From Hysterangium stoloniferum (Eukaryota; Basidiomycota; Agaricomycetes; Hysterangiales; Hysterangiaceae): a stretch of DNA of 64,000 bases. Positions within the stretch are counted from its first letter, which is position 1. Every line of letters begins with the position of its first letter. The notes beneath the pieces were generated by a model. It was not told the origin of the DNA. It ran no database searches and saw nothing but the letters and a program-made list of their open reading frames with translations. Both the position numbers and the translations under genes were made by a program. The stretch is from NCBI GenBank assembly GCA_015178975.1, contig WHVD01000135.1, positions 159,415-223,414 on the forward strand. The letters are read 5' to 3'. Shown in pieces: positions 1 to 64,000 of this stretch.

Positions 1-402
1 ATAAAACAAGATAAGTAAACACCAATTTGGTGTTAGGAATGGAATGGGATGGAGCGGAGTCCGAATCGTGACAGGTCATAAACCATAATGGGAAATGGAG
101 CGGGAGTGGAGTCTGAATTGTGACAGGTCATTTGACTAAAATGGGAATGGGGCTCAGTTAGAGAGATGACGGGTTTTCCGAGCGGGGTCTGGTGACTGAT
201 GTGTGGGACAAGGTCAGACATAGACAGGGATGGAGTCCAGTGGGTATTCCAGTGACTGATACATGACATAATGAAGTCGAATGTGGACAAGTCTGACATA
301 TGGAGTCTGGCAGGAATTCCAGTAAACTGACAATTGGTGAGTATAGGGCGTGGGTGCATATAAGTTAGTGCCCAGAGTCCAGCGGGAATTCCAGTTGTAA
401 CA
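1..402 (-). repeat. Partial LTR (cut by the window edge)
   Basis: Read on the minus strand this begins TGTTACAACTGG at 402 and follows the solo LTR at 52772-53383 closely for about 390 bp. It also shares the repeated GGAGTCCGGT/GTGACTGATACA-like phrases with the LTRs at 34532-35584 and 38968-40020. It carries no real gene; the 126-codon open frame across it is LTR sequence. The 3' part lies outside the window, so neither a target duplication nor a full element can be shown. Confidence 0.75.
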
Positions 403-647
403 CTATATATCATTTACCTATGATGATAATATGATATCAGAGTGAAATCGTCAATGATGTCAAACTGAGACAAGTTGAAGATATTCAAGATTGTTGAAGA
501 ATAGTTGAGTTGGAAGTCAAGTTGGAAATTGAGTTGAAAAGTTGAAGGAATGTTGAAGAAATATTGGGAAAGTCAAATTGAATATTCTTGAAATTTGAGC
601 TTGTATTTTCATGACACCAAGTACTGAATATAAGTAGTTTTGTGGGT
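403..647. other. Intergenic, nothing recognised
   Basis: AT-rich sequence with simple GTTGAA-type repetition around 470-560. No gene or known element seen. Confidence 0.5.
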
Positions 648-873
648 CAGAGTGGTCAGCCAAAAAACCCTTCCAATGAGTCTCCTGTATATATATATTT
701 GTAGTATTTCCATATTTGGAGTGTATGTAATGGCATTGTATTTCAACAATCTAGATATGATAGAGTATATTCACAAATATTTTTGATATTGTTGCAATTT
801 TATCCTCTGACTTATCAAAGATATACATCTGAAGTACTAAACAATGGAAGGGTTTTTTGAGTCACTGTAAGCA
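648..873. mobile_element. Small MITE-like element with inverted ends
   Basis: The left end holds CAAAAAACCCTTCCAATG (661-678) and the right end holds ATGGAAGGGTTTTTTG (844-859) followed by AGTCACTGTA, so the two ends are inverted copies. The right end read inward is TACAGTGACTCAAAAAACCC, a start typical of Tc1/mariner-derived MITEs. About 220 bp, AT-rich and without coding capacity. Exact borders are uncertain because the left tip is degenerate. Confidence 0.5.
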
Positions 874-1341
874 GTATGAGCAATACTTCAAAATCAATGA
901 AGGTATTATTGCATAAACTTCTAAATATGAGTGGCATTCTAACTGGGTATTCTTAGTCAATATTCAAACTGAAGGGTAGTAATGTACAAGATGGGGTTTT
1001 ATACTAAAGTAAACACAGGCACAGAAGGCTGAAATGGATATTTGATATGAATGGAACAGGAGATCAAGAAAAGGAAATAATTAAGTGTGTGTGTTGTCAG
1101 GACACCATCATTGGAGATGCTGCTATTGAGAACACCAATGTTAGGATGCCAGAGGATAGTGCAGGTGGAAAACACACATATGTAGTGGCCTGAATGACAT
1201 GGTCTCTAACAGAAAGGTTCTAAATCAATATCTGAACTGGGGATTAGTAGAATACAAGACAATAATTTATACTAAAAGATTCAATGACAGACAGATGAGT
1301 GGAATGGAAGGGAAGTGGGGTATGAGTATGAATGAGAATAA
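874..1341. other. Intergenic, nothing recognised
   Basis: AT-rich, no supported gene. Confidence 0.45.
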
Positions 1342-1715
1342 ATGGCACCAGAGACACTCCAAGGCTTTTGGAGTTGGAGAGCCATCTAAAAATCTTAATA
1401 TTTGGCCAAATTTTCTAAACATTTTTTTAACTGGCAAAGTGTTTGTAATTTTCAAATTTTAGTAGGTTTTTTCAAGGTGGAAAATCATATCTGAAATCCC
1501 TAAAGATCTGCATCAAGAACTCTGAGGAAACATCATCAGTCATAGTTTCCTGTTACAAATTTTGAAGGTTTTCATATATGATTTTTCACTTGAAAAATCC
1601 TCCTAAAACTTAAAAATTTCAAACAGTTCATCAGTTCAAAAAATTCTTAGGCAATTTGGCCAAGTATTATGACTTTTGGAAGGGTTTCAAACTCCAAAAA
1701 CCTTGGGGTGCCTTC
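1342..1715. mobile_element. Fold-back element with long inverted arms
   Basis: The left arm (about 1342-1510, starting GGCACCAGAGACACTCCAAG) and the reverse complement of the right arm (about 1555-1715, ending CAAAAACCTTGGGGTGCC) match over roughly 150 bp, including shared phrases TTGGCCAAATT, TTTTTCAAGTG/AAGGTG and AAAATCATAT. About 40 bp separate the arms. No protein is encoded. This is the structure of a non-autonomous fold-back DNA transposon; no clear target duplication was found. Confidence 0.6.
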
Positions 1716-2027
1716 AGTGCTGGAATGTGCAGAAGGCATCCATATGATATGACCATAAGAAAGGTTACAACCGTTTTCAGAACTTATTTACTCTCCTTCG
1801 CGCCAAATACGTAGAAGCTTTTCATGGAAGTAAGTCCTAGTGAAGAAGATTCTTAAAACTCTTGCAACTCCGGGGAAACTTTTCTTTTTGATGTGACCGG
1901 GGTACCCCAGATACGGAGACGTTGAACGACCTTCTGTGAGCCCATGGAAACGGCAGAATTACTCCTGCGGACGGACTCTTAAGCTGGATTACCACTGAGG
2001 AGCTTGGGATCGTAGCGATTGAAAATT
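1716..2027. other. Intergenic, nothing recognised
   Basis: No gene seen. Around 2028-2110 the sequence becomes homologous, in inverted orientation, to about 45385-45470; that is the outer edge of the deaminase duplication. Confidence 0.5.
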
Positions 2028-2416
2028 GATCATGTCGATTTTAAAATTTGAATGTAGGGGAATAATATGAAATTAGATATGTAACATACAAGAACATCTA
2101 AGTGAAATATGAATACATGTCTCGACACCTTAGGAAGGTTCCAGCTGTTTGTTACAATTCATGCAGAAACCGAATAAAAACGTGTCGCTGCATTAAGTCT
2201 TCCCTAGATTCAGTACTCTCCACCCGTTGGTTAATCGGATGCAGGGCAGTTGCCAGGGTGCAAATAGAAAAAAAAAGAAGTAAAAGTCTTAATCAGCGAG
2301 CAGTGTTAATAGCCCCAGACAATGGCTTGCGCATGTAACAGGACTCCGGGGGCGAACGAAGAGAACAACAGGATATTTCACCGACCGAGTAAAAATAACA
2401 AGATAGTATTACAATA

Positions 2417-3235
2417 TCACCATGGCTGCAAACAAGGGAAGTTGATATAGAAGTTCAACAAACAACTGGCACACTCACCATTCCAGCAAAAAGGCGACCG
2501 TCAGCATGTGTTTCGTATGTGGTATCGCCACGTGCCTCGTTTACCTTTACAACATCAAACTTCCCCGACTCCGCATTATAGTGGAAGATCCGCTTCACAC
2601 CTGCCCACCTACACCATTCAACGCATCGCCAACAAGGCCTCGCGTTCCCCAACCCGTGTTTCGTGATTCTCGCCACATACAGATCAGCACCGTTAACTCT
2701 CGGATCTCTACGACGCCCAGACCGCTGTCGAACAGATTCGTTAAGGGCATGCGGGACGTCCTCCTCGTCCTCTGGCCCCGATCGATGTGGACTCGCGCTG
2801 CGACTCTCGCTCTCCGACGACTCCGAGCTGTTCATCCCCCGCCCCTTCTTCTTCCGCCCGTGCTTGGTATGATTCTTCGCCGAGTAGCGTCCATGAAAGA
2901 CACCACTCGACTGCCTGGCCTTTCGCCGGACGCACGCCTGTCCGTGGTTGTCGTTCGGGAACACGGCGATCGAAGACTTGGTTTTGGGACTGCTGCTTGA
3001 ATGCGGGGGACATGCCAGTGGCGTTGAATATTGCGTGCATTTCTGCGTGCATTGATGTAGGCTTGCGGTGGCCGCGTTTAGCGACTTCAGAACCGTCGTA
3101 ATGTGGACGATGGTGATTGTAGCCTGTAGAGATAATCTTTCCACCTTTGACCAGGATTGCACCCAGGTTGAAGCACATTGTAGACTTGGAGGCGGCATCA
3201 GCGCACTGAGAGAGGTAAAACTGCGACTTGCTCAT
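2417..3235 (-). CDS. Cytidine/deoxycytidylate deaminase family protein, copy 1 (apparent +1 frameshift)
   Basis: Zinc-dependent CDA-fold deaminase. The N-terminal half has GAILVKGGKIISTGYNHHRP and the zinc/proton-shuttle motif HAEMHAI. The C-terminal half has PCWRCVEWC, the second zinc ligand pair. Between them is a charged, serine-rich insert (SSESSESESRSASPHRS). The last exon is tiny: GTGAGT after the codons GLFAGM-type end, CAG at about 2426, then PW and TGA. The halves lie in different frames. Compared with the second copy at 44480, one extra C sits in the CCC near 2988 (AGTCCCAAAACC against AGTCCAAAACC), moving the frame between HAE and PCxxC. So this copy is either broken by one base or the base is an assembly error. 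Substrate (free nucleotide or RNA) cannot be told. Confidence 0.8.
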
Positions 3236-3236
3236 T

Positions 3237-3254
3237 GTTATCGATCTCGATAAC
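3237..3254. promoter_or_regulatory. Palindrome GTTATCGATCTCGATAAC just before the deaminase start
   Basis: Perfect inverted repeat (8 bp, 2-bp centre, 8 bp) ending one base before the deaminase ATG on the minus strand. It contains two opposed GATA/TATC cores. The second deaminase copy keeps the arms GTTATC and GATAAC at 44461-44478 in the same place. Could be a GATA-factor site or a 5' UTR hairpin; function not shown. Confidence 0.45.
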
Positions 3255-3598
3255 AGGTTAATCTTTACAAGTCAAACCAAGTCAATATAACAGCTCTCAA
3301 TTGTATTCAAAATATCAAACTTACATTTCGCAAATGGCTTCTAATTTATCCAAGATATAAGGAAAAACGATTGGCTCTAGGAATGGCCCTCGAGAAAGTT
3401 CAAAGTTAGGTTGTAGTCCGTGACTCAACAAAAATTTAGGCGAGTCACAGCTATATGTCACAATTGTAATCAAATGATGGTTCAATTTTTAAATCGCAAA
3501 ATCCTGATAAAAGAACCCAAAATCGTAATATCCATCCAGCTGTCGTTAAAATACAGTAAGCAAAGGCCCATATGGCATCATATTTCCAGACAACCAAA
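3255..3598. other. Intergenic between deaminase and CHO2
   Basis: Holds the promoter side of the deaminase and the 3' flank of CHO2. No gene seen. Confidence 0.5.
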
Positions 3599-6500
3599 TC
3601 AATGGAGGATCTCCTTCGACACCAGAATTCGATTAGCCAACGCAGACAGGTTCGCATCGGCCACAATAACTTCTGTCGAATATTCTACGTCGAACACCTG
3701 TTCTATAGCCTTCGCCAGTCTCTTCGCTTGCTTCTCCGACCAAAAATTAAAGTCGTCCGGATCGTGGTCATCATTGACGATCCGTTCTGACGAAGACTGA
3801 GACGATAGTGGTAAGAGTGACGGATCTGCATCGAGGGCGAGGACTACGAGACGCATGAGTGTCATACGGACGGAATTGAAGGTTAAATCAGGCGCCTTTT
3901 CAACTGTGCGAGAATGGCCATTACTGGGAGGTATCAAAGCGAGGAGCTGCTTGTTATCTCACCATATATCTGCAACGTTGCTGTGCTTATCACATTATAC
4001 TTGCCGTCATGATGGTACCTTACCTAAATGTCTGTCAGAATTACTGCTCGAGAAAGTCCAGGGAGCATCAACATCTTACTTCATATTCTCCACACGTCCA
4101 TGGTAACTTGTCCCCTTTAAAGACGACCTCGCCTACCTCTTTCATAGGAGAATCGGGTTTTTCAAACTCCAGCGGTACATCGCCATCCCATCCATCGTCA
4201 TACACAGGAACCCACATGCCCAACGACGACACCTTCGTTACCATCGATGACTTGTTTGCACTTTTCTGTAGAATAGTCAGTCAATAATACATTATAAACA
4301 CCCGCCGGTGCCCACCCTATATATCCCGATCCAGTCTCGTTTCGAATGCGTCGCGGGAGCGCGCCATTGAACAGTAATGGGCTCTCCAAGATGGAACCGA
4401 GCAGGATCGGCCTTGATTGTAATATGGTACTTGGATCTGTCTAGGGCAGCTATATCGCTCGTAACGCGGCTATACAATCCCACAGTCCACATGTCAGACG
4501 CTTACAAAGGATACAATAACTGTAACAACTACAGACCTTATAACGAACTTCTCCCTCGAGTGCTTTAATAACACCCTGGTATCTTGTACGACTTCTGATA
4601 GCGCTGGTTTTAGCAAAAGCTCCTTCATCGCCTCCGCAGTCTCCTCATACACCTTGTCAAACGTGCCTTTGACTTCTTGGGCGACTCGTTTGATCTCAGG
4701 GACGTGTCTACCCGCTCGGGATTCCAGGAGCAGCGCGTTCTTCATGGCGACCTTCTTAATGACCTTTGTCAAACCCGCTTCTTGGCGCAATGATGACCCA
4801 TAAAGCCGCTGCATGTGTGGGCTGAGGAAAAACAGAACAGGAGGTCGAAATGATGACATGACATGAAAAAACGCAACCGCTTACTTCTCAACCTTGCTAA
4901 GGAACCACCAGTGCGAAATTTGAGAAATAACAGCAAGCGCGAACACAAGTTTGCTTCCACTAATAAGTGCCAATCCGAAGAACGCCGCGCCGCTCATCGT
5001 TCGCTCGGGGTTGTTTAGGAAACTGGTGGCATGAGTTAGCCTGCTTATGCATGGATATTGACCAACTGTGCGAACTAACCGATAGATACCGGTGTACTCA
5101 AGTGTAGCTGGATAATCCTCGATGAAGAAATCGCCGAAGAACCACCCTGAACACGACATAAGTGGATGAAACATGGATGATACAGACAGGCCATACCAAA
5201 GACACCCAGAACATCATAACACTCGGCAGCAGTCCACATATGCAGTCCAATGAGGATCTAAATTCACCTCGTTAGTTCGTGGCAGCGTCAGCGATTTAGC
5301 ACAGACTGACAGCGCCAAGTGTATGCCGAAGAAGCTGGTCGCCGACAGTCCATTCAGCAGGTATCGAATATGTCTGCCATGCCAAACCCACAAACGAAGC
5401 TACAATCGCCGTGTTTTACAAACGTAAGCAACTGGCATCCCTAACACAAAAGCACGAATACCCACCATACGTCATACACAAGCTTAAATTATACAACGAC
5501 TTCCAATTATTGAACGCCTCACGGATAGCGTCCTGACCGGCCTGCTTTCCTGGGTAATGATAATGCGTGATGAAGTGGCGCACGAGGAATTTGCTCTCGC
5601 TTTGTGCCTTCAAAAGTAGCCCTAGCCCGAAAGAGTGGAAGAAACGCCATGCAAGGGCATGTACGAAGTGATACGCTAGGTGCGTGCGCGTGGAGCTAAA
5701 ACCAGGTTGGAGGAAGCTGAAGCAGAGGGCGTAGCCGAGGAGAAGCACCAACTTGACGTCCGAAGCACTGACATTGGGCGTAAGGTCGCTGTCAGAGCAC
5801 AACAAAGTGCAACATACCGGAAAGGGTCGATGTTGCGAATGATAAGCGTGTCCTTTCTGAAGTACATATTCATAAGATCGTGTTGAGTGAGCGTCGGAGC
5901 CCGTGGCCGCTTTACAGGAGGAGCCCTACTCGGACTATCGTTCCTCTGCTGAACGCTCGTCGACGGGCCGTAAACTTCATCCATCTCAGTCTCGAGATCC
6001 GTCTCCGGTTCCGATGTCTCTCCCTCCGTAACAGTGGGCGTAGTCGAAATATCCATGTCCAGCACGGCTCTAGGCTTCCGCGGGCGGGCCCCAGGCGGCG
6101 TTGCAGAGCGCGCCATCTGTGGTGCAAACAAAGGCGTACGTTGTGCGATGGGCTTGCGCTGCCCATACATACGTTCGATATCTACGTGCAGGTGATTAGC
6201 GTTTGGAAATGCAGTTCTGTTGAAGACTGCTGACGGGGGTTCTCGAAGAATACGAGGAAGGCAAACTGCGCTGCGTGGGCTGCAAGACTGACGAACAGGA
6301 CAGGGTAGCTTCCGACGATGAGGGATAGGCCGTAGTATCCGGCATAGCCTAGAGTGGGAGTTAGCTTGTGTACGATAATATTGCAATATAGACAGGCCCA
6401 TTTTTGCTGACAAAATTGCAAATTCCACTGGCAACGTAGCCTGGATATGATCTTTTACAGAAGCCCACGGGCGGTTTATTCCATTGCTATTCTGGAACGT

Positions 6501-7685
6501 GGCAGATTTAACAGAAATAGGCTATTTATATTCTTTGTCCTTTGAGTGTAAACTCGGTAGCCAGTTTAGTTTGCCAAACGTCAAAATAGCAATAAATTCA
6601 ACACGCCACGGTGAACCACTTGTAAGGGAACCTCCGTCCAGTGGATGCTTTTATATGGTATTTTCGCAGCGCCTGGTTGATGAACATAACACGTACCAAC
6701 GGAATACATAGGGTGCGGTGCCATTTCGAATACACCATCAAACACCAAAGCGCCGCGTTGGAAGAAGACGTCGCCCCAATACCAACCGTAGTCTTTGACG
6801 ACATGGTGTGCCTCAGTCTTGACCCAAAGATTGAATGCAATAAGAACGATTCCACTGATCCATCTGTAAAGATGAATGGAAAATTTTTCATTCGCAGGCG
6901 GGAAGGCACATACCTCATAATGTGCATAACGGTGGACAGACCGTCTGGAACGCGGAAACACGCAAATGCGAACATGCAGTAGGACAAAAAGTCGCTGTTT
7001 GTTATATCAGTCGTGCATGCAAAACTACTGAAAAAAAACGTACTTCAATAAAATGATGTCTACGGCTTGTCGGAAAAGTAGCCATGTATTATACTCTAAT
7101 GGCAGTTCCTAGTGGGGAATGTCAGACTAGACAAAATCCAAATTATGCGCACGAACATCAAATGAATAATCCTTTCCCATCTTTCCCTGGAGCTGACTCC
7201 GAATCCATGCTCTAACTTTCGGTCTCTTCTCGCCATCTAGCCAGGCACGACGCTGAACCTCACGCACAATCCATTTCTTCTTGCTTTGTTTGGTGAGAAC
7301 CCAGCCAAGCCCAGCATCATAGGCAGTCCGCCAAAATACGAAATAAAAGAAGAAAAAGGGCTTCGCAATACGGTTGGGCAATAGAGCAAATAGCACAAGC
7401 TGAGAGCCCAAGAGGGCAAGATTGACCAGATCCAAGTGTGATTTTGGGTGCCACGGGTGAAACAACGAAGTCAAGACATCATGCGTTGTTGGAACACGAA
7501 AAACTGTGTCACATGGTTGTTATCGCCTTACTATGGCTATAAAGGGTTGCTTCCTTACCCGTTCCGCTAGGAGTTTTGCCCCACACGACCTCTTCACGGC
7601 GCGGTGTCTCTGTCTCACTTACAGAAACATTGGCAGAAGGCTGTCCTGTAAGTGAACGACGCCTTCGTGCTCCTGGTGATCCCAT
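3599..7685 (-). CDS. CHO2: Phosphatidylethanolamine N-methyltransferase CHO2
   Basis: Transfers a methyl group from S-adenosylmethionine to phosphatidylethanolamine, the first step of phosphatidylcholine synthesis in the ER membrane. Exons read in order: start [12 protein letters not shown] at 7685, then [99 protein letters not shown], a low-complexity linker, the second membrane module ([38 protein letters not shown]), the soluble C-terminal domain with DWIGIYRVG, then [20 protein letters not shown] and [13 protein letters not shown] before TGA. About ten introns of normal size join these in phase; I saw no break. Two methyltransferase-like membrane halves plus the DWIGIYR domain are specific to fungal CHO2, so the call is firm. 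Housekeeping gene, divergent from the DUF1365 gene with 175 bp between starts. Confidence 0.93.
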
Positions 7686-7860
7686 CTATGGAACAAAAGT
7701 TGGTCAAAGGAGAAGCAAGCGAGCAGCAGCCTTGGAGATCCAGAGACACTGTATTTTATATTAAGTCACGCCGTCACAGTCTATGCGGTATGTCACTGCG
7801 TCTGGTCTGGGAACTACTATCCCGTTCAGATTAACGCTATCTACTTATCCCCGTGACATC
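7686..7860. promoter_or_regulatory. Shared intergenic region of CHO2 and the DUF1365 gene
   Basis: About 175 bp between the two divergent start codons, so it must hold both promoters. No specific site could be assigned. If the upstream in-frame ATG at 7783 is used for the DUF1365 gene the gap shrinks to under 100 bp. Confidence 0.4.
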
Positions 7861-9509
7861 ATGCTTGCTGGCAAAGCTTATATTCTTCAGAATCAAGTCA
7901 CTCATGTTCGCTATCTACCATCTCTTTCGAAGCATTCATTTATGTATCCTACTTTCTCACTGCTTGTTTCCTTGAATTCGCTGGAAAACAACGAGCTTCA
8001 ACTTTTTGGGGGCTTATTATTCGGGTACGGTAGTATTTGGAATCGTGTCACCGGACTTGGAGCACGCGGTTATTTGTATAATATTCCGAAAGTTCCCCGG
8101 ACGATCAGGCACAAACTTATTGATGTGTTAAATTCGCATGGACATAATGGAGAGGAATTGGATGATTCATGGTTAATGACTATGCCAAGCTTCCTCGGAA
8201 TTGAGGGAATAAATCCGTTATCTGTTCATTTCTGCTACAGACGTGGCAGCACTGCTTTATGGATTACCGTCTTAGAAGTGAGTCATATATCAATACCACA
8301 TTGTTAGACTCGTCTCCAACTGAATCCCAGGTGCACAACACTTTCGGGGAGAGACACGTTTATGTGCTAGACGCTGCTAATAGCAAGGAAGTTACCCACG
8401 AGTAAATTAGGAATATCACATTACAAATCTACTTGTGTTCTGACATATTCAGTAGCTTTCATTACCAATGGACATTTCCTCGACAATTTCACGTGTCTCC
8501 ATTTAATGACCGCTCAGGGCATTATCTGTGTCAAATGATCCCGCCCTCTCGTCCACCTTCTGACACTCCATTGCCACATCCAAGACCAATAATCAAATTA
8601 ACTTTACTGACTGCTCCGCCACAATCAAGCAAAAAGCTCGTAGCCGTCCAACGTAGTGTATCGTGCACCCCACTCTCGAACTGGAATTTACTCTCCACCC
8701 TCATCTGCTCTCCTCTTGGCCTTCTCCTCGCTCTTCCACGCATAATTTATCAAGCTTATTTATTACACTACCATAAACGACTCGATGTGTATGCACGCCC
8801 CGAACCATGTGCACCCGACTCATCTATTGAAGGCAATTTGCCGACTGTTATCAACAAAGTTCAAACAGACGCGCATTACCCTCCTCGCGGTGCAGTCGGT
8901 TGGGCCAGTAAAGGTTTACTAGAAAAGTGGTGTGAAAAGCGCGTTTATCAATATTTACGCCGCCGTATTACCATCATGGATATTTCAGTCACTTTCATTC
9001 CGGCCAACATAGCTGAGAGGCGGGTGACAATATCTCCCGAAACATCCCAGGGCAGTCGTGTGCTTATAATACATTATCGCTCACCTCGAATCTTTCCCAT
9101 CATTTTTATGACGCCGTCAGCCGCTCACGCGCTCCTCTTAGGCGTGCACGCCGACAAGGTGTTCTCGGTCTCCTCAGAAGACCTATTCAAAGAAGCATTT
9201 AGCGCTTCCTCCGAGGCCGTTGTCCAGAAACAGCCCTGGCTCGCTCGTAAGGCACGGAACATCCGAGAAGCTTCTGTCCCGTCACACTTGGGCCTGACAA
9301 TACCGTCATGTCACCCACTAGACGACCCTCCGAGAGTAGTGGCGATCCTGGTTCTCTCACTCTTGTTTCTCTTGGAAAGAATAGAGAAAGGTGTGTTTGG
9401 TGTTTTCAGAGCCCGGTTTGTTGAAGGTAATGAGCCGTGGGGAGGATGGGAAAGGCTTGTGGAAAAGCGAACATTGGCCGTACTGGGTAGTGTTAGGAGA
9501 GGACCTTGA
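7861..9509 (+). CDS. DUF1365 family protein
   Basis: Three exons join in phase: 7861-8277, 8331-8401 and 8453-9509. The product starts MLAGKAYILQNQVTHVRYLP and carries the family signatures: FGYGSIW, the NPLSVHFCYRR block, HNTFGERHVYVLD across the first intron, then FHYQWTFPRQFHVSPFNDRSG across the second. The C-terminal part is longer than bacterial DUF1365 proteins and has hydrophobic stretches (near FPIIFMTPSAAHALLLGV and VVAILVLSLLFLL). Bacterial relatives sit beside cyclopropane-fatty-acid synthases and amine oxidases, hinting at lipid modification, but no reaction is known. Start chosen at the ATG next to the conserved region; 7783 is an alternative. Coding looks intact. Confidence 0.82.
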
Positions 9510-10609
9510 TTGGTTCCTGTTTGGGATACTTTGCCTTGTATTGTATCACTGGCAGTGTTTATATATTTTATATCTTTCACGCCTGTATCAACCACGTATC
9601 GCAAATATTACGTTTCCCAGGAACATATTTAACCTCGTTAATCAAGAAACGACAGGTCCTGATACGTGTCTTCAAAACAATTGATTTAGTCATCGGTAAC
9701 AATCGCCAGCAAACAACAATTGAACCTTGTGGCAAGAAGAGTACGAAAATTAAGTAAAGTATTAGAGAATTAAGAATGGTAATCTCTGGATTATTTGGTA
9801 TGGACATCATGCGCCGGCAGTAGAAGTGAGTAGTGTTGGCTATTTGTAGCAGTATCTATCCGGACATCCTTCAATTTAGAATATCCCTCAAGAACCATTA
9901 TATGATGAATTATCCATTGTTTTCACATATTGCTGTGTGTAACCTCGCCTTTTGCTGGACCTCTCTACCAATCACTGGTATCTCCGCCGTCCGGTATCCT
10001 GAGATCGACACGTCCGGTGGTCCAAGCACGCACTTCAAATGTCTATTATCCCTCATGGTTCTCTTCTAACATGGTCAACGTATTGAAAACCCAATCATTT
10101 CAATCCGTAAGGAAGAGGGAAATTCCGGGTCTGTGTCCCGCCATGATGCGTGACGAAACGCGCTGAATGTCGCAGCACTATGGACCACAGATAGGACACC
10201 CTGATATCCTAAGGATAGAAAACACTGAAAGAACGAAAAATGCAGTCTGCCCTTCGACGAATAGAGATCTACTTCATTAGGATTATGAGTACATAGTCGT
10301 ATCAGTCCTCCCAGAGATCCCAGGTTAGAGTTGTCACCATCCCATTGAACGTCCCCTTGGGTTGTGGAACCCGATATACACGAGGATTCTAGAGTGAGAA
10401 CTAGACCAACTGGGTGTTTTACACCTATCCTTTCGCAAAGGAGAGTAAGCACAAGGGACAAATTACCTGGATTGTAGCCGGTGGTCACGAGAGCTTGGGG
10501 AAACCTTTTGGGAACGGGTTGGAAGCGAACGATGAATTTGAACTGTAGGTCAAAAACATGAAGAAGAAAAAGTTGTCGGGGGATACGGGAAGGCCACGAT
10601 GGCGATAAA
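9510..10609. other. Intergenic, nothing recognised
   Basis: AT-rich. Open frames here are short or run out of the neighbouring MFS remnant. No supported gene. Confidence 0.45.
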
Positions 10610-11970
10610 AGAATTTCGTCCGATAGAACATCAGAATACTGAAAAGTTCTGCACCACAAAGTTCGAGAAGTAACCAAAATCCCGCAGGTCCTCCAGAGAA
10701 AGGAGGCGATGTTCCTTTTGTTTGATTGAAGAGACGATATGGGTGCAACTCCGACGGCTCCGCCTAATTCCAACGCAGCATTGAAAATAGCCCCCACTAT
10801 CCCTAATTGCGTGGGCAGTGGAGCCTTCCGGAGAATGGTGAGACCGATACCTTGAAAATCAAACAAAAGTATCGTGATATGTATCGCGTCGGACATACTT
10901 AAAGTGTATAAATGTCAAAGCTGTACCGGTGACTCCGATGCAGAAGGCGGGAAATACAGAGGACCAATTCCACCTGGACTATTTGCGAGTGGGAGAAGTG
11001 GTTAAGTTGTTGCCACCAATGTTAATCACTCCCCTGTGAAGATATTCGACTTCGATTCGAATCTATCAGAAAGACCACCAGGAGATCCCATGACTATGAT
11101 TCCCACAGTGGTAGGAAGCCTGAGTTTTTAACAGTGCTAAACCAATAGAGGCATCTTGGACGACTTGAACAAATGGACGTACAAGTGTGCTGTACACAGC
11201 AGTGGGTTTCAAGTGTAGATGTCATGTCACGACATGCTAAGCTGATGAAATACTGACGTCTACATCAGGAAAGTGGGAAGATCAGTAAGTACGCCGTCTA
11301 TATTGTCTAGAGCCATCTAGGAGAGCTAGCTAGCTCGGCTAGACTCGGCTAGACACCCTACTTTCGAGAGATCCCTATTTACTAGTCGGTATACAGCTTA
11401 CTATAGATCTAGGGAGTCTAGGAAGGCTAGGGAGTCTATATTGTAAGTGTAGACATTCCCAAATCCCTGATGTACCACACAATGGGGAACAAAGAAACTA
11501 CAAAGATAATAGAGGAGTTGAGGATAGATAAAACCACGTTTTTGGCGTAAAAACACTCAATGCAGTTAGATTTCTTCAAGGGACACTATAACAACGGGAC
11601 TTACAGTATGACGGTTGCAGATGGTATGTGGTTTTTCCACCAGATAAAAAATCCTAAAGAGACCACTGAGGTAACCAGGGGAGCAACAATAGGGCATCCC
11701 CACCCATATGTGGATCCAGACCCTACTGTAGGTATAAATAGCAGCAGGGATAGGGATGCTGGAAGTACTTTCATATGCATTGACGTGTGAGAAGACTGGA
11801 TTTTAAATGTTCACTGGTTAAAAATGAGATACCAATAATATCCAGAACTTGTCGGAACAATATGCCTCCCTGCCAAAGCTTCCTCATTCCTCAATAATAG
11901 AATGGAAGGAACAAGTATAAAGCATATCAATGCCACGTATTATAGGGAAACCATAGCCTCGTGATTCGCA
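10610..11970 (-). pseudogene. MFS transporter remnant (3' part), paralogue of the gene at 30878
   Basis: On the minus strand this matches the MFS gene at about 31580-32700 exon by exon: the GAGGCTATGG exon, the 'WASPIV' exon, the CCAAAAACGTGG exon, then TPTQ-GIVGAIFNAALELGGAVGV and PPFSGGPAGFWLLLELCGAE. The N-terminal half (first TM segments, LTFASFLLCSG, IGIG) is missing. Indels and frame changes occur throughout, for example a 10-bp shortening near 10727, and a 210-bp MITE sits in an exon. It cannot make a transporter. Together with the deaminase at 2417-3235 it forms the inverted partner of the MFS-deaminase pair at 30.9-45.3 kb. Confidence 0.85.
11263..11472. mobile_element. MITE (Tc1/mariner-like), copy 1, inside the MFS remnant
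   Basis: 210 bp, begins CATCAGGAAAGTGGGAAG and ends TTCCCAAATCCCTGATG, so the ends are inverted repeats of about 17 bp. It is flanked by TA at 11261-11262 and 11473-11474. The paralogous MFS exon at about 32041-32053 lacks it, giving a direct empty site (TGTGTGG then GACGTC). The interior is rich in CTAG-containing repeats such as GCTAGCTAGCTCGGCTAGAC. No coding capacity. A second copy lies at 57581-57782. Confidence 0.9.
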
Positions 11971-13299
11971 GGCTGTTGGATAGTAAGTTCTGAAAACAGT
12001 TGTGTCATTTCTTATGGTATCCCTTATGGTAATCCCAAGAGTCCATTATTTGAGATCGCACTGGACACTCATTAAAATCTGTGGCAAGATGAATATTGTA
12101 TTCAACTGTGTATACTGTAATAAGCACTGCAAGCGTCACCATGTGTAATGTAACGAAGCACGCCGATTATACAAAGGCCTGGAGTCTCCTAATGTCCGTG
12201 AGGTAAAATGCAGTTGTAACTGGGGAAAAGCCACAGTTATAAGTATGAGAGAAAAATCACCTAGTACTTTGAATTGGGGTAAAAGTAACCGTCGTCTATA
12301 GTAACTATCGCTTTAGTGAATTATTCAGAGGCGGAGTTCAGCTCGCAGCAGGTTCTCACTGGTGGGGTGACCGCCCCGTTGGCGGGAGTGCATGAGAAAG
12401 AAGTATCCTCCAAGTTCTAAAATAGTATCTGTAGCATTTCTATAATTTCCGACTTGAACAGAAGAGGGACGAGGTCGCTGGGGGATAAATTCTATGTCAA
12501 TGCAGGTGGGTGCTAAATATGCGTGACTCCAGCGTGAGGCTAAGACATCATCTGAAATAATGACCGATTCAGCTGTCGGTAGCACCATTATCACAAAAGG
12601 AAATGATTGCAATGTAAAAAGGGTCAAGACCACGTCGCGGTTGAACTCCGAGACTGATGCATTCACAGCTCAGAACAACTCCGAGTCACCCAGTTCAGTT
12701 GCATCGCCGTAATGGACCACGGGTTATTTGTTAGAAACTGCTTAATGATGCGCTACATACCTACTTCCTTAGAATGTACAGCCTTGAAAAAGAATGTCTT
12801 AATTGAAAATAAATTTGAAGTGTGATAGCGTCCTTTGAGTCCATGATCGGCAATGCCAAGTTCCAGACAAGTTGGCACGTAAATCAATGGCATTACCGTA
12901 TTGTTGGCTCGGAAGGAGAATTGGGCACCGAATCCCGATGATGCAGAGCACATGGTCATCCATACGTGCCAAAATACATTTAATAAGGAAAATTACACAT
13001 CCGAGTCAAATCGAGTCTTGTTGTTTAATTGTGACAATCTACTGGCAATCACTGTCTAATAACTGCTGATGGTGAATATCAAAAGCCCCAGGCTCATTAC
13101 GCGGCTGGTTTGGGATCAAGGACACTTTCATTAATGAAGAGCAGATGTTTGTGAATCAGGCAATTCCGGACCGCGCTCAGCTCACACCAGCGTAATTGTT
13201 TGATAAAGAAGAAGACGGTAATTCACATATAATACGTAACCATTACAGTACTTAGCCTAGGTGAGAAACCGACTCGAAGAATACAGACAGATCGCATGA
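11971..13299. other. Intergenic, nothing recognised
   Basis: Two minus-strand open frames (12325-12666 and 12753-12959) show no recognisable domain and no good splice connection; I do not call them. No RNA gene seen. Confidence 0.4.
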
Positions 13300-15498
13300 C
13301 TATGCTGCCGTCTCTTTCTTGAGAAGTCCAATCAAATAAGGGGAACGTTCCTTAATCTGGCATTTAAACCTCGGAGGGTGGCTTCACGACAGTGGGTAAG
13401 AATTACGGTAGACGCGAGTAAGAACCTCATACCTAATTGTTCCCGTTTTGTATAAGACATCCTTTGTAATAAGATGCCCATCTTCATCAACAGCGTCACT
13501 AATGATGGATGTTGCGAGTGCAGTCGCCATAGCAATGAACATAGAGGATTTAGCGAATTGCATTCCTGGGCAAGCTCTGAGAAAGTGTGTGAACAAATTC
13601 CTAATGAAGGCAATACTAGATACGCACCTTCTACCAAAGCCAAAGGCAACATCAATCATCTTGGTAGCATTCTCGTCATCTAAAAAGCGATCTGGAAAGA
13701 ACTCCAAAGGATTGGAGAATATGTCAGGGTTGTGAAGCATAGACCTTAAGACTTCGTGTAAACAAATTATGCCCAAAAATGACCCGAATAATCGTTATAC
13801 CAGATATTTGCCATCACAATGGTTCCTTTTGGAATGTGGTATCCCCTATATTCACTATCCATCGTTGACAGGTGGGGTACGCCTAAGTAGCTGGTAAGTA
13901 AACTCTTCAAGAACGGGGAATGGCTTAGAGCAGACCAAGCGGCGTAACGGGATTCCACCTGAGAACCTCATGCATGATATTTTTTATATACGGCAGGGAA
14001 TCTAAATCGTTGATCTCAGGCAGTCGTTTTCCACCGAGAACAGCATCAATCTCGTCTTGGCCCGTTTTTTGCACACCTGGATGCAATGCCATGGCGAGAA
14101 AAAATGAAGATATTGCCGCAACCGTCTAGAGAGCCCTATGAGCGTGATTAGCGGATATGAAAATGGCCTTACAGTGTCCGCACCGCCTACATAACATGGA
14201 AATCAATTATTATCAATAAATATATGCTTTTGCAAACCTCCGAATAAGGATGCAGAAGCCCATAGAAGAAGATTATCTTGGTCGTCAGTCAATGTCTCTC
14301 CATGTTGTGACAGGATAGTTGAGGTGAAATTAGGTTTAATCAATATGGGAGACTCCTGGCCACAGAGTCAATACTAAGGAGTTAAACACCCTGGAGACAA
14401 ACCTGATGTGCTTTAGCCCAAATATACGGACCTTCTATAACGTCCATATGCAATCTGCTCCATTCGACGGCTTTTCGTTGGAAGGTGGCCCCTGGCATCC
14501 AGTGTGGAACGTATCGCACTGTAAGACAGCTTCCAAAAGGAGAAGCGACTTTTCAATTTGAACATCACTTACGCCATGGGATAATGTCAACCATCCATGA
14601 CCCAGGCTGAGATGCCTCTGAAAATGCAGCCATTACCTTCTCTGCAAGAAGGAGGAATGGATCCCGATTCTCTTTTGTTCGATACCCATAGGTAACCTTC
14701 AGAATTATCGAACCAGAATAGCTACGTAATATCATATCAAAAGTCACTATTACGATTCAACTCTATTTGATCCTCGACTTACTGACGGACCAAGTCGAAC
14801 AACTCGGATGGTTTAGAGATGAGGTTGTGTATCAAAATACGGCTTTCCTGCTCGTGCAATGGCCAGTATTTTTTTAAAGAACTACCCATAAGCTCCTTTT
14901 TCATTAGTTGTCGCATTTGGCGGAAACGCTCAGTGTATGGCATGAGCGCGAGGGCCTTGTCAAATCCAACTCTATAAATGGTTGTTCAGACCATGATATC
15001 AGCAAGAAAAACAGAGGAGGAATGATCGAATAGCGTACAAATCGCCCGCCATGACCTATTACATACAATAGAGGCAATTGAAGGCTTTGTCAATCAAAGA
15101 TGTATTGAATCCCAACAGGAAACGCACTAATCTAGGTCGACTCGAATAAACAGCCGAGCGCAGTTCTAACAACTCATTAGCTGTAGTATAATCATCCAAA
15201 ATCAGTATAGTCTGCCCCAAAATCGAGATTGACATGCAGTTCCCTGTGCTGAGCATAAATCTATCGAGGTCACAAGACTTTGTAAGAATAGACAGGAACC
15301 GTATGTTTTCGCCCAACTAGAAAAGGTTAACCATTCCCTCCCTTTTGGAAAATCTAGTAAATTGCCTATGATGGGGTATGGCTTTGGACCTGGTGGTCTG
15401 TCCTTCCGACTGCGGGAAGAGCGAACGACTTGAACCCCCAGAATAACGACGGCTGCGAGCGCGATATTTGCTAGATAGGAGAAGGTGAGCTGAAGCAT
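13300..15498 (-). CDS. Cytochrome P450 monooxygenase A
   Basis: Heme-thiolate oxygenase anchored in the ER. It starts MLQLTFSYLANIALAAVVIL (membrane anchor), then the proline-rich hinge PPGPKPYPIIGNLLDFPKG. An intron joins TYG to NCMSISILGQ. Later come PRLVRFLLGF, the I-helix GGADT just before an intron, the K-helix EVLRWNPVTPLG (ExxR), VPHLSTMDSEYRGYHIPKGT, NIWSMLHNPDIFSNP, FFPDRFL, and the heme loop FGFGRR/ACPGMQFA with the axial cysteine, split by an intron. The last intron (51 nt) joins TGTIS to HPPRFKCQIKERSP, ending KKETAA and TAG at 13300. All borders I checked keep frame, so the gene looks functional. Style matches the OrdA-like P450s common in agaricomycetes; substrate unknown. Divergent from the SDR with only 238 bp between starts. 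Confidence 0.9.
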
Positions 15499-15736
15499 AT
15501 TTGGAGGGTTACGTTGAAGGCGGCTTTCTAAATGCCTCTTCTCAATCTATTATGTATATTCAAGGCGCTAGGCCATCACCGCGGCAGTGCCACACGCCTG
15601 CACCGCGCCGAGTCAGCCACTTCAAATACCGCATCCGATTATAGAGTTCACGCTCATAAAAAGTGATGATGTGCCGTATAAAAGTCTCGACCTAATCTTG
15701 CTAGAATTTCTACTAATTCCAGAGAGAAAGCAAAAG
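15499..15736. promoter_or_regulatory. Bidirectional promoter between P450 A and the SDR
   Basis: 238 bp separates the start codons of two divergent oxidoreductase genes, so both promoters lie here. The region includes CGCGGCAGTGCCACACG and a TATAAA-like stretch (GTATAAAAG at about 15677), 60 bp upstream of the SDR ATG. Shared control is likely but unproven. Confidence 0.5.
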
Positions 15737-17137
15737 ATGGGTCTTGTATACTCCGTCATTGACCAGAACTTCCCGCCCAAAACAAAATGGGGCGTAGATC
15801 AAATCCCGGACTTGTCATCTAAGGTGGTCATTGTCACTGGTGAGCCGAGGCTTTGGCTAGCGAACAACGAGCGATTGATTCCACCATTTCCAGGTGGAAA
15901 CAGTGGTTTAGGAAAAGAGACCGTCAAGGTGGGATCGTCTTCAAATTTTGTGTGGAATCTGGACTCAACTTCAGCCGGGTAGGCTCTTCTCGCCCACAAT
16001 GCGAAAGTTTACATGGCGAGCCGGGATCCGCACAAGGCCGAGGCTGCGATACAAGAGATTAAAAGTGAAACAGGCAAAGAGGCTATATTTCTTCAGCTTG
16101 ATCTAGCCAGTCTTGAGTCCGTAAAGTCGGCAGCTCAGGAATTTCAAAGGTTCGTACTCGATATTTCAGAAATGATAATCATGAAACAACACTCCTAGAC
16201 AAGAATCACAGCTTCACATTCTGTTCAATAATGGGTACGTCATTACTACCTTTTTTCAGTCTATTTATTCATAACGAGATAGCGGCGTCATGGCCCCCCC
16301 TATCGACAGACTGACCAAGGACGGATACGACTTGCAGTTTGGAACAAACGTGCTTGGTGCGCTACCTTGTTGGATTTTACTACTCTGCCTCAATGGTTAT
16401 GCAGGACATTTCTTCCTCACCACTCTTCTTCTACCGACGCTCAAGGCGGGTGCAAGATCATCTTCTGATCACAATGCCCGAGTCATCAACACGTCGTCTC
16501 AAGTCCATGTGATCGCTCAGCTCAATTTTGACGCGATGACTGATACTGCTACTCGTCGTAAGCTGACACCTAGCGATCTCTATGGACAGAGCAAGTTGGT
16601 CAGTCGTGTTTTCGCCGTCTATGGCCCCACCCCTTGTGAAATATCTCCTTTTTTTAGGGGAATGTAATTTTTTCTAACGAACTGGCCCGGCGACATGGTG
16701 ATGATGGCATTGTGTCCATAGCACTACATCCTGGTATTTTGGAATTATACCATTCTGTTTCTAGATTATAACACTTCTCAGGGAGTTTAAAAACGGACTT
16801 GGGGCGACACATTTCCCCATTTGTTCGGAGAATCATTGTACGCCCCTTAAGTCTTATAATACATCACTACATTGATAAGGTTTTCAGCACGCCCTCAGTT
16901 ATGCACCTCCTCAAGGGGCTTTGACCCAGTTGTGGGGAGGCACGGCACCCGAAGCTGCCTCCCTGAATGGCAAGGTAAAAATTAAGTATTTTACCATATC
17001 TGCCCGCTTTAAGCATCCTATACCTCCAGTATCTTATTCCGTGGGCACGCATAGGTCTACCCCATGAAGACACTCTTGACCCCGCTACCGGAGCGAAGCT
17101 CTGGGAATGGCTGGAGGAACAAGTCAAAGGATGTTGA
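15737..17137 (+). CDS. Short-chain dehydrogenase/reductase
   Basis: NAD(P)-dependent oxidoreductase of the classical, retinol-dehydrogenase-like SDR type. It starts [20 protein letters not shown] and reads [12 protein letters not shown], then after an intron [11 protein letters not shown], giving the TGxxxGxG cofactor motif. Then [51 protein letters not shown] (NNAG-type loop with glycine in place of alanine), [25 protein letters not shown] (catalytic serine region), YGQSK (catalytic Tyr and Lys), [18 protein letters not shown], and an end [11 protein letters not shown] with TGA at 17135-17137. Introns are about 50-60 nt. Around the YGQSK and LHPG exons some borders are unresolved by eye. Likely oxidises or reduces an alcohol/ketone on the product handled by the adjacent P450. 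Confidence 0.87.
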
Positions 17138-18148
17138 TTCGCGCTCCCTAAATATTGGTATTGGCAATTATTATTATTATGTGATCTTGAATTGTACATA
17201 TGGTTACACGATCTTTGAGTTAGGCTATATATGATTTAGCCGTACCCTTTTCAATGTTATGTCGTTGCATTGTGATATGCATTGCACTCGTGATGGAAGC
17301 CTGCAGGACTTGGAGTTGGCTAATTTGAATTATGAGTCATTCGTGTAGGTTAGCATAGAGATGTCGAGCTATGCAAATTTAGGAGACCATAGGTGAGGGT
17401 AGTAGCATCACGGAATTAATGCAAATGTATTTCTGCCTGTTTTTTGGTAATTTAAATGAGAACGTCATGTAGATGATGAGTGTTTGGCTCTTCCCTTTAA
17501 TTGGCATGCTAACATTCTGATTCTGATACCATGTTCCGAGGAGGGTACTCGAGCGTGCCAACGTCAGGATAACTGTTCTTCGTGGCTTACGCTACCGACT
17601 TAAGTCGGACACGATAACCTCCTAGCTACGGATATCGATGTGATCGGCCCTCCCTCTCACTGGCACATGAACTAGCCATACATCTCAGTCTGACCGAGAG
17701 AAGGTCAGGAACTTAAGGAGAAGAGAAGCGTTTTAACCGACATTAACTGTCAGCATCCGCTGTAAGTGCTTTGATCGCCGTCATTCACGCTATCTGTTTC
17801 ACAGCAACATTCAACATTATGTACTCTTGCTTAATCTTTACGTTCATGATACACGGCTAGATCTCAGTCTCTGTGTCGCTGGATCATCTCATATTAAGGC
17901 TTAATGAGAATAAGTTTGGATGTCTAAGCCTTCAGGCTAAGTTACCTCCCAACAAGGGGTCACATATTCAAGCCCGTTTCTCAGTTGAATGCCACCAACG
18001 ATGTCGTCTGTAATGTCAAACTCCATATCGTACTCAATCCTAGTCGGACTGGTGTGTCATCGTCATGATTGATTTTATGAAAAATACTAACTATTGTACA
18101 TAGATAACATATGCAATACTACGTAAAAAGGCTGTCAACGCTGCAGCC
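17138..18148. other. Intergenic, nothing recognised
   Basis: AT-rich. Contains the promoter of P450 B. No gene or element recognised. Confidence 0.45.
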
Positions 18149-20172
18149 ATGGTCGTAGTCGAATTATTAGGGTGTTTAACGCTGTGGTTCTTTAGCCAGA
18201 TTTATGTCACTTCCCGGAATATCTCATCCATACGGCTCACTTTACTTTGTACCGTAGCTCAGCTGCTCGCGATAGGCGTTTCTGTTACACTCTATCGATT
18301 ATCTCCGTCACACCCTCTTGCCAAATTTCCCGGACCTATTACTTACAAGGTTTCAAGCCTTCGCTTGGCTCAGGTGGTACTGTCTGGGCGAAGACATACT
18401 ACCATCCAAGATTTACATAACCGCTATGGTCCCTTTGTTCGCATAGGTAAGCACTCCCTTCGCCACCCACCAACGACTTTCTAATTATGGAAGGATGTAA
18501 TTCTCTCTGATAGGACCTAATGCCTTGTCCATTAACAGTCGTACAGCTATTGGCCCGATATATGCTAGTGCTCAATGCCTGGATAAAACCCGTGGATATA
18601 ACCTATCTATGTTACCTGGAAGTGGGTTATTTTTTATGCATTGTCGAGGCGGTCATAACATCAGGCGAAATATATGGGCACGCGCTTTCACGAATTCGAA
18701 GTAGGTGCCATTGGGAGTGGCGCTGATTATCGTACTATTAGAGGTTGCTGCTAACTCCTTTTTCCTGAATAGCCTCGAAATTTTTAAAACTGTATTGGAC
18801 AAGCGAACTCTGCAGCTAACAGAATGTATTCTTTCGCGCTCTCAATCCGGTCTCATCAATCTCGCAGAATGTATAGAGCACTGGTCTTATGATTTCATGG
18901 TAGGTGTAATCATGCACAAGAGTGAATATCTACATGCTGATAGGAATGTAGGGTGATTTTGTTTTTGGACCAAGTAGTGATCTGGTAATCGGTCCCATAG
19001 CAATAATATTTTTGCATCAGCCGACGAGATTTTCATATTCAAGGAACTTATGCGTGACGGTGACCCTTCAAAACTGGTTGAAGGTGGAAAGCTCGCCACC
19101 ATCGTTTTCGACGTGTAAATATGAATAGACACTAAATTCAGTTCCTTTTTTTGACTCTCTTGTTGTGTTCCAGGCTCGGAGAAGTGCCATGGCTCATGGA
19201 TATCCTTTGGTACTTGCCTCTTACGAAGTCTGTCCGCAATCTACATAACTTAGCAAGAAGACTGGTTATTGCACGCCTCACACTTGGAACAAATGAGGGG
19301 AAGGATGTCACTTCATATTTGGTTGTTATTTTTGCTATATTTCGGATATACAATCTATTAGTTTCTCATAATTACAATTCAGATTCACAGCGAGGACCGT
19401 GCCGAGAACGATTTAACTATAGATGAACAAACCATGGACGCTTTATTTGCTATTCAAGCTGGTATGTATCTCCAACTGTGTATCGCATTAACACTAAAAT
19501 CTTCTGTGACAGGCTCTGATACTACAGCCAACGTATTGCAGTATACGTTTTTCTTTCTCCTTACACACCGCAAGGTTTATGATTGCCTTACTGAAGAACT
19601 GGACAAGGCATTCCCTGATTCTCAGAAGCAATTAGATTTCGATACACTAGAGGCTCTTCCGTATCTCAACGCAGTGACTAATGAGGCTTTGAGGCTAGGT
19701 ACACCATTATCTGGCCTACCTCGAATTACATCGCCCTCCGGAAATGTTATTGATGGCGTGTTCATCCCTGGAAATACCAACGTTTCTGTTCCTGCATATA
19801 CACAACAACTCGACAAGCGCAATTTCTGGCCCTCTCCTGAGGCGTTTATTCCAGAGAGGTGGCTTACGGGAGGACTGGGGGAAGGTTCACGACTGGAGGC
19901 AACTGCTTTGATGTCATTTTCATTCGGTGAACCCCATATTTTACAAATTGTATTCACAACTGAGCTATCATATAATAGGCCCCTTTGGCTGTCTAGGCCG
20001 GACGTTGGCTATGCAGGAACTGCGAATTGTGGTTTCTCGCTTACTCTTGGCATTTCATATGAACGCCCCAGAAAACTTTGACCACGAGGACTACCATCAA
20101 AGCATCCGCAACATTCGCACCACACTCTTCCCATTTCCTTTGCCCGCTATAATTACCCACCGTCGCAACTAA
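18149..20172 (+). CDS. Cytochrome P450 monooxygenase B
   Basis: It starts MVVVELLGCLTLWFFSQIYV with two hydrophobic stretches, then LYRLSPSHPLAKFPGP, the hinge of the HPLAkfPGP group of fungal P450s. Then LHNRYGPFVRIG, NALSINSRTAIGPIYAS, RRNIWARAFTNS, IEHWSYDFM/GDFVFG, ELMRDGDPSKLVEGGKLA, PWLMDILWYLPLTKSV, the I-helix AGSDTTANVLQY (intron between A and G), the K-helix EALRLGTPLSGLPR (ExxR), PEAFIPERWL, and the heme loop FSFG/PFGCLGRTLA split by an intron. It ends PAIITHRRN. Every intron I followed keeps frame, so the gene appears intact. It is a clear paralogue of P450 C, with the same domain order and shared intron positions. Substrate unknown. Confidence 0.9.
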
Positions 20173-21484
20173 TACAAGGCCAAAGTGCACTGGAGAAGTT
20201 GCCAAGGCGTTTCGAAACTTGAATCACGGGCGGCACAGAAAAATATGTTTCCCAAACTTGCTCGACAACAATTTCTGAGTCTTGATGTACAGCTGCAGTA
20301 GCCCTCCCAATCATATTTTATGATGTCATAATAGTTCTTAAACGTTCCTTGTGATTGGAGGATTGGGGCAGTAATTGTTGCCAGGGGGTGTGCGGAACTT
20401 TGAGAAAATACACAATGACTAAACGACGGTATCGAAAAGTGAACAATGTACTACACAGATTGCCCGATGCAGAAATATGAGGCATTTTCTCCCACAAACC
20501 TCTGGCTTTAACCTGGAAGTAATTTTAAGACATTTGCATGCGCTTGAGTCTGGAGGTTGAAACAGCTTCAAGCGTCTTCCAGTTAAGTACCCCCAAAGTA
20601 TCCTCTTCGGTCCACCCATCCGCGGATGGACACTTCAGCACATAGTCCACGTTCTTTCCATTTTAATATGTAAGTAGATAATGGTAGAAAACTCAATTAA
20701 AATTTATAGAATCAATAAAGCCAGTCTGGTCTCATCAACGTATAATGTCTTGATGTTAGTCTTGAGGGTGGTCAATGATTAAGTATTCTATGGTAACGTT
20801 TTCGGTGTACTTTCGTTCGGCATCTTATGAGTTTCTTAGAGTAAAAAAAAAACAACAAAATTTTCACACAAACGCTCTACTGTGAAACATATGCTCATAT
20901 ATTTCCACAGGATTACCACAGTCAACACCGAGCTCCGGCAATCACCTTCAAACATATTATTTATCTGTGCTCTCGAGGTCCGAAATACTGATGTAAAATA
21001 CCCGAAAGCCTCTACAAGAATGAGGTTTATGGCACTTTTGCAAAACGAGTATTTCCGGAGTACTTTTCGGAAATACTCCAAAAATATAAGCTACTCAACG
21101 AAAATACGCGGAGAAAAGCTACCATGAAACTACCTATTCACTATATTGGGAAAACGAGTGCAACCTGCCCAGATAATAGATGACAGAGATATAATAGATC
21201 ATCCATAGATATTGATATGCAAATAACGCGATCAAGCACGCGAGATACCGAACATGTATAAAAACTTGATACAAACACGTCTGACAAAATCAACATTTCT
21301 GTTTCCTATGCGCCGTTTCACTCGGAGCAAGGGAACAAATCCTTATACGATTAAATCCTTGGTGATGGTGACCCTCTGACCGTCTCTCCGCCGATCTAAT
21401 TGAGATATAAGAATCTTGGCATTCTGAACAATTATTAGCTCAAGCCACTAACCTTTGAGGATCCAAAGCTATTGTCAGCCTGAG
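20173..21484. other. Intergenic with a strong hairpin
   Basis: No gene seen. Contains a perfect 11-bp inverted repeat at 21047-21078 (listed separately) and poly-A near 20841. Confidence 0.45.
21047..21078. repeat. Hairpin, 11-bp arms
   Basis: GAGTATTTCCG (21047-21057) and CGGAAATACTC (21068-21078) are perfect inverted repeats around a 10-nt centre that itself repeats GAGTA. No element or gene explains it. Confidence 0.6.
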
Positions 21485-23463
21485 TTATCTTTGTTGTGGC
21501 TGTGCTGACGTTGACGGATGTGGCATTCTATGGATGTTTAGATCAGAAAGGAAATGAAAGTGTGTTATCTTATCTGGTGGATAAAAGCTTACATTCTTAT
21601 TATATTGTACTGAAGATATGGGTAGTGCAGTATTTGCACTCAAATCTACCGCGATATGACCACGTTCTTTCCTCAGCGATTCCCGGGCATTGAGGCTGCA
21701 CATAAGAATTTCATAATAATGGCCATACATGTAGAGTCACTCTCACGTGGATAGCATCGAATTGGAATACACTTGGAAGCATATCTTTTCAGAATGAGCC
21801 TGAAAACCCTAGACGAATGGAGCATACCTTTTCCCAGAACAAAATTCAATGCAAAATTCACTAAATTTGTCGGCATTGCTATAAACTGTATGCAGTGATT
21901 ATCACAGTCCCCCTTAAAGCAAGACATTCTTACGGTGACGAAACCTGCAATTGCGACCAAACTAAGGCAATGAATGAGCACAAGATGCAATTCCTATCTC
22001 ACGACGTCAGACGCACCTAGTTACAAGACCGTTATTAATCGAATAAATCATCAGAGAGTTGACAACTCCATCGGTACTTGACACAGTTTCAATGGCTAGG
22101 TGAGTGACAGGAAATGTGATAAGTGGGTAAATACCTCTTAAATCCAGTTTTCCTGTGATACAGGTGGTAGCAAAGGCATCCAGCGATGAGAATGTCGGCC
22201 AAAGCTGTACTACCGAGAGAACCAGTGACAACACCCTACAGAACCAGTACAACATACAGCAATTATTCTGCGGCTTAACTTGCAGGCCACTCACCTTGAA
22301 ATGAACCAGACCAGAGAACAATCTCAGGTGGAAACTGAGGCAATTAGTCAGTAAACTGACAGAAATACGATCTGCCAGGGAACTAGCGTACCCAATGCCC
22401 ATCATAACTCAAGAAAGAAATCCATTTATTAGTCGTACGTGATTCATATTTCAAGAAATCGGCGTACCAAGACCAACAACTATCAGACATATGTCAGAGT
22501 TGTAGTCAGTGTGACAGTATTGGGTAAACATACCAAGCTGCACAACAGAGATGACGCTCTTTAGTGGTTGGATTGGATCTGGTTAGCTGGCTATAACTTA
22601 TGTATAATGGCTAAACTTACTATGAGACTTGGAAGAAACCAGTTCCTGCCGTTGACTGTATAACCGTACAAGTAGTGGAATTTCAAGCTATCAGCCCGGG
22701 GGAACCGATCAGGCCGAATAAACTTACCTATCCAGACACGCCTTATGAAGAAACTATCAGACAAGTAATTCCTGGTGTTAATGAAACCGCGAAGCTGCCT
22801 AATTAAGATGAACCCTACGATTGAACCAAAAATCCCGAGAAACACTGTTAAGGAACATTATTTCTGCAAGAAATTGAATAAAAACATTGACCTACATTGA
22901 GACCAACTGGAAGCTAGCAAGAGGTCATGCAAAATGACAATGGGTAGGAGGTTGCTCACAATGATGCTCCTAAGCACGCCGGTTGTTAAACATAAACATA
23001 ACAGATTCAATGTCTAATAATCCGTACCATACGGCAGTAAGAAGTGAAACATAATTGCCATAGTTTCTAACGAGGTAGAAATACATGGCATGGCTTATGC
23101 AACAACTATGCAATGTGTCGAGGGCCCTGTCAAAGCAAATAAGATTTCGGGACTCAGAACGAGCCTTATAAACGGATTTCTAACCAAAGAGCAAAGACCT
23201 ATGTAATAATAAGTATGTATGTAATTCCAATATCACTAGTTATCTGACCAAGATTTGTATCCCTGCCCCATCGGTCTGACTATAGGTTCGGTAATAAATA
23301 TAAGTTTGTAAGCACGACACTCCGTAAAGACTGTTTTTGTAGTATAAGCGCATATTAATACCTATAAATACAGTCACTAAAGGACATACGCCGTGGATAT
23401 GAGGAGGCCAACAAACCCGGCTCCCAACGTGTTGTCAAGTGATGGCGGAGTAAAGGTGGCCAT
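21485..23463 (-). CDS. DUF6534 seven-helix membrane protein
   Basis: Assembled from several exons. It starts MATFTPPSLDNTLGAGFVGL at 23463; an intron with GTATGT joins to LYGVSCLQTYIYYRTYSQTD. Then ALDTLHSCCISHAMYFYLVR and NYGNYVSLLTAVW, SIIVSNLLPIVILHDLLL, DSFFIRRVWI joined to VNGRNWFLPSLIV, then TVSSTDGVVNSLMIYSINNG, LVAIAGFVTVR, MPTNLVNFALNFVLGK and CSLNARESLRKERG with a polar tail to the stop at 21485. LDTLH, the F-RVW block and the NGxxT...LNAR end are hallmarks of this basidiomycete-expanded family of integral membrane proteins. Function unknown; a receptor-like role is only speculation. The region around 22840-22930 is poorly resolved, so one exon may be damaged. Divergent from the acyl-CoA-oxidase-like gene. 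Confidence 0.75.
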
Positions 23464-24463
23464 AGTGTGAGGTATTATTTTACTGAAGCATCATATTTAT
23501 GGCAAAGAGCAACCTTGCGTCCCACGCTGATTTAGGGGCGAACTGGTTGTGAATGGGGTTCTCATCGCTGGAACGTTTCGGTAGTCATCGCAATTTTTCG
23601 GCACTTGTGAGTGAATGGAAGCTATATTCATTCCCATCATCATAATGTGATTCTGTACAATAATGACAAGACGACAGATCGATGGCTTCATTTCGATAGA
23701 TAGGCTTTCATGTATTGCCTATATCACTTCATGCCATTGAAAATTAATCATTATTACTGCTGTTGGAAGTGATTGAATATTTAAAAAATAAAATTATAGT
23801 TGAATAAACTCCGATCGACCCTTTACCGAGCTCTCCGCAATTAGTGATCTTGATGAGGTGTGCACTGGTGCTCCTTTGGTGCGTACTAGTACGCATCGAG
23901 GCTCTTAACCTCCCAGACAATACATAAGCCGAACCTTGGAGCCCTGCTCGCAACTCTTACTCCGCGCAAGTAACTTTCAAAACAAAATTGAATTGTACTC
24001 TCCACTGTACTGGCAACAGAGCAGAGCCTTGGTTTCTCCAGTATTGCTGCTGGAGTTTTCTATCGAATTAATTATTTACGTAATAACTATAATCATAGTA
24101 TAAATGAACTTCGACCGACCTGTAAGCTCTCAGTAATAACGTGGTTCCGGTGTTGCCTTTATATATGAAGGCTTATTCTTTCCCATCACCATGATGTGAT
24201 TCAATGGCGTTTCCAGTCGAATTAATTGCTTATGTGGAAAACAAAATAATAATTAAACTCCGATCGGCCATTCACCGAGAATGCTTATCTTTCCCATGCC
24301 TATTGATGCATTTATGAAAAGTGCATCGGTTTTATTCGTTACAACCTATTAAAACCATGAAATTTGACTGTCGGCGAACCCCCTCTTGTGAAATTCATTT
24401 CAGCTGTGTTATAGCATTACCCATAGAAGAAATACGTATTTTAGTGTTCAGTCCCTAGGAAAA
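23464..24463. repeat. Divergent intergenic region with degenerate tandem units
   Basis: About 1 kb between DUF6534 and the acyl-CoA-oxidase-like gene. Phrases recur in the same order two or three times: TTCCCATCA.CATRATGTGATTC (about 23630 and 24180), TCGAATTAATT(A/G) (24063 and 24217), AATTAAACTCCGATCG/TTGAATAAACTCCGATCG (23800 and 24250), and a CACCGAG or TACCGAG motif after each. Old tandem copies of a roughly 200-bp unit would explain this. It also holds two promoters. Confidence 0.5.
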
Positions 24464-26476
24464 ATGACTCTAGAGGACCTTTGCTCATCGGCTATTTTCT
24501 CAGACATCGCCGAGGGTTCAAGTCTACCCGGAGCAGATGTTGAGCGATCTTACCTACGCGCCATGGCAATATCCAGAGTGTCTGGCGAGCTTTCCCCGTA
24601 TTTTCCGCAAGCTTTTTCTTAACAACACACACATAGGCCTCACTTCCAGTGATATCATGACCATGTCTAAAGAGTTTTGGAGATTGCACATCAATCCCAT
24701 TTTATGTCTTGATGGCGCCGCCACTACGCTGCTCACCATACAGTACAATTTAGTCGCGGGAACCCTCGGTCCTTTTGTAGGGGCACGGGAAGATCTCAAG
24801 GGTCTGCTACAGGATATAATGAGCTTCAAAGTAATGTGTGTCATCACTGCATACCGCCTGTGAACAGTGCTCACCTTATTTAGAGGTCAATTCTGTCTCA
24901 CAGAAGTTGGACATGGTCTCGATGCGTTTAATTTGGAGACGACGGCGACAATTCTCGAAGACGGTCAGTTTGATCTTCATACTCCTACTCAAAATGCGGC
25001 AAAGTGGGTTTCCCTGCACACTCAAACCATCGTTTAAATTCAGGTGGTTTCTATATTTCAGATATATGCCACCTACAATCCCAGTGCTCGGCCTTCCTTG
25101 TGTTGCTATTGTTTTTGCGAGGCTCATTGTTAAAGGTGAACATCGTGGGATTAGGCCATTTATCGTACCCCTTAATGATGGCCATAATATGTGCCATGGT
25201 GTGGAGGCAAAGTGAGTTTGATTGTTCTATAATGAAATCAAGCGATAAATCCACCCTTAGGTTACTTCCATCGCGGGGTGGAAGTCAACGAGTAAACCAC
25301 TCCATTACTTCGTTCCACCACGTGAAATTGCCTTGCACAGCTCTTCTTGAAACATGTGAACCGCGGGGTACGCCTCACGAGGAGTTTCTCAAATCTATAT
25401 GGCGAGTTTCAGTGGGAGGATTAGCCTTGGCATCGATTGCCATACCGGCACTAAAAATTGCAGCCCATATTGCGACACGCTACAGCCTCAGACGTATGGT
25501 CAGAGGCGCTACGGGATCACTTGTCCCTGTCTTGTCATTTAGTACCCAGCAGCTACCTATCTTCACGTGTCTTGCCCAAATTCTGGTGCTTGAGGCCTGT
25601 TATGCCCATGCAGTGAAGGTGTTTGTGGATAAGAAGGTCGATCAATGCGTCAGACAAGGAGTTGCAACGTGCGTCAAGGCCATTATGGTTCAGCATTGTC
25701 AGGCTTCCCATCTTGCTTTGTCTGAACGCTGTGGCGCTCAAGGGCTTTTCTCATACAACCAGTTCGTATCACAGCACGTACGTACGGTATGTATATAGTA
25801 TGAAAAAAGTTGGACTGACTTCCTAAAACAGAGTGAAATGCGGGGGGTTGCAATTGCCGAAGGGGATGTACTTGTATGCTCCATTCGTAAGTCTCCTTTT
25901 TATGTTTCGAAAATATAAGAAAAATATAAGCACTTTTTCAAAGGTTTAGCTACAGAAATTCTCATCGGAAGATACGAGCTACCTTCCTCTCCAAACCCCG
26001 ACAGTCTTCTCAGCAAACATGAACAAGGTATTCTCAACGAAAATACCGCGGTGGCGACTATGTATGGACACCGTAGTGATACATTCGCCTCCCGTGTTCT
26101 CCCCCAGTGTCAAGCTATAGTAGAAGCAATCGGTCACCGCATGGCATACGATGCGGCCCTTGCAGACGGCATTCCGGACAGTCTTCTGCAATTGTACGCT
26201 TGCAGTGCTATCAAAAATGACATGGCGTGGTACGTTGAGAATAAAGTCCTGTCGCGCTCCGAGTTAGTCGGCATGGAAGGCGCCGCTCTTGAAGCCGCAA
26301 AGCCTCATCTACGACGGTGGATAGAAGAACTACGTGTCGACCCATATGTGAAAGCACCGATTACAAGTGATCGGAAGTGGTTTGAATTCGTGGGAAAACT
26401 AAATGTATTCAGAGGGGAAGCGAGAGGCTATGGTGGTAATTGGGCGCGAAGGGACGCGAAGGTGGCGCGACTGTAA
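24464..26476 (+). CDS. Acyl-CoA oxidase / acyl-CoA dehydrogenase-like flavoprotein with PTS1
   Basis: Likely a peroxisomal FAD enzyme oxidising an acyl-CoA. It starts MTLEDLCSSAIFSDIAEGSS, then AMAISRVSG/LTSSDIMTMS. That join needs an intron 24589-24640 with GC..AG borders; ordinary GT borders do not keep frame. Then LCLDGAATTLLTIQYNLVAG, CLTEVGHGLDAFNLETTA (the TEVGHG flavin/substrate block), HTPTQNAAKYMPPT, GIRPFIVPLNDG, SITSFHHVKLPCTALL, LQ..SERCGAQGLFSYNQ (C-terminal oxidase region) and ENTAVATMYGHRSDTF. The last three residues are ARL, a type-1 peroxisome signal, before TAA. Relatives act in beta-oxidation; the copy beside P450s, an SDR and an MFS pump suggests chain shortening or desaturation of a metabolite. 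All other introns I followed keep frame. Confidence 0.83.
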
Positions 26477-27540
26477 TAAACGTAGTTGATATCAATATTC
26501 AATGATAATCAAAGTGAAAGAAAAATAAATCCTAAAACTTGGGAAATTCTCAAGCTCCAATGCGGTCATTATGTAACGGTAAAATATGTTCTAGCTATAG
26601 TTTACTGGTGAGTTTGTTGGGCAGTTCCTAGGTGATAAATTCCTGAGAATAATTGGAATTGTTATATCTCCTTCACGTATTTAAGTGAAGTAAAAAATGG
26701 GCTTTCAAGTCCTACATCGTGTCTCCTTCTTAATTGGGAAGTAGCGCTGGAGCCAAACCACTTTTACTGGGTCTGTTGTTGCCCTGGACTCTGCAATTTT
26801 TCTTTTTCTATTATGATTTCTGACTAGATGCGAAATTGATTTATCTAATAAGCAAAGGTAGAGTTCGCGTCAATCAAAATATACACTCGTGCCACTCCTG
26901 CTGTGGTGATAAGCATTGTTCAATGGTATTTGAAATATCAATAGTCTTAGATTTCATTTATGTTATTGATACTGGGACAATAGCCAGACATTACAACCTG
27001 AAGTTGAAATCATTCAAGATGTTCGTCCACCTTCGCGCCATCATGATGGCCCATCTATACCGCATGGCAGCTGGCCAAAATAATTCTCGGGCCGACGCAG
27101 GTGCTGCTTGTAAGGAGCAACCCCGCTGATTTCCATCGGAAATATCCTTTCGTATTGCGCGGGAGTTCCATTATAGGCTATGCCGTCATATATAATATAA
27201 ATAGGAGTTGGTGAAACTACCACCAACTCTTGTCACGCATGGAGTCCTTGGTTCGAACACCGTCCACTCGGCAAAGATACTATTCCGTAAAACATCCCTT
27301 TTTCTAACCTGCACTACGACACCATCCTTTCGTCCGTTTTTTTCATCACAAACGGGAAGGGTTAATCACACGCAGACCCCAGCCGGAAGTCAGGCAAAAA
27401 ATAATTTGCAATATCTAACCATTAAAATTGGTTAATAAATTATAAATTATACAAAATGTTAGCTCTTTTTATAATGTGGTCTTAGGTCATAAAATATTGT
27501 GAGGGATTCGATAAACATATTAACCATCCAGAGTCCTGAT
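26477..27540. other. Intergenic, nothing recognised
   Basis: AT-rich, between the convergent ends of the oxidase-like gene and P450 C. No gene seen. Confidence 0.45.
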
Positions 27541-29507
27541 TCAAGTATCGGTATTTACTCTCGAAGTCGCCTGGACAAGTAACGGCTGTCGAAAGACAGT
27601 GGTCCTCATGTTTACAACATTTTCTTCGAAATATGCGTGTCGGAAACTGGGTGCCAGAGTGATGTCAAATTCCAGCAATAACTTTGCTGCAACAAGGTGA
27701 AGCTCCTGAATAGCCAAGGTTTTACCGAGGCAACCGAAAGGTCCTACACAGGATGTGTTTAGCGGTACCTAATGGAGTACAGAGACCTACCATAAGAGAA
27801 ACACATCACGGCGGATTTATTCAAAATCGAATTGGGACCCAGTCCACCTGGCAGCCACCTTTCTGGTCTGAACTCAAGGGGAAAAGGGGAGAAATTCTCG
27901 GGATTAACCTGCTGTGTAAATGCTGGAACTGCAACGGTAGTTCCTTCAGGAATGTAGGTGCCGCTCAAATAAGCACCTCCCCGTGGAACCACGCGAGGGA
28001 GACCTGGAAATGGAGTTCCCAGACGAAGTCCTTCATTTACAACCGCGTTAAGATAAGGCATTGATGTCAAATCATCGTGGCTGGAGCCGATAATCTTGTC
28101 TGGAAATGTAGCATCAAGTTCGGCGGATAATTTCTCGTACACGGCTCGATTAGACAAGACATGATATAAGAGTAGGGTAAGCACTCCAGATGTCGTGTCA
28201 GATCCTGTGACAGTGGTTTATCAATGAAATGTTATTATTTTTTAAAATGATTCGCATACCGGCTTGGATAGCAAAAAGAGTATCCAGATTCAATTCTGCG
28301 TCATTGAGGTTCGACCCTAGCTATATTCAACAATTTAGAGTCAGTCATAATTTTTACCTGTGCAGGATGTAGTATGGCTTACAAGGTGGGACGAGATATC
28401 TGAAGTAGTCTCTTCTGACAATCTCCTAGAAGCGACAAGGCTCTGTGCGAGTCTTTCCAACGCGTGTACATCTTTAGTTACCGGGAGGTACCACATTATG
28501 TCGAACAATGCGGGCATCTCTCCAAGCCTATTGAGCTTCATTAGAGATGTATGTTCGGTATAAATTAAATTCGTTACACTTCAAATGCAATTGTTGCTTT
28601 TTGACCACTTGATACTAAACCGTATTTGTCATTGTCTTGCATGAGTTCCTGTAATCAATTCCGTCAACGTATACCCAGAACATTTGTTGATCGATTCACG
28701 ATACGACTGGATCCTCCAAAGGTTATATCTCCCTACTTGAGATCAGATCTATCCGACAGCGCAATCGATTATTGCGTAACTTACCATTACATCATACGAC
28801 CAATGTTGAATGCACGAAGTTAAGTCAATATTCCCGCTCTTTGAGCGTCTGCGGTCCATGCACTCTACCAACTCATTTGTACGTCTTGTAATAACTTCTC
28901 TGGCGTTTGCCAGACTATAGAAGATATAATGAGTTTTGATCGGTGCTCAGGCGCGTACTCACCTAGCAGCCGTGAATGCCGCTGCCCAAACACGACGACG
29001 TTGGTTGTGCTTTTCTTTCCCTCTAATGAAGAACAGTCCTGCCTGGTCAAAACGACCTGGTCTGTATGCTTCGCTTTTGTCCATGCATTGAGAAGAAGAA
29101 TAAATCGGCGCTATCGCACTGAACGCATTTATTGATACGGAATTTGGACCTAATCAGAAAAATAAGAAAATAGCAAAAAACGAAGGAGCGGGTAATGTTG
29201 GTCACGTTCGAGTACCTGTACGAACAATTGCACCATATTTATCGTGGAGTTGTTTGATCCGAAGGTGTCTTTTCCCAGTATACACCATATAAGCAGCCGG
29301 TAAGGAAGATATTTTGTTAAGTAGCGGACCAGGGAACGACTCGAGAGGGTGGAGAGGCGAGAGTCTGTAGGTGATCGTAACAAGACAGAGTGTGGCGAAG
29401 TGGGAGGCTAGAAACAGGGCAGCACGGAACGAAGAATAGAGAAATCCATGATGGGCGAGAGAGAATAAGGAGGCGATCACAGAGAAAAGGAGAAAGCAGA
29501 CCCCCAC
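27541..29507 (-). CDS. Cytochrome P450 monooxygenase C
   Basis: Paralogue of P450 B. It starts MGVCFLLFSVIASLFSLAHH with a long hydrophobic N-terminus, then YRLSPLHPLESFPGPLLNKI, LHDKYGAIVRTG, NSVSINAFSAIAPIYSSSQC, RRVWAAAFTAA, IQHWSYDVM/GDITFG, ELMQDNDKYGLVSSGQKA, GEMPALFDIMWYLPVTKDV, the I-helix AGSDTTSGVLTLLL, the K-helix EGLRLGTPFPGLPR, FRPERWLPGGLG, and the heme loop FSYG/PFGCLGKTLAIQEL. It ends VQATSRVNTDT with TGA at 27541. Introns fall at the same places as in P450 B. The GDITFG to ELMQ stretch is poorly resolved, but no certain break was found. Divergent from the MFS gene. Confidence 0.87.
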
Positions 29508-30877
29508 AGCGGTGTCGCCGCGTAAATTGTACTTGTGAAGGACAATAACTGTAACCTAAATTGACGAAAACGATTGAATCGACGAGGCATAAAGAGCAAC
29601 AACATAGCAGCTCCAAGTTCTTACTGTGGCTCCAATAGCTGCAATGCGTGGCGTGATAAAAGCTGTTAAAGTGTCGCTTAGTTTGAAGATGAGCTGTGGC
29701 ATTTGCGTGGTTGTGTTTGTTTGACAATCCTAAAGTTTTCAAAGGCAGCGAATCTCGCGAGATGGGGAAGTTGATTAAGAATTTAGAAGAACGGACTCAG
29801 TCGTGACCCTTACATTTGTGGGGACAAGAATATTAAATTTGCAATAGCCTGAGAATCCAAGCTGGATCAATCACTTAAAACTTTAGCATGACCAGGATGG
29901 GGGCGTTCTTAGAAACTCAGAAACGATTACTGCCGATCAAAAGATCGGTTCTGTTTAAACGCTGATGTAAGTCCTTAGCCTATATCTATAAATAAATCAT
30001 TTATTTTCAATTATTTGAAGAAATCTATCTTTAATGAATAAGAAATTTTCGCTGTCAAGATATCTGTTATATTTTTTCAACTTTGATAATATTTATATAG
30101 AAGTCCTCTAACTTTAAGTCCACAATCTTCCAACAAACGTACTGATGTCTTTAATATGATAATTATGAGAAAACCATTGACATTAAGAAGAATACATCAT
30201 ATATCAATACATAGGGAAGAAGATCAAGTTGAGATTTGGAGAGCATAGGATTTTCTTACCATCATAATTTGATATTATTTTTATATTTTGGAATTATATA
30301 ACATTCCTTTTTTATTATATTTGTAATTGTATTAGTGATAGATACCTTTCCAAGATTTTATCTAGTACCAGTAACCAGCACGGCGAGCTCAGTTCCATTT
30401 GTTCTTCAGATGATCGCTACTAATTCCATTCTACACCGGAGATTCATTTTGTGCTGATAGCTTGTGATCCTAGCGCCCTTCTTATACGTGATATCAAACC
30501 TTCTGGAAGAGCAAAGAGGCCACGGAGCACTGCACTTAAACATTACCAAATTTGTACAAAAACTCTACCACCTCCCAAATAAATCTGATTTTTATTCCCC
30601 TTGTAAAAAGCTTGCTTTTGGCTGTAGGAATATTTTCCCAAGAGTAATTTCTTTTAGCTCCAAAACTCACATTTTCTGACTTGAATATGAGTCAACTCAA
30701 TTCAAAAATTCAGTTTCCAAGGGTGTTCTTCGGGTTGACATACCCCAGATATGTGGTACTAGGGTTAGCACACTGTCAATTTAGTACGTGTACCAAGTTA
30801 AGTTGGTGTCTAAGTGCGGTGCTCCATGGACAGTGGGTTGTAAACAAGGCATCCGTCTCGATTTATTTTCCCCTGCT
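29508..30877. other. Divergent intergenic region of P450 C and the MFS gene
   Basis: About 1.37 kb, very AT-rich at 29980-30350. No gene seen. Must hold both promoters. Confidence 0.45.
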
Positions 30878-32828
30878 ATGGAACATGAGGCTCCTCACCC
30901 TCTATCAATGACCACAAGGGCTTTGCTGTTTTTATTCTGTTTCTCTCAGTTTCTAGACACCTTCAACAGCTCCGCTTTTTTCTCAGCTATTCCGTCCATT
31001 TCAGGAGCCATCGGTCTGGAGGGAAACGATACCGTCTGGCTTATTAGTGCTTATCAATTGACTTTCGCATCCTTTTTGCTATGTAGTGGACATGTCAGCG
31101 ACGTATACAAACCCAGTGAGTATCCTGTGCCTCTAGGTCAGATGACGTTTTGATACTAATATGGCTTCAAAGAATGGGTTTTTGTAACCGGAATAGCCAT
31201 CTTTGGAGCATTATCTCTAGTCAGCGGGTTTATAAGTAATAAAGTGGTTTTTTTGGTACTTAGGGCAGTGATTGGGATCGGTACGTACAGAAACGACGTC
31301 CCATCATACGTCCAGACGTTCAAGAAATGATGTTGTAGCTGCGTCTCTTACCATTCCTTCGGCATTGCATCTCCTAGTTCAACTTCACCGCGATCCCACA
31401 GAGCAGGCCCGAGCAATCGCAATTTTCAGTGGTGGCGTTGCAGCCGGAAACAGTGAGATTCGAACTCTTTTGTTAGACTTATGTTCTTATGAAATGGAAG
31501 TCGTGGGTTTGGTGGTTGGAGCTATTTTTGTTCAATTCGCATCCTGGCGTTGGATCTTCTTCCTCGAGGCTATGGTTGCCTTACCCGTGGCAGGGATCTG
31601 CTCTATACTGATTCCTTCCATTATATCGTCGAGGAGTGAGGAATCTTTGGCAGGAGGTCATACCGCTCCGACAAGTCTGGATATTATTGGTGTCTCGGTT
31701 TTAACCAGTAAGCATTTGGATTCTCGCCTTCTCGCGAGTCAATGCATATGAAAGTACTTCCAGCATCCCTGCTACTATTTATACTTGCAGTAACGTCTGG
31801 ATCCACATCTGGGTGGGCATCTCCTATTGTTATGGCTCCCCTGGTAATATCAGTGGCCTTTTTAGGGCTTTTTATCTGGTGGGAAAATCACATACCACCT
31901 GCAACCGCCGCACTGTGAGTTCCATATTATAGTGTCCCCTGAAGAAACTCAACTGTATTGAGTGTCTTTATCACAGGCCTCCAAAAACGTGGTTTTATCC
32001 CAACTTCTCCATAATATTTGTAGTTTCTTTGTTCCCCATTGTGTGGTGGACGTCGGTGTTATATCAGTTTAGCACGTTGTGGCAAGACATCTACAATTGG
32101 AGTCCAGTGCGATGTGCAATACATTTGTACGCACTTTTTCGTCGTCCAAGATGGCTCTATTGGCTTAGCACTGTGAAAAACTCAGGCTTCCTATCGGCGT
32201 GTTGGGAATTGCAGTCATGGCATCTTCTGGTGGTCTTTCTAATACATTCGAATCGAAGACGATTATCCTCACAGGGCAGGGATTAACATTGGTGGCAACA
32301 ACACTTCTCCCATTCGCAAATAGTCCAAGTAGATATTGGTCATATGTGTTTCCCGCATTCTGCATCGGAACGACTGGTACAGCTTTGACATTTACGCATT
32401 CCAAGTATGTCCGACGTTATGAATATCATAATACTTTTGTTTGACGCTCAATATGTCAGTATCGCCATTCTCCGGACGGCCCCACCCACGCAATCGGGGA
32501 CAGTGGGGGCTATTTTCAATGCTGCGTTGCAATTAGGTGGAGCCGTCGGGGTTGCAGCCATATCGTCTCTTCAATCAAGCATTGACAAGAAAAAGGAACC
32601 TTGTCACCTTTCTCCGGAAGGGCTGCGGGATTTTGGCTGCTTCTCGGACTTTGCAGCGCAGAATTTATCAGCATTCTCATATTTTATCGGACGAAACCTG
32701 TGGCGGCCGAACAGAGCTCCGCCAAAAACAACGAAATGGGTACGCAAAGTCCGTCGAACAATGACGTACTACCCTTAGTATCGCCTAATGAAATCCACTC
32801 TCGGTCAGCCTCCGGATTAATTGTTTAG
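30878..32828 (+). CDS. MFS transporter, DHA2-like drug/H+ antiporter (one-base frameshift near the 3' end)
   Basis: Plasma-membrane exporter of the 14-helix type by motif. It starts MEHEAPHPLS, then FSQFLDTFNSSAFFSAIPSI, VWLISAYQLTFASFLLCSGH with SDVYKP (motif A region), LRAVIGIGAASLTIPSALHL, PTEQARAIAIF, VQFASWRWIFFLEAMVALPV (motif C region), SGWASPIVMAP, PPKTWFYPNFSIIFVVSLFP. An intron at about 32126-32187 joins AIHLLPIGVLGIAVMASSGG. Then TALTFTHS/IAILRTAPPTQS, GAIFNAALQLGGAVGVAAIS. After SSIDKKK the frame changes: one missing A in the run at about 32588-32597 restores LSPFSGRAAGFWLLLG and the tail ending SASGLIV at 32828. So it is either just broken or the base is a sequencing error. Likely exports the island's product. 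Confidence 0.85.
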
Positions 32829-32949
32829 TTCTATTGTATTAATACACCCCAGCCGAACTATACATCGTTTAATATTTATAAATGTCTTTTTTATCCCATC
32901 TCTAAGTATATCCAAGCTGAAGGGGATCGCCACAAACACAGTGAGCATC

Positions 32950-32980
32950 CAAGCATTCTAAGAATTTCTTAGAATGCTTG
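32950..32980. repeat. Perfect 15-bp hairpin at the edge of the gypsy insertion
   Basis: CAAGCATTCTAAGAA, one T, then TTCTTAGAATGCTTG. The last four bases form the start of the CTTGT target duplication of the Ty3/gypsy element. Lies between the MFS gene and the deaminase pseudogene in the pre-insertion sequence. Confidence 0.7.
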
Positions 32981-32981
32981 T

Positions 32982-33383
32982 TGTAATCCTGGTGGTCTTA
33001 CGACAGAAACATACGTCACACCAACACTGACCGCTCACCGATTGTCTCCCCGATCATCCCCCTTCTGGTGGCCACACCATCCCGCTCGCCTATTGTCGCC
33101 GGGATTGTTCCCCTTTTTTCGTCTCGCTGCCCTGATCGCAATTATTAATTTCCCGTCTCCGCGATCACTTCCCCCTCGAACAACATTTTTCTTGTGCCTT
33201 GGTGCCTTTGTTCTCCAATTGTTCCGCCGGAAGAAGTCCTTTAAGAGAGAATCTTTTAGTAGCTACTCTCATAGAAAAAGAACTCACCTATCACTTACTG
33301 TCTTACTGTATATTGTTACGATTCGCAATCAGATAACATTGTCCTGTCTGTTGCTGAGTGAGGCTGATACCTACAGCCTTACA
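32982..33383 (+). repeat. 5' LTR of the Ty3/gypsy element
   Basis: 402 bp, TG...CA, almost identical to 44056-44449 from TGGTGGTCTTACGAC onward. The visible differences are mostly single-base transitions. Confidence 0.9.
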
Positions 33384-33471
33384 CTTTTTTTTTGACATCG
33401 ACAAAGCTCTGACCACCGTGTCTCACTTACTGTCAACATCTACACCACCGCTCACTCGCTCGGAAACAAGA

Positions 33472-34490
33472 TGGAGACACCAACTCGGATTACCCTCTCT
33501 TCTCATCAATCCCTTCACAAACGATACACCAACCTCACCCACCTGACCCACTGAACCTGATTCATCAGAAACTGAGACCAATACTGACACTGAACCCTTC
33601 AGGCTACAACCATATGTGTCACACCACAACCTACCATCATCACGACAATCCAAGAAAATAAAAATGCCACAAGTAGACGACTCACAACCTATCGCTGAAG
33701 TTAGGATCAGCAAGCTGAAGGAATGCCCCATGTTAACCGCTGGTCGATACATGCCACTGGTTCACCAAGGCTGGTCTGTTGCCTGCTGGCGATACATGAA
33801 ATTTGGAGAAAGAAAGTCTGAAGAGGTGGTTAGTTATGTAGCCGACGCAATGATGGAGCCATGACTTATGGCCTGGTACCAGGGAGATCAAAAACATCTT
33901 GATGGTCTCACTCTATATCAGTATCTAGAAGAACTGGCTTCCATCACACTCGAAAAGAACTGGGCTCACCTTATCAGGGAGAAAATCCTCACAACCCCTC
34001 AAGGCAACCACAGATTCATAGATTGGAAAATCGAGATGGAGAACCTTAATGCAATCTTAACCACCTCGGCCAAATCTTTCGCACTATCAACAGCCACTTT
34101 AAAAACACAACTCAAAGCAAACCTTGACAAAGTGCTCAAGTGCAACCTCTTCATCGAGCCGATCATCTCTACAGAACTTGCTGCATGGACCCATGAGGTA
34201 AAAGAACGCGATGAACACATTCGTGAACAACAAGAGATTGTCCAAGAACAGATTCTAACAAATAATGCAGCCCATGCCCTGCGCCACAATGAAAGAAAGG
34301 ATTTAGCCTCCAGATTATCAGATCCTCCTTCGAACTCCATGTCCACCACCAAAATTGCCAGCATAAAACTCCCCAGGCTAACGGATGATGAATGAAAACT
34401 CCTGCAAGATCATGGTGGATGCACTCGCTGCCGCAATTTCTACACAGGACACCGTTCGGACACTTGCCCAATGAAAACCACCAACTCATG
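33472..34490 (+). pseudogene. gag pseudogene of the Ty3/gypsy element
   Basis: Capsid-like protein. Recognisable parts: LTAGRYMPLVHQGWSVACWR, then MAWYQGDQKHLDGLTLYQYL, ITLEKNWAHLIREKILTTPQ, DWKIEMENLNAIL, WTHEVKERDEHIREQQEIVQ (coiled-coil-like) and the zinc knuckle CTRCRNFYTGHRSDTC near 34423-34470. Nonsense codons TGA at 33862 and 34393 and a frame change near 33546 break it. After NSW the frame continues at 40715 once the solo LTR is removed. Confidence 0.82.
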
Positions 34491-34531
34491 GTGTTACGAC
34501 CGTGTTGCAACCCTATTGGTCCCGAGGTTAT

Positions 34532-35584
34532 TGTTAAGTTCCCGAACAAAGCTCCACGGATAGTCCCGCGGAGGTTTCCGGTAACTATTCTGAACACACA
34601 CTTGCTTCCGGGAAATAGTCCCACGGATTCCCCGGGCAATAGGTCCCGGGAAAGTTCCGGGGATTATTAGTACAAGGAACGGTGATATCAGAATAATTAC
34701 CAGAAAGATATGGTGAACGACTGAGATGGACTTGGCTTCAGCTTATAGGCTGCGCCCTCGTACACTCATTCGGGTGTCCATATTTCAAGCTGACAGAATG
34801 CATACAGAAAGATATAGATTCCGGAGTTCCCGTGGGAGTTCCGGGAATCGAGTGTGCAGACAGACAAGAGGACTAGAGACTGTTCAAGGATCAAACTTGT
34901 TCGGGGGAAAACTAGTTCGAGATTGAAACTGGATTCTAAGTACATGAACATAGCAGACTTATATAGACTGTGAAATGTAATAATACCAAATCCGGTATTA
35001 ATGAGAGGCAGAACTATTAAACATAAAACAAAACAGGTAAATACTAAACTGGGAATAGGGACGGAACGGAACGGGAGCAGAGAATGAATCATGACAGATC
35101 ATTTAACCATAACTGGAGCGGGGCTCAGTTAGAGGGGTTCCGGAAGTCCGGTCGGAGTCCGGTGACTTGGTGCACAAGATAGTGTCGGGTATAGACAGGC
35201 TTGATGTGCAGGAGGTCCAGTGGAGTCCGGTGGGTTTTCCAATGACTGGTGTGTGAGACGCAGAGACAGATAACAGGAGCGGGGTTCTATGCTCTGTTAG
35301 AGGGGTTCCAGGAGTCCGGTCGGAGTCCGGTGACTGGTACATAAGACACAGAGTGTCGGGTGTACATAGAGTGGAGTCCGGAGTCCGGTGGAGTCCGAGG
35401 ACTGGTGTATGAGACAGAGGGTTAGGTGCAGACAGGTGGGGTGCGTACAGAGAGTCAGGCATAAACGAGTTGATGTACAGGGTCCCGTGGGAACTCCGGT
35501 TGTTACTATACAATATAGAGGGTCGGGAGCATGTAGGATGGGGTCCGGGGGCCCGGAGGCCGGCGGGTTTTCCGGTTCCTGACA
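34532..35584 (-). repeat. Left LTR (3' LTR by orientation) of the LARD
   Basis: 1053 bp, TGTTAAGTTCCC to TTCCTGACA on the plus strand. Open frames inside it are not genes: the same frames recur in the right LTR. Confidence 0.93.
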
Positions 35585-38500
35585 GTACCCTCCCCTTAAG
35601 GCCGAAGTCCCATAGAGGCCATAGGAACATGATACGTTTGTTGGTTACACGTATGTGTCAACGAGTTGTATGATCTGGAAGGGAAAATTTGACCAAGAGC
35701 AAGTGATGGTACAGACAGCTCTTGAAGACAGATAGTGGCGGAAGTAGAGACGGAGTCCAAAAACAGGACAGAGAACCCACACAAAAAGTGATGGGTCCAC
35801 GGAAAGGTCCAGGAAACTGACCAAGTGACAGAAGCACAAAGTGCTAGCAGGAGTCTGGGCGGAGCCCAGGCTGTTGGCCATGTGCACACCTCAAAACAAG
35901 GTGCTCACTAGTGCGCAAACCCATGGGAAAATAAATCCCGGGAAGCGGGATGGCACATGGAAAGGCCAGGGGTCTTGGAGGAGATTGTAGACATACTGGA
36001 TACTTGAAAGTAAGTTGAAACCTCTGAAAAAGGTCCAAAATCCAAAATGTCGAAAAATCCAACAAGGGCTGAAAGTCCGGAAAAGTCCGGAACATAGTTC
36101 GGAAGATCTGAGGGGTCCGGGGGTTCCGAGAGGTAGGAGACAGGTGATGAAAACATCCAGAGATGTCACAATGGACCGGGAGTTGCCCAAAGGCAAAGGG
36201 ACATGGCAGAGTGAGAGTGGTCAAAGGTCGCAGTGTCCACAGGCAGGGTAAGTGCCCAAGACATAAAAAACCTGAAGGAACCAGATGTTGTGGAAAAGCC
36301 ACAGGGGTTCCGAGGGCAGGTCAACCTTAAATCACAAGGAACAAACATGGGGAAAAGCCACGGATATTCCGATGGCAAGCAGGACTTGTCCAAAACTTGA
36401 ATGGTCTGTATCATGGGTTCCTGGATGAGAACCGGGAAATCCGGAGGTTCCGGGAACACACTGGATGAGAACCGGGAAGTCCTAGGGTTCCGAGAATACA
36501 TTGGTGACATCAAGAAGTTTGGATAGAACTGCAAATGGGCTGAAGGGTGTAGATCTGGGAGGTCCGTGGGTTCCGGGATATGCTATATGAGAACCGGGGA
36601 CTCCAAGAATACCCTGGGTGAGACCCGGGAAGTCCGGGGGCTCCGGGAATGTACTGGTGACGAAGAAGTCCTCAGCAGGATTGCCACAGAACTGGAGGAG
36701 TGAACAACAACCCAAGAGCAAAGACAACTTGGAGGACAAGTCATCTAAGGGTCTGTAGAGTCCGAGAGTTCCATGGAATAATGACCGGTTGGGGAAGTCC
36801 ATGGGACCCGAGGAAGTAATGCTCTTACAACAGGGAGCATAAAGGGGGTCGGGGTCCAGTGGAGTCTAGGTTACTACCACTGAGGTCCATGGATTCCGAG
36901 GAATAACCCAAAAGGGTCATGATGGACAGGAGGCTGAAAGGATGGATACTTAACTCATCTGCCACTTAGTGGACTGAGAGTCGAGTGTGGTACAAAGAGC
37001 TAGAAAGGCAAAGAGAGACATAGGGTGACAGGGAATGATGAAGTGAGTCCAAAGGTGCGGAGTCCACGGATAGTGTGGCTAGAGAGAGGTTAGTGGGTAG
37101 AGAGGATATGGGTTTCAACTTATGCAGGTTTACTATAGCATAGTCGTTACTCCAACATTTACAGGGGTCCACGGATAATGCATAATGCAGCTAGAGAGAG
37201 GTTAGTGGGTTTCAACTTATGCATGTAGGTTTACAATGGCATAGTCGTTACTCCCCTCTTTGGGATAGACGTCCCATCGTCTAGACAAAATGTCGGGTTT
37301 TCCATGGAGGTGGCTGGGTCGAAAACGGATGACTAAAAATCAAGTCAAAGGGTTGGTGCCAAAGGAGGTCAGGATTGCCGAAAGAAGGCAGTGGTGCCTG
37401 AAAAGGCCATGGATGCCTGAAAAGGCCTGAGGGTTGCCCGAAGGCCAAAAGAAAATGCCTGAAAGGCTGCATTAACTGATCTTGGCAAACGAAAACTCAA
37501 CAAATAGGTAGGATCCAAATAGTTCGGAAATCCCGGAAAGTCCGGAAATCCGAAGAATCTGAAAGGTCCAAGGGTTCCGAGGATTCCGGAAAGTTCGGAA
37601 ATATCCACGGAAACCGAAACCGAAATTAAGTGAAAGAGTTGAAAGCCAAAAGAAAAGAGATGCCGAAAAGGTCAGAGATGCCCAGAAGGGCCATGGGTGC
37701 CGGAAAGGCCATGGGTGCCTGAAAAGGCCAGGGGTGCCGAAAAGGCCATGGGTGCCGGTAGAGGATCACAAGGGCCATCGAGGCCACAGGTGCCGTTCGG
37801 GTCAGGGAAGTCTGAAAAGACCATGGGTGCCTAAAAAGGCCGAGAATGCCTAAAAAGGCCATGGAGGCCATGGAGGATCACAAGGGCCATCAAGACCACA
37901 AGTGCCGAAAAAGCCACGGAAGTCTGAAAAGACTCAGAGCAGACAAGACAAGTCAAATAAGAGGCATCGGGAATTCCGGAAAAGTTACTGCTCATTACCC
38001 AGAAATCAACGGATTTATAGCGGGTGAGACAGTGGTATCCTAGAAATAACCAAGCAACTTATCCAACACTGGTCAAGGTGACGTCCAGATTTGTTCCACA
38101 AGGAAACAAATAAAAGCTCCTCAGAGAAACTGAAAAGAGCCAGAAAATGTCCTGGAAGGGAACAGAAAGCCAGTCGCAGTTTGGAGTGTATCCAGGTTGC
38201 AAAAGACCGACAGAAAATGTTGCATGAAATCTTCCTGACTCGGAATCCGATCTGCCGGGAAACCCGGAAAGTCCGGAGAGTCATTGTAGGAAAATACAGC
38301 AGGGCAGAGAGAGTCTGAAAGGTCGGGAAAAGGTTGGAGAATGAGTCGGAAAACAGAGACATGACAAGGAACATGCATGGGACAGACATGGACCAAAGGG
38401 TCAGTCGGAAAAGGGTCCAAACAAAAGTTCGGAAAAGTTCGGAAAGGTCCAGGAACCAGAAAAGGTCCGAGGACAAGGCAGATAGCGAGGGTAAGCAAGG

Positions 38501-38967
38501 CGATGTCGATTTGGAAATGTGAGCAATGGTTTTAGGAGGTATATCTGTAAAGAAAACCAAGCACTAGGTGACCAACACATTGAACACTTGAATCCATAGT
38601 ATACCGTCAAGGTAATTGGCAGACAGAGCGCAATTCCGGAGGCCGGGGGAAATCCGACACTATGGTGACTAGTAGGGAAATAACCTATCTAGAATATCCG
38701 GAAATGAACGGGAGTCGAGCAAACCAGGGGCAGGACAAAAGCAAGGATCGGGGCAGGGCAAAAGAGTGGATCTGAGTAAGACACGATCAGCTTCAGCCAT
38801 TGACTTATCTCTGCATCTGGAAGTCAGAACGAAGTCTGAAAACACAAGCAATTCTGTAAAAGAATAAGTAATGCGATGCCGATGTAGAACTGTGAACAAA
38901 TGAATGTGGAATTTAAAACATGGGGTCAGATAAGGTAAACGAGTGACGAGTTGTAGTTTCAATCTAC
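35585..38967 (-). other. Internal non-coding region of the LARD
   Basis: Built of repeated short phrases: TCCGGAAAGTCCGG-like runs, and near 37680-37900 repeated AAAGGCCATGGGTGCC and TCACAAGGGCCAT. Open frames here give low-complexity HPWPFQ-type products and have no domain. No gag or pol can be seen on either strand. Confidence 0.8.
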
Positions 38968-40020
38968 TGTTAAGTTCCCGAACAAAGCTCCACGGATAGT
39001 CCCGCGGAGGTTTCCGGTAACTATTCTGAACACACACTTGCTTCCGGGAAATAGTCCCACGGATTCCCCGGGCAATAGGTCCCGGGAAAGTTCCGGGGAT
39101 TATTAGTACAAGGAACGGTGATATCAGAATAATTACCAGAAAGATATGGTGAACGACTGAGATGGACTTGGCTTCAGCTTATAGGCTGCGCCCTCGTACA
39201 CTCATTCGGGTGTCCATATTTCAAGCTGACAGAATGCATACAGAAAGATATAGATTCCGGAGTTCCCGTGGGAGTTCCGGGAATCGAGTGTGCAGACAGA
39301 CAAGAGGACTAGAGACTGTTCAAGGATCAAACTTGTTCGGGGGAAAACTAGTTCGAGATTGAAACTGGATTCTAAGTACATGAACATAGCAGACTTATAT
39401 AGACTGTGAAATGTAATAATACCAAATCCGGTATTAATGAGAGGCAGAACTATTAAACATAAAACAAAACAGGTAAATACTAAACTGGGAATAGGGACGG
39501 AACGGAACGGGAGCAGAGAACGAATCATGACAGATCATTTAACCATAACTGGAGCGGGGCTCAGTTAGAGGGGTTCCGGAAGTCCGGTCGGAGTCCGGTG
39601 ACTTGGTGCACAAGATAGTGTCGGGTATAGACAGGCTTGATGTGCAGGAGGTCCAGTGGAGTCCGGTGGGTTTTCCAATGACTGGTGTGTGAGACGCAGA
39701 GACAGATAACAGGAGCGGGGTTCTATGCTCTGTTAGAGGGGTTCCAGGAGTCCGGTCGGAGTCCGGTGACTGGTACATAAGACACAGAGTGTCGGGTGTA
39801 CATAGAGTGGAGTCCGGAGTCCGGTGGAGTCCGAGGACTGGTGTATGAGACAGAGGGTTAGGTGCAGACAGGTGGGGTGCGTACAGAGAGTCAGGCATAA
39901 ACGAGTTGATGTACAGGGTCCCGTGGGAACTCCGGTTGTTACTATACAATATAGAGGGTCGGGAGCATGTAGGATGGGGTCCGGGGGCCCGGAGGCCGGC
40001 GGGTTTTCCGGTTCCTGACA
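38968..40020 (-). repeat. Right LTR (5' LTR by orientation) of the LARD
   Basis: 1053 bp, same length as the left copy. The sequence just inside it (minus strand GTAGATTGAAACTACAACTC) should contain the primer-binding site; I cannot assign the tRNA. Confidence 0.93.
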
Positions 40021-40714
40021 GTTATCGCCACTTATCAACGTTTTCAAGTCACCATTTCGGAAACCATCAGCCCCGAAGCTGACATATGTTTTCGCGAAGA
40101 TCAAACTCCGTTTATGCCCACGTCAAAATAACTCGTATTGTCTGGTCAAACTTTTGATACGTCCCTTTTATTATGTTGATCCATTCAATCTTATGTTTCA
40201 CATATGTCTATCTATATTTGTAGTCCTTGAACTATTTCCTTTTATCATAATCCCGCTCTCGGTTATCATCGGCCTCCGAACTAATCATAAACTTCCCGTT
40301 CCTAGTCAAGCTTATTGTTAATGCCATTTTCCGCCCTTCTCCCCATTAGTATTTTCTAGACGCCTGTTACTTGTATATGAACCCGCTGTAGTTGTAGTTA
40401 CTAGGCAATCAGAATATCAACTCAGAATACCCTCATACGTCTGTAACAGTCCCATACTAAGAACCCCCCCATCCACCTTCGCGTGCACTCGCCCACTCCC
40501 GGCCCCGACCCCTAGGCCTGACGCTCAACTTGTCCTTCGGTTCCGATTGGTATCTCGCCGAAAGGAGCTCTTTAGGATTAGTCTTCGCCCGCCCGAAATC
40601 TAAGGACACCCTACGGATATTTGCAAGGGCGCAGCACATAAGCTGAAGCCAAGTCCTTCTGATCGGTCCCTGTCGGCCACCGACATTAGTCAGTTTTCAG
40701 TTCTTAACACATGG

Positions 40715-43700
40715 CCTGATGTTGCCACATAAAAACCACTCACAATGTCAATGGCCCGAGCTGCTGCCCCTCGGACCACTGCCGGTCTTGCCCTGGTGAA
40801 AATTGAGGAATGCATGGATGAAGATACGGATACGTATGTCATTTCCTCCCCCAAATCACAAACTCCTTTTACAGTCCCTCATCTCTACGCACCCGTAGAG
40901 CTTACGGGACACCTCATTTCCGACTTCCCTCTTCCGATAAAAGCATTACTTGACATTGGCTGCCCTTCCACAGTGATTAGCAATGCCCTGGTTTTGCAAC
41001 TAGGCCTACATCAATTTCCCCTCCCAGCTGCAGAGGACAACCTTTCATCACTAACAGAAACACCTTTGAGTTGCAAGGAATTTGTGAAATAAAAAATTGG
41101 ATCAGGAAAGGGAACATGGCAATCAGGGGTTTTTAAGGCAAAAGTGAATGTTAGGTTACCTGTACCACTTATCTTGGGAATGCCATTTCTTTCATCTCAC
41201 CATATTGTGATCGATACCACCAAGTGTAGCACGTGCGATAAAAGGGTCAATTATGACCTCATCAATCCAAGAAGGTGGAAACAAGGCATGACCACAATTA
41301 CACCTAAATCAATGGCCACACAACGACCCTCACCAAGACCACCAAGCCGAGCAGTATCCGAACCACCACTGGCAGGATACTTATGACCAATCCCAATCAT
41401 GGCGGCAGTACGTGAACATATTGAGGCCCTCATGTTTGAAGAAAAATTAGCCAAAAAGGATCTTGAGTTTAAAAAGACCTTTGCTGACTGTTTTCCACTG
41501 CGCTTGCCAGACACAGCTGCCCTGCCTACACACATATACCACCGTATCTGTCTCAAAGATCCCTCAAAGGTTACAGTTGGACGGGGATACTCTGCTCCCA
41601 AAAAATTCCACGACTCCTGGAAAATTCTCCTCGAAGAGCATTTGGCAGCTGGACGCATAAGACCATCTTCCTCGGAATATGTGTCACCTGCCTTCTGTGT
41701 CCCTAAATATTGAAATGGGGTGCCTGTTTTTGATATCCCACCATGATGGGTAAATGATTACCGTGAACTAAATAAAAATACCATACGTGATAATTATCCC
41801 CTACCCCGTGTTGATGACATCCTTTCTGACTGCGGACGAGGTGTCATATTTGGGAAAATTGATATGACCAACTCCTTTTTTCAGACCAAAGTACATCCAG
41901 AGGACATACATTTGTCAGCTGTGCACACACCTTGGGGCCTTTATGAGTGGACCATCATGCCAATGGGGGGTTGCAATGGGCCATCTACACCAACAATGGA
42001 TGACAGATGCATTACGACACCTCCTGGGGAAGATATGCCACGTTTACCTTGATGATATTATCATTTGGTCGAAAACCCTGGAGGAACATGAAAAGAATGT
42101 GGCTACCATCCTGCAGGCACTCCACATTGCCCAGCTATATTGTAATCCTGAAAAATCCACGCTATTTGCCACAGACATTTCCTTCCTTGGACATCACATC
42201 TCTGCCACAGGCATTCGTCCAGATGCCCACAAAACCGAGTGCATCATCAATTGGCCTCAGCCAACAACAGCAACTAACATCAGGGGTTTTTTGGGACTCA
42301 CCCGATATGTTTCAGCTTTCCTCCCTGCCCCTGCAGAACACACCAGTGTACTCACCCCCCTGACTATGAAGGATTGTGATTGACACTTCCCCACCTGGAC
42401 CACTGAACATCAATACACCTTTAATGCCATTAAACATTTGGTCACAGGTGCAGATTGTCTCACAGTCATCGACTATCATGATACCACCAGTCAAATTTTC
42501 CTGACCACAGATGCCAGTGACAGACGTACTGGGAAAGTCCTCAGTTTCGGGAAGGACTGGACAACAGCCCGGCCAGTTGCCTATGATTCTTATCAACTTA
42601 ACCCTGCTGAGCAGAACTACCCTGTCCATGAAAAGGAACTGTTAGCCATCATCAAGGCACTAAAAAAGTGGCACACCAGCCTATTAGGATGCCATTTCAA
42701 TGTCTACACTGATCACCGGACACTAGAATATGTTCAATCACAGAAAGACATGTCCCACCGGCAAATGCGCTGGTCCATGTACCTTGCGGACTTTGATTTT
42801 AATATCATCTATATTCGTGGTGAAGATAATACAGTTGCTGATGCGTTATCTAGGATGCCGGATTGCAACCCTGATGCCAGACACGCTGCCTGCGCCTTGG
42901 CATATACCCATTCACCGCCCAAACAACTTGCAGGTGGGATCCTAAGGATCACAGTGGACCCATCACTCCTAGATCAGATCCGCCAAGGCTACCTGGATGA
43001 TGACTTTTGTAAGCAACTTGAAGACGGCATTGCAGCAGGAAGTATTGATGGGGCTAGGAAGGAGTCAGGGCTCCTGTACGTTGGGCACCGCCTTGTGATC
43101 CCACGAGATATCACCATTCGAGAGATGCTTTACCACCTAGCACATGACACTCTTGGCCATTTTGGCTTTGACAAGAGTTATGAATCTCTGCGCCATGCTT
43201 ATTACTGCCCAAACATGAGGTGAGACCTGCAGGTGGCATATATACCTTCTTGCACAGAATGTCAATGAAATAAAGACCCCACTAGCCGGCCCCGTGGTCC
43301 CCTGCACCCCCTCCCTATTCCTGATGGCCGTTTTGACACCGTCGCCATCGATTTCGTTGGCCCACTTCCTGAAGAAAACGGCAAAGATACAGTCATGACC
43401 ATGACTGATACACTGGGTGCCAATATTCGGTTGGCTGCAATACATTCTTCTTACACTGCCGCACAGGTTGCCGTGGTGCTGTTTGATGAGTGGTACTGTG
43501 AAAATGGATTAATGCTCAACCTAGTCTCAGATCGGGACCCCCTTTTTACATCAGAACTCTGGAGCGCCTTGCACAAGCTCTCAGGGGTAAAGCTGAAGAT
43601 GTCCACCGCCTACCACCCACAAAGTGATGGCACCAGTGAGTGCACAAATAAAACCTTGAACCAGGCTATCCGCTACCATGTTGATATTAACCAGAAAGGA

Positions 43701-44076
43701 TGGTCAGCACAGCTGCCCCGCGTGCGGTTCGCTGTCATGAACACTGTGAATACATCCACGGGTTTCTCCCCCTTCCAGTTAAAGACAGGTCGCTCCCCCC
43801 GGGTCATTCCCCCCCTGCTCCCCTTACCCGCTGATGCCACCTCTGCTGAAGCCGCTGCAAACCATATCCTGCGTCGCCTGGAATTCGACGTTCAGGAGGC
43901 ACAGGACAACCTCACTGCTGCCAAGGTCCGACAGGCCTATCATGCTAATGAGAGCCGGGCAGCAGAAATACCATACAAAGTAGGCGACTTAGTGATGTTG
44001 TCCACTACTCACCGCCGCCGTAACTACAAACGGAAGGGCAAACAGCGCGCCGCAATGGTGGTCTTACGACAGAAAT
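40715..44076 (+). pseudogene. Protease-RT-RNase H-integrase polyprotein of the Ty3/gypsy element, broken
   Basis: Order: retropepsin-like region with ALLDIGCPSTVIS (Ile where the active site needs Ser/Thr after Asp); RT with [43 protein letters not shown], then after a frameshift near 42000 [13 protein letters not shown] (YxDD); RNase H with FLTTDASD and YPVHEKELLAI; DADALSR-type end; integrase zinc region, AIDFVGPLP, VSDRDPLFTS and HPQSDGTSECTNK (D, D, E). It ends in HRRRNYKRKGKQRAA where the 3' LTR begins. In-frame stops: TAA at 41090; TGA at 41384, 41711, 41744, 42381, 43221 and 43266. Relatives have arginine at several of these. Confidence 0.9.
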
Positions 44077-44449
44077 ATACGTCACACCAACACTGACCGC
44101 TCACCGATTGTCTCCCCGATCATCCCCCTTCTGGTGGCCACACCATCCCGCTCGCCTATTGTCGCCGGGATTGTTCCCCCTTTTTCGTCTCGCTGCCCTG
44201 ATCGCAATTATTAATTTCCCGTCTTCGCGATCACTTCCCCCTCGAACAACATTTTTCTTGTGCCTTGGTGCCTTTGTTCTCCAATTGTTCCGCCGGAAGA
44301 AGTCCTTTAAGAGAGAATCTTTTAGTAGCTACTCTCATAGAAAAAGAACTCACCTATCACTTACTGTCTTACTGTATATCGTTACGATTCGCAATCAGAT
44401 AACATTGTCCTGTCTGTTGCTGAGTGAGGCTGATACCTACAGCCTTACA
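44056..44449 (+). repeat. 3' LTR of the Ty3/gypsy element, 5'-truncated
   Basis: 394 bp, aligns with 32990-33383. Starts at TGGTGG directly after integrase codons instead of after a polypurine tract. Confidence 0.88.
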
Positions 44450-44479
44450 CTTGTGCACCTGTTATCGACATTGATAACA

Positions 44480-45300
44480 ATGAACAAGTCGCAGTTTTAC
44501 CCCCTCCCCCCCCCCCCCAGCGCGCTGATGCCGTGTCCAAGTCTACAACGTGCTTCAACTGGGTGTAATCTTGGTAAAAAGGCGGAAGGATCATTTCTAC
44601 AGGTTACAATCACCATCGTCCACATTACGACAGTTCTGAAGTCGCCAAACGCGGACCACAAGCCTACATCAATGCACGTAGAAATGCATGCAACATTCAT
44701 CGCTATTGGCATGTCTCCCGCGTTCAAGCAGCAGTCCAAAACCAAGTCTTCGACCGCCGTGTTCTCGAGCGACAACCACGGACAGGCGTACGTCCGGCGA
44801 AAGGCCGGGCACTCGAGTAGTGTCTTTCATACGCTACTGGGCAAAGAATAATATCAAACACGGATGGAAGAGGAAGGCTCGTGGTATGAACAGCTCGGAG
44901 TCGTCGGAGAGCGAGAGTCGCAGCGCGAGTCCACATCGATCGGCGCCAAAGGACGAGGAGGCTGTCCCGCGTGCCCCTTAATGTATCTGTTTGACAGTGG
45001 TCGGGGCCTCGTAGAGATTCGAGAGTTAACGGTGCTGGTCTATATGTGGCTAGAATTACAAAACACGGGCTGGGGAACGCGAGGCCTTGTTGGCGATGTG
45101 TTGAATGGTGTAGGTGGGCGGGTGTGAAGCGGATCTTCCACTATAGTGCAGAGTCGGGGAAGTTTGATGTTGTAAAGGTAAACGACGCACGTGGGCGGTA
45201 CCACAACGAAACACAGGCTGACGGTCGCCTTTTTGCTGGAATGGTGAGTGTGCCAGTTATTTGTTGAACTTCCGTATTAACCTTCCTTGTTTGCAGCGAC
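44480..45300 (+). pseudogene. Cytidine deaminase family, copy 2 (pseudogene)
   Basis: Inverted duplicate of the gene at 2417-3235, with matching ATG context, coding sequence, intron start (ATG/GTGAGTGTGCCAG at about 45241) and acceptor (CCTTGTTTGCAG). Damage: a C-run at 44502-44518 replaces coding bases after SQFY; several indels in the first 120 bp; HAE has become HVE (catalytic alanine-position change in the HxE block); and later frame changes near 44850 and 44990. The stretch PCWRCVEWC and SGKFDVVKVN is still legible at 45090-45180. At the KQQS-KTKSS junction this copy keeps the open frame that copy 1 has lost. Homology continues into the 3' flank to about 45470 with an internal deletion. 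Confidence 0.88.
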
Positions 45301-45470
45301 ATTTTATTCGGATTCTGCACGAACTATAACAAACATGCTGAAAATTTGCTAGGGTATCGAGACATGTGCTCAGATATCACTTAGATGTCCTTGTATGCTA
45401 CACATTTAATTTCGTATTATTCCCCTACATTCAAATTTCAAAATGGATATGATCAATTTTCAATCGGTTT

Positions 45471-47232
45471 GTTTCTACACCACCTACAGCATAAGCAGGA
45501 ACACCCTGATATTGCCTAGTAAATTCGTAACCAGTACTTAGGCAAACGCATGTCGCAGAGAGCTTGACCCTTGCAATCGACCCAACGTAATTGGCAACTC
45601 GCCCTGACAGCTTCGTTATTTCCTTTATACGACCGCTGTCATAACATACTTAGCTTAGCTGCCGCACCAATCTCGCAATCCCTCTCGAGTGTTTCCACAG
45701 GATATTTTGTTGCATGACAGAATGTTGACATACAAAAACGTTGGTGAAAGGAGCAGTCCTGGAACACACTCGATATTTCCATTCATTTTACAAGATTTGA
45801 TCATACACCAGTCACACTATTTTAGGACAACGTTAGGTGTAAACGTTATTTAGAGGATATAAAGTGAGCGTTCGTGTTTGTATATTTTTACACAGCCGAG
45901 CCAGAGAGCATAGACGATTAGCATAAGCCATGACCGGTGATATACTTCTTTCGCTGTCCTTAATATTGTGAACTACCATGAGATTAGGTGGATCATGACA
46001 CTATGGAGGATAATGCAACGTACATTTGTTAATTGCCCTGCTAACAACCACTGATAGTGTATCACTTGTGCAATGACACGTTAAGAGTAATGCAACGAGA
46101 CAAAGGCCGGCATGTATTGAACAATAACTTGTGGCGTTTAAATTAGCGGCCGAGAAGCGATCGAGGTACAGTCTTGCACCAAGGACGATAGACATGGTGC
46201 GACTAATATCTGTACCTTCACATTAGACCATGTGCATAACTAATGCCACATGTCAAAAATATCGCGGCTGGAGAAAAGTGCGGCGAAACAGCAAGACACA
46301 TCGTCACGTGTTGCTAGGCCTGAATGAAATGGTTAAGTCTCAGAGATAACCACCATACAACGGAAGAATGACACTTGAGGCATGTGTGGTACACCTTTCA
46401 AATATAATCCATACCTATGGAAATGCGGCAAATGGCAAGATAGATTGATGTCACAAGCTCAACCCAAGACGAAAGACGTGGATCTGGATATGGTAGACGA
46501 CAGCAGGTCGTGGAGGCGTGGTAATCAGTCATTAATCGCTTCCTGGCCCTTCCTCGTTGCGTTGGAAAAGAGACGGTTGTGGAGGCTGGGGAGATCAAGC
46601 AACTCCAACTTGACGTATTGGTCGCTTCCCAAAATATCGGTCTGTCCGCCACTGATACTCAAGTTCTATCGGCACACCACTTCCCACTGGGCTCACAGCA
46701 GACCACGAGGGAGGTGAATAACTGACAGCAACGGGTGACAAGTCGCAAAACGACACGGAAGCAACGATGATCTTGTGAGGCGGAACTTGCTCCCGACCAG
46801 TTGCAACAAATGTCGACTCACTGCCAACAGCAGCTGGCACTCGAGTTCCATCATATCTACAAATATAACACACGCATGTTGGTAAAACGCGTTGTTCTTC
46901 CGAGGTCGTGTAGAGGAAATAAACTGGCTTGTGATGTTGTATGTCAATTCATGTGTACAGCAATGAAAGATTGGGCGCTTCACCCTGGACTGCGCGGTAG
47001 TGGTAATGCTGAGATAGGCATCCCTGATGAGCCATGTGATTTTTTATGGAGTACAATGGACGAACAACCAAAGTGAAAAGGAATGGCAGACTTGAAAGGA
47101 TGCGTGGGAAATCGCAGCGGCAAATGGGAAAAGAAGCTGGCTGACTTCTCACGCTTATCGCTCTTATCTTCAGTCTCCACACGTTAGGGCAACTTACCCC
47201 AACATCCCTCACCACGAGCAAATTTCCAAACA
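45471..47232. other. Intergenic, nothing recognised
   Basis: No domain in any open frame. The inverted-duplication homology stops at about 45470. The end holds the NLR promoter. Confidence 0.45.
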
Positions 47233-50200
47233 ATGATTCCTATCTTTAGGCGTCTGAAACGTGTCATTCTTATATACCCTGAAGACTCAGAACCTCTGGG
47301 TTCTTTTCTGATCCCTCCGCAGCAGTTACGGTCTAAAGGTGCTCCATCGGCTTCAGTCGGACTAGTACGTGATACATTCCAATCCAACCCTCAAGAACAA
47401 ATTCGCTCGCAGGATTTCGGCATCAAGGTGCTTTCACCAGGTATCTCTCCGACAATCGAGTAAGCAATTAATAGCAAATTCTACCGTGCACCGAGACTCA
47501 ATTACATAATTTTACAGTATCGTCGCCATCCACGGGCTGGATGGACATCGTGAAGCGTCGTGGACAGCAAACAACGGCAAACTCTGGCTTCGTGATTTCT
47601 TACCCCAGGATGTACCTTCGGCTAGAATTTTGACATATGGTTATGATACCTACACCCAGAGCACGGCTACATCACCTACGCAGACCTTGGATGGTCACGC
47701 AGAGAGCTTTCTTGCACGCTTGGCTGCATTCAGAGGGAGTTCAGATACTACGGTTTATATAACTCTTATGTTACGAGCTATCATGTCCTCATATGAACTG
47801 CTTCAGAAACGGCCTATAATTTTCATTGCCCACAGTCTTGGGGGCATTATTCTCAAACACGTAGGTTGATTTCTGCAATAGGTGTCCGGCTGTGATTGAA
47901 TGTTGATGCCTGTCAGGCTTTGATACAAGCCTGTCAGGCGCACAGCGGTCACCTGGTTGAACACAAATGGATAGCTGTGTCTACACATGGCATTCTATTC
48001 CTCGCCACACCGCACCAAGCCAATCAACTACTGAAGCTTGCATCGCCATATAACCAAACAAACAATATATTGTTGAAGCACATGATCTCCAGCTCTGAGT
48101 GGTCGCAGCAGCAATTGTCTTCTTACAATACAATCAGTGCAGATTTCCATACCAAATTCTTTCATGAAACTTTGCCAACTGTTTTGCCTGATAAAAGTTC
48201 TCAGATTGTGAGCCTATATACATATATTTATGGGCCAGTAAAAACTTACAATGCTTTTCCCAGATTGTTCCCAAATTATCTGCTGTAATTCCAGATGCTG
48301 TTGATGTGGAGCTGATAGGCATGTCTAAGGATCATAATGGGATGACCAAGTTCACATCTCAAAGTGATGATGACTTCATTCTTGTATTATCCACTATACA
48401 AGATATGGTTGAGAAAGCTTTGAAATCAATGCAACACTGGTGGTCTAAGTTTGAGTACATTGGTGAGGAATATCTATAAAATATCTTGTATATTGATGTC
48501 ATTTGCCCAATAGAGGTGGAGTCCACAGGAGTGATATATAAGACCAAACTCCATCCTAGTCCAAGGTTCTTGGGGCAGGATGAATATCTTACAACACTCA
48601 GAAAATTCTTTGCCTCTAACAATCCTCAATCATGGAAGCACTTTCTTTTATATGGAATGGCAGGAGTTGGGAAAACTCAGATATGTTTGAAATTTATTGA
48701 AGAGGTGTTAGCCAATAACTAGTAAGCTATCAGTCAGATTAATGAGCCTCCTTATAGATCCTGATTAATAATTCAGTAACTATTGGAGAGTTATCTGGAT
48801 TGATGCCACAAGCACAATGACATTGCAAAATAGCTTTGCCAGTATTGCAGATGATCCTGAAGTTAAAGTACAAGGAGTTAAAAGGTCTAGTGATGCAGTT
48901 CTGGAATGGCTGTCTCACAATAAAAGAAAGTGGCTCTTCATATTTGATAATGCTCATAGGATGCATAGTGACATCCTTACCTATTTACAGCAAATCAGGA
49001 TGATTGATATCCTGATTACAAGCAGGGATACTATACTTAGTGCTCATGTGACATCATATATCAACATTCAACCAATGGATGAGAATACTGCTATTTCTCT
49101 ATTTCAGAATGCAGCAGGGTTTTCAGGTGGTTCTGATACTACAATGATTGCATTGTCAACATATATTGTAAGAAACTTGGGTTTTCTACCTCTTGCTGTA
49201 GATATTGCTGGAGCAACTATATCTACTGGACTGTGTACTCTCCAAAACTTTCTGGAAAAGTATCAGATACAGGGAGTAAGTCTGCTAGATGCCAATCACC
49301 TTTTTCTAAAAGGCACCACAGGATATACCCACACTGTTTACAGTGCATTGAATGTCTCATATGATCTCATTGATACAACAAGCTCTTCTAAATCTGCACA
49401 GGATGCTTTATTTCTTCTTAGAGTTTTGGGTTTTTTTCACTATGACAATATCATGGAAGATATATTTAAACAAGCTGCAGAGTCAATTCCCACCCTGATA
49501 TATGATGAACAATTGGAAACTACATCATGTTATCTTCCCACTCACCTCCTCAAATGCAATAGGAATGGGCAATGGATAAATATGGAATTTAGACAGGCAA
49601 TGCAACTATTATGTGATTATTCTTTACTATCCAAAGATGATGATACACATAAATCTCTTTCCTGGACAATGCATCCTGTGATTCATGCATGGAGTAGAGA
49701 CAAAGCTTTGGGGAGTGAAAGTTCTCTTTACATATGCACAGCAAGAGCTCTCTTAGTAGGGGCTATCCCAGCTGGAGACACTATGGAGGCTATTATGGGC
49801 CGACGGAATCTTTTACTTCACATTCAGGCATTTAGAAGCAGAAGCTGTGGTGGGAATGATCTAAAGGTCTACTATGATGATATGTTTAGCAAATTTTCAA
49901 TGGTTTTAAGAGAATTTGGCAATTGGGACATTGCTCGTAACATGCAGGAAGTGTTGTTCACAAAGAGACAGTGTGTCCTAGGTGCAGAGCACCCTGAAAC
50001 TCTTTCAGCTAAGGGCAATTTGGCAAGCACCTACTGTGATCTGGGAAGGCCCAAGGAGGCAGAGGTGCTCCAGCTTCAGGTATTGGAAGCTCAAAAGGTC
50101 AGACTAGGTCCAGAGCACCCTAACACCATACTGGCCAAGGCAAATTTGGCAAGTACTTACCGTAGTCTGGGAAGGCCAAAGGAGGCAGAGGTGCTTGAGC

Positions 50201-50988
50201 ATCAAGTGTTGGAAGCCTGGCAAGTCATATTAGGTCCAGAGCATCCTCACACCATATTGGCCAAGGGCAATTTGGCAAGGACCTACTGTAATCTGGGAAA
50301 GTATAAAGAGGCAGAGGTGCTTGAGTATCAAGTGTTGGAAGCTCAGCAGCTCATGCTAGGTCCAGAACACCCTGATACCATACTGGCCAAGGCCAATTTG
50401 GCAAGGACTTACTGTAATATGGGAAGACCAAAGGAGGCAGAGGTGTTCCAGCTTCAGGTGCTGGAAGCCCAACAAGCCATACTAGGTCCAGAGCATCCTA
50501 ACACCATACTGGCCAAGGCAAATTTGGCAAGTACCTACTGTAGTCTGGGAAGGCCAAAGGAGGCAGAGGTGCTCCAGCTTCAGGTGTTGGAAGCCCAACA
50601 AGTTATACTAGGTCCAGAGCACCCTCACACCATACTGACCAAGGCCAATTTGGCAAGCACTTACTGTGATCTAAGAAGGCCAAAGGAGGCAGAGGTGCTT
50701 GGGCATCAAGTTTTGGAAGCCCGGCAAGTCATACTAGGTCCAGAGCACCCTCACACCATACTGGCCAAGGGCAATTTGGCAAGAATCTACTGTAATCTGG
50801 GAAAGTATAAAGAGGCAGAGGTGCTTGACCATCAAGTGTTGGAAGCCCAGCAACTTATACTAGGTCCAGAGCATCCTGATGCTGTACTGGCCAAGGCTAA
50901 TATGGCAAGGACCTACCATAATCTGGGAAAATATAAAGAGGCAGAGATGCTTGAGCATCAAGTGTTGGAAGCCCAGCAGCACAACTAG
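47233..50988 (+). CDS. NLR-type protein: alpha/beta-hydrolase, NB-ARC, TPR repeats
   Basis: Fungal NOD-like receptor, cytosolic, probably for non-self recognition or programmed cell death. Seven exons join in phase. Exon 1 starts MIPIFRRLKRVILIYPEDSE. The N-terminal hydrolase has VAIHGLDGHREASWTA, TYGYDTY, the nucleophile loop FIAHSLGGIILKH, and HGILFLATPHQ. Then LHPSPRFLGQDEYLTTLR leads to the NB-ARC: P-loop YGMAGVGKTQICLKF, WIDATST, Walker B KWLFIFDNA, RNBS-B ILITSRD and GFLPLAVDIAG. A helical linker is followed by eight kinesin-light-chain-type TPRs of 42 residues each (LGPEHPxTILAKANLASTY...GRPKEAEVLxxQVLEAQQ) from about 49978. The repeats are near-identical at DNA level (126-bp unit), typical of fast-evolving NLR sensors. 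Stop TAG at 50986 follows a small deletion in repeat nine, so the protein is probably shortened. About 1,130 residues as read. Confidence 0.9.
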
Positions 50989-51062
50989 ATTTAGAGCACC
51001 CCAAGGCCAATTTGGCAAGGACTCACTGTGATCTGGGAAGGCCAAAGGGGGCAGAGGGAGGA
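49978..51062 (+). repeat. 126-bp tandem repeat array encoding TPRs (eight full units plus a degenerate ninth)
   Basis: Each unit carries GGTCCAGAGCACCCT, CTGGCCAAGG, AATTTGGCAAG and AAGGAGGCAGAGGTGCT. After the stop at 50988 the phrases TTTAGAGCACCCC, AAGGCCAATTTGGCAAGGAC and TGATCTGGGAAGGCCAAAG still follow to about 51060, so the array once went further. Confidence 0.9.
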
Positions 51063-51890
51063 TAAACAAAGGCTTCAAAAATTATTTACTCAATCAAGTA
51101 GATGTATTTATACAGTGACCCAAAAAAGCATGTGGATGTTTGGTGAAATTGGCAAGGGGTTTACAGCTCCACAAATAAAATAGAAAAAAATCAGAAAAAA
51201 TCAGAAGTAAGAGGTATAATGTACATCTATGATGACATAAGCATGACATCATAGCTTTCCTTATCAGGAGAGTAAAAAATGAACAATGGAAAGAACACTC
51301 TTCAGGGCAGACAACACTTGAACAGTGGCATCTGTAGATTGGATCCAATTTCCTACAGAATTCTTCACATTGAGGTTAATTATAGTTATTGTATATGTAC
51401 ATTCCTCGGGGCAGGGGGTCTTGGATCCCCAGTAACTCATTAGGGTGGGTGTTGTTCCTGGTGTAAGAGTGGATGGTTTCAGAACAGTTCCTTAGATAAC
51501 CTTGGATGGCACATGCACCTGTGGCAGACCAAATGGTGTTGTGCCATATAAACTACTGTCAACATGGTCCTCAGTGGGTAGCACAAAAAGTGCTGGTGAT
51601 TGGACATATTATATTTGGACTCTGGTATCAGGTTCAAACAGTATGGGTCAGGTTCAGTGCATCAGTATCAGGTTCAGTGTGTCAGTTTCACAAGAATTCA
51701 ATTGGGGACAATACTTATGTGTATCTCAAAAGTGTTGATGGGTGCCCATCACTTGTGATAATTAATACTACAATTTGGTAAGCTAACTAGGAGCAAGGAG
51801 GATAACAGGTAATGTATCTTAGTCAACATGAACCAGTGAAATGACTAAGGTATGGGTAGCACTGATACAGATGATAAGTAGACTGAAATA
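51063..51890. other. Intergenic, nothing recognised
   Basis: AT-rich, no supported gene. Confidence 0.45.
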
Positions 51891-52214
51891 CGGTGGGCAA
51901 CAAAACTATTTTGATGTTTCTTTATTTTGAAAAGATCCTTTAGCATTAGCCCAAAATAAATTCTAAAAATTCTGAATAAATTATGATAGATGCTCTAATA
52001 TCACTAAGTGTCGATTACATAACCATGATGTCATATGTCCATTCAATAATACCATGAATGCAGCTTGTACATCCAAATGGTTTTGTTGCCAAGATTCACA
52101 AAGCAAAAAAGTGGTCTTAAAATATTCATGATCATATGACTTTACTTCCACAACCTAAAACCTAAACCTTAAACCCACAAGTCACATGATTTGTTCATGT
52201 TCAAGTATATATAC

Positions 52215-53851
52215 AGGGCCATTTAGCATGCTTGTCCCCATAGTTCACTATACACACTATTCTCCCAGCTATTCATGAACACATCATTACTCTGCTCCTC
52301 TCTAATGTCTTTGGGCACTCTATTCATCAGACCACTGGTGTTAGTATTGGAACTATCTCAAAAATGCACTCTAAATACTGTCCTGGTGGTCATCCAACTA
52401 AGCTTACATCTGCTGATATCAGCTATACTAAGCATCTCATTTGCAGGCAGAAATCTAATAATGCAGTGCAAGTTACCAAGTCTCTTCAGGATGTCACAAA
52501 TAAGTCCCTCTCCTTCCAAACTGTTTGTAATGTCTTACACAAGGCTGGCCTAAAACCTGTGGTAAAGAAGAAGTGCCCAGTGCCCTCTTCTGAGACAATC
52601 TCACAGGAGGGAGAGGCTACAGTGGGCAGAGAGACATCAGGGGTACACTCTGGAGGACTGGAAGAGAGTTGTATTCTCTGATGAGACCAAAATCAATTGT
52701 CTTGGGTCAGATGGAAGGAAGTAGGTGTGGAAAAATGTGGGGGAGGGGTTGACTGATATGTAGGCAGGTGGTGTTAGGACTGGAAATCCCGCTGGACTCC
52801 AGGCACTAACTTATATGCACCCACACCCTATACGCACCAATTGTCAGTTTACCGGAATTCCCGTCAGACTCCATATGTCAGACTTGTCCATGTTCAACTT
52901 CATTACTTCATGTATCAGTCACTGGAATACCCGCCAGACTCCATCCCTGTCTATGTCTGACCCTGTCCCATGCATCAGTCACCAGACCCCACTCGGAAAA
53001 CCCATCATCCCTCTAACTGAGCCCTGTTCCCATTATAGTCAAATGACCTGTCACAATTTGGACTCCACTTCCGCTCCATTCCCATTATGGTTTTATGACC
53101 TATCATGATTCAGACTCCACTCTAAATTCCTCTTTGAATCACACCACTCTTACTAGTTGGAGCCCACAGGCTCTGACACATCTATCACTTGACCTCTGAC
53201 CTATCTATCTCAACTCCCCGACCTCTGGACCCACAAACCCCACCCAGACTCCCCAGGATTCTCATCTGCCTGTTTGAAATTGGACAACACGATCTCACAA
53301 GGGTGCAGCCTATAAGCTGAAGCCAAGTCCTACTGGATTTCCCATGGGTTTCTCAGAAACCCTCCATGTATGCACCCTTAACAGGTGGAGGGAACATTGA
53401 AGTTTGGTGGTGGTAGTGTGATGATGTGGGGTTGCATACTTTGGGAAGGCATTGGATATGTCACTAGGATTGAAGGGAAGATGGATTCACACCTTTACTG
53501 CTCCATCTTGGAGGATGAACTTCAGCAATCCCTTGAGTTTTACAAGAAAACTCCATCTGATATCATCTTTTAGCAGGATAATGATCCAAAGCATACTAGC
53601 AAACTAGCTCAAAAGTGGTTTGATGACCATGGCTACACTGTTATGAAATGGCCAGCACAGTCTCCAGATCTAAACCCTTGAAAAGGAGGGTAGTTGACTA
53701 TAGCACACTACCTAGTGGAGTTGAGGAGCTTTGGGAGCACTGTCAAGTGGAATGGGAGAAGATACCAAAGGAGGTGTATCAGAACTTGATAGAAAGTATG
53801 CCTAGAAGAGTAGAAGCTGTAATTAAGGCCAAGGGAGGGTATACCAAGTAA
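52215..53851 (+). pseudogene. Tc1-family transposase remnant
   Basis: Readable parts: the helix-turn-helix TGVSIGTISKMHSKYC and GHPTKLTSADISYTKHL; LQDVTNKSLSFQTVCNVLHK, AGLKPVVKKKCPVPS; a frameshift near 52590; EDWKRVVFSDETKINCLGSD (first catalytic Asp), then the solo LTR. After it come GGGSVMMWGCILWEGIGY, DELQQSLEFYKKTPSDIIF, QDNDPKHTSKLAQKWF (second Asp), and WPAQSPDLNP (third Asp). Stop codons after GRK, after DIIF and after DLNP, and loss of the usual IEHLWEHLK segment, make it dead. The C-terminus ESMPRRVEAVIKAKGGYTK survives. Confidence 0.88.
52772..53383 (+). repeat. Solo LTR inserted in the transposase
   Basis: 612 bp, TGTTAGGACTGG...CACCCTTAACA, flanked by the 5-bp duplication GGTGG (52767-52771 and 53384-53388). 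Nearest relative is the partial LTR at 1-402. Also carries the TATAAGCTGAAGCCAAGT motif near 53314. Confidence 0.92.
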
Positions 53852-54093
53852 CAGTTTAGTATATAGGGTTTATAAAATACAGGCAACAAAACTGTTCGGA
53901 TGTACAAGCTTCATTAATTCTATCATTACATCACCATAAATGGACATATGACATCATGGTTATGTAATCAACATTTAGTGATATTAGAGCATCTATCAGA
54001 ATTTATTCAAACTTTTTAGAATTTATTTTGGGCGGATGCTAAAGGATCTTTTCAAAACAAAGAAACATCCAAACAGTTTTGTTGCCTACTGTA

Positions 54094-55984
54094 CATGAGA
54101 ATGAGACATTGGTATATTCATGGAGGGCAGTTGCCTTGATATGGCCAGGAGACAGGCAGTCAAGCTGTGTCTATGTGAGTGTTTAACAGCACTCTCCCGT
54201 TCCTGGTGCTTCCTGCTGAGGAGTTTGCACCGGATATTATGTATGTATCTAGTGAGCTTACATTCTGTCCTGTCACTGTTACATCATTTGTGAAATCTTT
54301 CTCCTTAGGCCACCATTACCCTTCAGGTCCTATATACTGCCTCAGTCTCCAAAGGTAGAAACTCTTATTGATGCTTTCAATGAGACTTGAAGGATGCTAT
54401 CTATTGCAGCTTTACTTTGGCATTGATCAGACATTGATAGGATCACACTGTATTCCTTGAGAATGGCGAGTACAGTACATGATGATGATGGTAAGTAAAA
54501 TGATATGTGAAAATTTACTATGGTCATGTGATTGATAAATTTTTTTTAATACATTTGTATACCACATTGCCTAATGTAGATACATACATAGCAGTTGGGA
54601 GGAGGTACCCTAATGGTAGGTGGATAGGTATGTGGGTACTAGGGCAAGTAGGTGTGGTTATGTGGGTCAATTGTAGAGTGGGGGGAGGGTGAGAGGGCAG
54701 AGGAAAAAAGATAAAATATAAAGAGAAGAACTGAGGGCGACTACATCTTTGTCAGGGTATTGATTTTATTTTATTATGTACCTACAAGACAAGTATGTAC
54801 AGGCAAAGGTGTGAGTGCAATTGTGTAATCACGCTGCCACCTGCATGAAAAGTGACACAGCACAGCAGCACCATGATGCAACACATCAGTGGCATGGCCA
54901 AGCGATGGCACTAAGGCTGACACTGATGCCACCATTGCAAAGCCACCACTGCCATTGCTGTCACAAGGCAGTCAGCACTGGTGCGCCGGGTGGACCTACA
55001 CAGTGCCAGGTGGGATTACATAAGTGCCAAAGTGTGGCTATGCACTGTAGGGTGCATACATGCCATTTTTAGTGTTCTTCTCAGATTTTTCATAAATAAA
55101 AAATACTAAATAAATATTAAATAAATAGTATAAATAGTAGACCTGTACAGACTCATTTCTTTAGTTTCAATCTCTTAGGAATCCCACTAAAACAAGTGTG
55201 ATCTCCCCTGTCATTGAGCTGTCCTCTCTCCACTTTTATTTCTGTGCTCTATCTTGTGTTTGGTAGCCTTGTTAGTGCAATCTTGCCAAAGGCATTTGAG
55301 GCATCAATGAATTTTCCTAGGGAGGATATCTGAAAACTATTAAGTATACCAAATTCTAATATACTCTAAAGGTCATTTAAACATCTGGGATGTGATTCAA
55401 ACATAATTTGGTTTTTAAAACTTTCAAAAAGTTTTAAACTCTCTCATACATTACAAACTAATGAATCTTTCTGGACACGACTAGACAATAAAAAAATTAG
55501 TAGTTTGAAACACTAATACTTTTAAAAAATAGATACCTTTAAATAGTCCATTCCATGCATATGTATATCATTGGCACCTCTAAATACATATGTATTACTT
55601 TGGAATAGATCTGTCAATCTAAACAGATTTCTACTTGATTCAACATACCCAGAATATATAGGAGGTTTTACTTAATAAAGACAACTGTGGTATGAAAAAT
55701 TTCCAATAATATTTTACATATTTTACATGGAAATAACTTCATTACAACTTTTAAAAAACAAAAAAACAAAATACTATTAAAAGTATTAGTAGGCATCTGT
55801 AAAAGGAAGGAAATTATATACAATGGAATTTGTTAAATAACTATGGGTTGTATAAGATGTAATATGGAGAACTATTTCTGATGGTTGTTTTTTGATGATA
55901 TAATTGTTTCAGAATAGATATCACTATTTAAAGATGGAGTTTTGTAAAAATAAGACTTTTATTAGTAAATATTTGAGATTATAG
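54094..55984. other. Intergenic, nothing recognised
   Basis: AT-rich from 55070 on; a CCAC/TGCC-rich patch at 54820-55060 gives a long but composition-biased open frame that I do not call. Confidence 0.45.
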
Positions 55985-57045
55985 TAATTATAAACACCCT
56001 CCTAGAGCGGTGAGCCCATTATGGGTTCTGAGGATGGTGGAGGGAGACAGGTCCTGAGAGGTGTTGATTAGGAGGTGGCATTGTTCCTTATATAGAAGGC
56101 ACTCGGTCAAGATGTGGAGGTGGGACTGAATGACCGCTGTGCCACAGTGGCAGGACAAGGGTAGGACAGGGAGAAATTGGTGGTAGTACTCACCAAAGAA
56201 ACCATGGACAATGATGGCCTGGATGATGTGAGTATGGATATGGTGGGGCCCTCCATAGTCCTTGTGGAACTTTGATAGTTGCAGGACAGGGGGTTTGTGA
56301 AGAGCCATGGCAGCAAGGTTGGTGTGGGGGAGGTGGAGCCAATCCTTGCACCAGCACATCAGAGCACACACTTTCACTTTCACACACTCCAGGGCCCAAG
56401 AAGTGGTGGAATGGAGGAGGGGGGGTGGAAGTTGACCACATGGAAGCTGTGGTGCCCAGGGATCCAGGAGAGGGAGATGCAGCAGGAAGGGTCAGATAGT
56501 AATGAGTCAATGTGTTTCTGGAATATAATGGAAGCACCCTGGGCAGGGTGGTCTGAGAGGTCATCAATGGACCTCAGAGCAGCTTGGTTGTCAGAGAAAA
56601 ATAGGAAATGCTTGATTTCGGGAAGGTCAGGGGTGATGATGGGCAAAGCAGTGCAGATGCTTGCTAGAGCAAACATCTTATCATTGTAGATGCCTGCCCA
56701 TTTGCCCAGGCCAATTTGATGCTTTTGGATGGGGGCACCAAGGTGTTGGATGAAGTAGCTGGCACCAGTATGGCAGGAGTTGCCATGTCCTTTGTGGCAG
56801 GAGCCATCAGTGTAAATGATGAGGGAGGATGGGTCTAGGTTGGCCTTGTGGATGGTAGACCTGAGTGTTCTGAGGAAAGCAGTGGATTCTTCAGGGGTGG
56901 AGAAGGCTCCAGGGATACCTTTCATGAGGCAGATTCCCCATGAAGGGTGGCAGGAGTATGGCAGGGCATAGTATGGGAAGATGTGTTCAGCTTTGGGGCT
57001 GGACAGGGAGGCAAGGTGGTGAATGATGGTTCATGTGATCGATAT
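55985..57045 (-). mobile_element. 5'-truncated LINE (non-LTR retrotransposon), RNase H and C-terminal zinc region
   Basis: The minus strand reads PYYALPYSCHPSWGICLMKG, then an RNase H domain: LIIYTDGSCHKGHG (first Asp), DKMFALASICTALP, HFLFFSDNQAALRSIDD (later Asp) and ISLSWIPGHH. After frame changes come HGFFGEYYHQFLPVLP, SCHCGTAVIQSHLHILTECL (Cys/His end domain of fungal Tad-like LINEs) and the stop near 55988. No reverse transcriptase or endonuclease upstream, as expected for 5' truncation. Dead copy. Confidence 0.82.
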
Positions 57046-57580
57046 GTCATTCAAAAGATATACTCAGTCATCTGTCCATGTTTAGTATAACTTCCATCGA
57101 CTTGAGTGCCACTTGCAATTTAAAAGATGCCTTGGGGATGCATTATCTTATCTTGAACTGTGCATTTGGTATACTGACTGTCAGCGAGTCATTGTTAAAG
57201 TATTTTGGGGGTGTTTGTAATATGTGCAACTGGTTTATGTTACCCAGTGTCAACTGGACAATATAAGAGTTGGCTGAAATCCACACTTGAAGCACTCAGC
57301 CCCGAATATCGATGTCCATCGTTAAATCTAAAAACCACTGCTGCTGTGGAGTTATAATTAGTCATAAACCGCCTTAAAGTTGGCCTCCCCTTCTCCATCT
57401 TAACTTATCAACGATGTTTCTTCAGGAATAAGCCTCGACAGCTCAGATGCGCCACGACATGCCAATATCACTTCTTATAACTATATTGCAGATAGTCATT
57501 AGGGTAGATACATTTTCTGCTCTGATAATCCTATTATGTCACCTGTCATTGCCGACATCGACCTCGCCTCTCGCTGTCAA
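57046..57580. other. Intergenic, nothing recognised
   Basis: No supported gene. Confidence 0.45.
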
Positions 57581-57782
57581 CATCAGGGCTTTGGGAATGT
57601 CTATGTAGACTCCCTAGCCTTCCTAGACTCCCTAGATCTATAGTAAACTTTTATACCGACTAGTAAATAGTAATCTCACGAAAGTAGGATGTCTAGCTGA
57701 GTCTAGCCGAGCTAGCTAGCTCCCCTAGATGGCTCTAGACAATATAGACGGCATACTTACGGATCTTCCCACTTTCCTGATG
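57581..57782. mobile_element. MITE, copy 2 (inverted relative to copy 1)
   Basis: 202 bp, CATCAGGGCTTTGGGAA...CACTTTCCTGATG. Its reverse complement follows the element at 11263-11472 along its whole length, with a few small indels. Flanked by AA on both sides, where TA would be expected. Confidence 0.88.
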
Positions 57783-57973
57783 AATGAGGAAAATTACGAT
57801 GCAAGGGAGGCTATCATTCGGCGAATCTTCAGTTGTATGTATGGCATCTAATATAGCTTTTAATCCACGCCATCCATGTCTCCTCCTATCGTCTCTTAAT
57901 GTAATTGCCTGAACGGCTACGATTTCTATGTACATACCAAATTAGTTACTGGCTGCCAATAAAATCACTTTAT
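57783..57973. other. Short intergenic stretch
   Basis: No feature seen. Confidence 0.4.
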
Positions 57974-58945
57974 ATTGGGAACTTGCGCAGACCACAGTAG
58001 GTATTAGAATATAACTTGGCTTCTATCTATGAGTAAACTACTGGGGATTATATATATCTATGGGGAGAAGGTTCTGGAAGGGATGACAGAGATATTACTA
58101 AAGTTATGTTAAGTATGTTCCAAGGTATTCTATAATATTCTAGGGATGTCAGGTTGATTACCAACACTCCTCTTCAAACTGAGCATTCCAGGCAAAAATC
58201 CAGTAATAAAAGTAAAAAAAGAATCATGACAGGGAATATGAAAATAACCAGGAATAAAATTTAAAAGGAAAAATTGTCAACCTAAAAAATGATGAGTGCA
58301 GAAATGCTGTAGGAGCATCCAAGCATCAACTACCAGCAAAGCACACAGCTGCTTATATCTGCAGACCTCCGAATATCTGAAAAAGATTGTACGCTGATGG
58401 CGTCCCGAATTTATACACTGATGGTGTCTTCAATAATACGCTGATGGTGTCTTCAATAATACGCTGATGGTGTCTCGAATGTTGAACGTGCTGATAGCAC
58501 GGGAATGAATTATAATGCGACTTTTATGTGCTGATAGCACCGAATGATAATTTGTTGCAAAAACATGGGAACCGATGATTTGTGACTTTCTTGTTCGTGC
58601 ATATGCATGTCTTCACACGCGACATATATCATGGGAAACCTTCCCAAAAGATTGAGTCGTGATCATGCCGATGATGTCATGTAGTCCAAGTCCGAAAAAA
58701 GAGCGACGAGTGATAATACAAAGAGTCTACTGGGGGCCGGGGCCCATAACCTATTGGGAACTTGCACAGACCACAGTAGATATTAGAATATAACTTGGCT
58801 TCTATCTATGAGTAAACTACTGGGGATTATATATATCTATGGGGAGAAGGTTCTGGAAGGGATGACAGAGATATTACTAAAGTTATGTTAAGTATGTTCC
58901 AAGGTATTCTATAATATTCTAGGGATGTCAGGTTGATTACCAACA
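57974..58945 (-). mobile_element. TRIM: miniature LTR retrotransposon
   Basis: Two 193-bp LTRs (57974-58166 and 58753-58945) enclose 586 bp of non-coding DNA. Target duplication CTTTAT at 57968-57973 and 58946-58951. On the minus strand GAAGAGGAG lies just before TGTTGG at 58166, a polypurine tract, so the element points to minus. Two LTR mismatches seen (GCGCAG/GCACAG; AGTAGGTATT/AGTAGATATT). Non-autonomous. Confidence 0.9.
58388..58482 (-). repeat. Short tandem repeats inside the TRIM
   Basis: Four units of 23-26 bp around (T)ACGCTGATGGTGTCTTCAAT, followed by two GTGCTGATAGCAC units at about 58489 and 58530, the latter each a small palindrome. Confidence 0.8.
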
Positions 58946-58951
58946 CTTTAT

Positions 58952-59396
58952 GTAAAATAATAGACAACAAGGAATTTGAGCTTAAATCGAATTTTTCCAC
59001 ATCAGCATTGCAGTGGTCAAGGGAGAGCAGTATTCCGAAAGCTGACTCAAGGGGGTTCAATAATTACACATAAGTCAACTCCAGGGTGACATCTCCGCTG
59101 ATAACCATCCTTTCTCCGTTCTTTAAATATAAGGGTTACATAAGCTACCTTTGGTAAGCTAGAACGCAACGACTGTATAGGTCATCGGTCGTTGCTGAAC
59201 TATATGAAACGGAGACCGACCGCATAACCTCTCAGTGAAGGTTTATCACTCATTGTGTACGCATATCTTTCTTACTTTACAGTAGTAGCTCATTACTGTT
59301 ACTTCAGTTATATTTAGGTAGATAACAATACGTGTTAGAGTGAAGTCCATCATTCACTGAGAGTTATATTTAGCACTGCGCAAATAACTTCAACAG
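58952..59396. other. Upstream region of the F-box gene
   Basis: Between the TRIM and the F-box start. No gene seen; must contain the F-box promoter. Confidence 0.4.
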
Positions 59397-59884
59397 ATGT
59401 CGCCGCCGACATTGAGAGGTTCGAGTAGGAGTAGTATTCCCGCTTCCATGCCCGATATTCTAGTTTCTCCGACCTCAGGGCCACCTACCCTTCCACCAGA
59501 ACTCTTTGAGAAAATTACATCTCATTTACGCGACGATACAAAGATTCGAATCGAAGACATATGGGATACTACCAAAGTTCTGGCCGCGATGGCTCGAGTC
59601 AGTCGATTTTGGTATAACATGATTATACCGCACATATATAACGATATTGCACCTGCCAGTTTGCTTTCTTGCGAATTGCTAATCCGAACTATCGAAAACG
59701 ACCAAAGGCTTGCTGCCTTAGTTAAGTCCCTAACTATTCCGAAGGATGACGGACTATTTCAATCGGATATCCTCTTCGCAGGGTGGAGACCTGGAGTTAT
59801 CCCCAAACTCGTTTCTTTATTACCCGGATTGAAAGATCTAGGTTTACACATGAATAGCACGATTCGTTGGACCGAAACATTGAT
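59397..59884 (+). pseudogene. F-box protein gene, cut by a Ty3/gypsy insertion
   Basis: Substrate adaptor of SCF ubiquitin ligases by domain. It starts MSPPTLRGSSRSSIPASMPD; the F-box reads LPPELFEKITSHLRDD, then VLAAMARVSRFWYNMIIPHI (residues about 38-85), then the beginning of a leucine-rich-repeat-like part, LVSLLPGLKDLGLHM. Native sequence stops at about residue 163 (RWTETLI) where the LTR begins at 59885. The open frame runs on to 60026 only because LTR sequence happens to be open. The rest of the gene should lie beyond the end of the window. Confidence 0.82.
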
Positions 59885-60162
59885 TGTAAGGTTCGGCTTT
59901 AAAGATAGCGTAATCCTTCGGTTTGAGCTTCTTATGAAGAGGAATGAGCAGAGTAGGAATAGGCTCCAATTCGAAATAACTACTGTAGCTAATGGGTGGT
60001 TTCCCTATTTATGCTCACATTCGTAGACTAAACCCCCTAGCGACAGATAATAAAAATGAAACAGTGTTCTGATCGGAAAATTATCTACCCTCTCTTTACC
60101 CCCTGAGACACGGCGGTAGACCGCTCCGTGCCAAGTCCGCCACCAGGTCCGCTCCCGTTACA
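59885..60162 (-). repeat. 3' LTR of the second Ty3/gypsy element
   Basis: The plus strand begins TGTAAGGTTCGGC and ends GCTCCCGTTACA. On the minus strand it is preceded by the purine tract GGGAGGGTGGG (60163-60173), as expected for a 3' LTR. The 5 bp before it, TTGAT (59880-59884), should recur beyond the window end next to the 5' LTR. 278 bp. Confidence 0.75.
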
Positions 60163-60210
60163 CCCACCCTCCCACGCTGCAACGCAGTGTGCCATTAACA
60201 GTGGGCTGGT

Positions 60211-63200
60211 TTAGCCATGCAATTCCCTCACCCCCTGCTCCAGCTCGTCTAAGTCGTCACTCACGTAATCACCATCGAGGTCCATCTCCTCCTCGCGGCC
60301 ATGACCAATCTGTTGCGTCAATGCATGTGGTCCGTCCTTCTTGATCACCTGAGATTGTGCTGACACCCTTACATACCCCTCCGTGGCCTGCAGCTGACTT
60401 AAGACTGGCGCGCCCTTCACAGGCCGAGTTTCGAGGCCGCGCACTGAAGATGATGCCATTGGTCCGGAAATACCCTGCTGCCGCCTCCTTCGTTGGCGAC
60501 GTATAGCACTTGAGGCCTGTAGTGATGGTAGGCTCCCAGGTAACTCCCGCCGTGGAGACAACCTGTCTATCAGCGACGCAGATTGTTGTCTCTCCCTCCA
60601 GGCACGGGTCCGTTCCCTTACACGAGGGTTGAATGTCGATTTGGGTTGCGGTATGTTATTCCTCTGCTGTGCTTCGAGGAGTTGACGCTGCATAGTCTCG
60701 AACTGCTCCATACGCAAGTCCCATGCCACTTGGACACCTCGAAGAGCACTATCGCGAACGGCAGCCATTGTAGTCGTCAAGAACTCGGTGGATACTTGCG
60801 TTGGATAATCCTGAGCATCCATAGTGGGTGATTCTTGCACAGCGATTGGGACCGCTGAGCCAACATAAATAGAAGGTAAGTCCTCAGCGCTTGATTTGCA
60901 AGACACTCCCTGATGACACTCCGAGCTCAAAGACATCTTGGCGATTTCGATGCGATTCGAGAGCCGCCCTTGGCCCCTGGGCAATGATCGAACGCTTGTA
61001 ACACCTAGTGCCTCCAGGTAAGCCTTCAATGAATGAACATGCTGAAGAGCTTGATAGGGCAACCAGGTAGTTTCTCCCGTGTTCCACAAAACCTCAAAGA
61101 AGGCCTCGAGACCCTTTCCTGAATGAGCAAGAATCTTCTCGACTGCCCACTCACGAGGCTGACTACCAAAACCAGGAATCTGCCTCAACTGCCTCCCTGG
61201 GAAAAGACAATCGTCATTCGGAATGTGTATCCGAAGCAACGAGGCATGAAAACTTGGGTTAATACCCTGTTGCTTGAGCTCCCGTGACAGTTCCAACTGG
61301 TATGTCGCTCCTGGCTCCAGTACCCGGCTAATCCTAAATGGTCCTATATATTTTGGCAGCAGTTTACGTGCCCGATTTTTTGGTAAACGTAAGTTCTTCG
61401 TGGATAAATAAACTAAATCATTGACGTTAAATACCGCAGACCTCCGGTGTCGATTTGCCTGACGCGTCTGCTTAACCCTAGCAGTCAGTATCTCATCGTG
61501 AGCATTCATGATTGCCAGCTTCATCCGTTCTGCAAATTCAAGCACACCTGGATACTTCGTATTGTTGTCCCAGATCAGTGGCCGTGGCAGCTGACCATAA
61601 TTCAAAAAAAATGGTGAGAATCCAGTTGTTTCCGATGTAGCGTTATTCATCGCAAACTCAATAGCTGACAGTTTCGACACCCAATCTTTCTGGTTTGGTG
61701 CTACACATTGCCTAAGCATTTGTGTCATCGTCCGATTCGCACGTTCGGTAGCACCATCTGTTTGGGGGTGGTATGATGAAGACATTCGCAGTTCGACTCC
61801 TATCAGTCGATGAAGCTCCCTCCAAAAGATACTTGTAAATAATGAATCTCGATCGCTAACAATTTTGTCGGGCAGCCCATGCAACTTGTAAACATGGTCG
61901 AAGATCACCTCAGCCATTTGAATAGCAGTATAGTTGCTGCGCACCGGTACCAAATGGACCATGCAGGTTAAGTGGTCAATAATAACGCAGATGCTATCGA
62001 ACTCTCCAAGGCGATTCCTAGACGTTGGCAAGGGTCCTACAAAATCAATCCCAATTGCCTCCCACGGCTGTGATGGCACTTCCATTGAGCGAAGGTGTCC
62101 CTGCGGTTTCTGTGTTTCAGATTTCGATGTGGCACACACACTGCATGACTTGCAAAATAATTCGACATCCTTGGTTAATGATGGCCACCACACATTGGTT
62201 CGCAAATATGTAGCAGTTTTCCTGGCCCCTAGATGCGCCAAGATGGAATGTGCATGCGAGATAACAATTTCCCGCACTCGTCGATTCCCAATGGTAATAT
62301 CAGGGATGCAAAGTAGCTTGACGCCCTCCAGATTGAAAAACAGAAACCCATCCTGCGACGTAAAGCCCTTATACTCCTGCGGCGTTGCCCATATCCTCAA
62401 GAAGAAAACGTCTGCTCCATACTGTCGTCGTAAAGCTTCTGGGATGTCCAATCCATCATGGCCCTCCAATGGGATTTCTGCTAGTAGAAAATCCGGAGGC
62501 AACTCAGGTAACGCACCCTCCATTGTTTCTCGTGAAACAGGCCGTTCAACATAATCTTGATGACCAGACGTATTTGGTGTTTTTCTCCTCGCTCCTTGTG
62601 ATGGATGCTCCAGGGGCGATCCAGATGACTTACTATGATCACTGTGTATCTTTTCGGTCATCTCTCCTGATCGTTCATTACGTCCTTTCCTTCTTGCTCC
62701 CAGCCCTGCGAGTGTTGCATATGACGGACGCGTTTGGGTAGCCAACCTTCTTGACCGTCTTGGTGCTTCCTCCAGTGCTACCGCTGCAGACCCTGTATAC
62801 AGTGGTGTTGACACACTGTTGAAGGCAGGAACCCCTGAAACGTAGTGCATCCCCCCTGTATCCTCTTCCTTCCCTGGAATGTCAGTTACGTACTCGGATT
62901 CAGCCCTAATGGTGCCCAATGGCTCATCGCTATAGATTCTAGATAAAGCATCGGCAAATGTGTTCGACTTTCCATGGATATATAGAATCTCGAAGTGGAA
63001 TTCGTTTAGCAGATCCAGCCACCTTGTCTGCCTCGGGGACAAGTTCTTCTGTGTAAGTATATATTCTATCCCTTTATGGTCAGTACAGATTCAAAATTTT
63101 ACCCCCAACAGTTGTGACCGGAATCTTTTCAATGACTCCACGATAGCCAACAACTCCTGTTCGTGGACAGGGTAGTTCTGTTGTGCCGAATTGAATTTCC

Positions 63201-63990
63201 CTGACCAGAATGACACGATTGCGGCAGCGCAAAGATCTTCCCCTTGACTGAGAATGCCACTCGCACCTGTTAAAGAAGCATCTGTTACCAAATTAATGGT
63301 TTGATGACCTCGTGAGTAGTCCAATGCAATTCTATAACTGTCACGATGGGCCTGAACAATCCGCTTGACGTCTTCAAAGGCACGCTGCTCTGTTGCACCC
63401 CAATGCCACTGCCTATTTACTCCTGTCTGCGCTGCTAAAATAGCCATTGGGATTCGAACTCCCTCACAGTTGTTAGCGAGATATTTCACTGCCCCCAAAA
63501 ATCCCGCCAGGAGTTGCTTATTTGTTGGAATCTTCCAGTTGCTCACTGTATCAACTTTATGTGGGTCCATTTTTATACCTTTATTGTTAATCACATGCCC
63601 TAAAACTGGTAACTCCGAAGCAAACAGGTGCATCTTGTTGACAGCGAGGTATAACTTTTCCCGACGGAGCACTGTAAACACAGTGCGTAGATGCTTGACA
63701 TGATCACTGATGGAATCCGAGTAGACGACAATATCATCCAAATATACATCCATGAAGACGCCAATGTACGGCGCAAATATGTGGTTCATCAATGTCTGGT
63801 AAGTCGACGGACCATTGCAATCCCCTATTTGTAACGTCAGGCTTTCCATAGTGCCATCAGGAGAGGTGAACAATGTCCAGTGGACATGCTCGGGAACCAC
63901 TCGGATCTGCTCGTAGGCATCCTTCCCATCTATCAAACTCCGATACTTATGACGCACAACATTTCGTAGAATAGCTTCGATATCTGGCAA
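60211..63990 (-). pseudogene. Ty3/gypsy pol with chromodomain; one nonsense codon; continues past the window end
   Basis: On the minus strand from the window edge: RT (YRSLIDGKDAYEQIRVVPEH, QIGDCNGPSTYQ, VYLDDIVVYS, GHVINNKGIKMDPHKV), RNase H (NLVTDASLTGASG, YPVHEQELLAIVES), stop TGA at 63091-63093 after LLGVKF, then CTDHKGIEYILTQKNLSPRQ, FADALSRIY, integrase zinc region (HAHSILAHLGARKTA, CKSCSVCATSK), catalytic GIDFVGPLP, VSDRDSLFTS, HPQTDGATERANR, an SH3-like part, and the chromodomain REWAVEKILAHSGKGLEAFF to WLPYQALQHVHSLKAYLEAL. About 250 residues follow the chromodomain: basic patch RRQRRRRQQG and acidic end EEEMDLDGDYVSDDLDELEQ. Apart from the stop, the frame is open, so this copy is young. 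Confidence 0.9.
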
Positions 63991-64000
63991 GGGGGTCGCC

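Follow-up and report, generated by a model that had tools for sequence, protein, structure and literature searches.

Mirrored copies of an MFS transporter-deaminase block around a P450 island in Hysterangium stoloniferum: a probable inverted duplication followed by reciprocal decay

The locus and its mirrored arms

Hysterangium stoloniferum is a false-truffle fungus of the Hysterangiales (Phallomycetidae), described in PMC7550596 as ectomycorrhizal. The window, i.e. the whole stretch of DNA analysed here, forms the 64-kb end of a 223,414-bp contig (G000:C41:159415-223414); the assembly totals 111,116,353 bases in 554 contigs. The GenBank proteins P0122 (MFS transporter, 96%) and P0242 (P450, 100%) of this species are assigned to a contig of just this length. 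Among the titles listed in a literature search on the species and its genome, none concerned the locus. The features considered below are, from left to right:

2016-2192, minus strand: left 3' flank of the deaminase, an outer edge of the duplication; blastn match to 45292-45466
2418-3235, minus strand: left deaminase, apparently intact; gene model with exons 3235-2912, 2862-2479 and 2425-2418
4497-7519 (approximate), minus strand: CHO2-type phospholipid methyltransferase, left arm only; PEMT 2.3e-10
7765-9506, plus strand: DUF1365 gene, left arm only; PF07103 in two exons
10614-11961, minus strand: left MFS remnant, an internal piece; right-copy equivalents 31565-32696, blastn 80%
11263-11473: MITE of 211 bp from a dispersed family, splitting the left MFS; second copy at 57580-57782
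18149-20172, plus strand: P450_1, open nine-exon model, outside the duplication
27541-29702, minus strand: P450_2, open ten-exon model identical to GenBank P0242, outside the duplication
30878-32828, plus strand: right MFS at full length, with 8 exons separated by 7 GT-AG introns (48-62 nt) and a single frameshift, in the last exon
32982-44449: outer LTR retroelement, 11.5 kb long, separating the right MFS from the right deaminase; CTTGT target duplications at 32977-32981 and 44450-44454
34532-40020: nested LTR element inside the outer one; GTTAT duplications, LTRs with 2/1058 differences
44457-45297, plus strand: right deaminase, broken; differs from the left copy by 9 indels, contains one in-register stop and has lost its last exon
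45292-45466, plus strand: right 3' flank, the other outer edge of the duplication, from the blastn self-comparison

The arms were compared by blastn of the window against itself, and all arm matches were inverted, with E-values of 0 to 3e-51. The deaminases matched at 2425-3258 and 44457-45297 (88.2% over 848 columns), their 3' flanks at 2016-2192 and 45292-45466 (85.4% over 178 columns) and the MFS genes in two parts, 10614-11263 with 32046-32696 (80.4%) and 11474-11961 with 31565-32047 (79.8%). Outward from the P450 island, both arms read MFS and then deaminase. The alignments bore out an earlier sequence-only reading of the locus, which had described an inverted MFS-deaminase pair around the island, the same relative direction in both arms and matching 3' flanks. 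The opposed arms comprise more than one gene and include noncoding DNA (two genes, introns and 3' flank), as expected of an inverted segmental duplication. In the 40 kb upstream of the window, none of the listed matches of at least 60 bases extended the arm genes beyond the left edge; these matches were to the retroelement, the MITE and other stretches (including 16627-17162, 47509-47613 and 53116-53384). Mirrored arms could also arise in assembly, by an inverted joining of the dikaryon's allelic haplotypes, and the number of contigs and the position of the window at a contig end are in line with this. Such an artefact is nevertheless very improbable in view of the 12-20% divergence between the arms, their different flanks, their separate young retroelement and MITE insertions, and the lack of further close copies.

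The left deaminase model encodes 238 aa without a stop, has introns of 49 and 53 nt, and contains HAE and PCxxC motifs, which we take to be those of a deaminase. The Gautieria protein P0017 is 78% identical to it and matches in the same two frames. In the predicted model the 49-nt first intron bridges these two frames, as it does in the annotated Gautieria protein, and the reading of the left gene as frameshifted was dropped for that reason. As regards the structure of the deaminase family, only faint similarity to deoxycytidylate deaminases came up (best E 0.0099). The right copy resembles the left for about 25-30 bp upstream of the start and no further, and approximately 240 bp, including the last exon, are gone from it between two TGCAGC repeats. 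Since the left model has its last exon in this piece, the piece was deleted on the right; an insertion into the left copy was rejected. With a clean model on the left and a broken gene on the right, the better deaminase is the left one, as had been proposed. A protein search of the 111-Mb genome found the deaminase in these two places only (6/6 candidates scored), and a DNA search agreed (40/239 candidates scored, the rest mostly LTR ends).

The right MFS loses its frame once, ahead of the final hydrophobic stretch. The GenBank MFS protein sidesteps the frameshift by an extra gap where six aligned relatives carry sequence, and the intactness of the gene is not certain. The left MFS has 4 stop codons in the register of its partner and several frame-breaking indels. 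It also lacks both ends, as 30878-31564 and 32697-32828 of the right copy are unmatched, and its truncation lies inside exon 4. The prediction that the right MFS is the better one held, with 8 exons against an internal piece, although the right copy has its one frameshift. By DNA, the MFS was found in these two places only (2/2 candidates scored); by protein, relatives beyond the two copies reached at most 37% aa identity (18/18 candidates scored).

In the left arm, two further genes sit between MFS and deaminase. The first has a PEMT domain and is presumably CHO2. A PEMT scan of the genome gave 14 matches, two of them inside this gene, and its exon segment 5679-6521 (281 aa) had no other protein match in the genome. 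Both genome matches of the DUF1365 family fell in the second gene. The block with both genes (3260-10613) had no DNA match below E = 1 in the right arm (30-47 kb), and its best protein match there (E = 0.003 over 30 residues) lay within the retroelement. We found no convincing remnant of CHO2 or DUF1365 in the right arm, in agreement with the claim that they occur in one arm only. Dead pieces were present elsewhere in the genome: one of CHO2 at C223:1945852-1946191 (82% and 67%), one of the end of the DUF1365 gene at C101:802553-803200 (75% and 73%) and one of 10354-10613 on C546 (78-79%). The C546 match stops at 10613, and the left MFS piece starts at 10614. These stray pieces indicate that the genome also scatters gene pieces singly, which is a point against explaining the arms by one event.

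The LTRs of the outer retroelement (32990-33386 and 44056-44452) had 4/397 differences, and a reverse transcriptase domain was found within the element at 41868-42380. Its left edge was set by the target duplication; the first eight bases of its two LTRs mismatch. With the LTR insertion taken out, the MFS stop and the deaminase start on the right would be about 0.2 kb apart. The MITE family had at least 40 genome matches, itself included (40/605 candidates scored), and the TA flanking the MITE insertion appeared duplicated by eye. Parts of 3412-4360 recur on C431, C58 and C88 and are probably repeats as well.

Age of the copies and reciprocal decay

Trees were calculated with 47 rows for the MFS (45 of at least 119 outside MFS) and 16 rows for the deaminase (14 of at least 120 outside proteins). 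The MFS copies were sisters (100/99), the left one on a long branch and filling 43% of the columns. The deaminase copies were also sisters (99/94), and Gautieria was placed next to them, outside the pair (99/97). Paralogue trees had been named beforehand as a possible refutation of a shared origin; each pair formed one clade against the outside genes used.

Substitution rates were estimated with our own NG86 script, with gapped codons dropped and 2000 bootstraps. The deaminase pair (229 codons) had a dS of 0.217 (95% 0.145-0.31) and a dN of 0.067 (ratio 0.31), and the MFS pair (251 codons) a dS of 0.199 (95% 0.134-0.281) and a dN of 0.163 (ratio 0.82). The dS values are equal within error, which agrees with one event. 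Sister copies and equal dS are what a single origin predicts, although noncoding divergence was less even, with K at 0.151 in the 3' flank, 0.123 in the deaminase intron and 0.22 in the MFS introns (standard errors 0.03-0.04). This unevenness is compatible with one age for the arms, without the values being identical. Equal dS in both pairs also argues against two unrelated small copies, with a deaminase fragment arriving next to the right MFS and, separately, an MFS fragment next to the left deaminase. Both degenerate copies measure about 1 kb, and the stray CHO2, DUF1365-gene and 10354-10613 pieces on C223, C101 and C546 would fit such an origin, which we nonetheless regard as unlikely: two independent landings, mirrored in order and orientation, within about 10 kb of a 111-Mb genome have a probability of about 5e-5 by a rough hand calculation.

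Differing sites were polarised with 14 outside proteins for the deaminase and 45 for the MFS, using columns with at least 70% agreement. Among the deaminase sites, 18/20 matched the left copy and 2/20 the right (two-sided binomial by hand, approximately 4e-4). Among the MFS sites, 30/44 matched the right copy, 1 the left and 13 neither (30:1, two-sided binomial by hand, approximately 3e-8). Most changes therefore fell on the right deaminase and the left MFS. The right MFS kept 79 of the 100 columns conserved in at least 90% of outsiders, and the left 63, so the right copy has drifted too. The lower ratio of the deaminase pair suggests that the right deaminase remained constrained for some while. 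The left MFS lacked its first exons from the outset and may have decayed at once. Each copy preserves a different gene, the right MFS with one frameshift, as expected of reciprocal gene loss; the reciprocal decay postulated by the sequence-only reading is supported both by the lesions and by the polarised sites. If rates were alike, an LTR divergence of 0.01 against a dS of 0.2 would place the retroelement insertion at about a twentieth of the duplication's age.

The P450 island and its cluster

P450_1 and P450_2 are mirrored, at 18149-20172(+) and 29702-27541(-), and eight of their introns correspond by eye. With the large exon of P450_1 as query, the best match in the genome was P450_2 (one search direction). 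These observations would fit a single palindrome of the whole region, with the P450s duplicated too. In the P450 tree (quick search, 62 of at least 119 outside rows), however, the two genes were not sisters: P450_1 grouped with proteins of Punctularia, Leucogyrophana and two Mycena, and P450_2 fell in another clade of 18. P450_1 ranked only 39th, itself included, among 64 proteins compared with P450_2, and the P450s share 49% aa identity, against 80-88% nucleotide identity between the arms. The whole-palindrome reading, rejected by this tree, is scarcely credible. As the P450s belong to different clades, their mirror arrangement is old.

Contigs shared between relatives of the window's genes were counted by eye, and contigs equal in bp were taken as the same. 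Among the matches listed, MFS and P450 relatives lay on one contig in 5 of the 14 species common to both listings (Hygrophoropsis 141277, Leucogyrophana 135727, Mycena epipterygia 758120, Punctularia 2607555 and Favolaschia 772661). Deaminase and MFS relatives shared a contig in 0 of the 15 species common to both listings, again among the matches listed; these 15 exclude all five P450-linked species, and their MFS may be another paralogue than the cluster one. In a further MFS tree (quick search, long branches meeting, P450-linked rows added by choice), the window pair, together with the five P450-linked MFS and one further row, was separated from 33 others with an SH-aLRT of 100. Judging from the shared contigs, the MFS is likely a member of an old P450-MFS cluster. 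The deaminase may be a mere neighbour of it, a weaker conclusion than that on the MFS. The cluster border of the earlier reading stood in part, with the MFS suggested as a gene of the P450 cluster by the 5/14 species and the deaminase, at 0/15, not.

Origin of the arrangement and comparison with known systems

As a whole, the locus is best explained by one inverted segmental duplication flanking the P450 island, followed by reciprocal decay, a reading to which we assign a probability of about 0.8. A single inverted duplication after the split from Gautieria would have put a block, reaching from MFS exon 4 to about 0.2 kb past the deaminase, on both sides of the island; this step is supported by the homology, orientation, order, sister relation and equal dS of the copies. 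The block probably also held CHO2 and DUF1365, and the right arm would later have lost both along with the deaminase promoter. As the lesions and outgroup polarisation show, decay then took the MFS on the left, where the deaminase survived, and the deaminase on the right, where the MFS survived next to the P450s. Much later, as the target duplications and the LTR identity show, two LTR elements inserted in succession and moved the right MFS and deaminase 11.5 kb apart.

As the most likely mechanism, we hypothesize that the island was inverted by staggered breaks, which would have left the sequence of one breakpoint inverted at both ends, although we consider this a little short of an even chance. 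On that view, the native sides would be the inner one of the right copy and the outer one of the left copy, as the survival pattern suggests. The left block spans 2016-11961 (about 9.9 kb) with its inner edge inside MFS exon 4, and the outer edge of the right block is at 45466. The MFS is complete where it touches the P450s and the deaminase where it touches CHO2 and the outer flank; each copy thus has one native side, as a staggered-break inversion predicts. The outward order of MFS and then deaminase in both arms is that of a duplicate of one breakpoint segment. We rejected an inversion whose two breakpoints were staggered over different genes, since its right arm would read deaminase before MFS.

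The same anatomy and the same dS would be expected had template switching or break-induced replication copied the block, inverted, across an island that itself stayed uninverted, and the block fragments scattered elsewhere mean that copying occurs in this genome. We regard this inverted duplicative insertion as a serious possibility, clearly below even odds; the native-side pattern, with the MFS complete by P450_2 and the deaminase by CHO2, needs no extra step under inversion. Still more tentatively, the staggered-break inversion may have duplicated the border of the old cluster, with selection for linkage picking the survivors, the MFS with the P450s and the deaminase, CHO2 and DUF1365 on the chromosome side. 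If so, a cluster would have been parted from its neighbours by duplication and reciprocal loss, and not by transposition.

The locus is a relatively dated case of the re-bordering of a fungal P450-transporter cluster, with a mirror-duplicate edge of which each side keeps different genes. Its arms are easily misannotated: live and dead copies stand side by side, and the former adjacency of MFS and deaminase is masked by a young retroelement. The mirrored P450s look like part of the palindrome, yet are not.

The rearrangement is clear, but of an ordinary, known kind. In Drosophila, PMC5080602 describes staggered-break inversions with the sequence of one breakpoint duplicated at both ends. Its examples O4 and O8 of Drosophila subobscura, like O7 in PMC7584159, are staggered-break inversions that carry an inverted duplication at each end; only one breakpoint supplied the duplicate in O8 and five others (PMC5080602). 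According to PMC7584159, repair alone could produce such end duplications. Compared with the Drosophila subobscura inversions, the Hysterangium case concerns a 20-kb fungal interval and a block of about 10 kb, with old (dS about 0.2) and decayed copies.

The reciprocal loss of duplicated genes, or divergent resolution, is known mostly after genome duplication. As in divergent resolution, a different gene of the duplicated set survives in each Hysterangium copy. Unlike there, the copies lie 20 kb apart on one chromosome, and the outcome is therefore a local change of gene order. The locus also resembles the agaricomycete P450-MFS clusters suggested by the shared contigs, with the right MFS head to head with P450_2 and P450_1 nearby. 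It differs from them in having duplicated neighbour genes on both sides of the Hysterangium island and repeats that have invaded it.

Dispersed pieces of the left arm and further P450 loci

Three contigs of the Hysterangium stoloniferum assembly, besides the one that holds the window (C41), each carried one dead piece of the left arm, a few hundred bases in length. On two contigs, P450 genes of the island family were located 3–4 kb from matches to the PEMT family (PEMT being a domain of CHO2), which suggests additional P450 clusters in the genome.

Loci on other contigs (contig:positions, locus)
C223:1945852-1946191 (L046), dead fragment of CHO2
C101:802553-803200 (L047), dead fragment of the end of the DUF1365 gene
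C546:26423-26680 (L050), dead fragment of the stretch adjoining the left MFS remnant
C223:1857268-1860987 (L048), P450 near a PEMT-family match
C533:820734-825097 (L049), P450 near a PEMT-family match

Annotation and further contents of the island

P450_1 (18149–20172) and the left deaminase (2418–3235) may be unannotated in GenBank, since they were absent as Hysterangium proteins among the matches listed (120 of 300 and 120 of 181, respectively). Within the island, an open segment at 24974–25795 matched the acyl-CoA oxidase C-alpha1 domain (PF22924, E = 3.8e-6, marginally over the cut-off). A 537-bp island stretch (16627–17162) had a 93% identical second copy on the same contig, approximately 24 kb upstream of the window (C41:134546-135080).

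The right-arm junction and beyond

Downstream of the right MFS gene and before the retroelement lay a 31-base palindrome (32950–32980; 97% self-complementary), close to the junction where CHO2 and the DUF1365 gene are missing from the right arm. To the right of the duplication, an open segment of 738 aa (48772–50985) contained tetratricopeptide repeats, together with a tandem array of seven 126-bp units. The open segment of 959 aa at 60214–63090, with integrase and Tf2-1 SH3 domains, is another retroelement.
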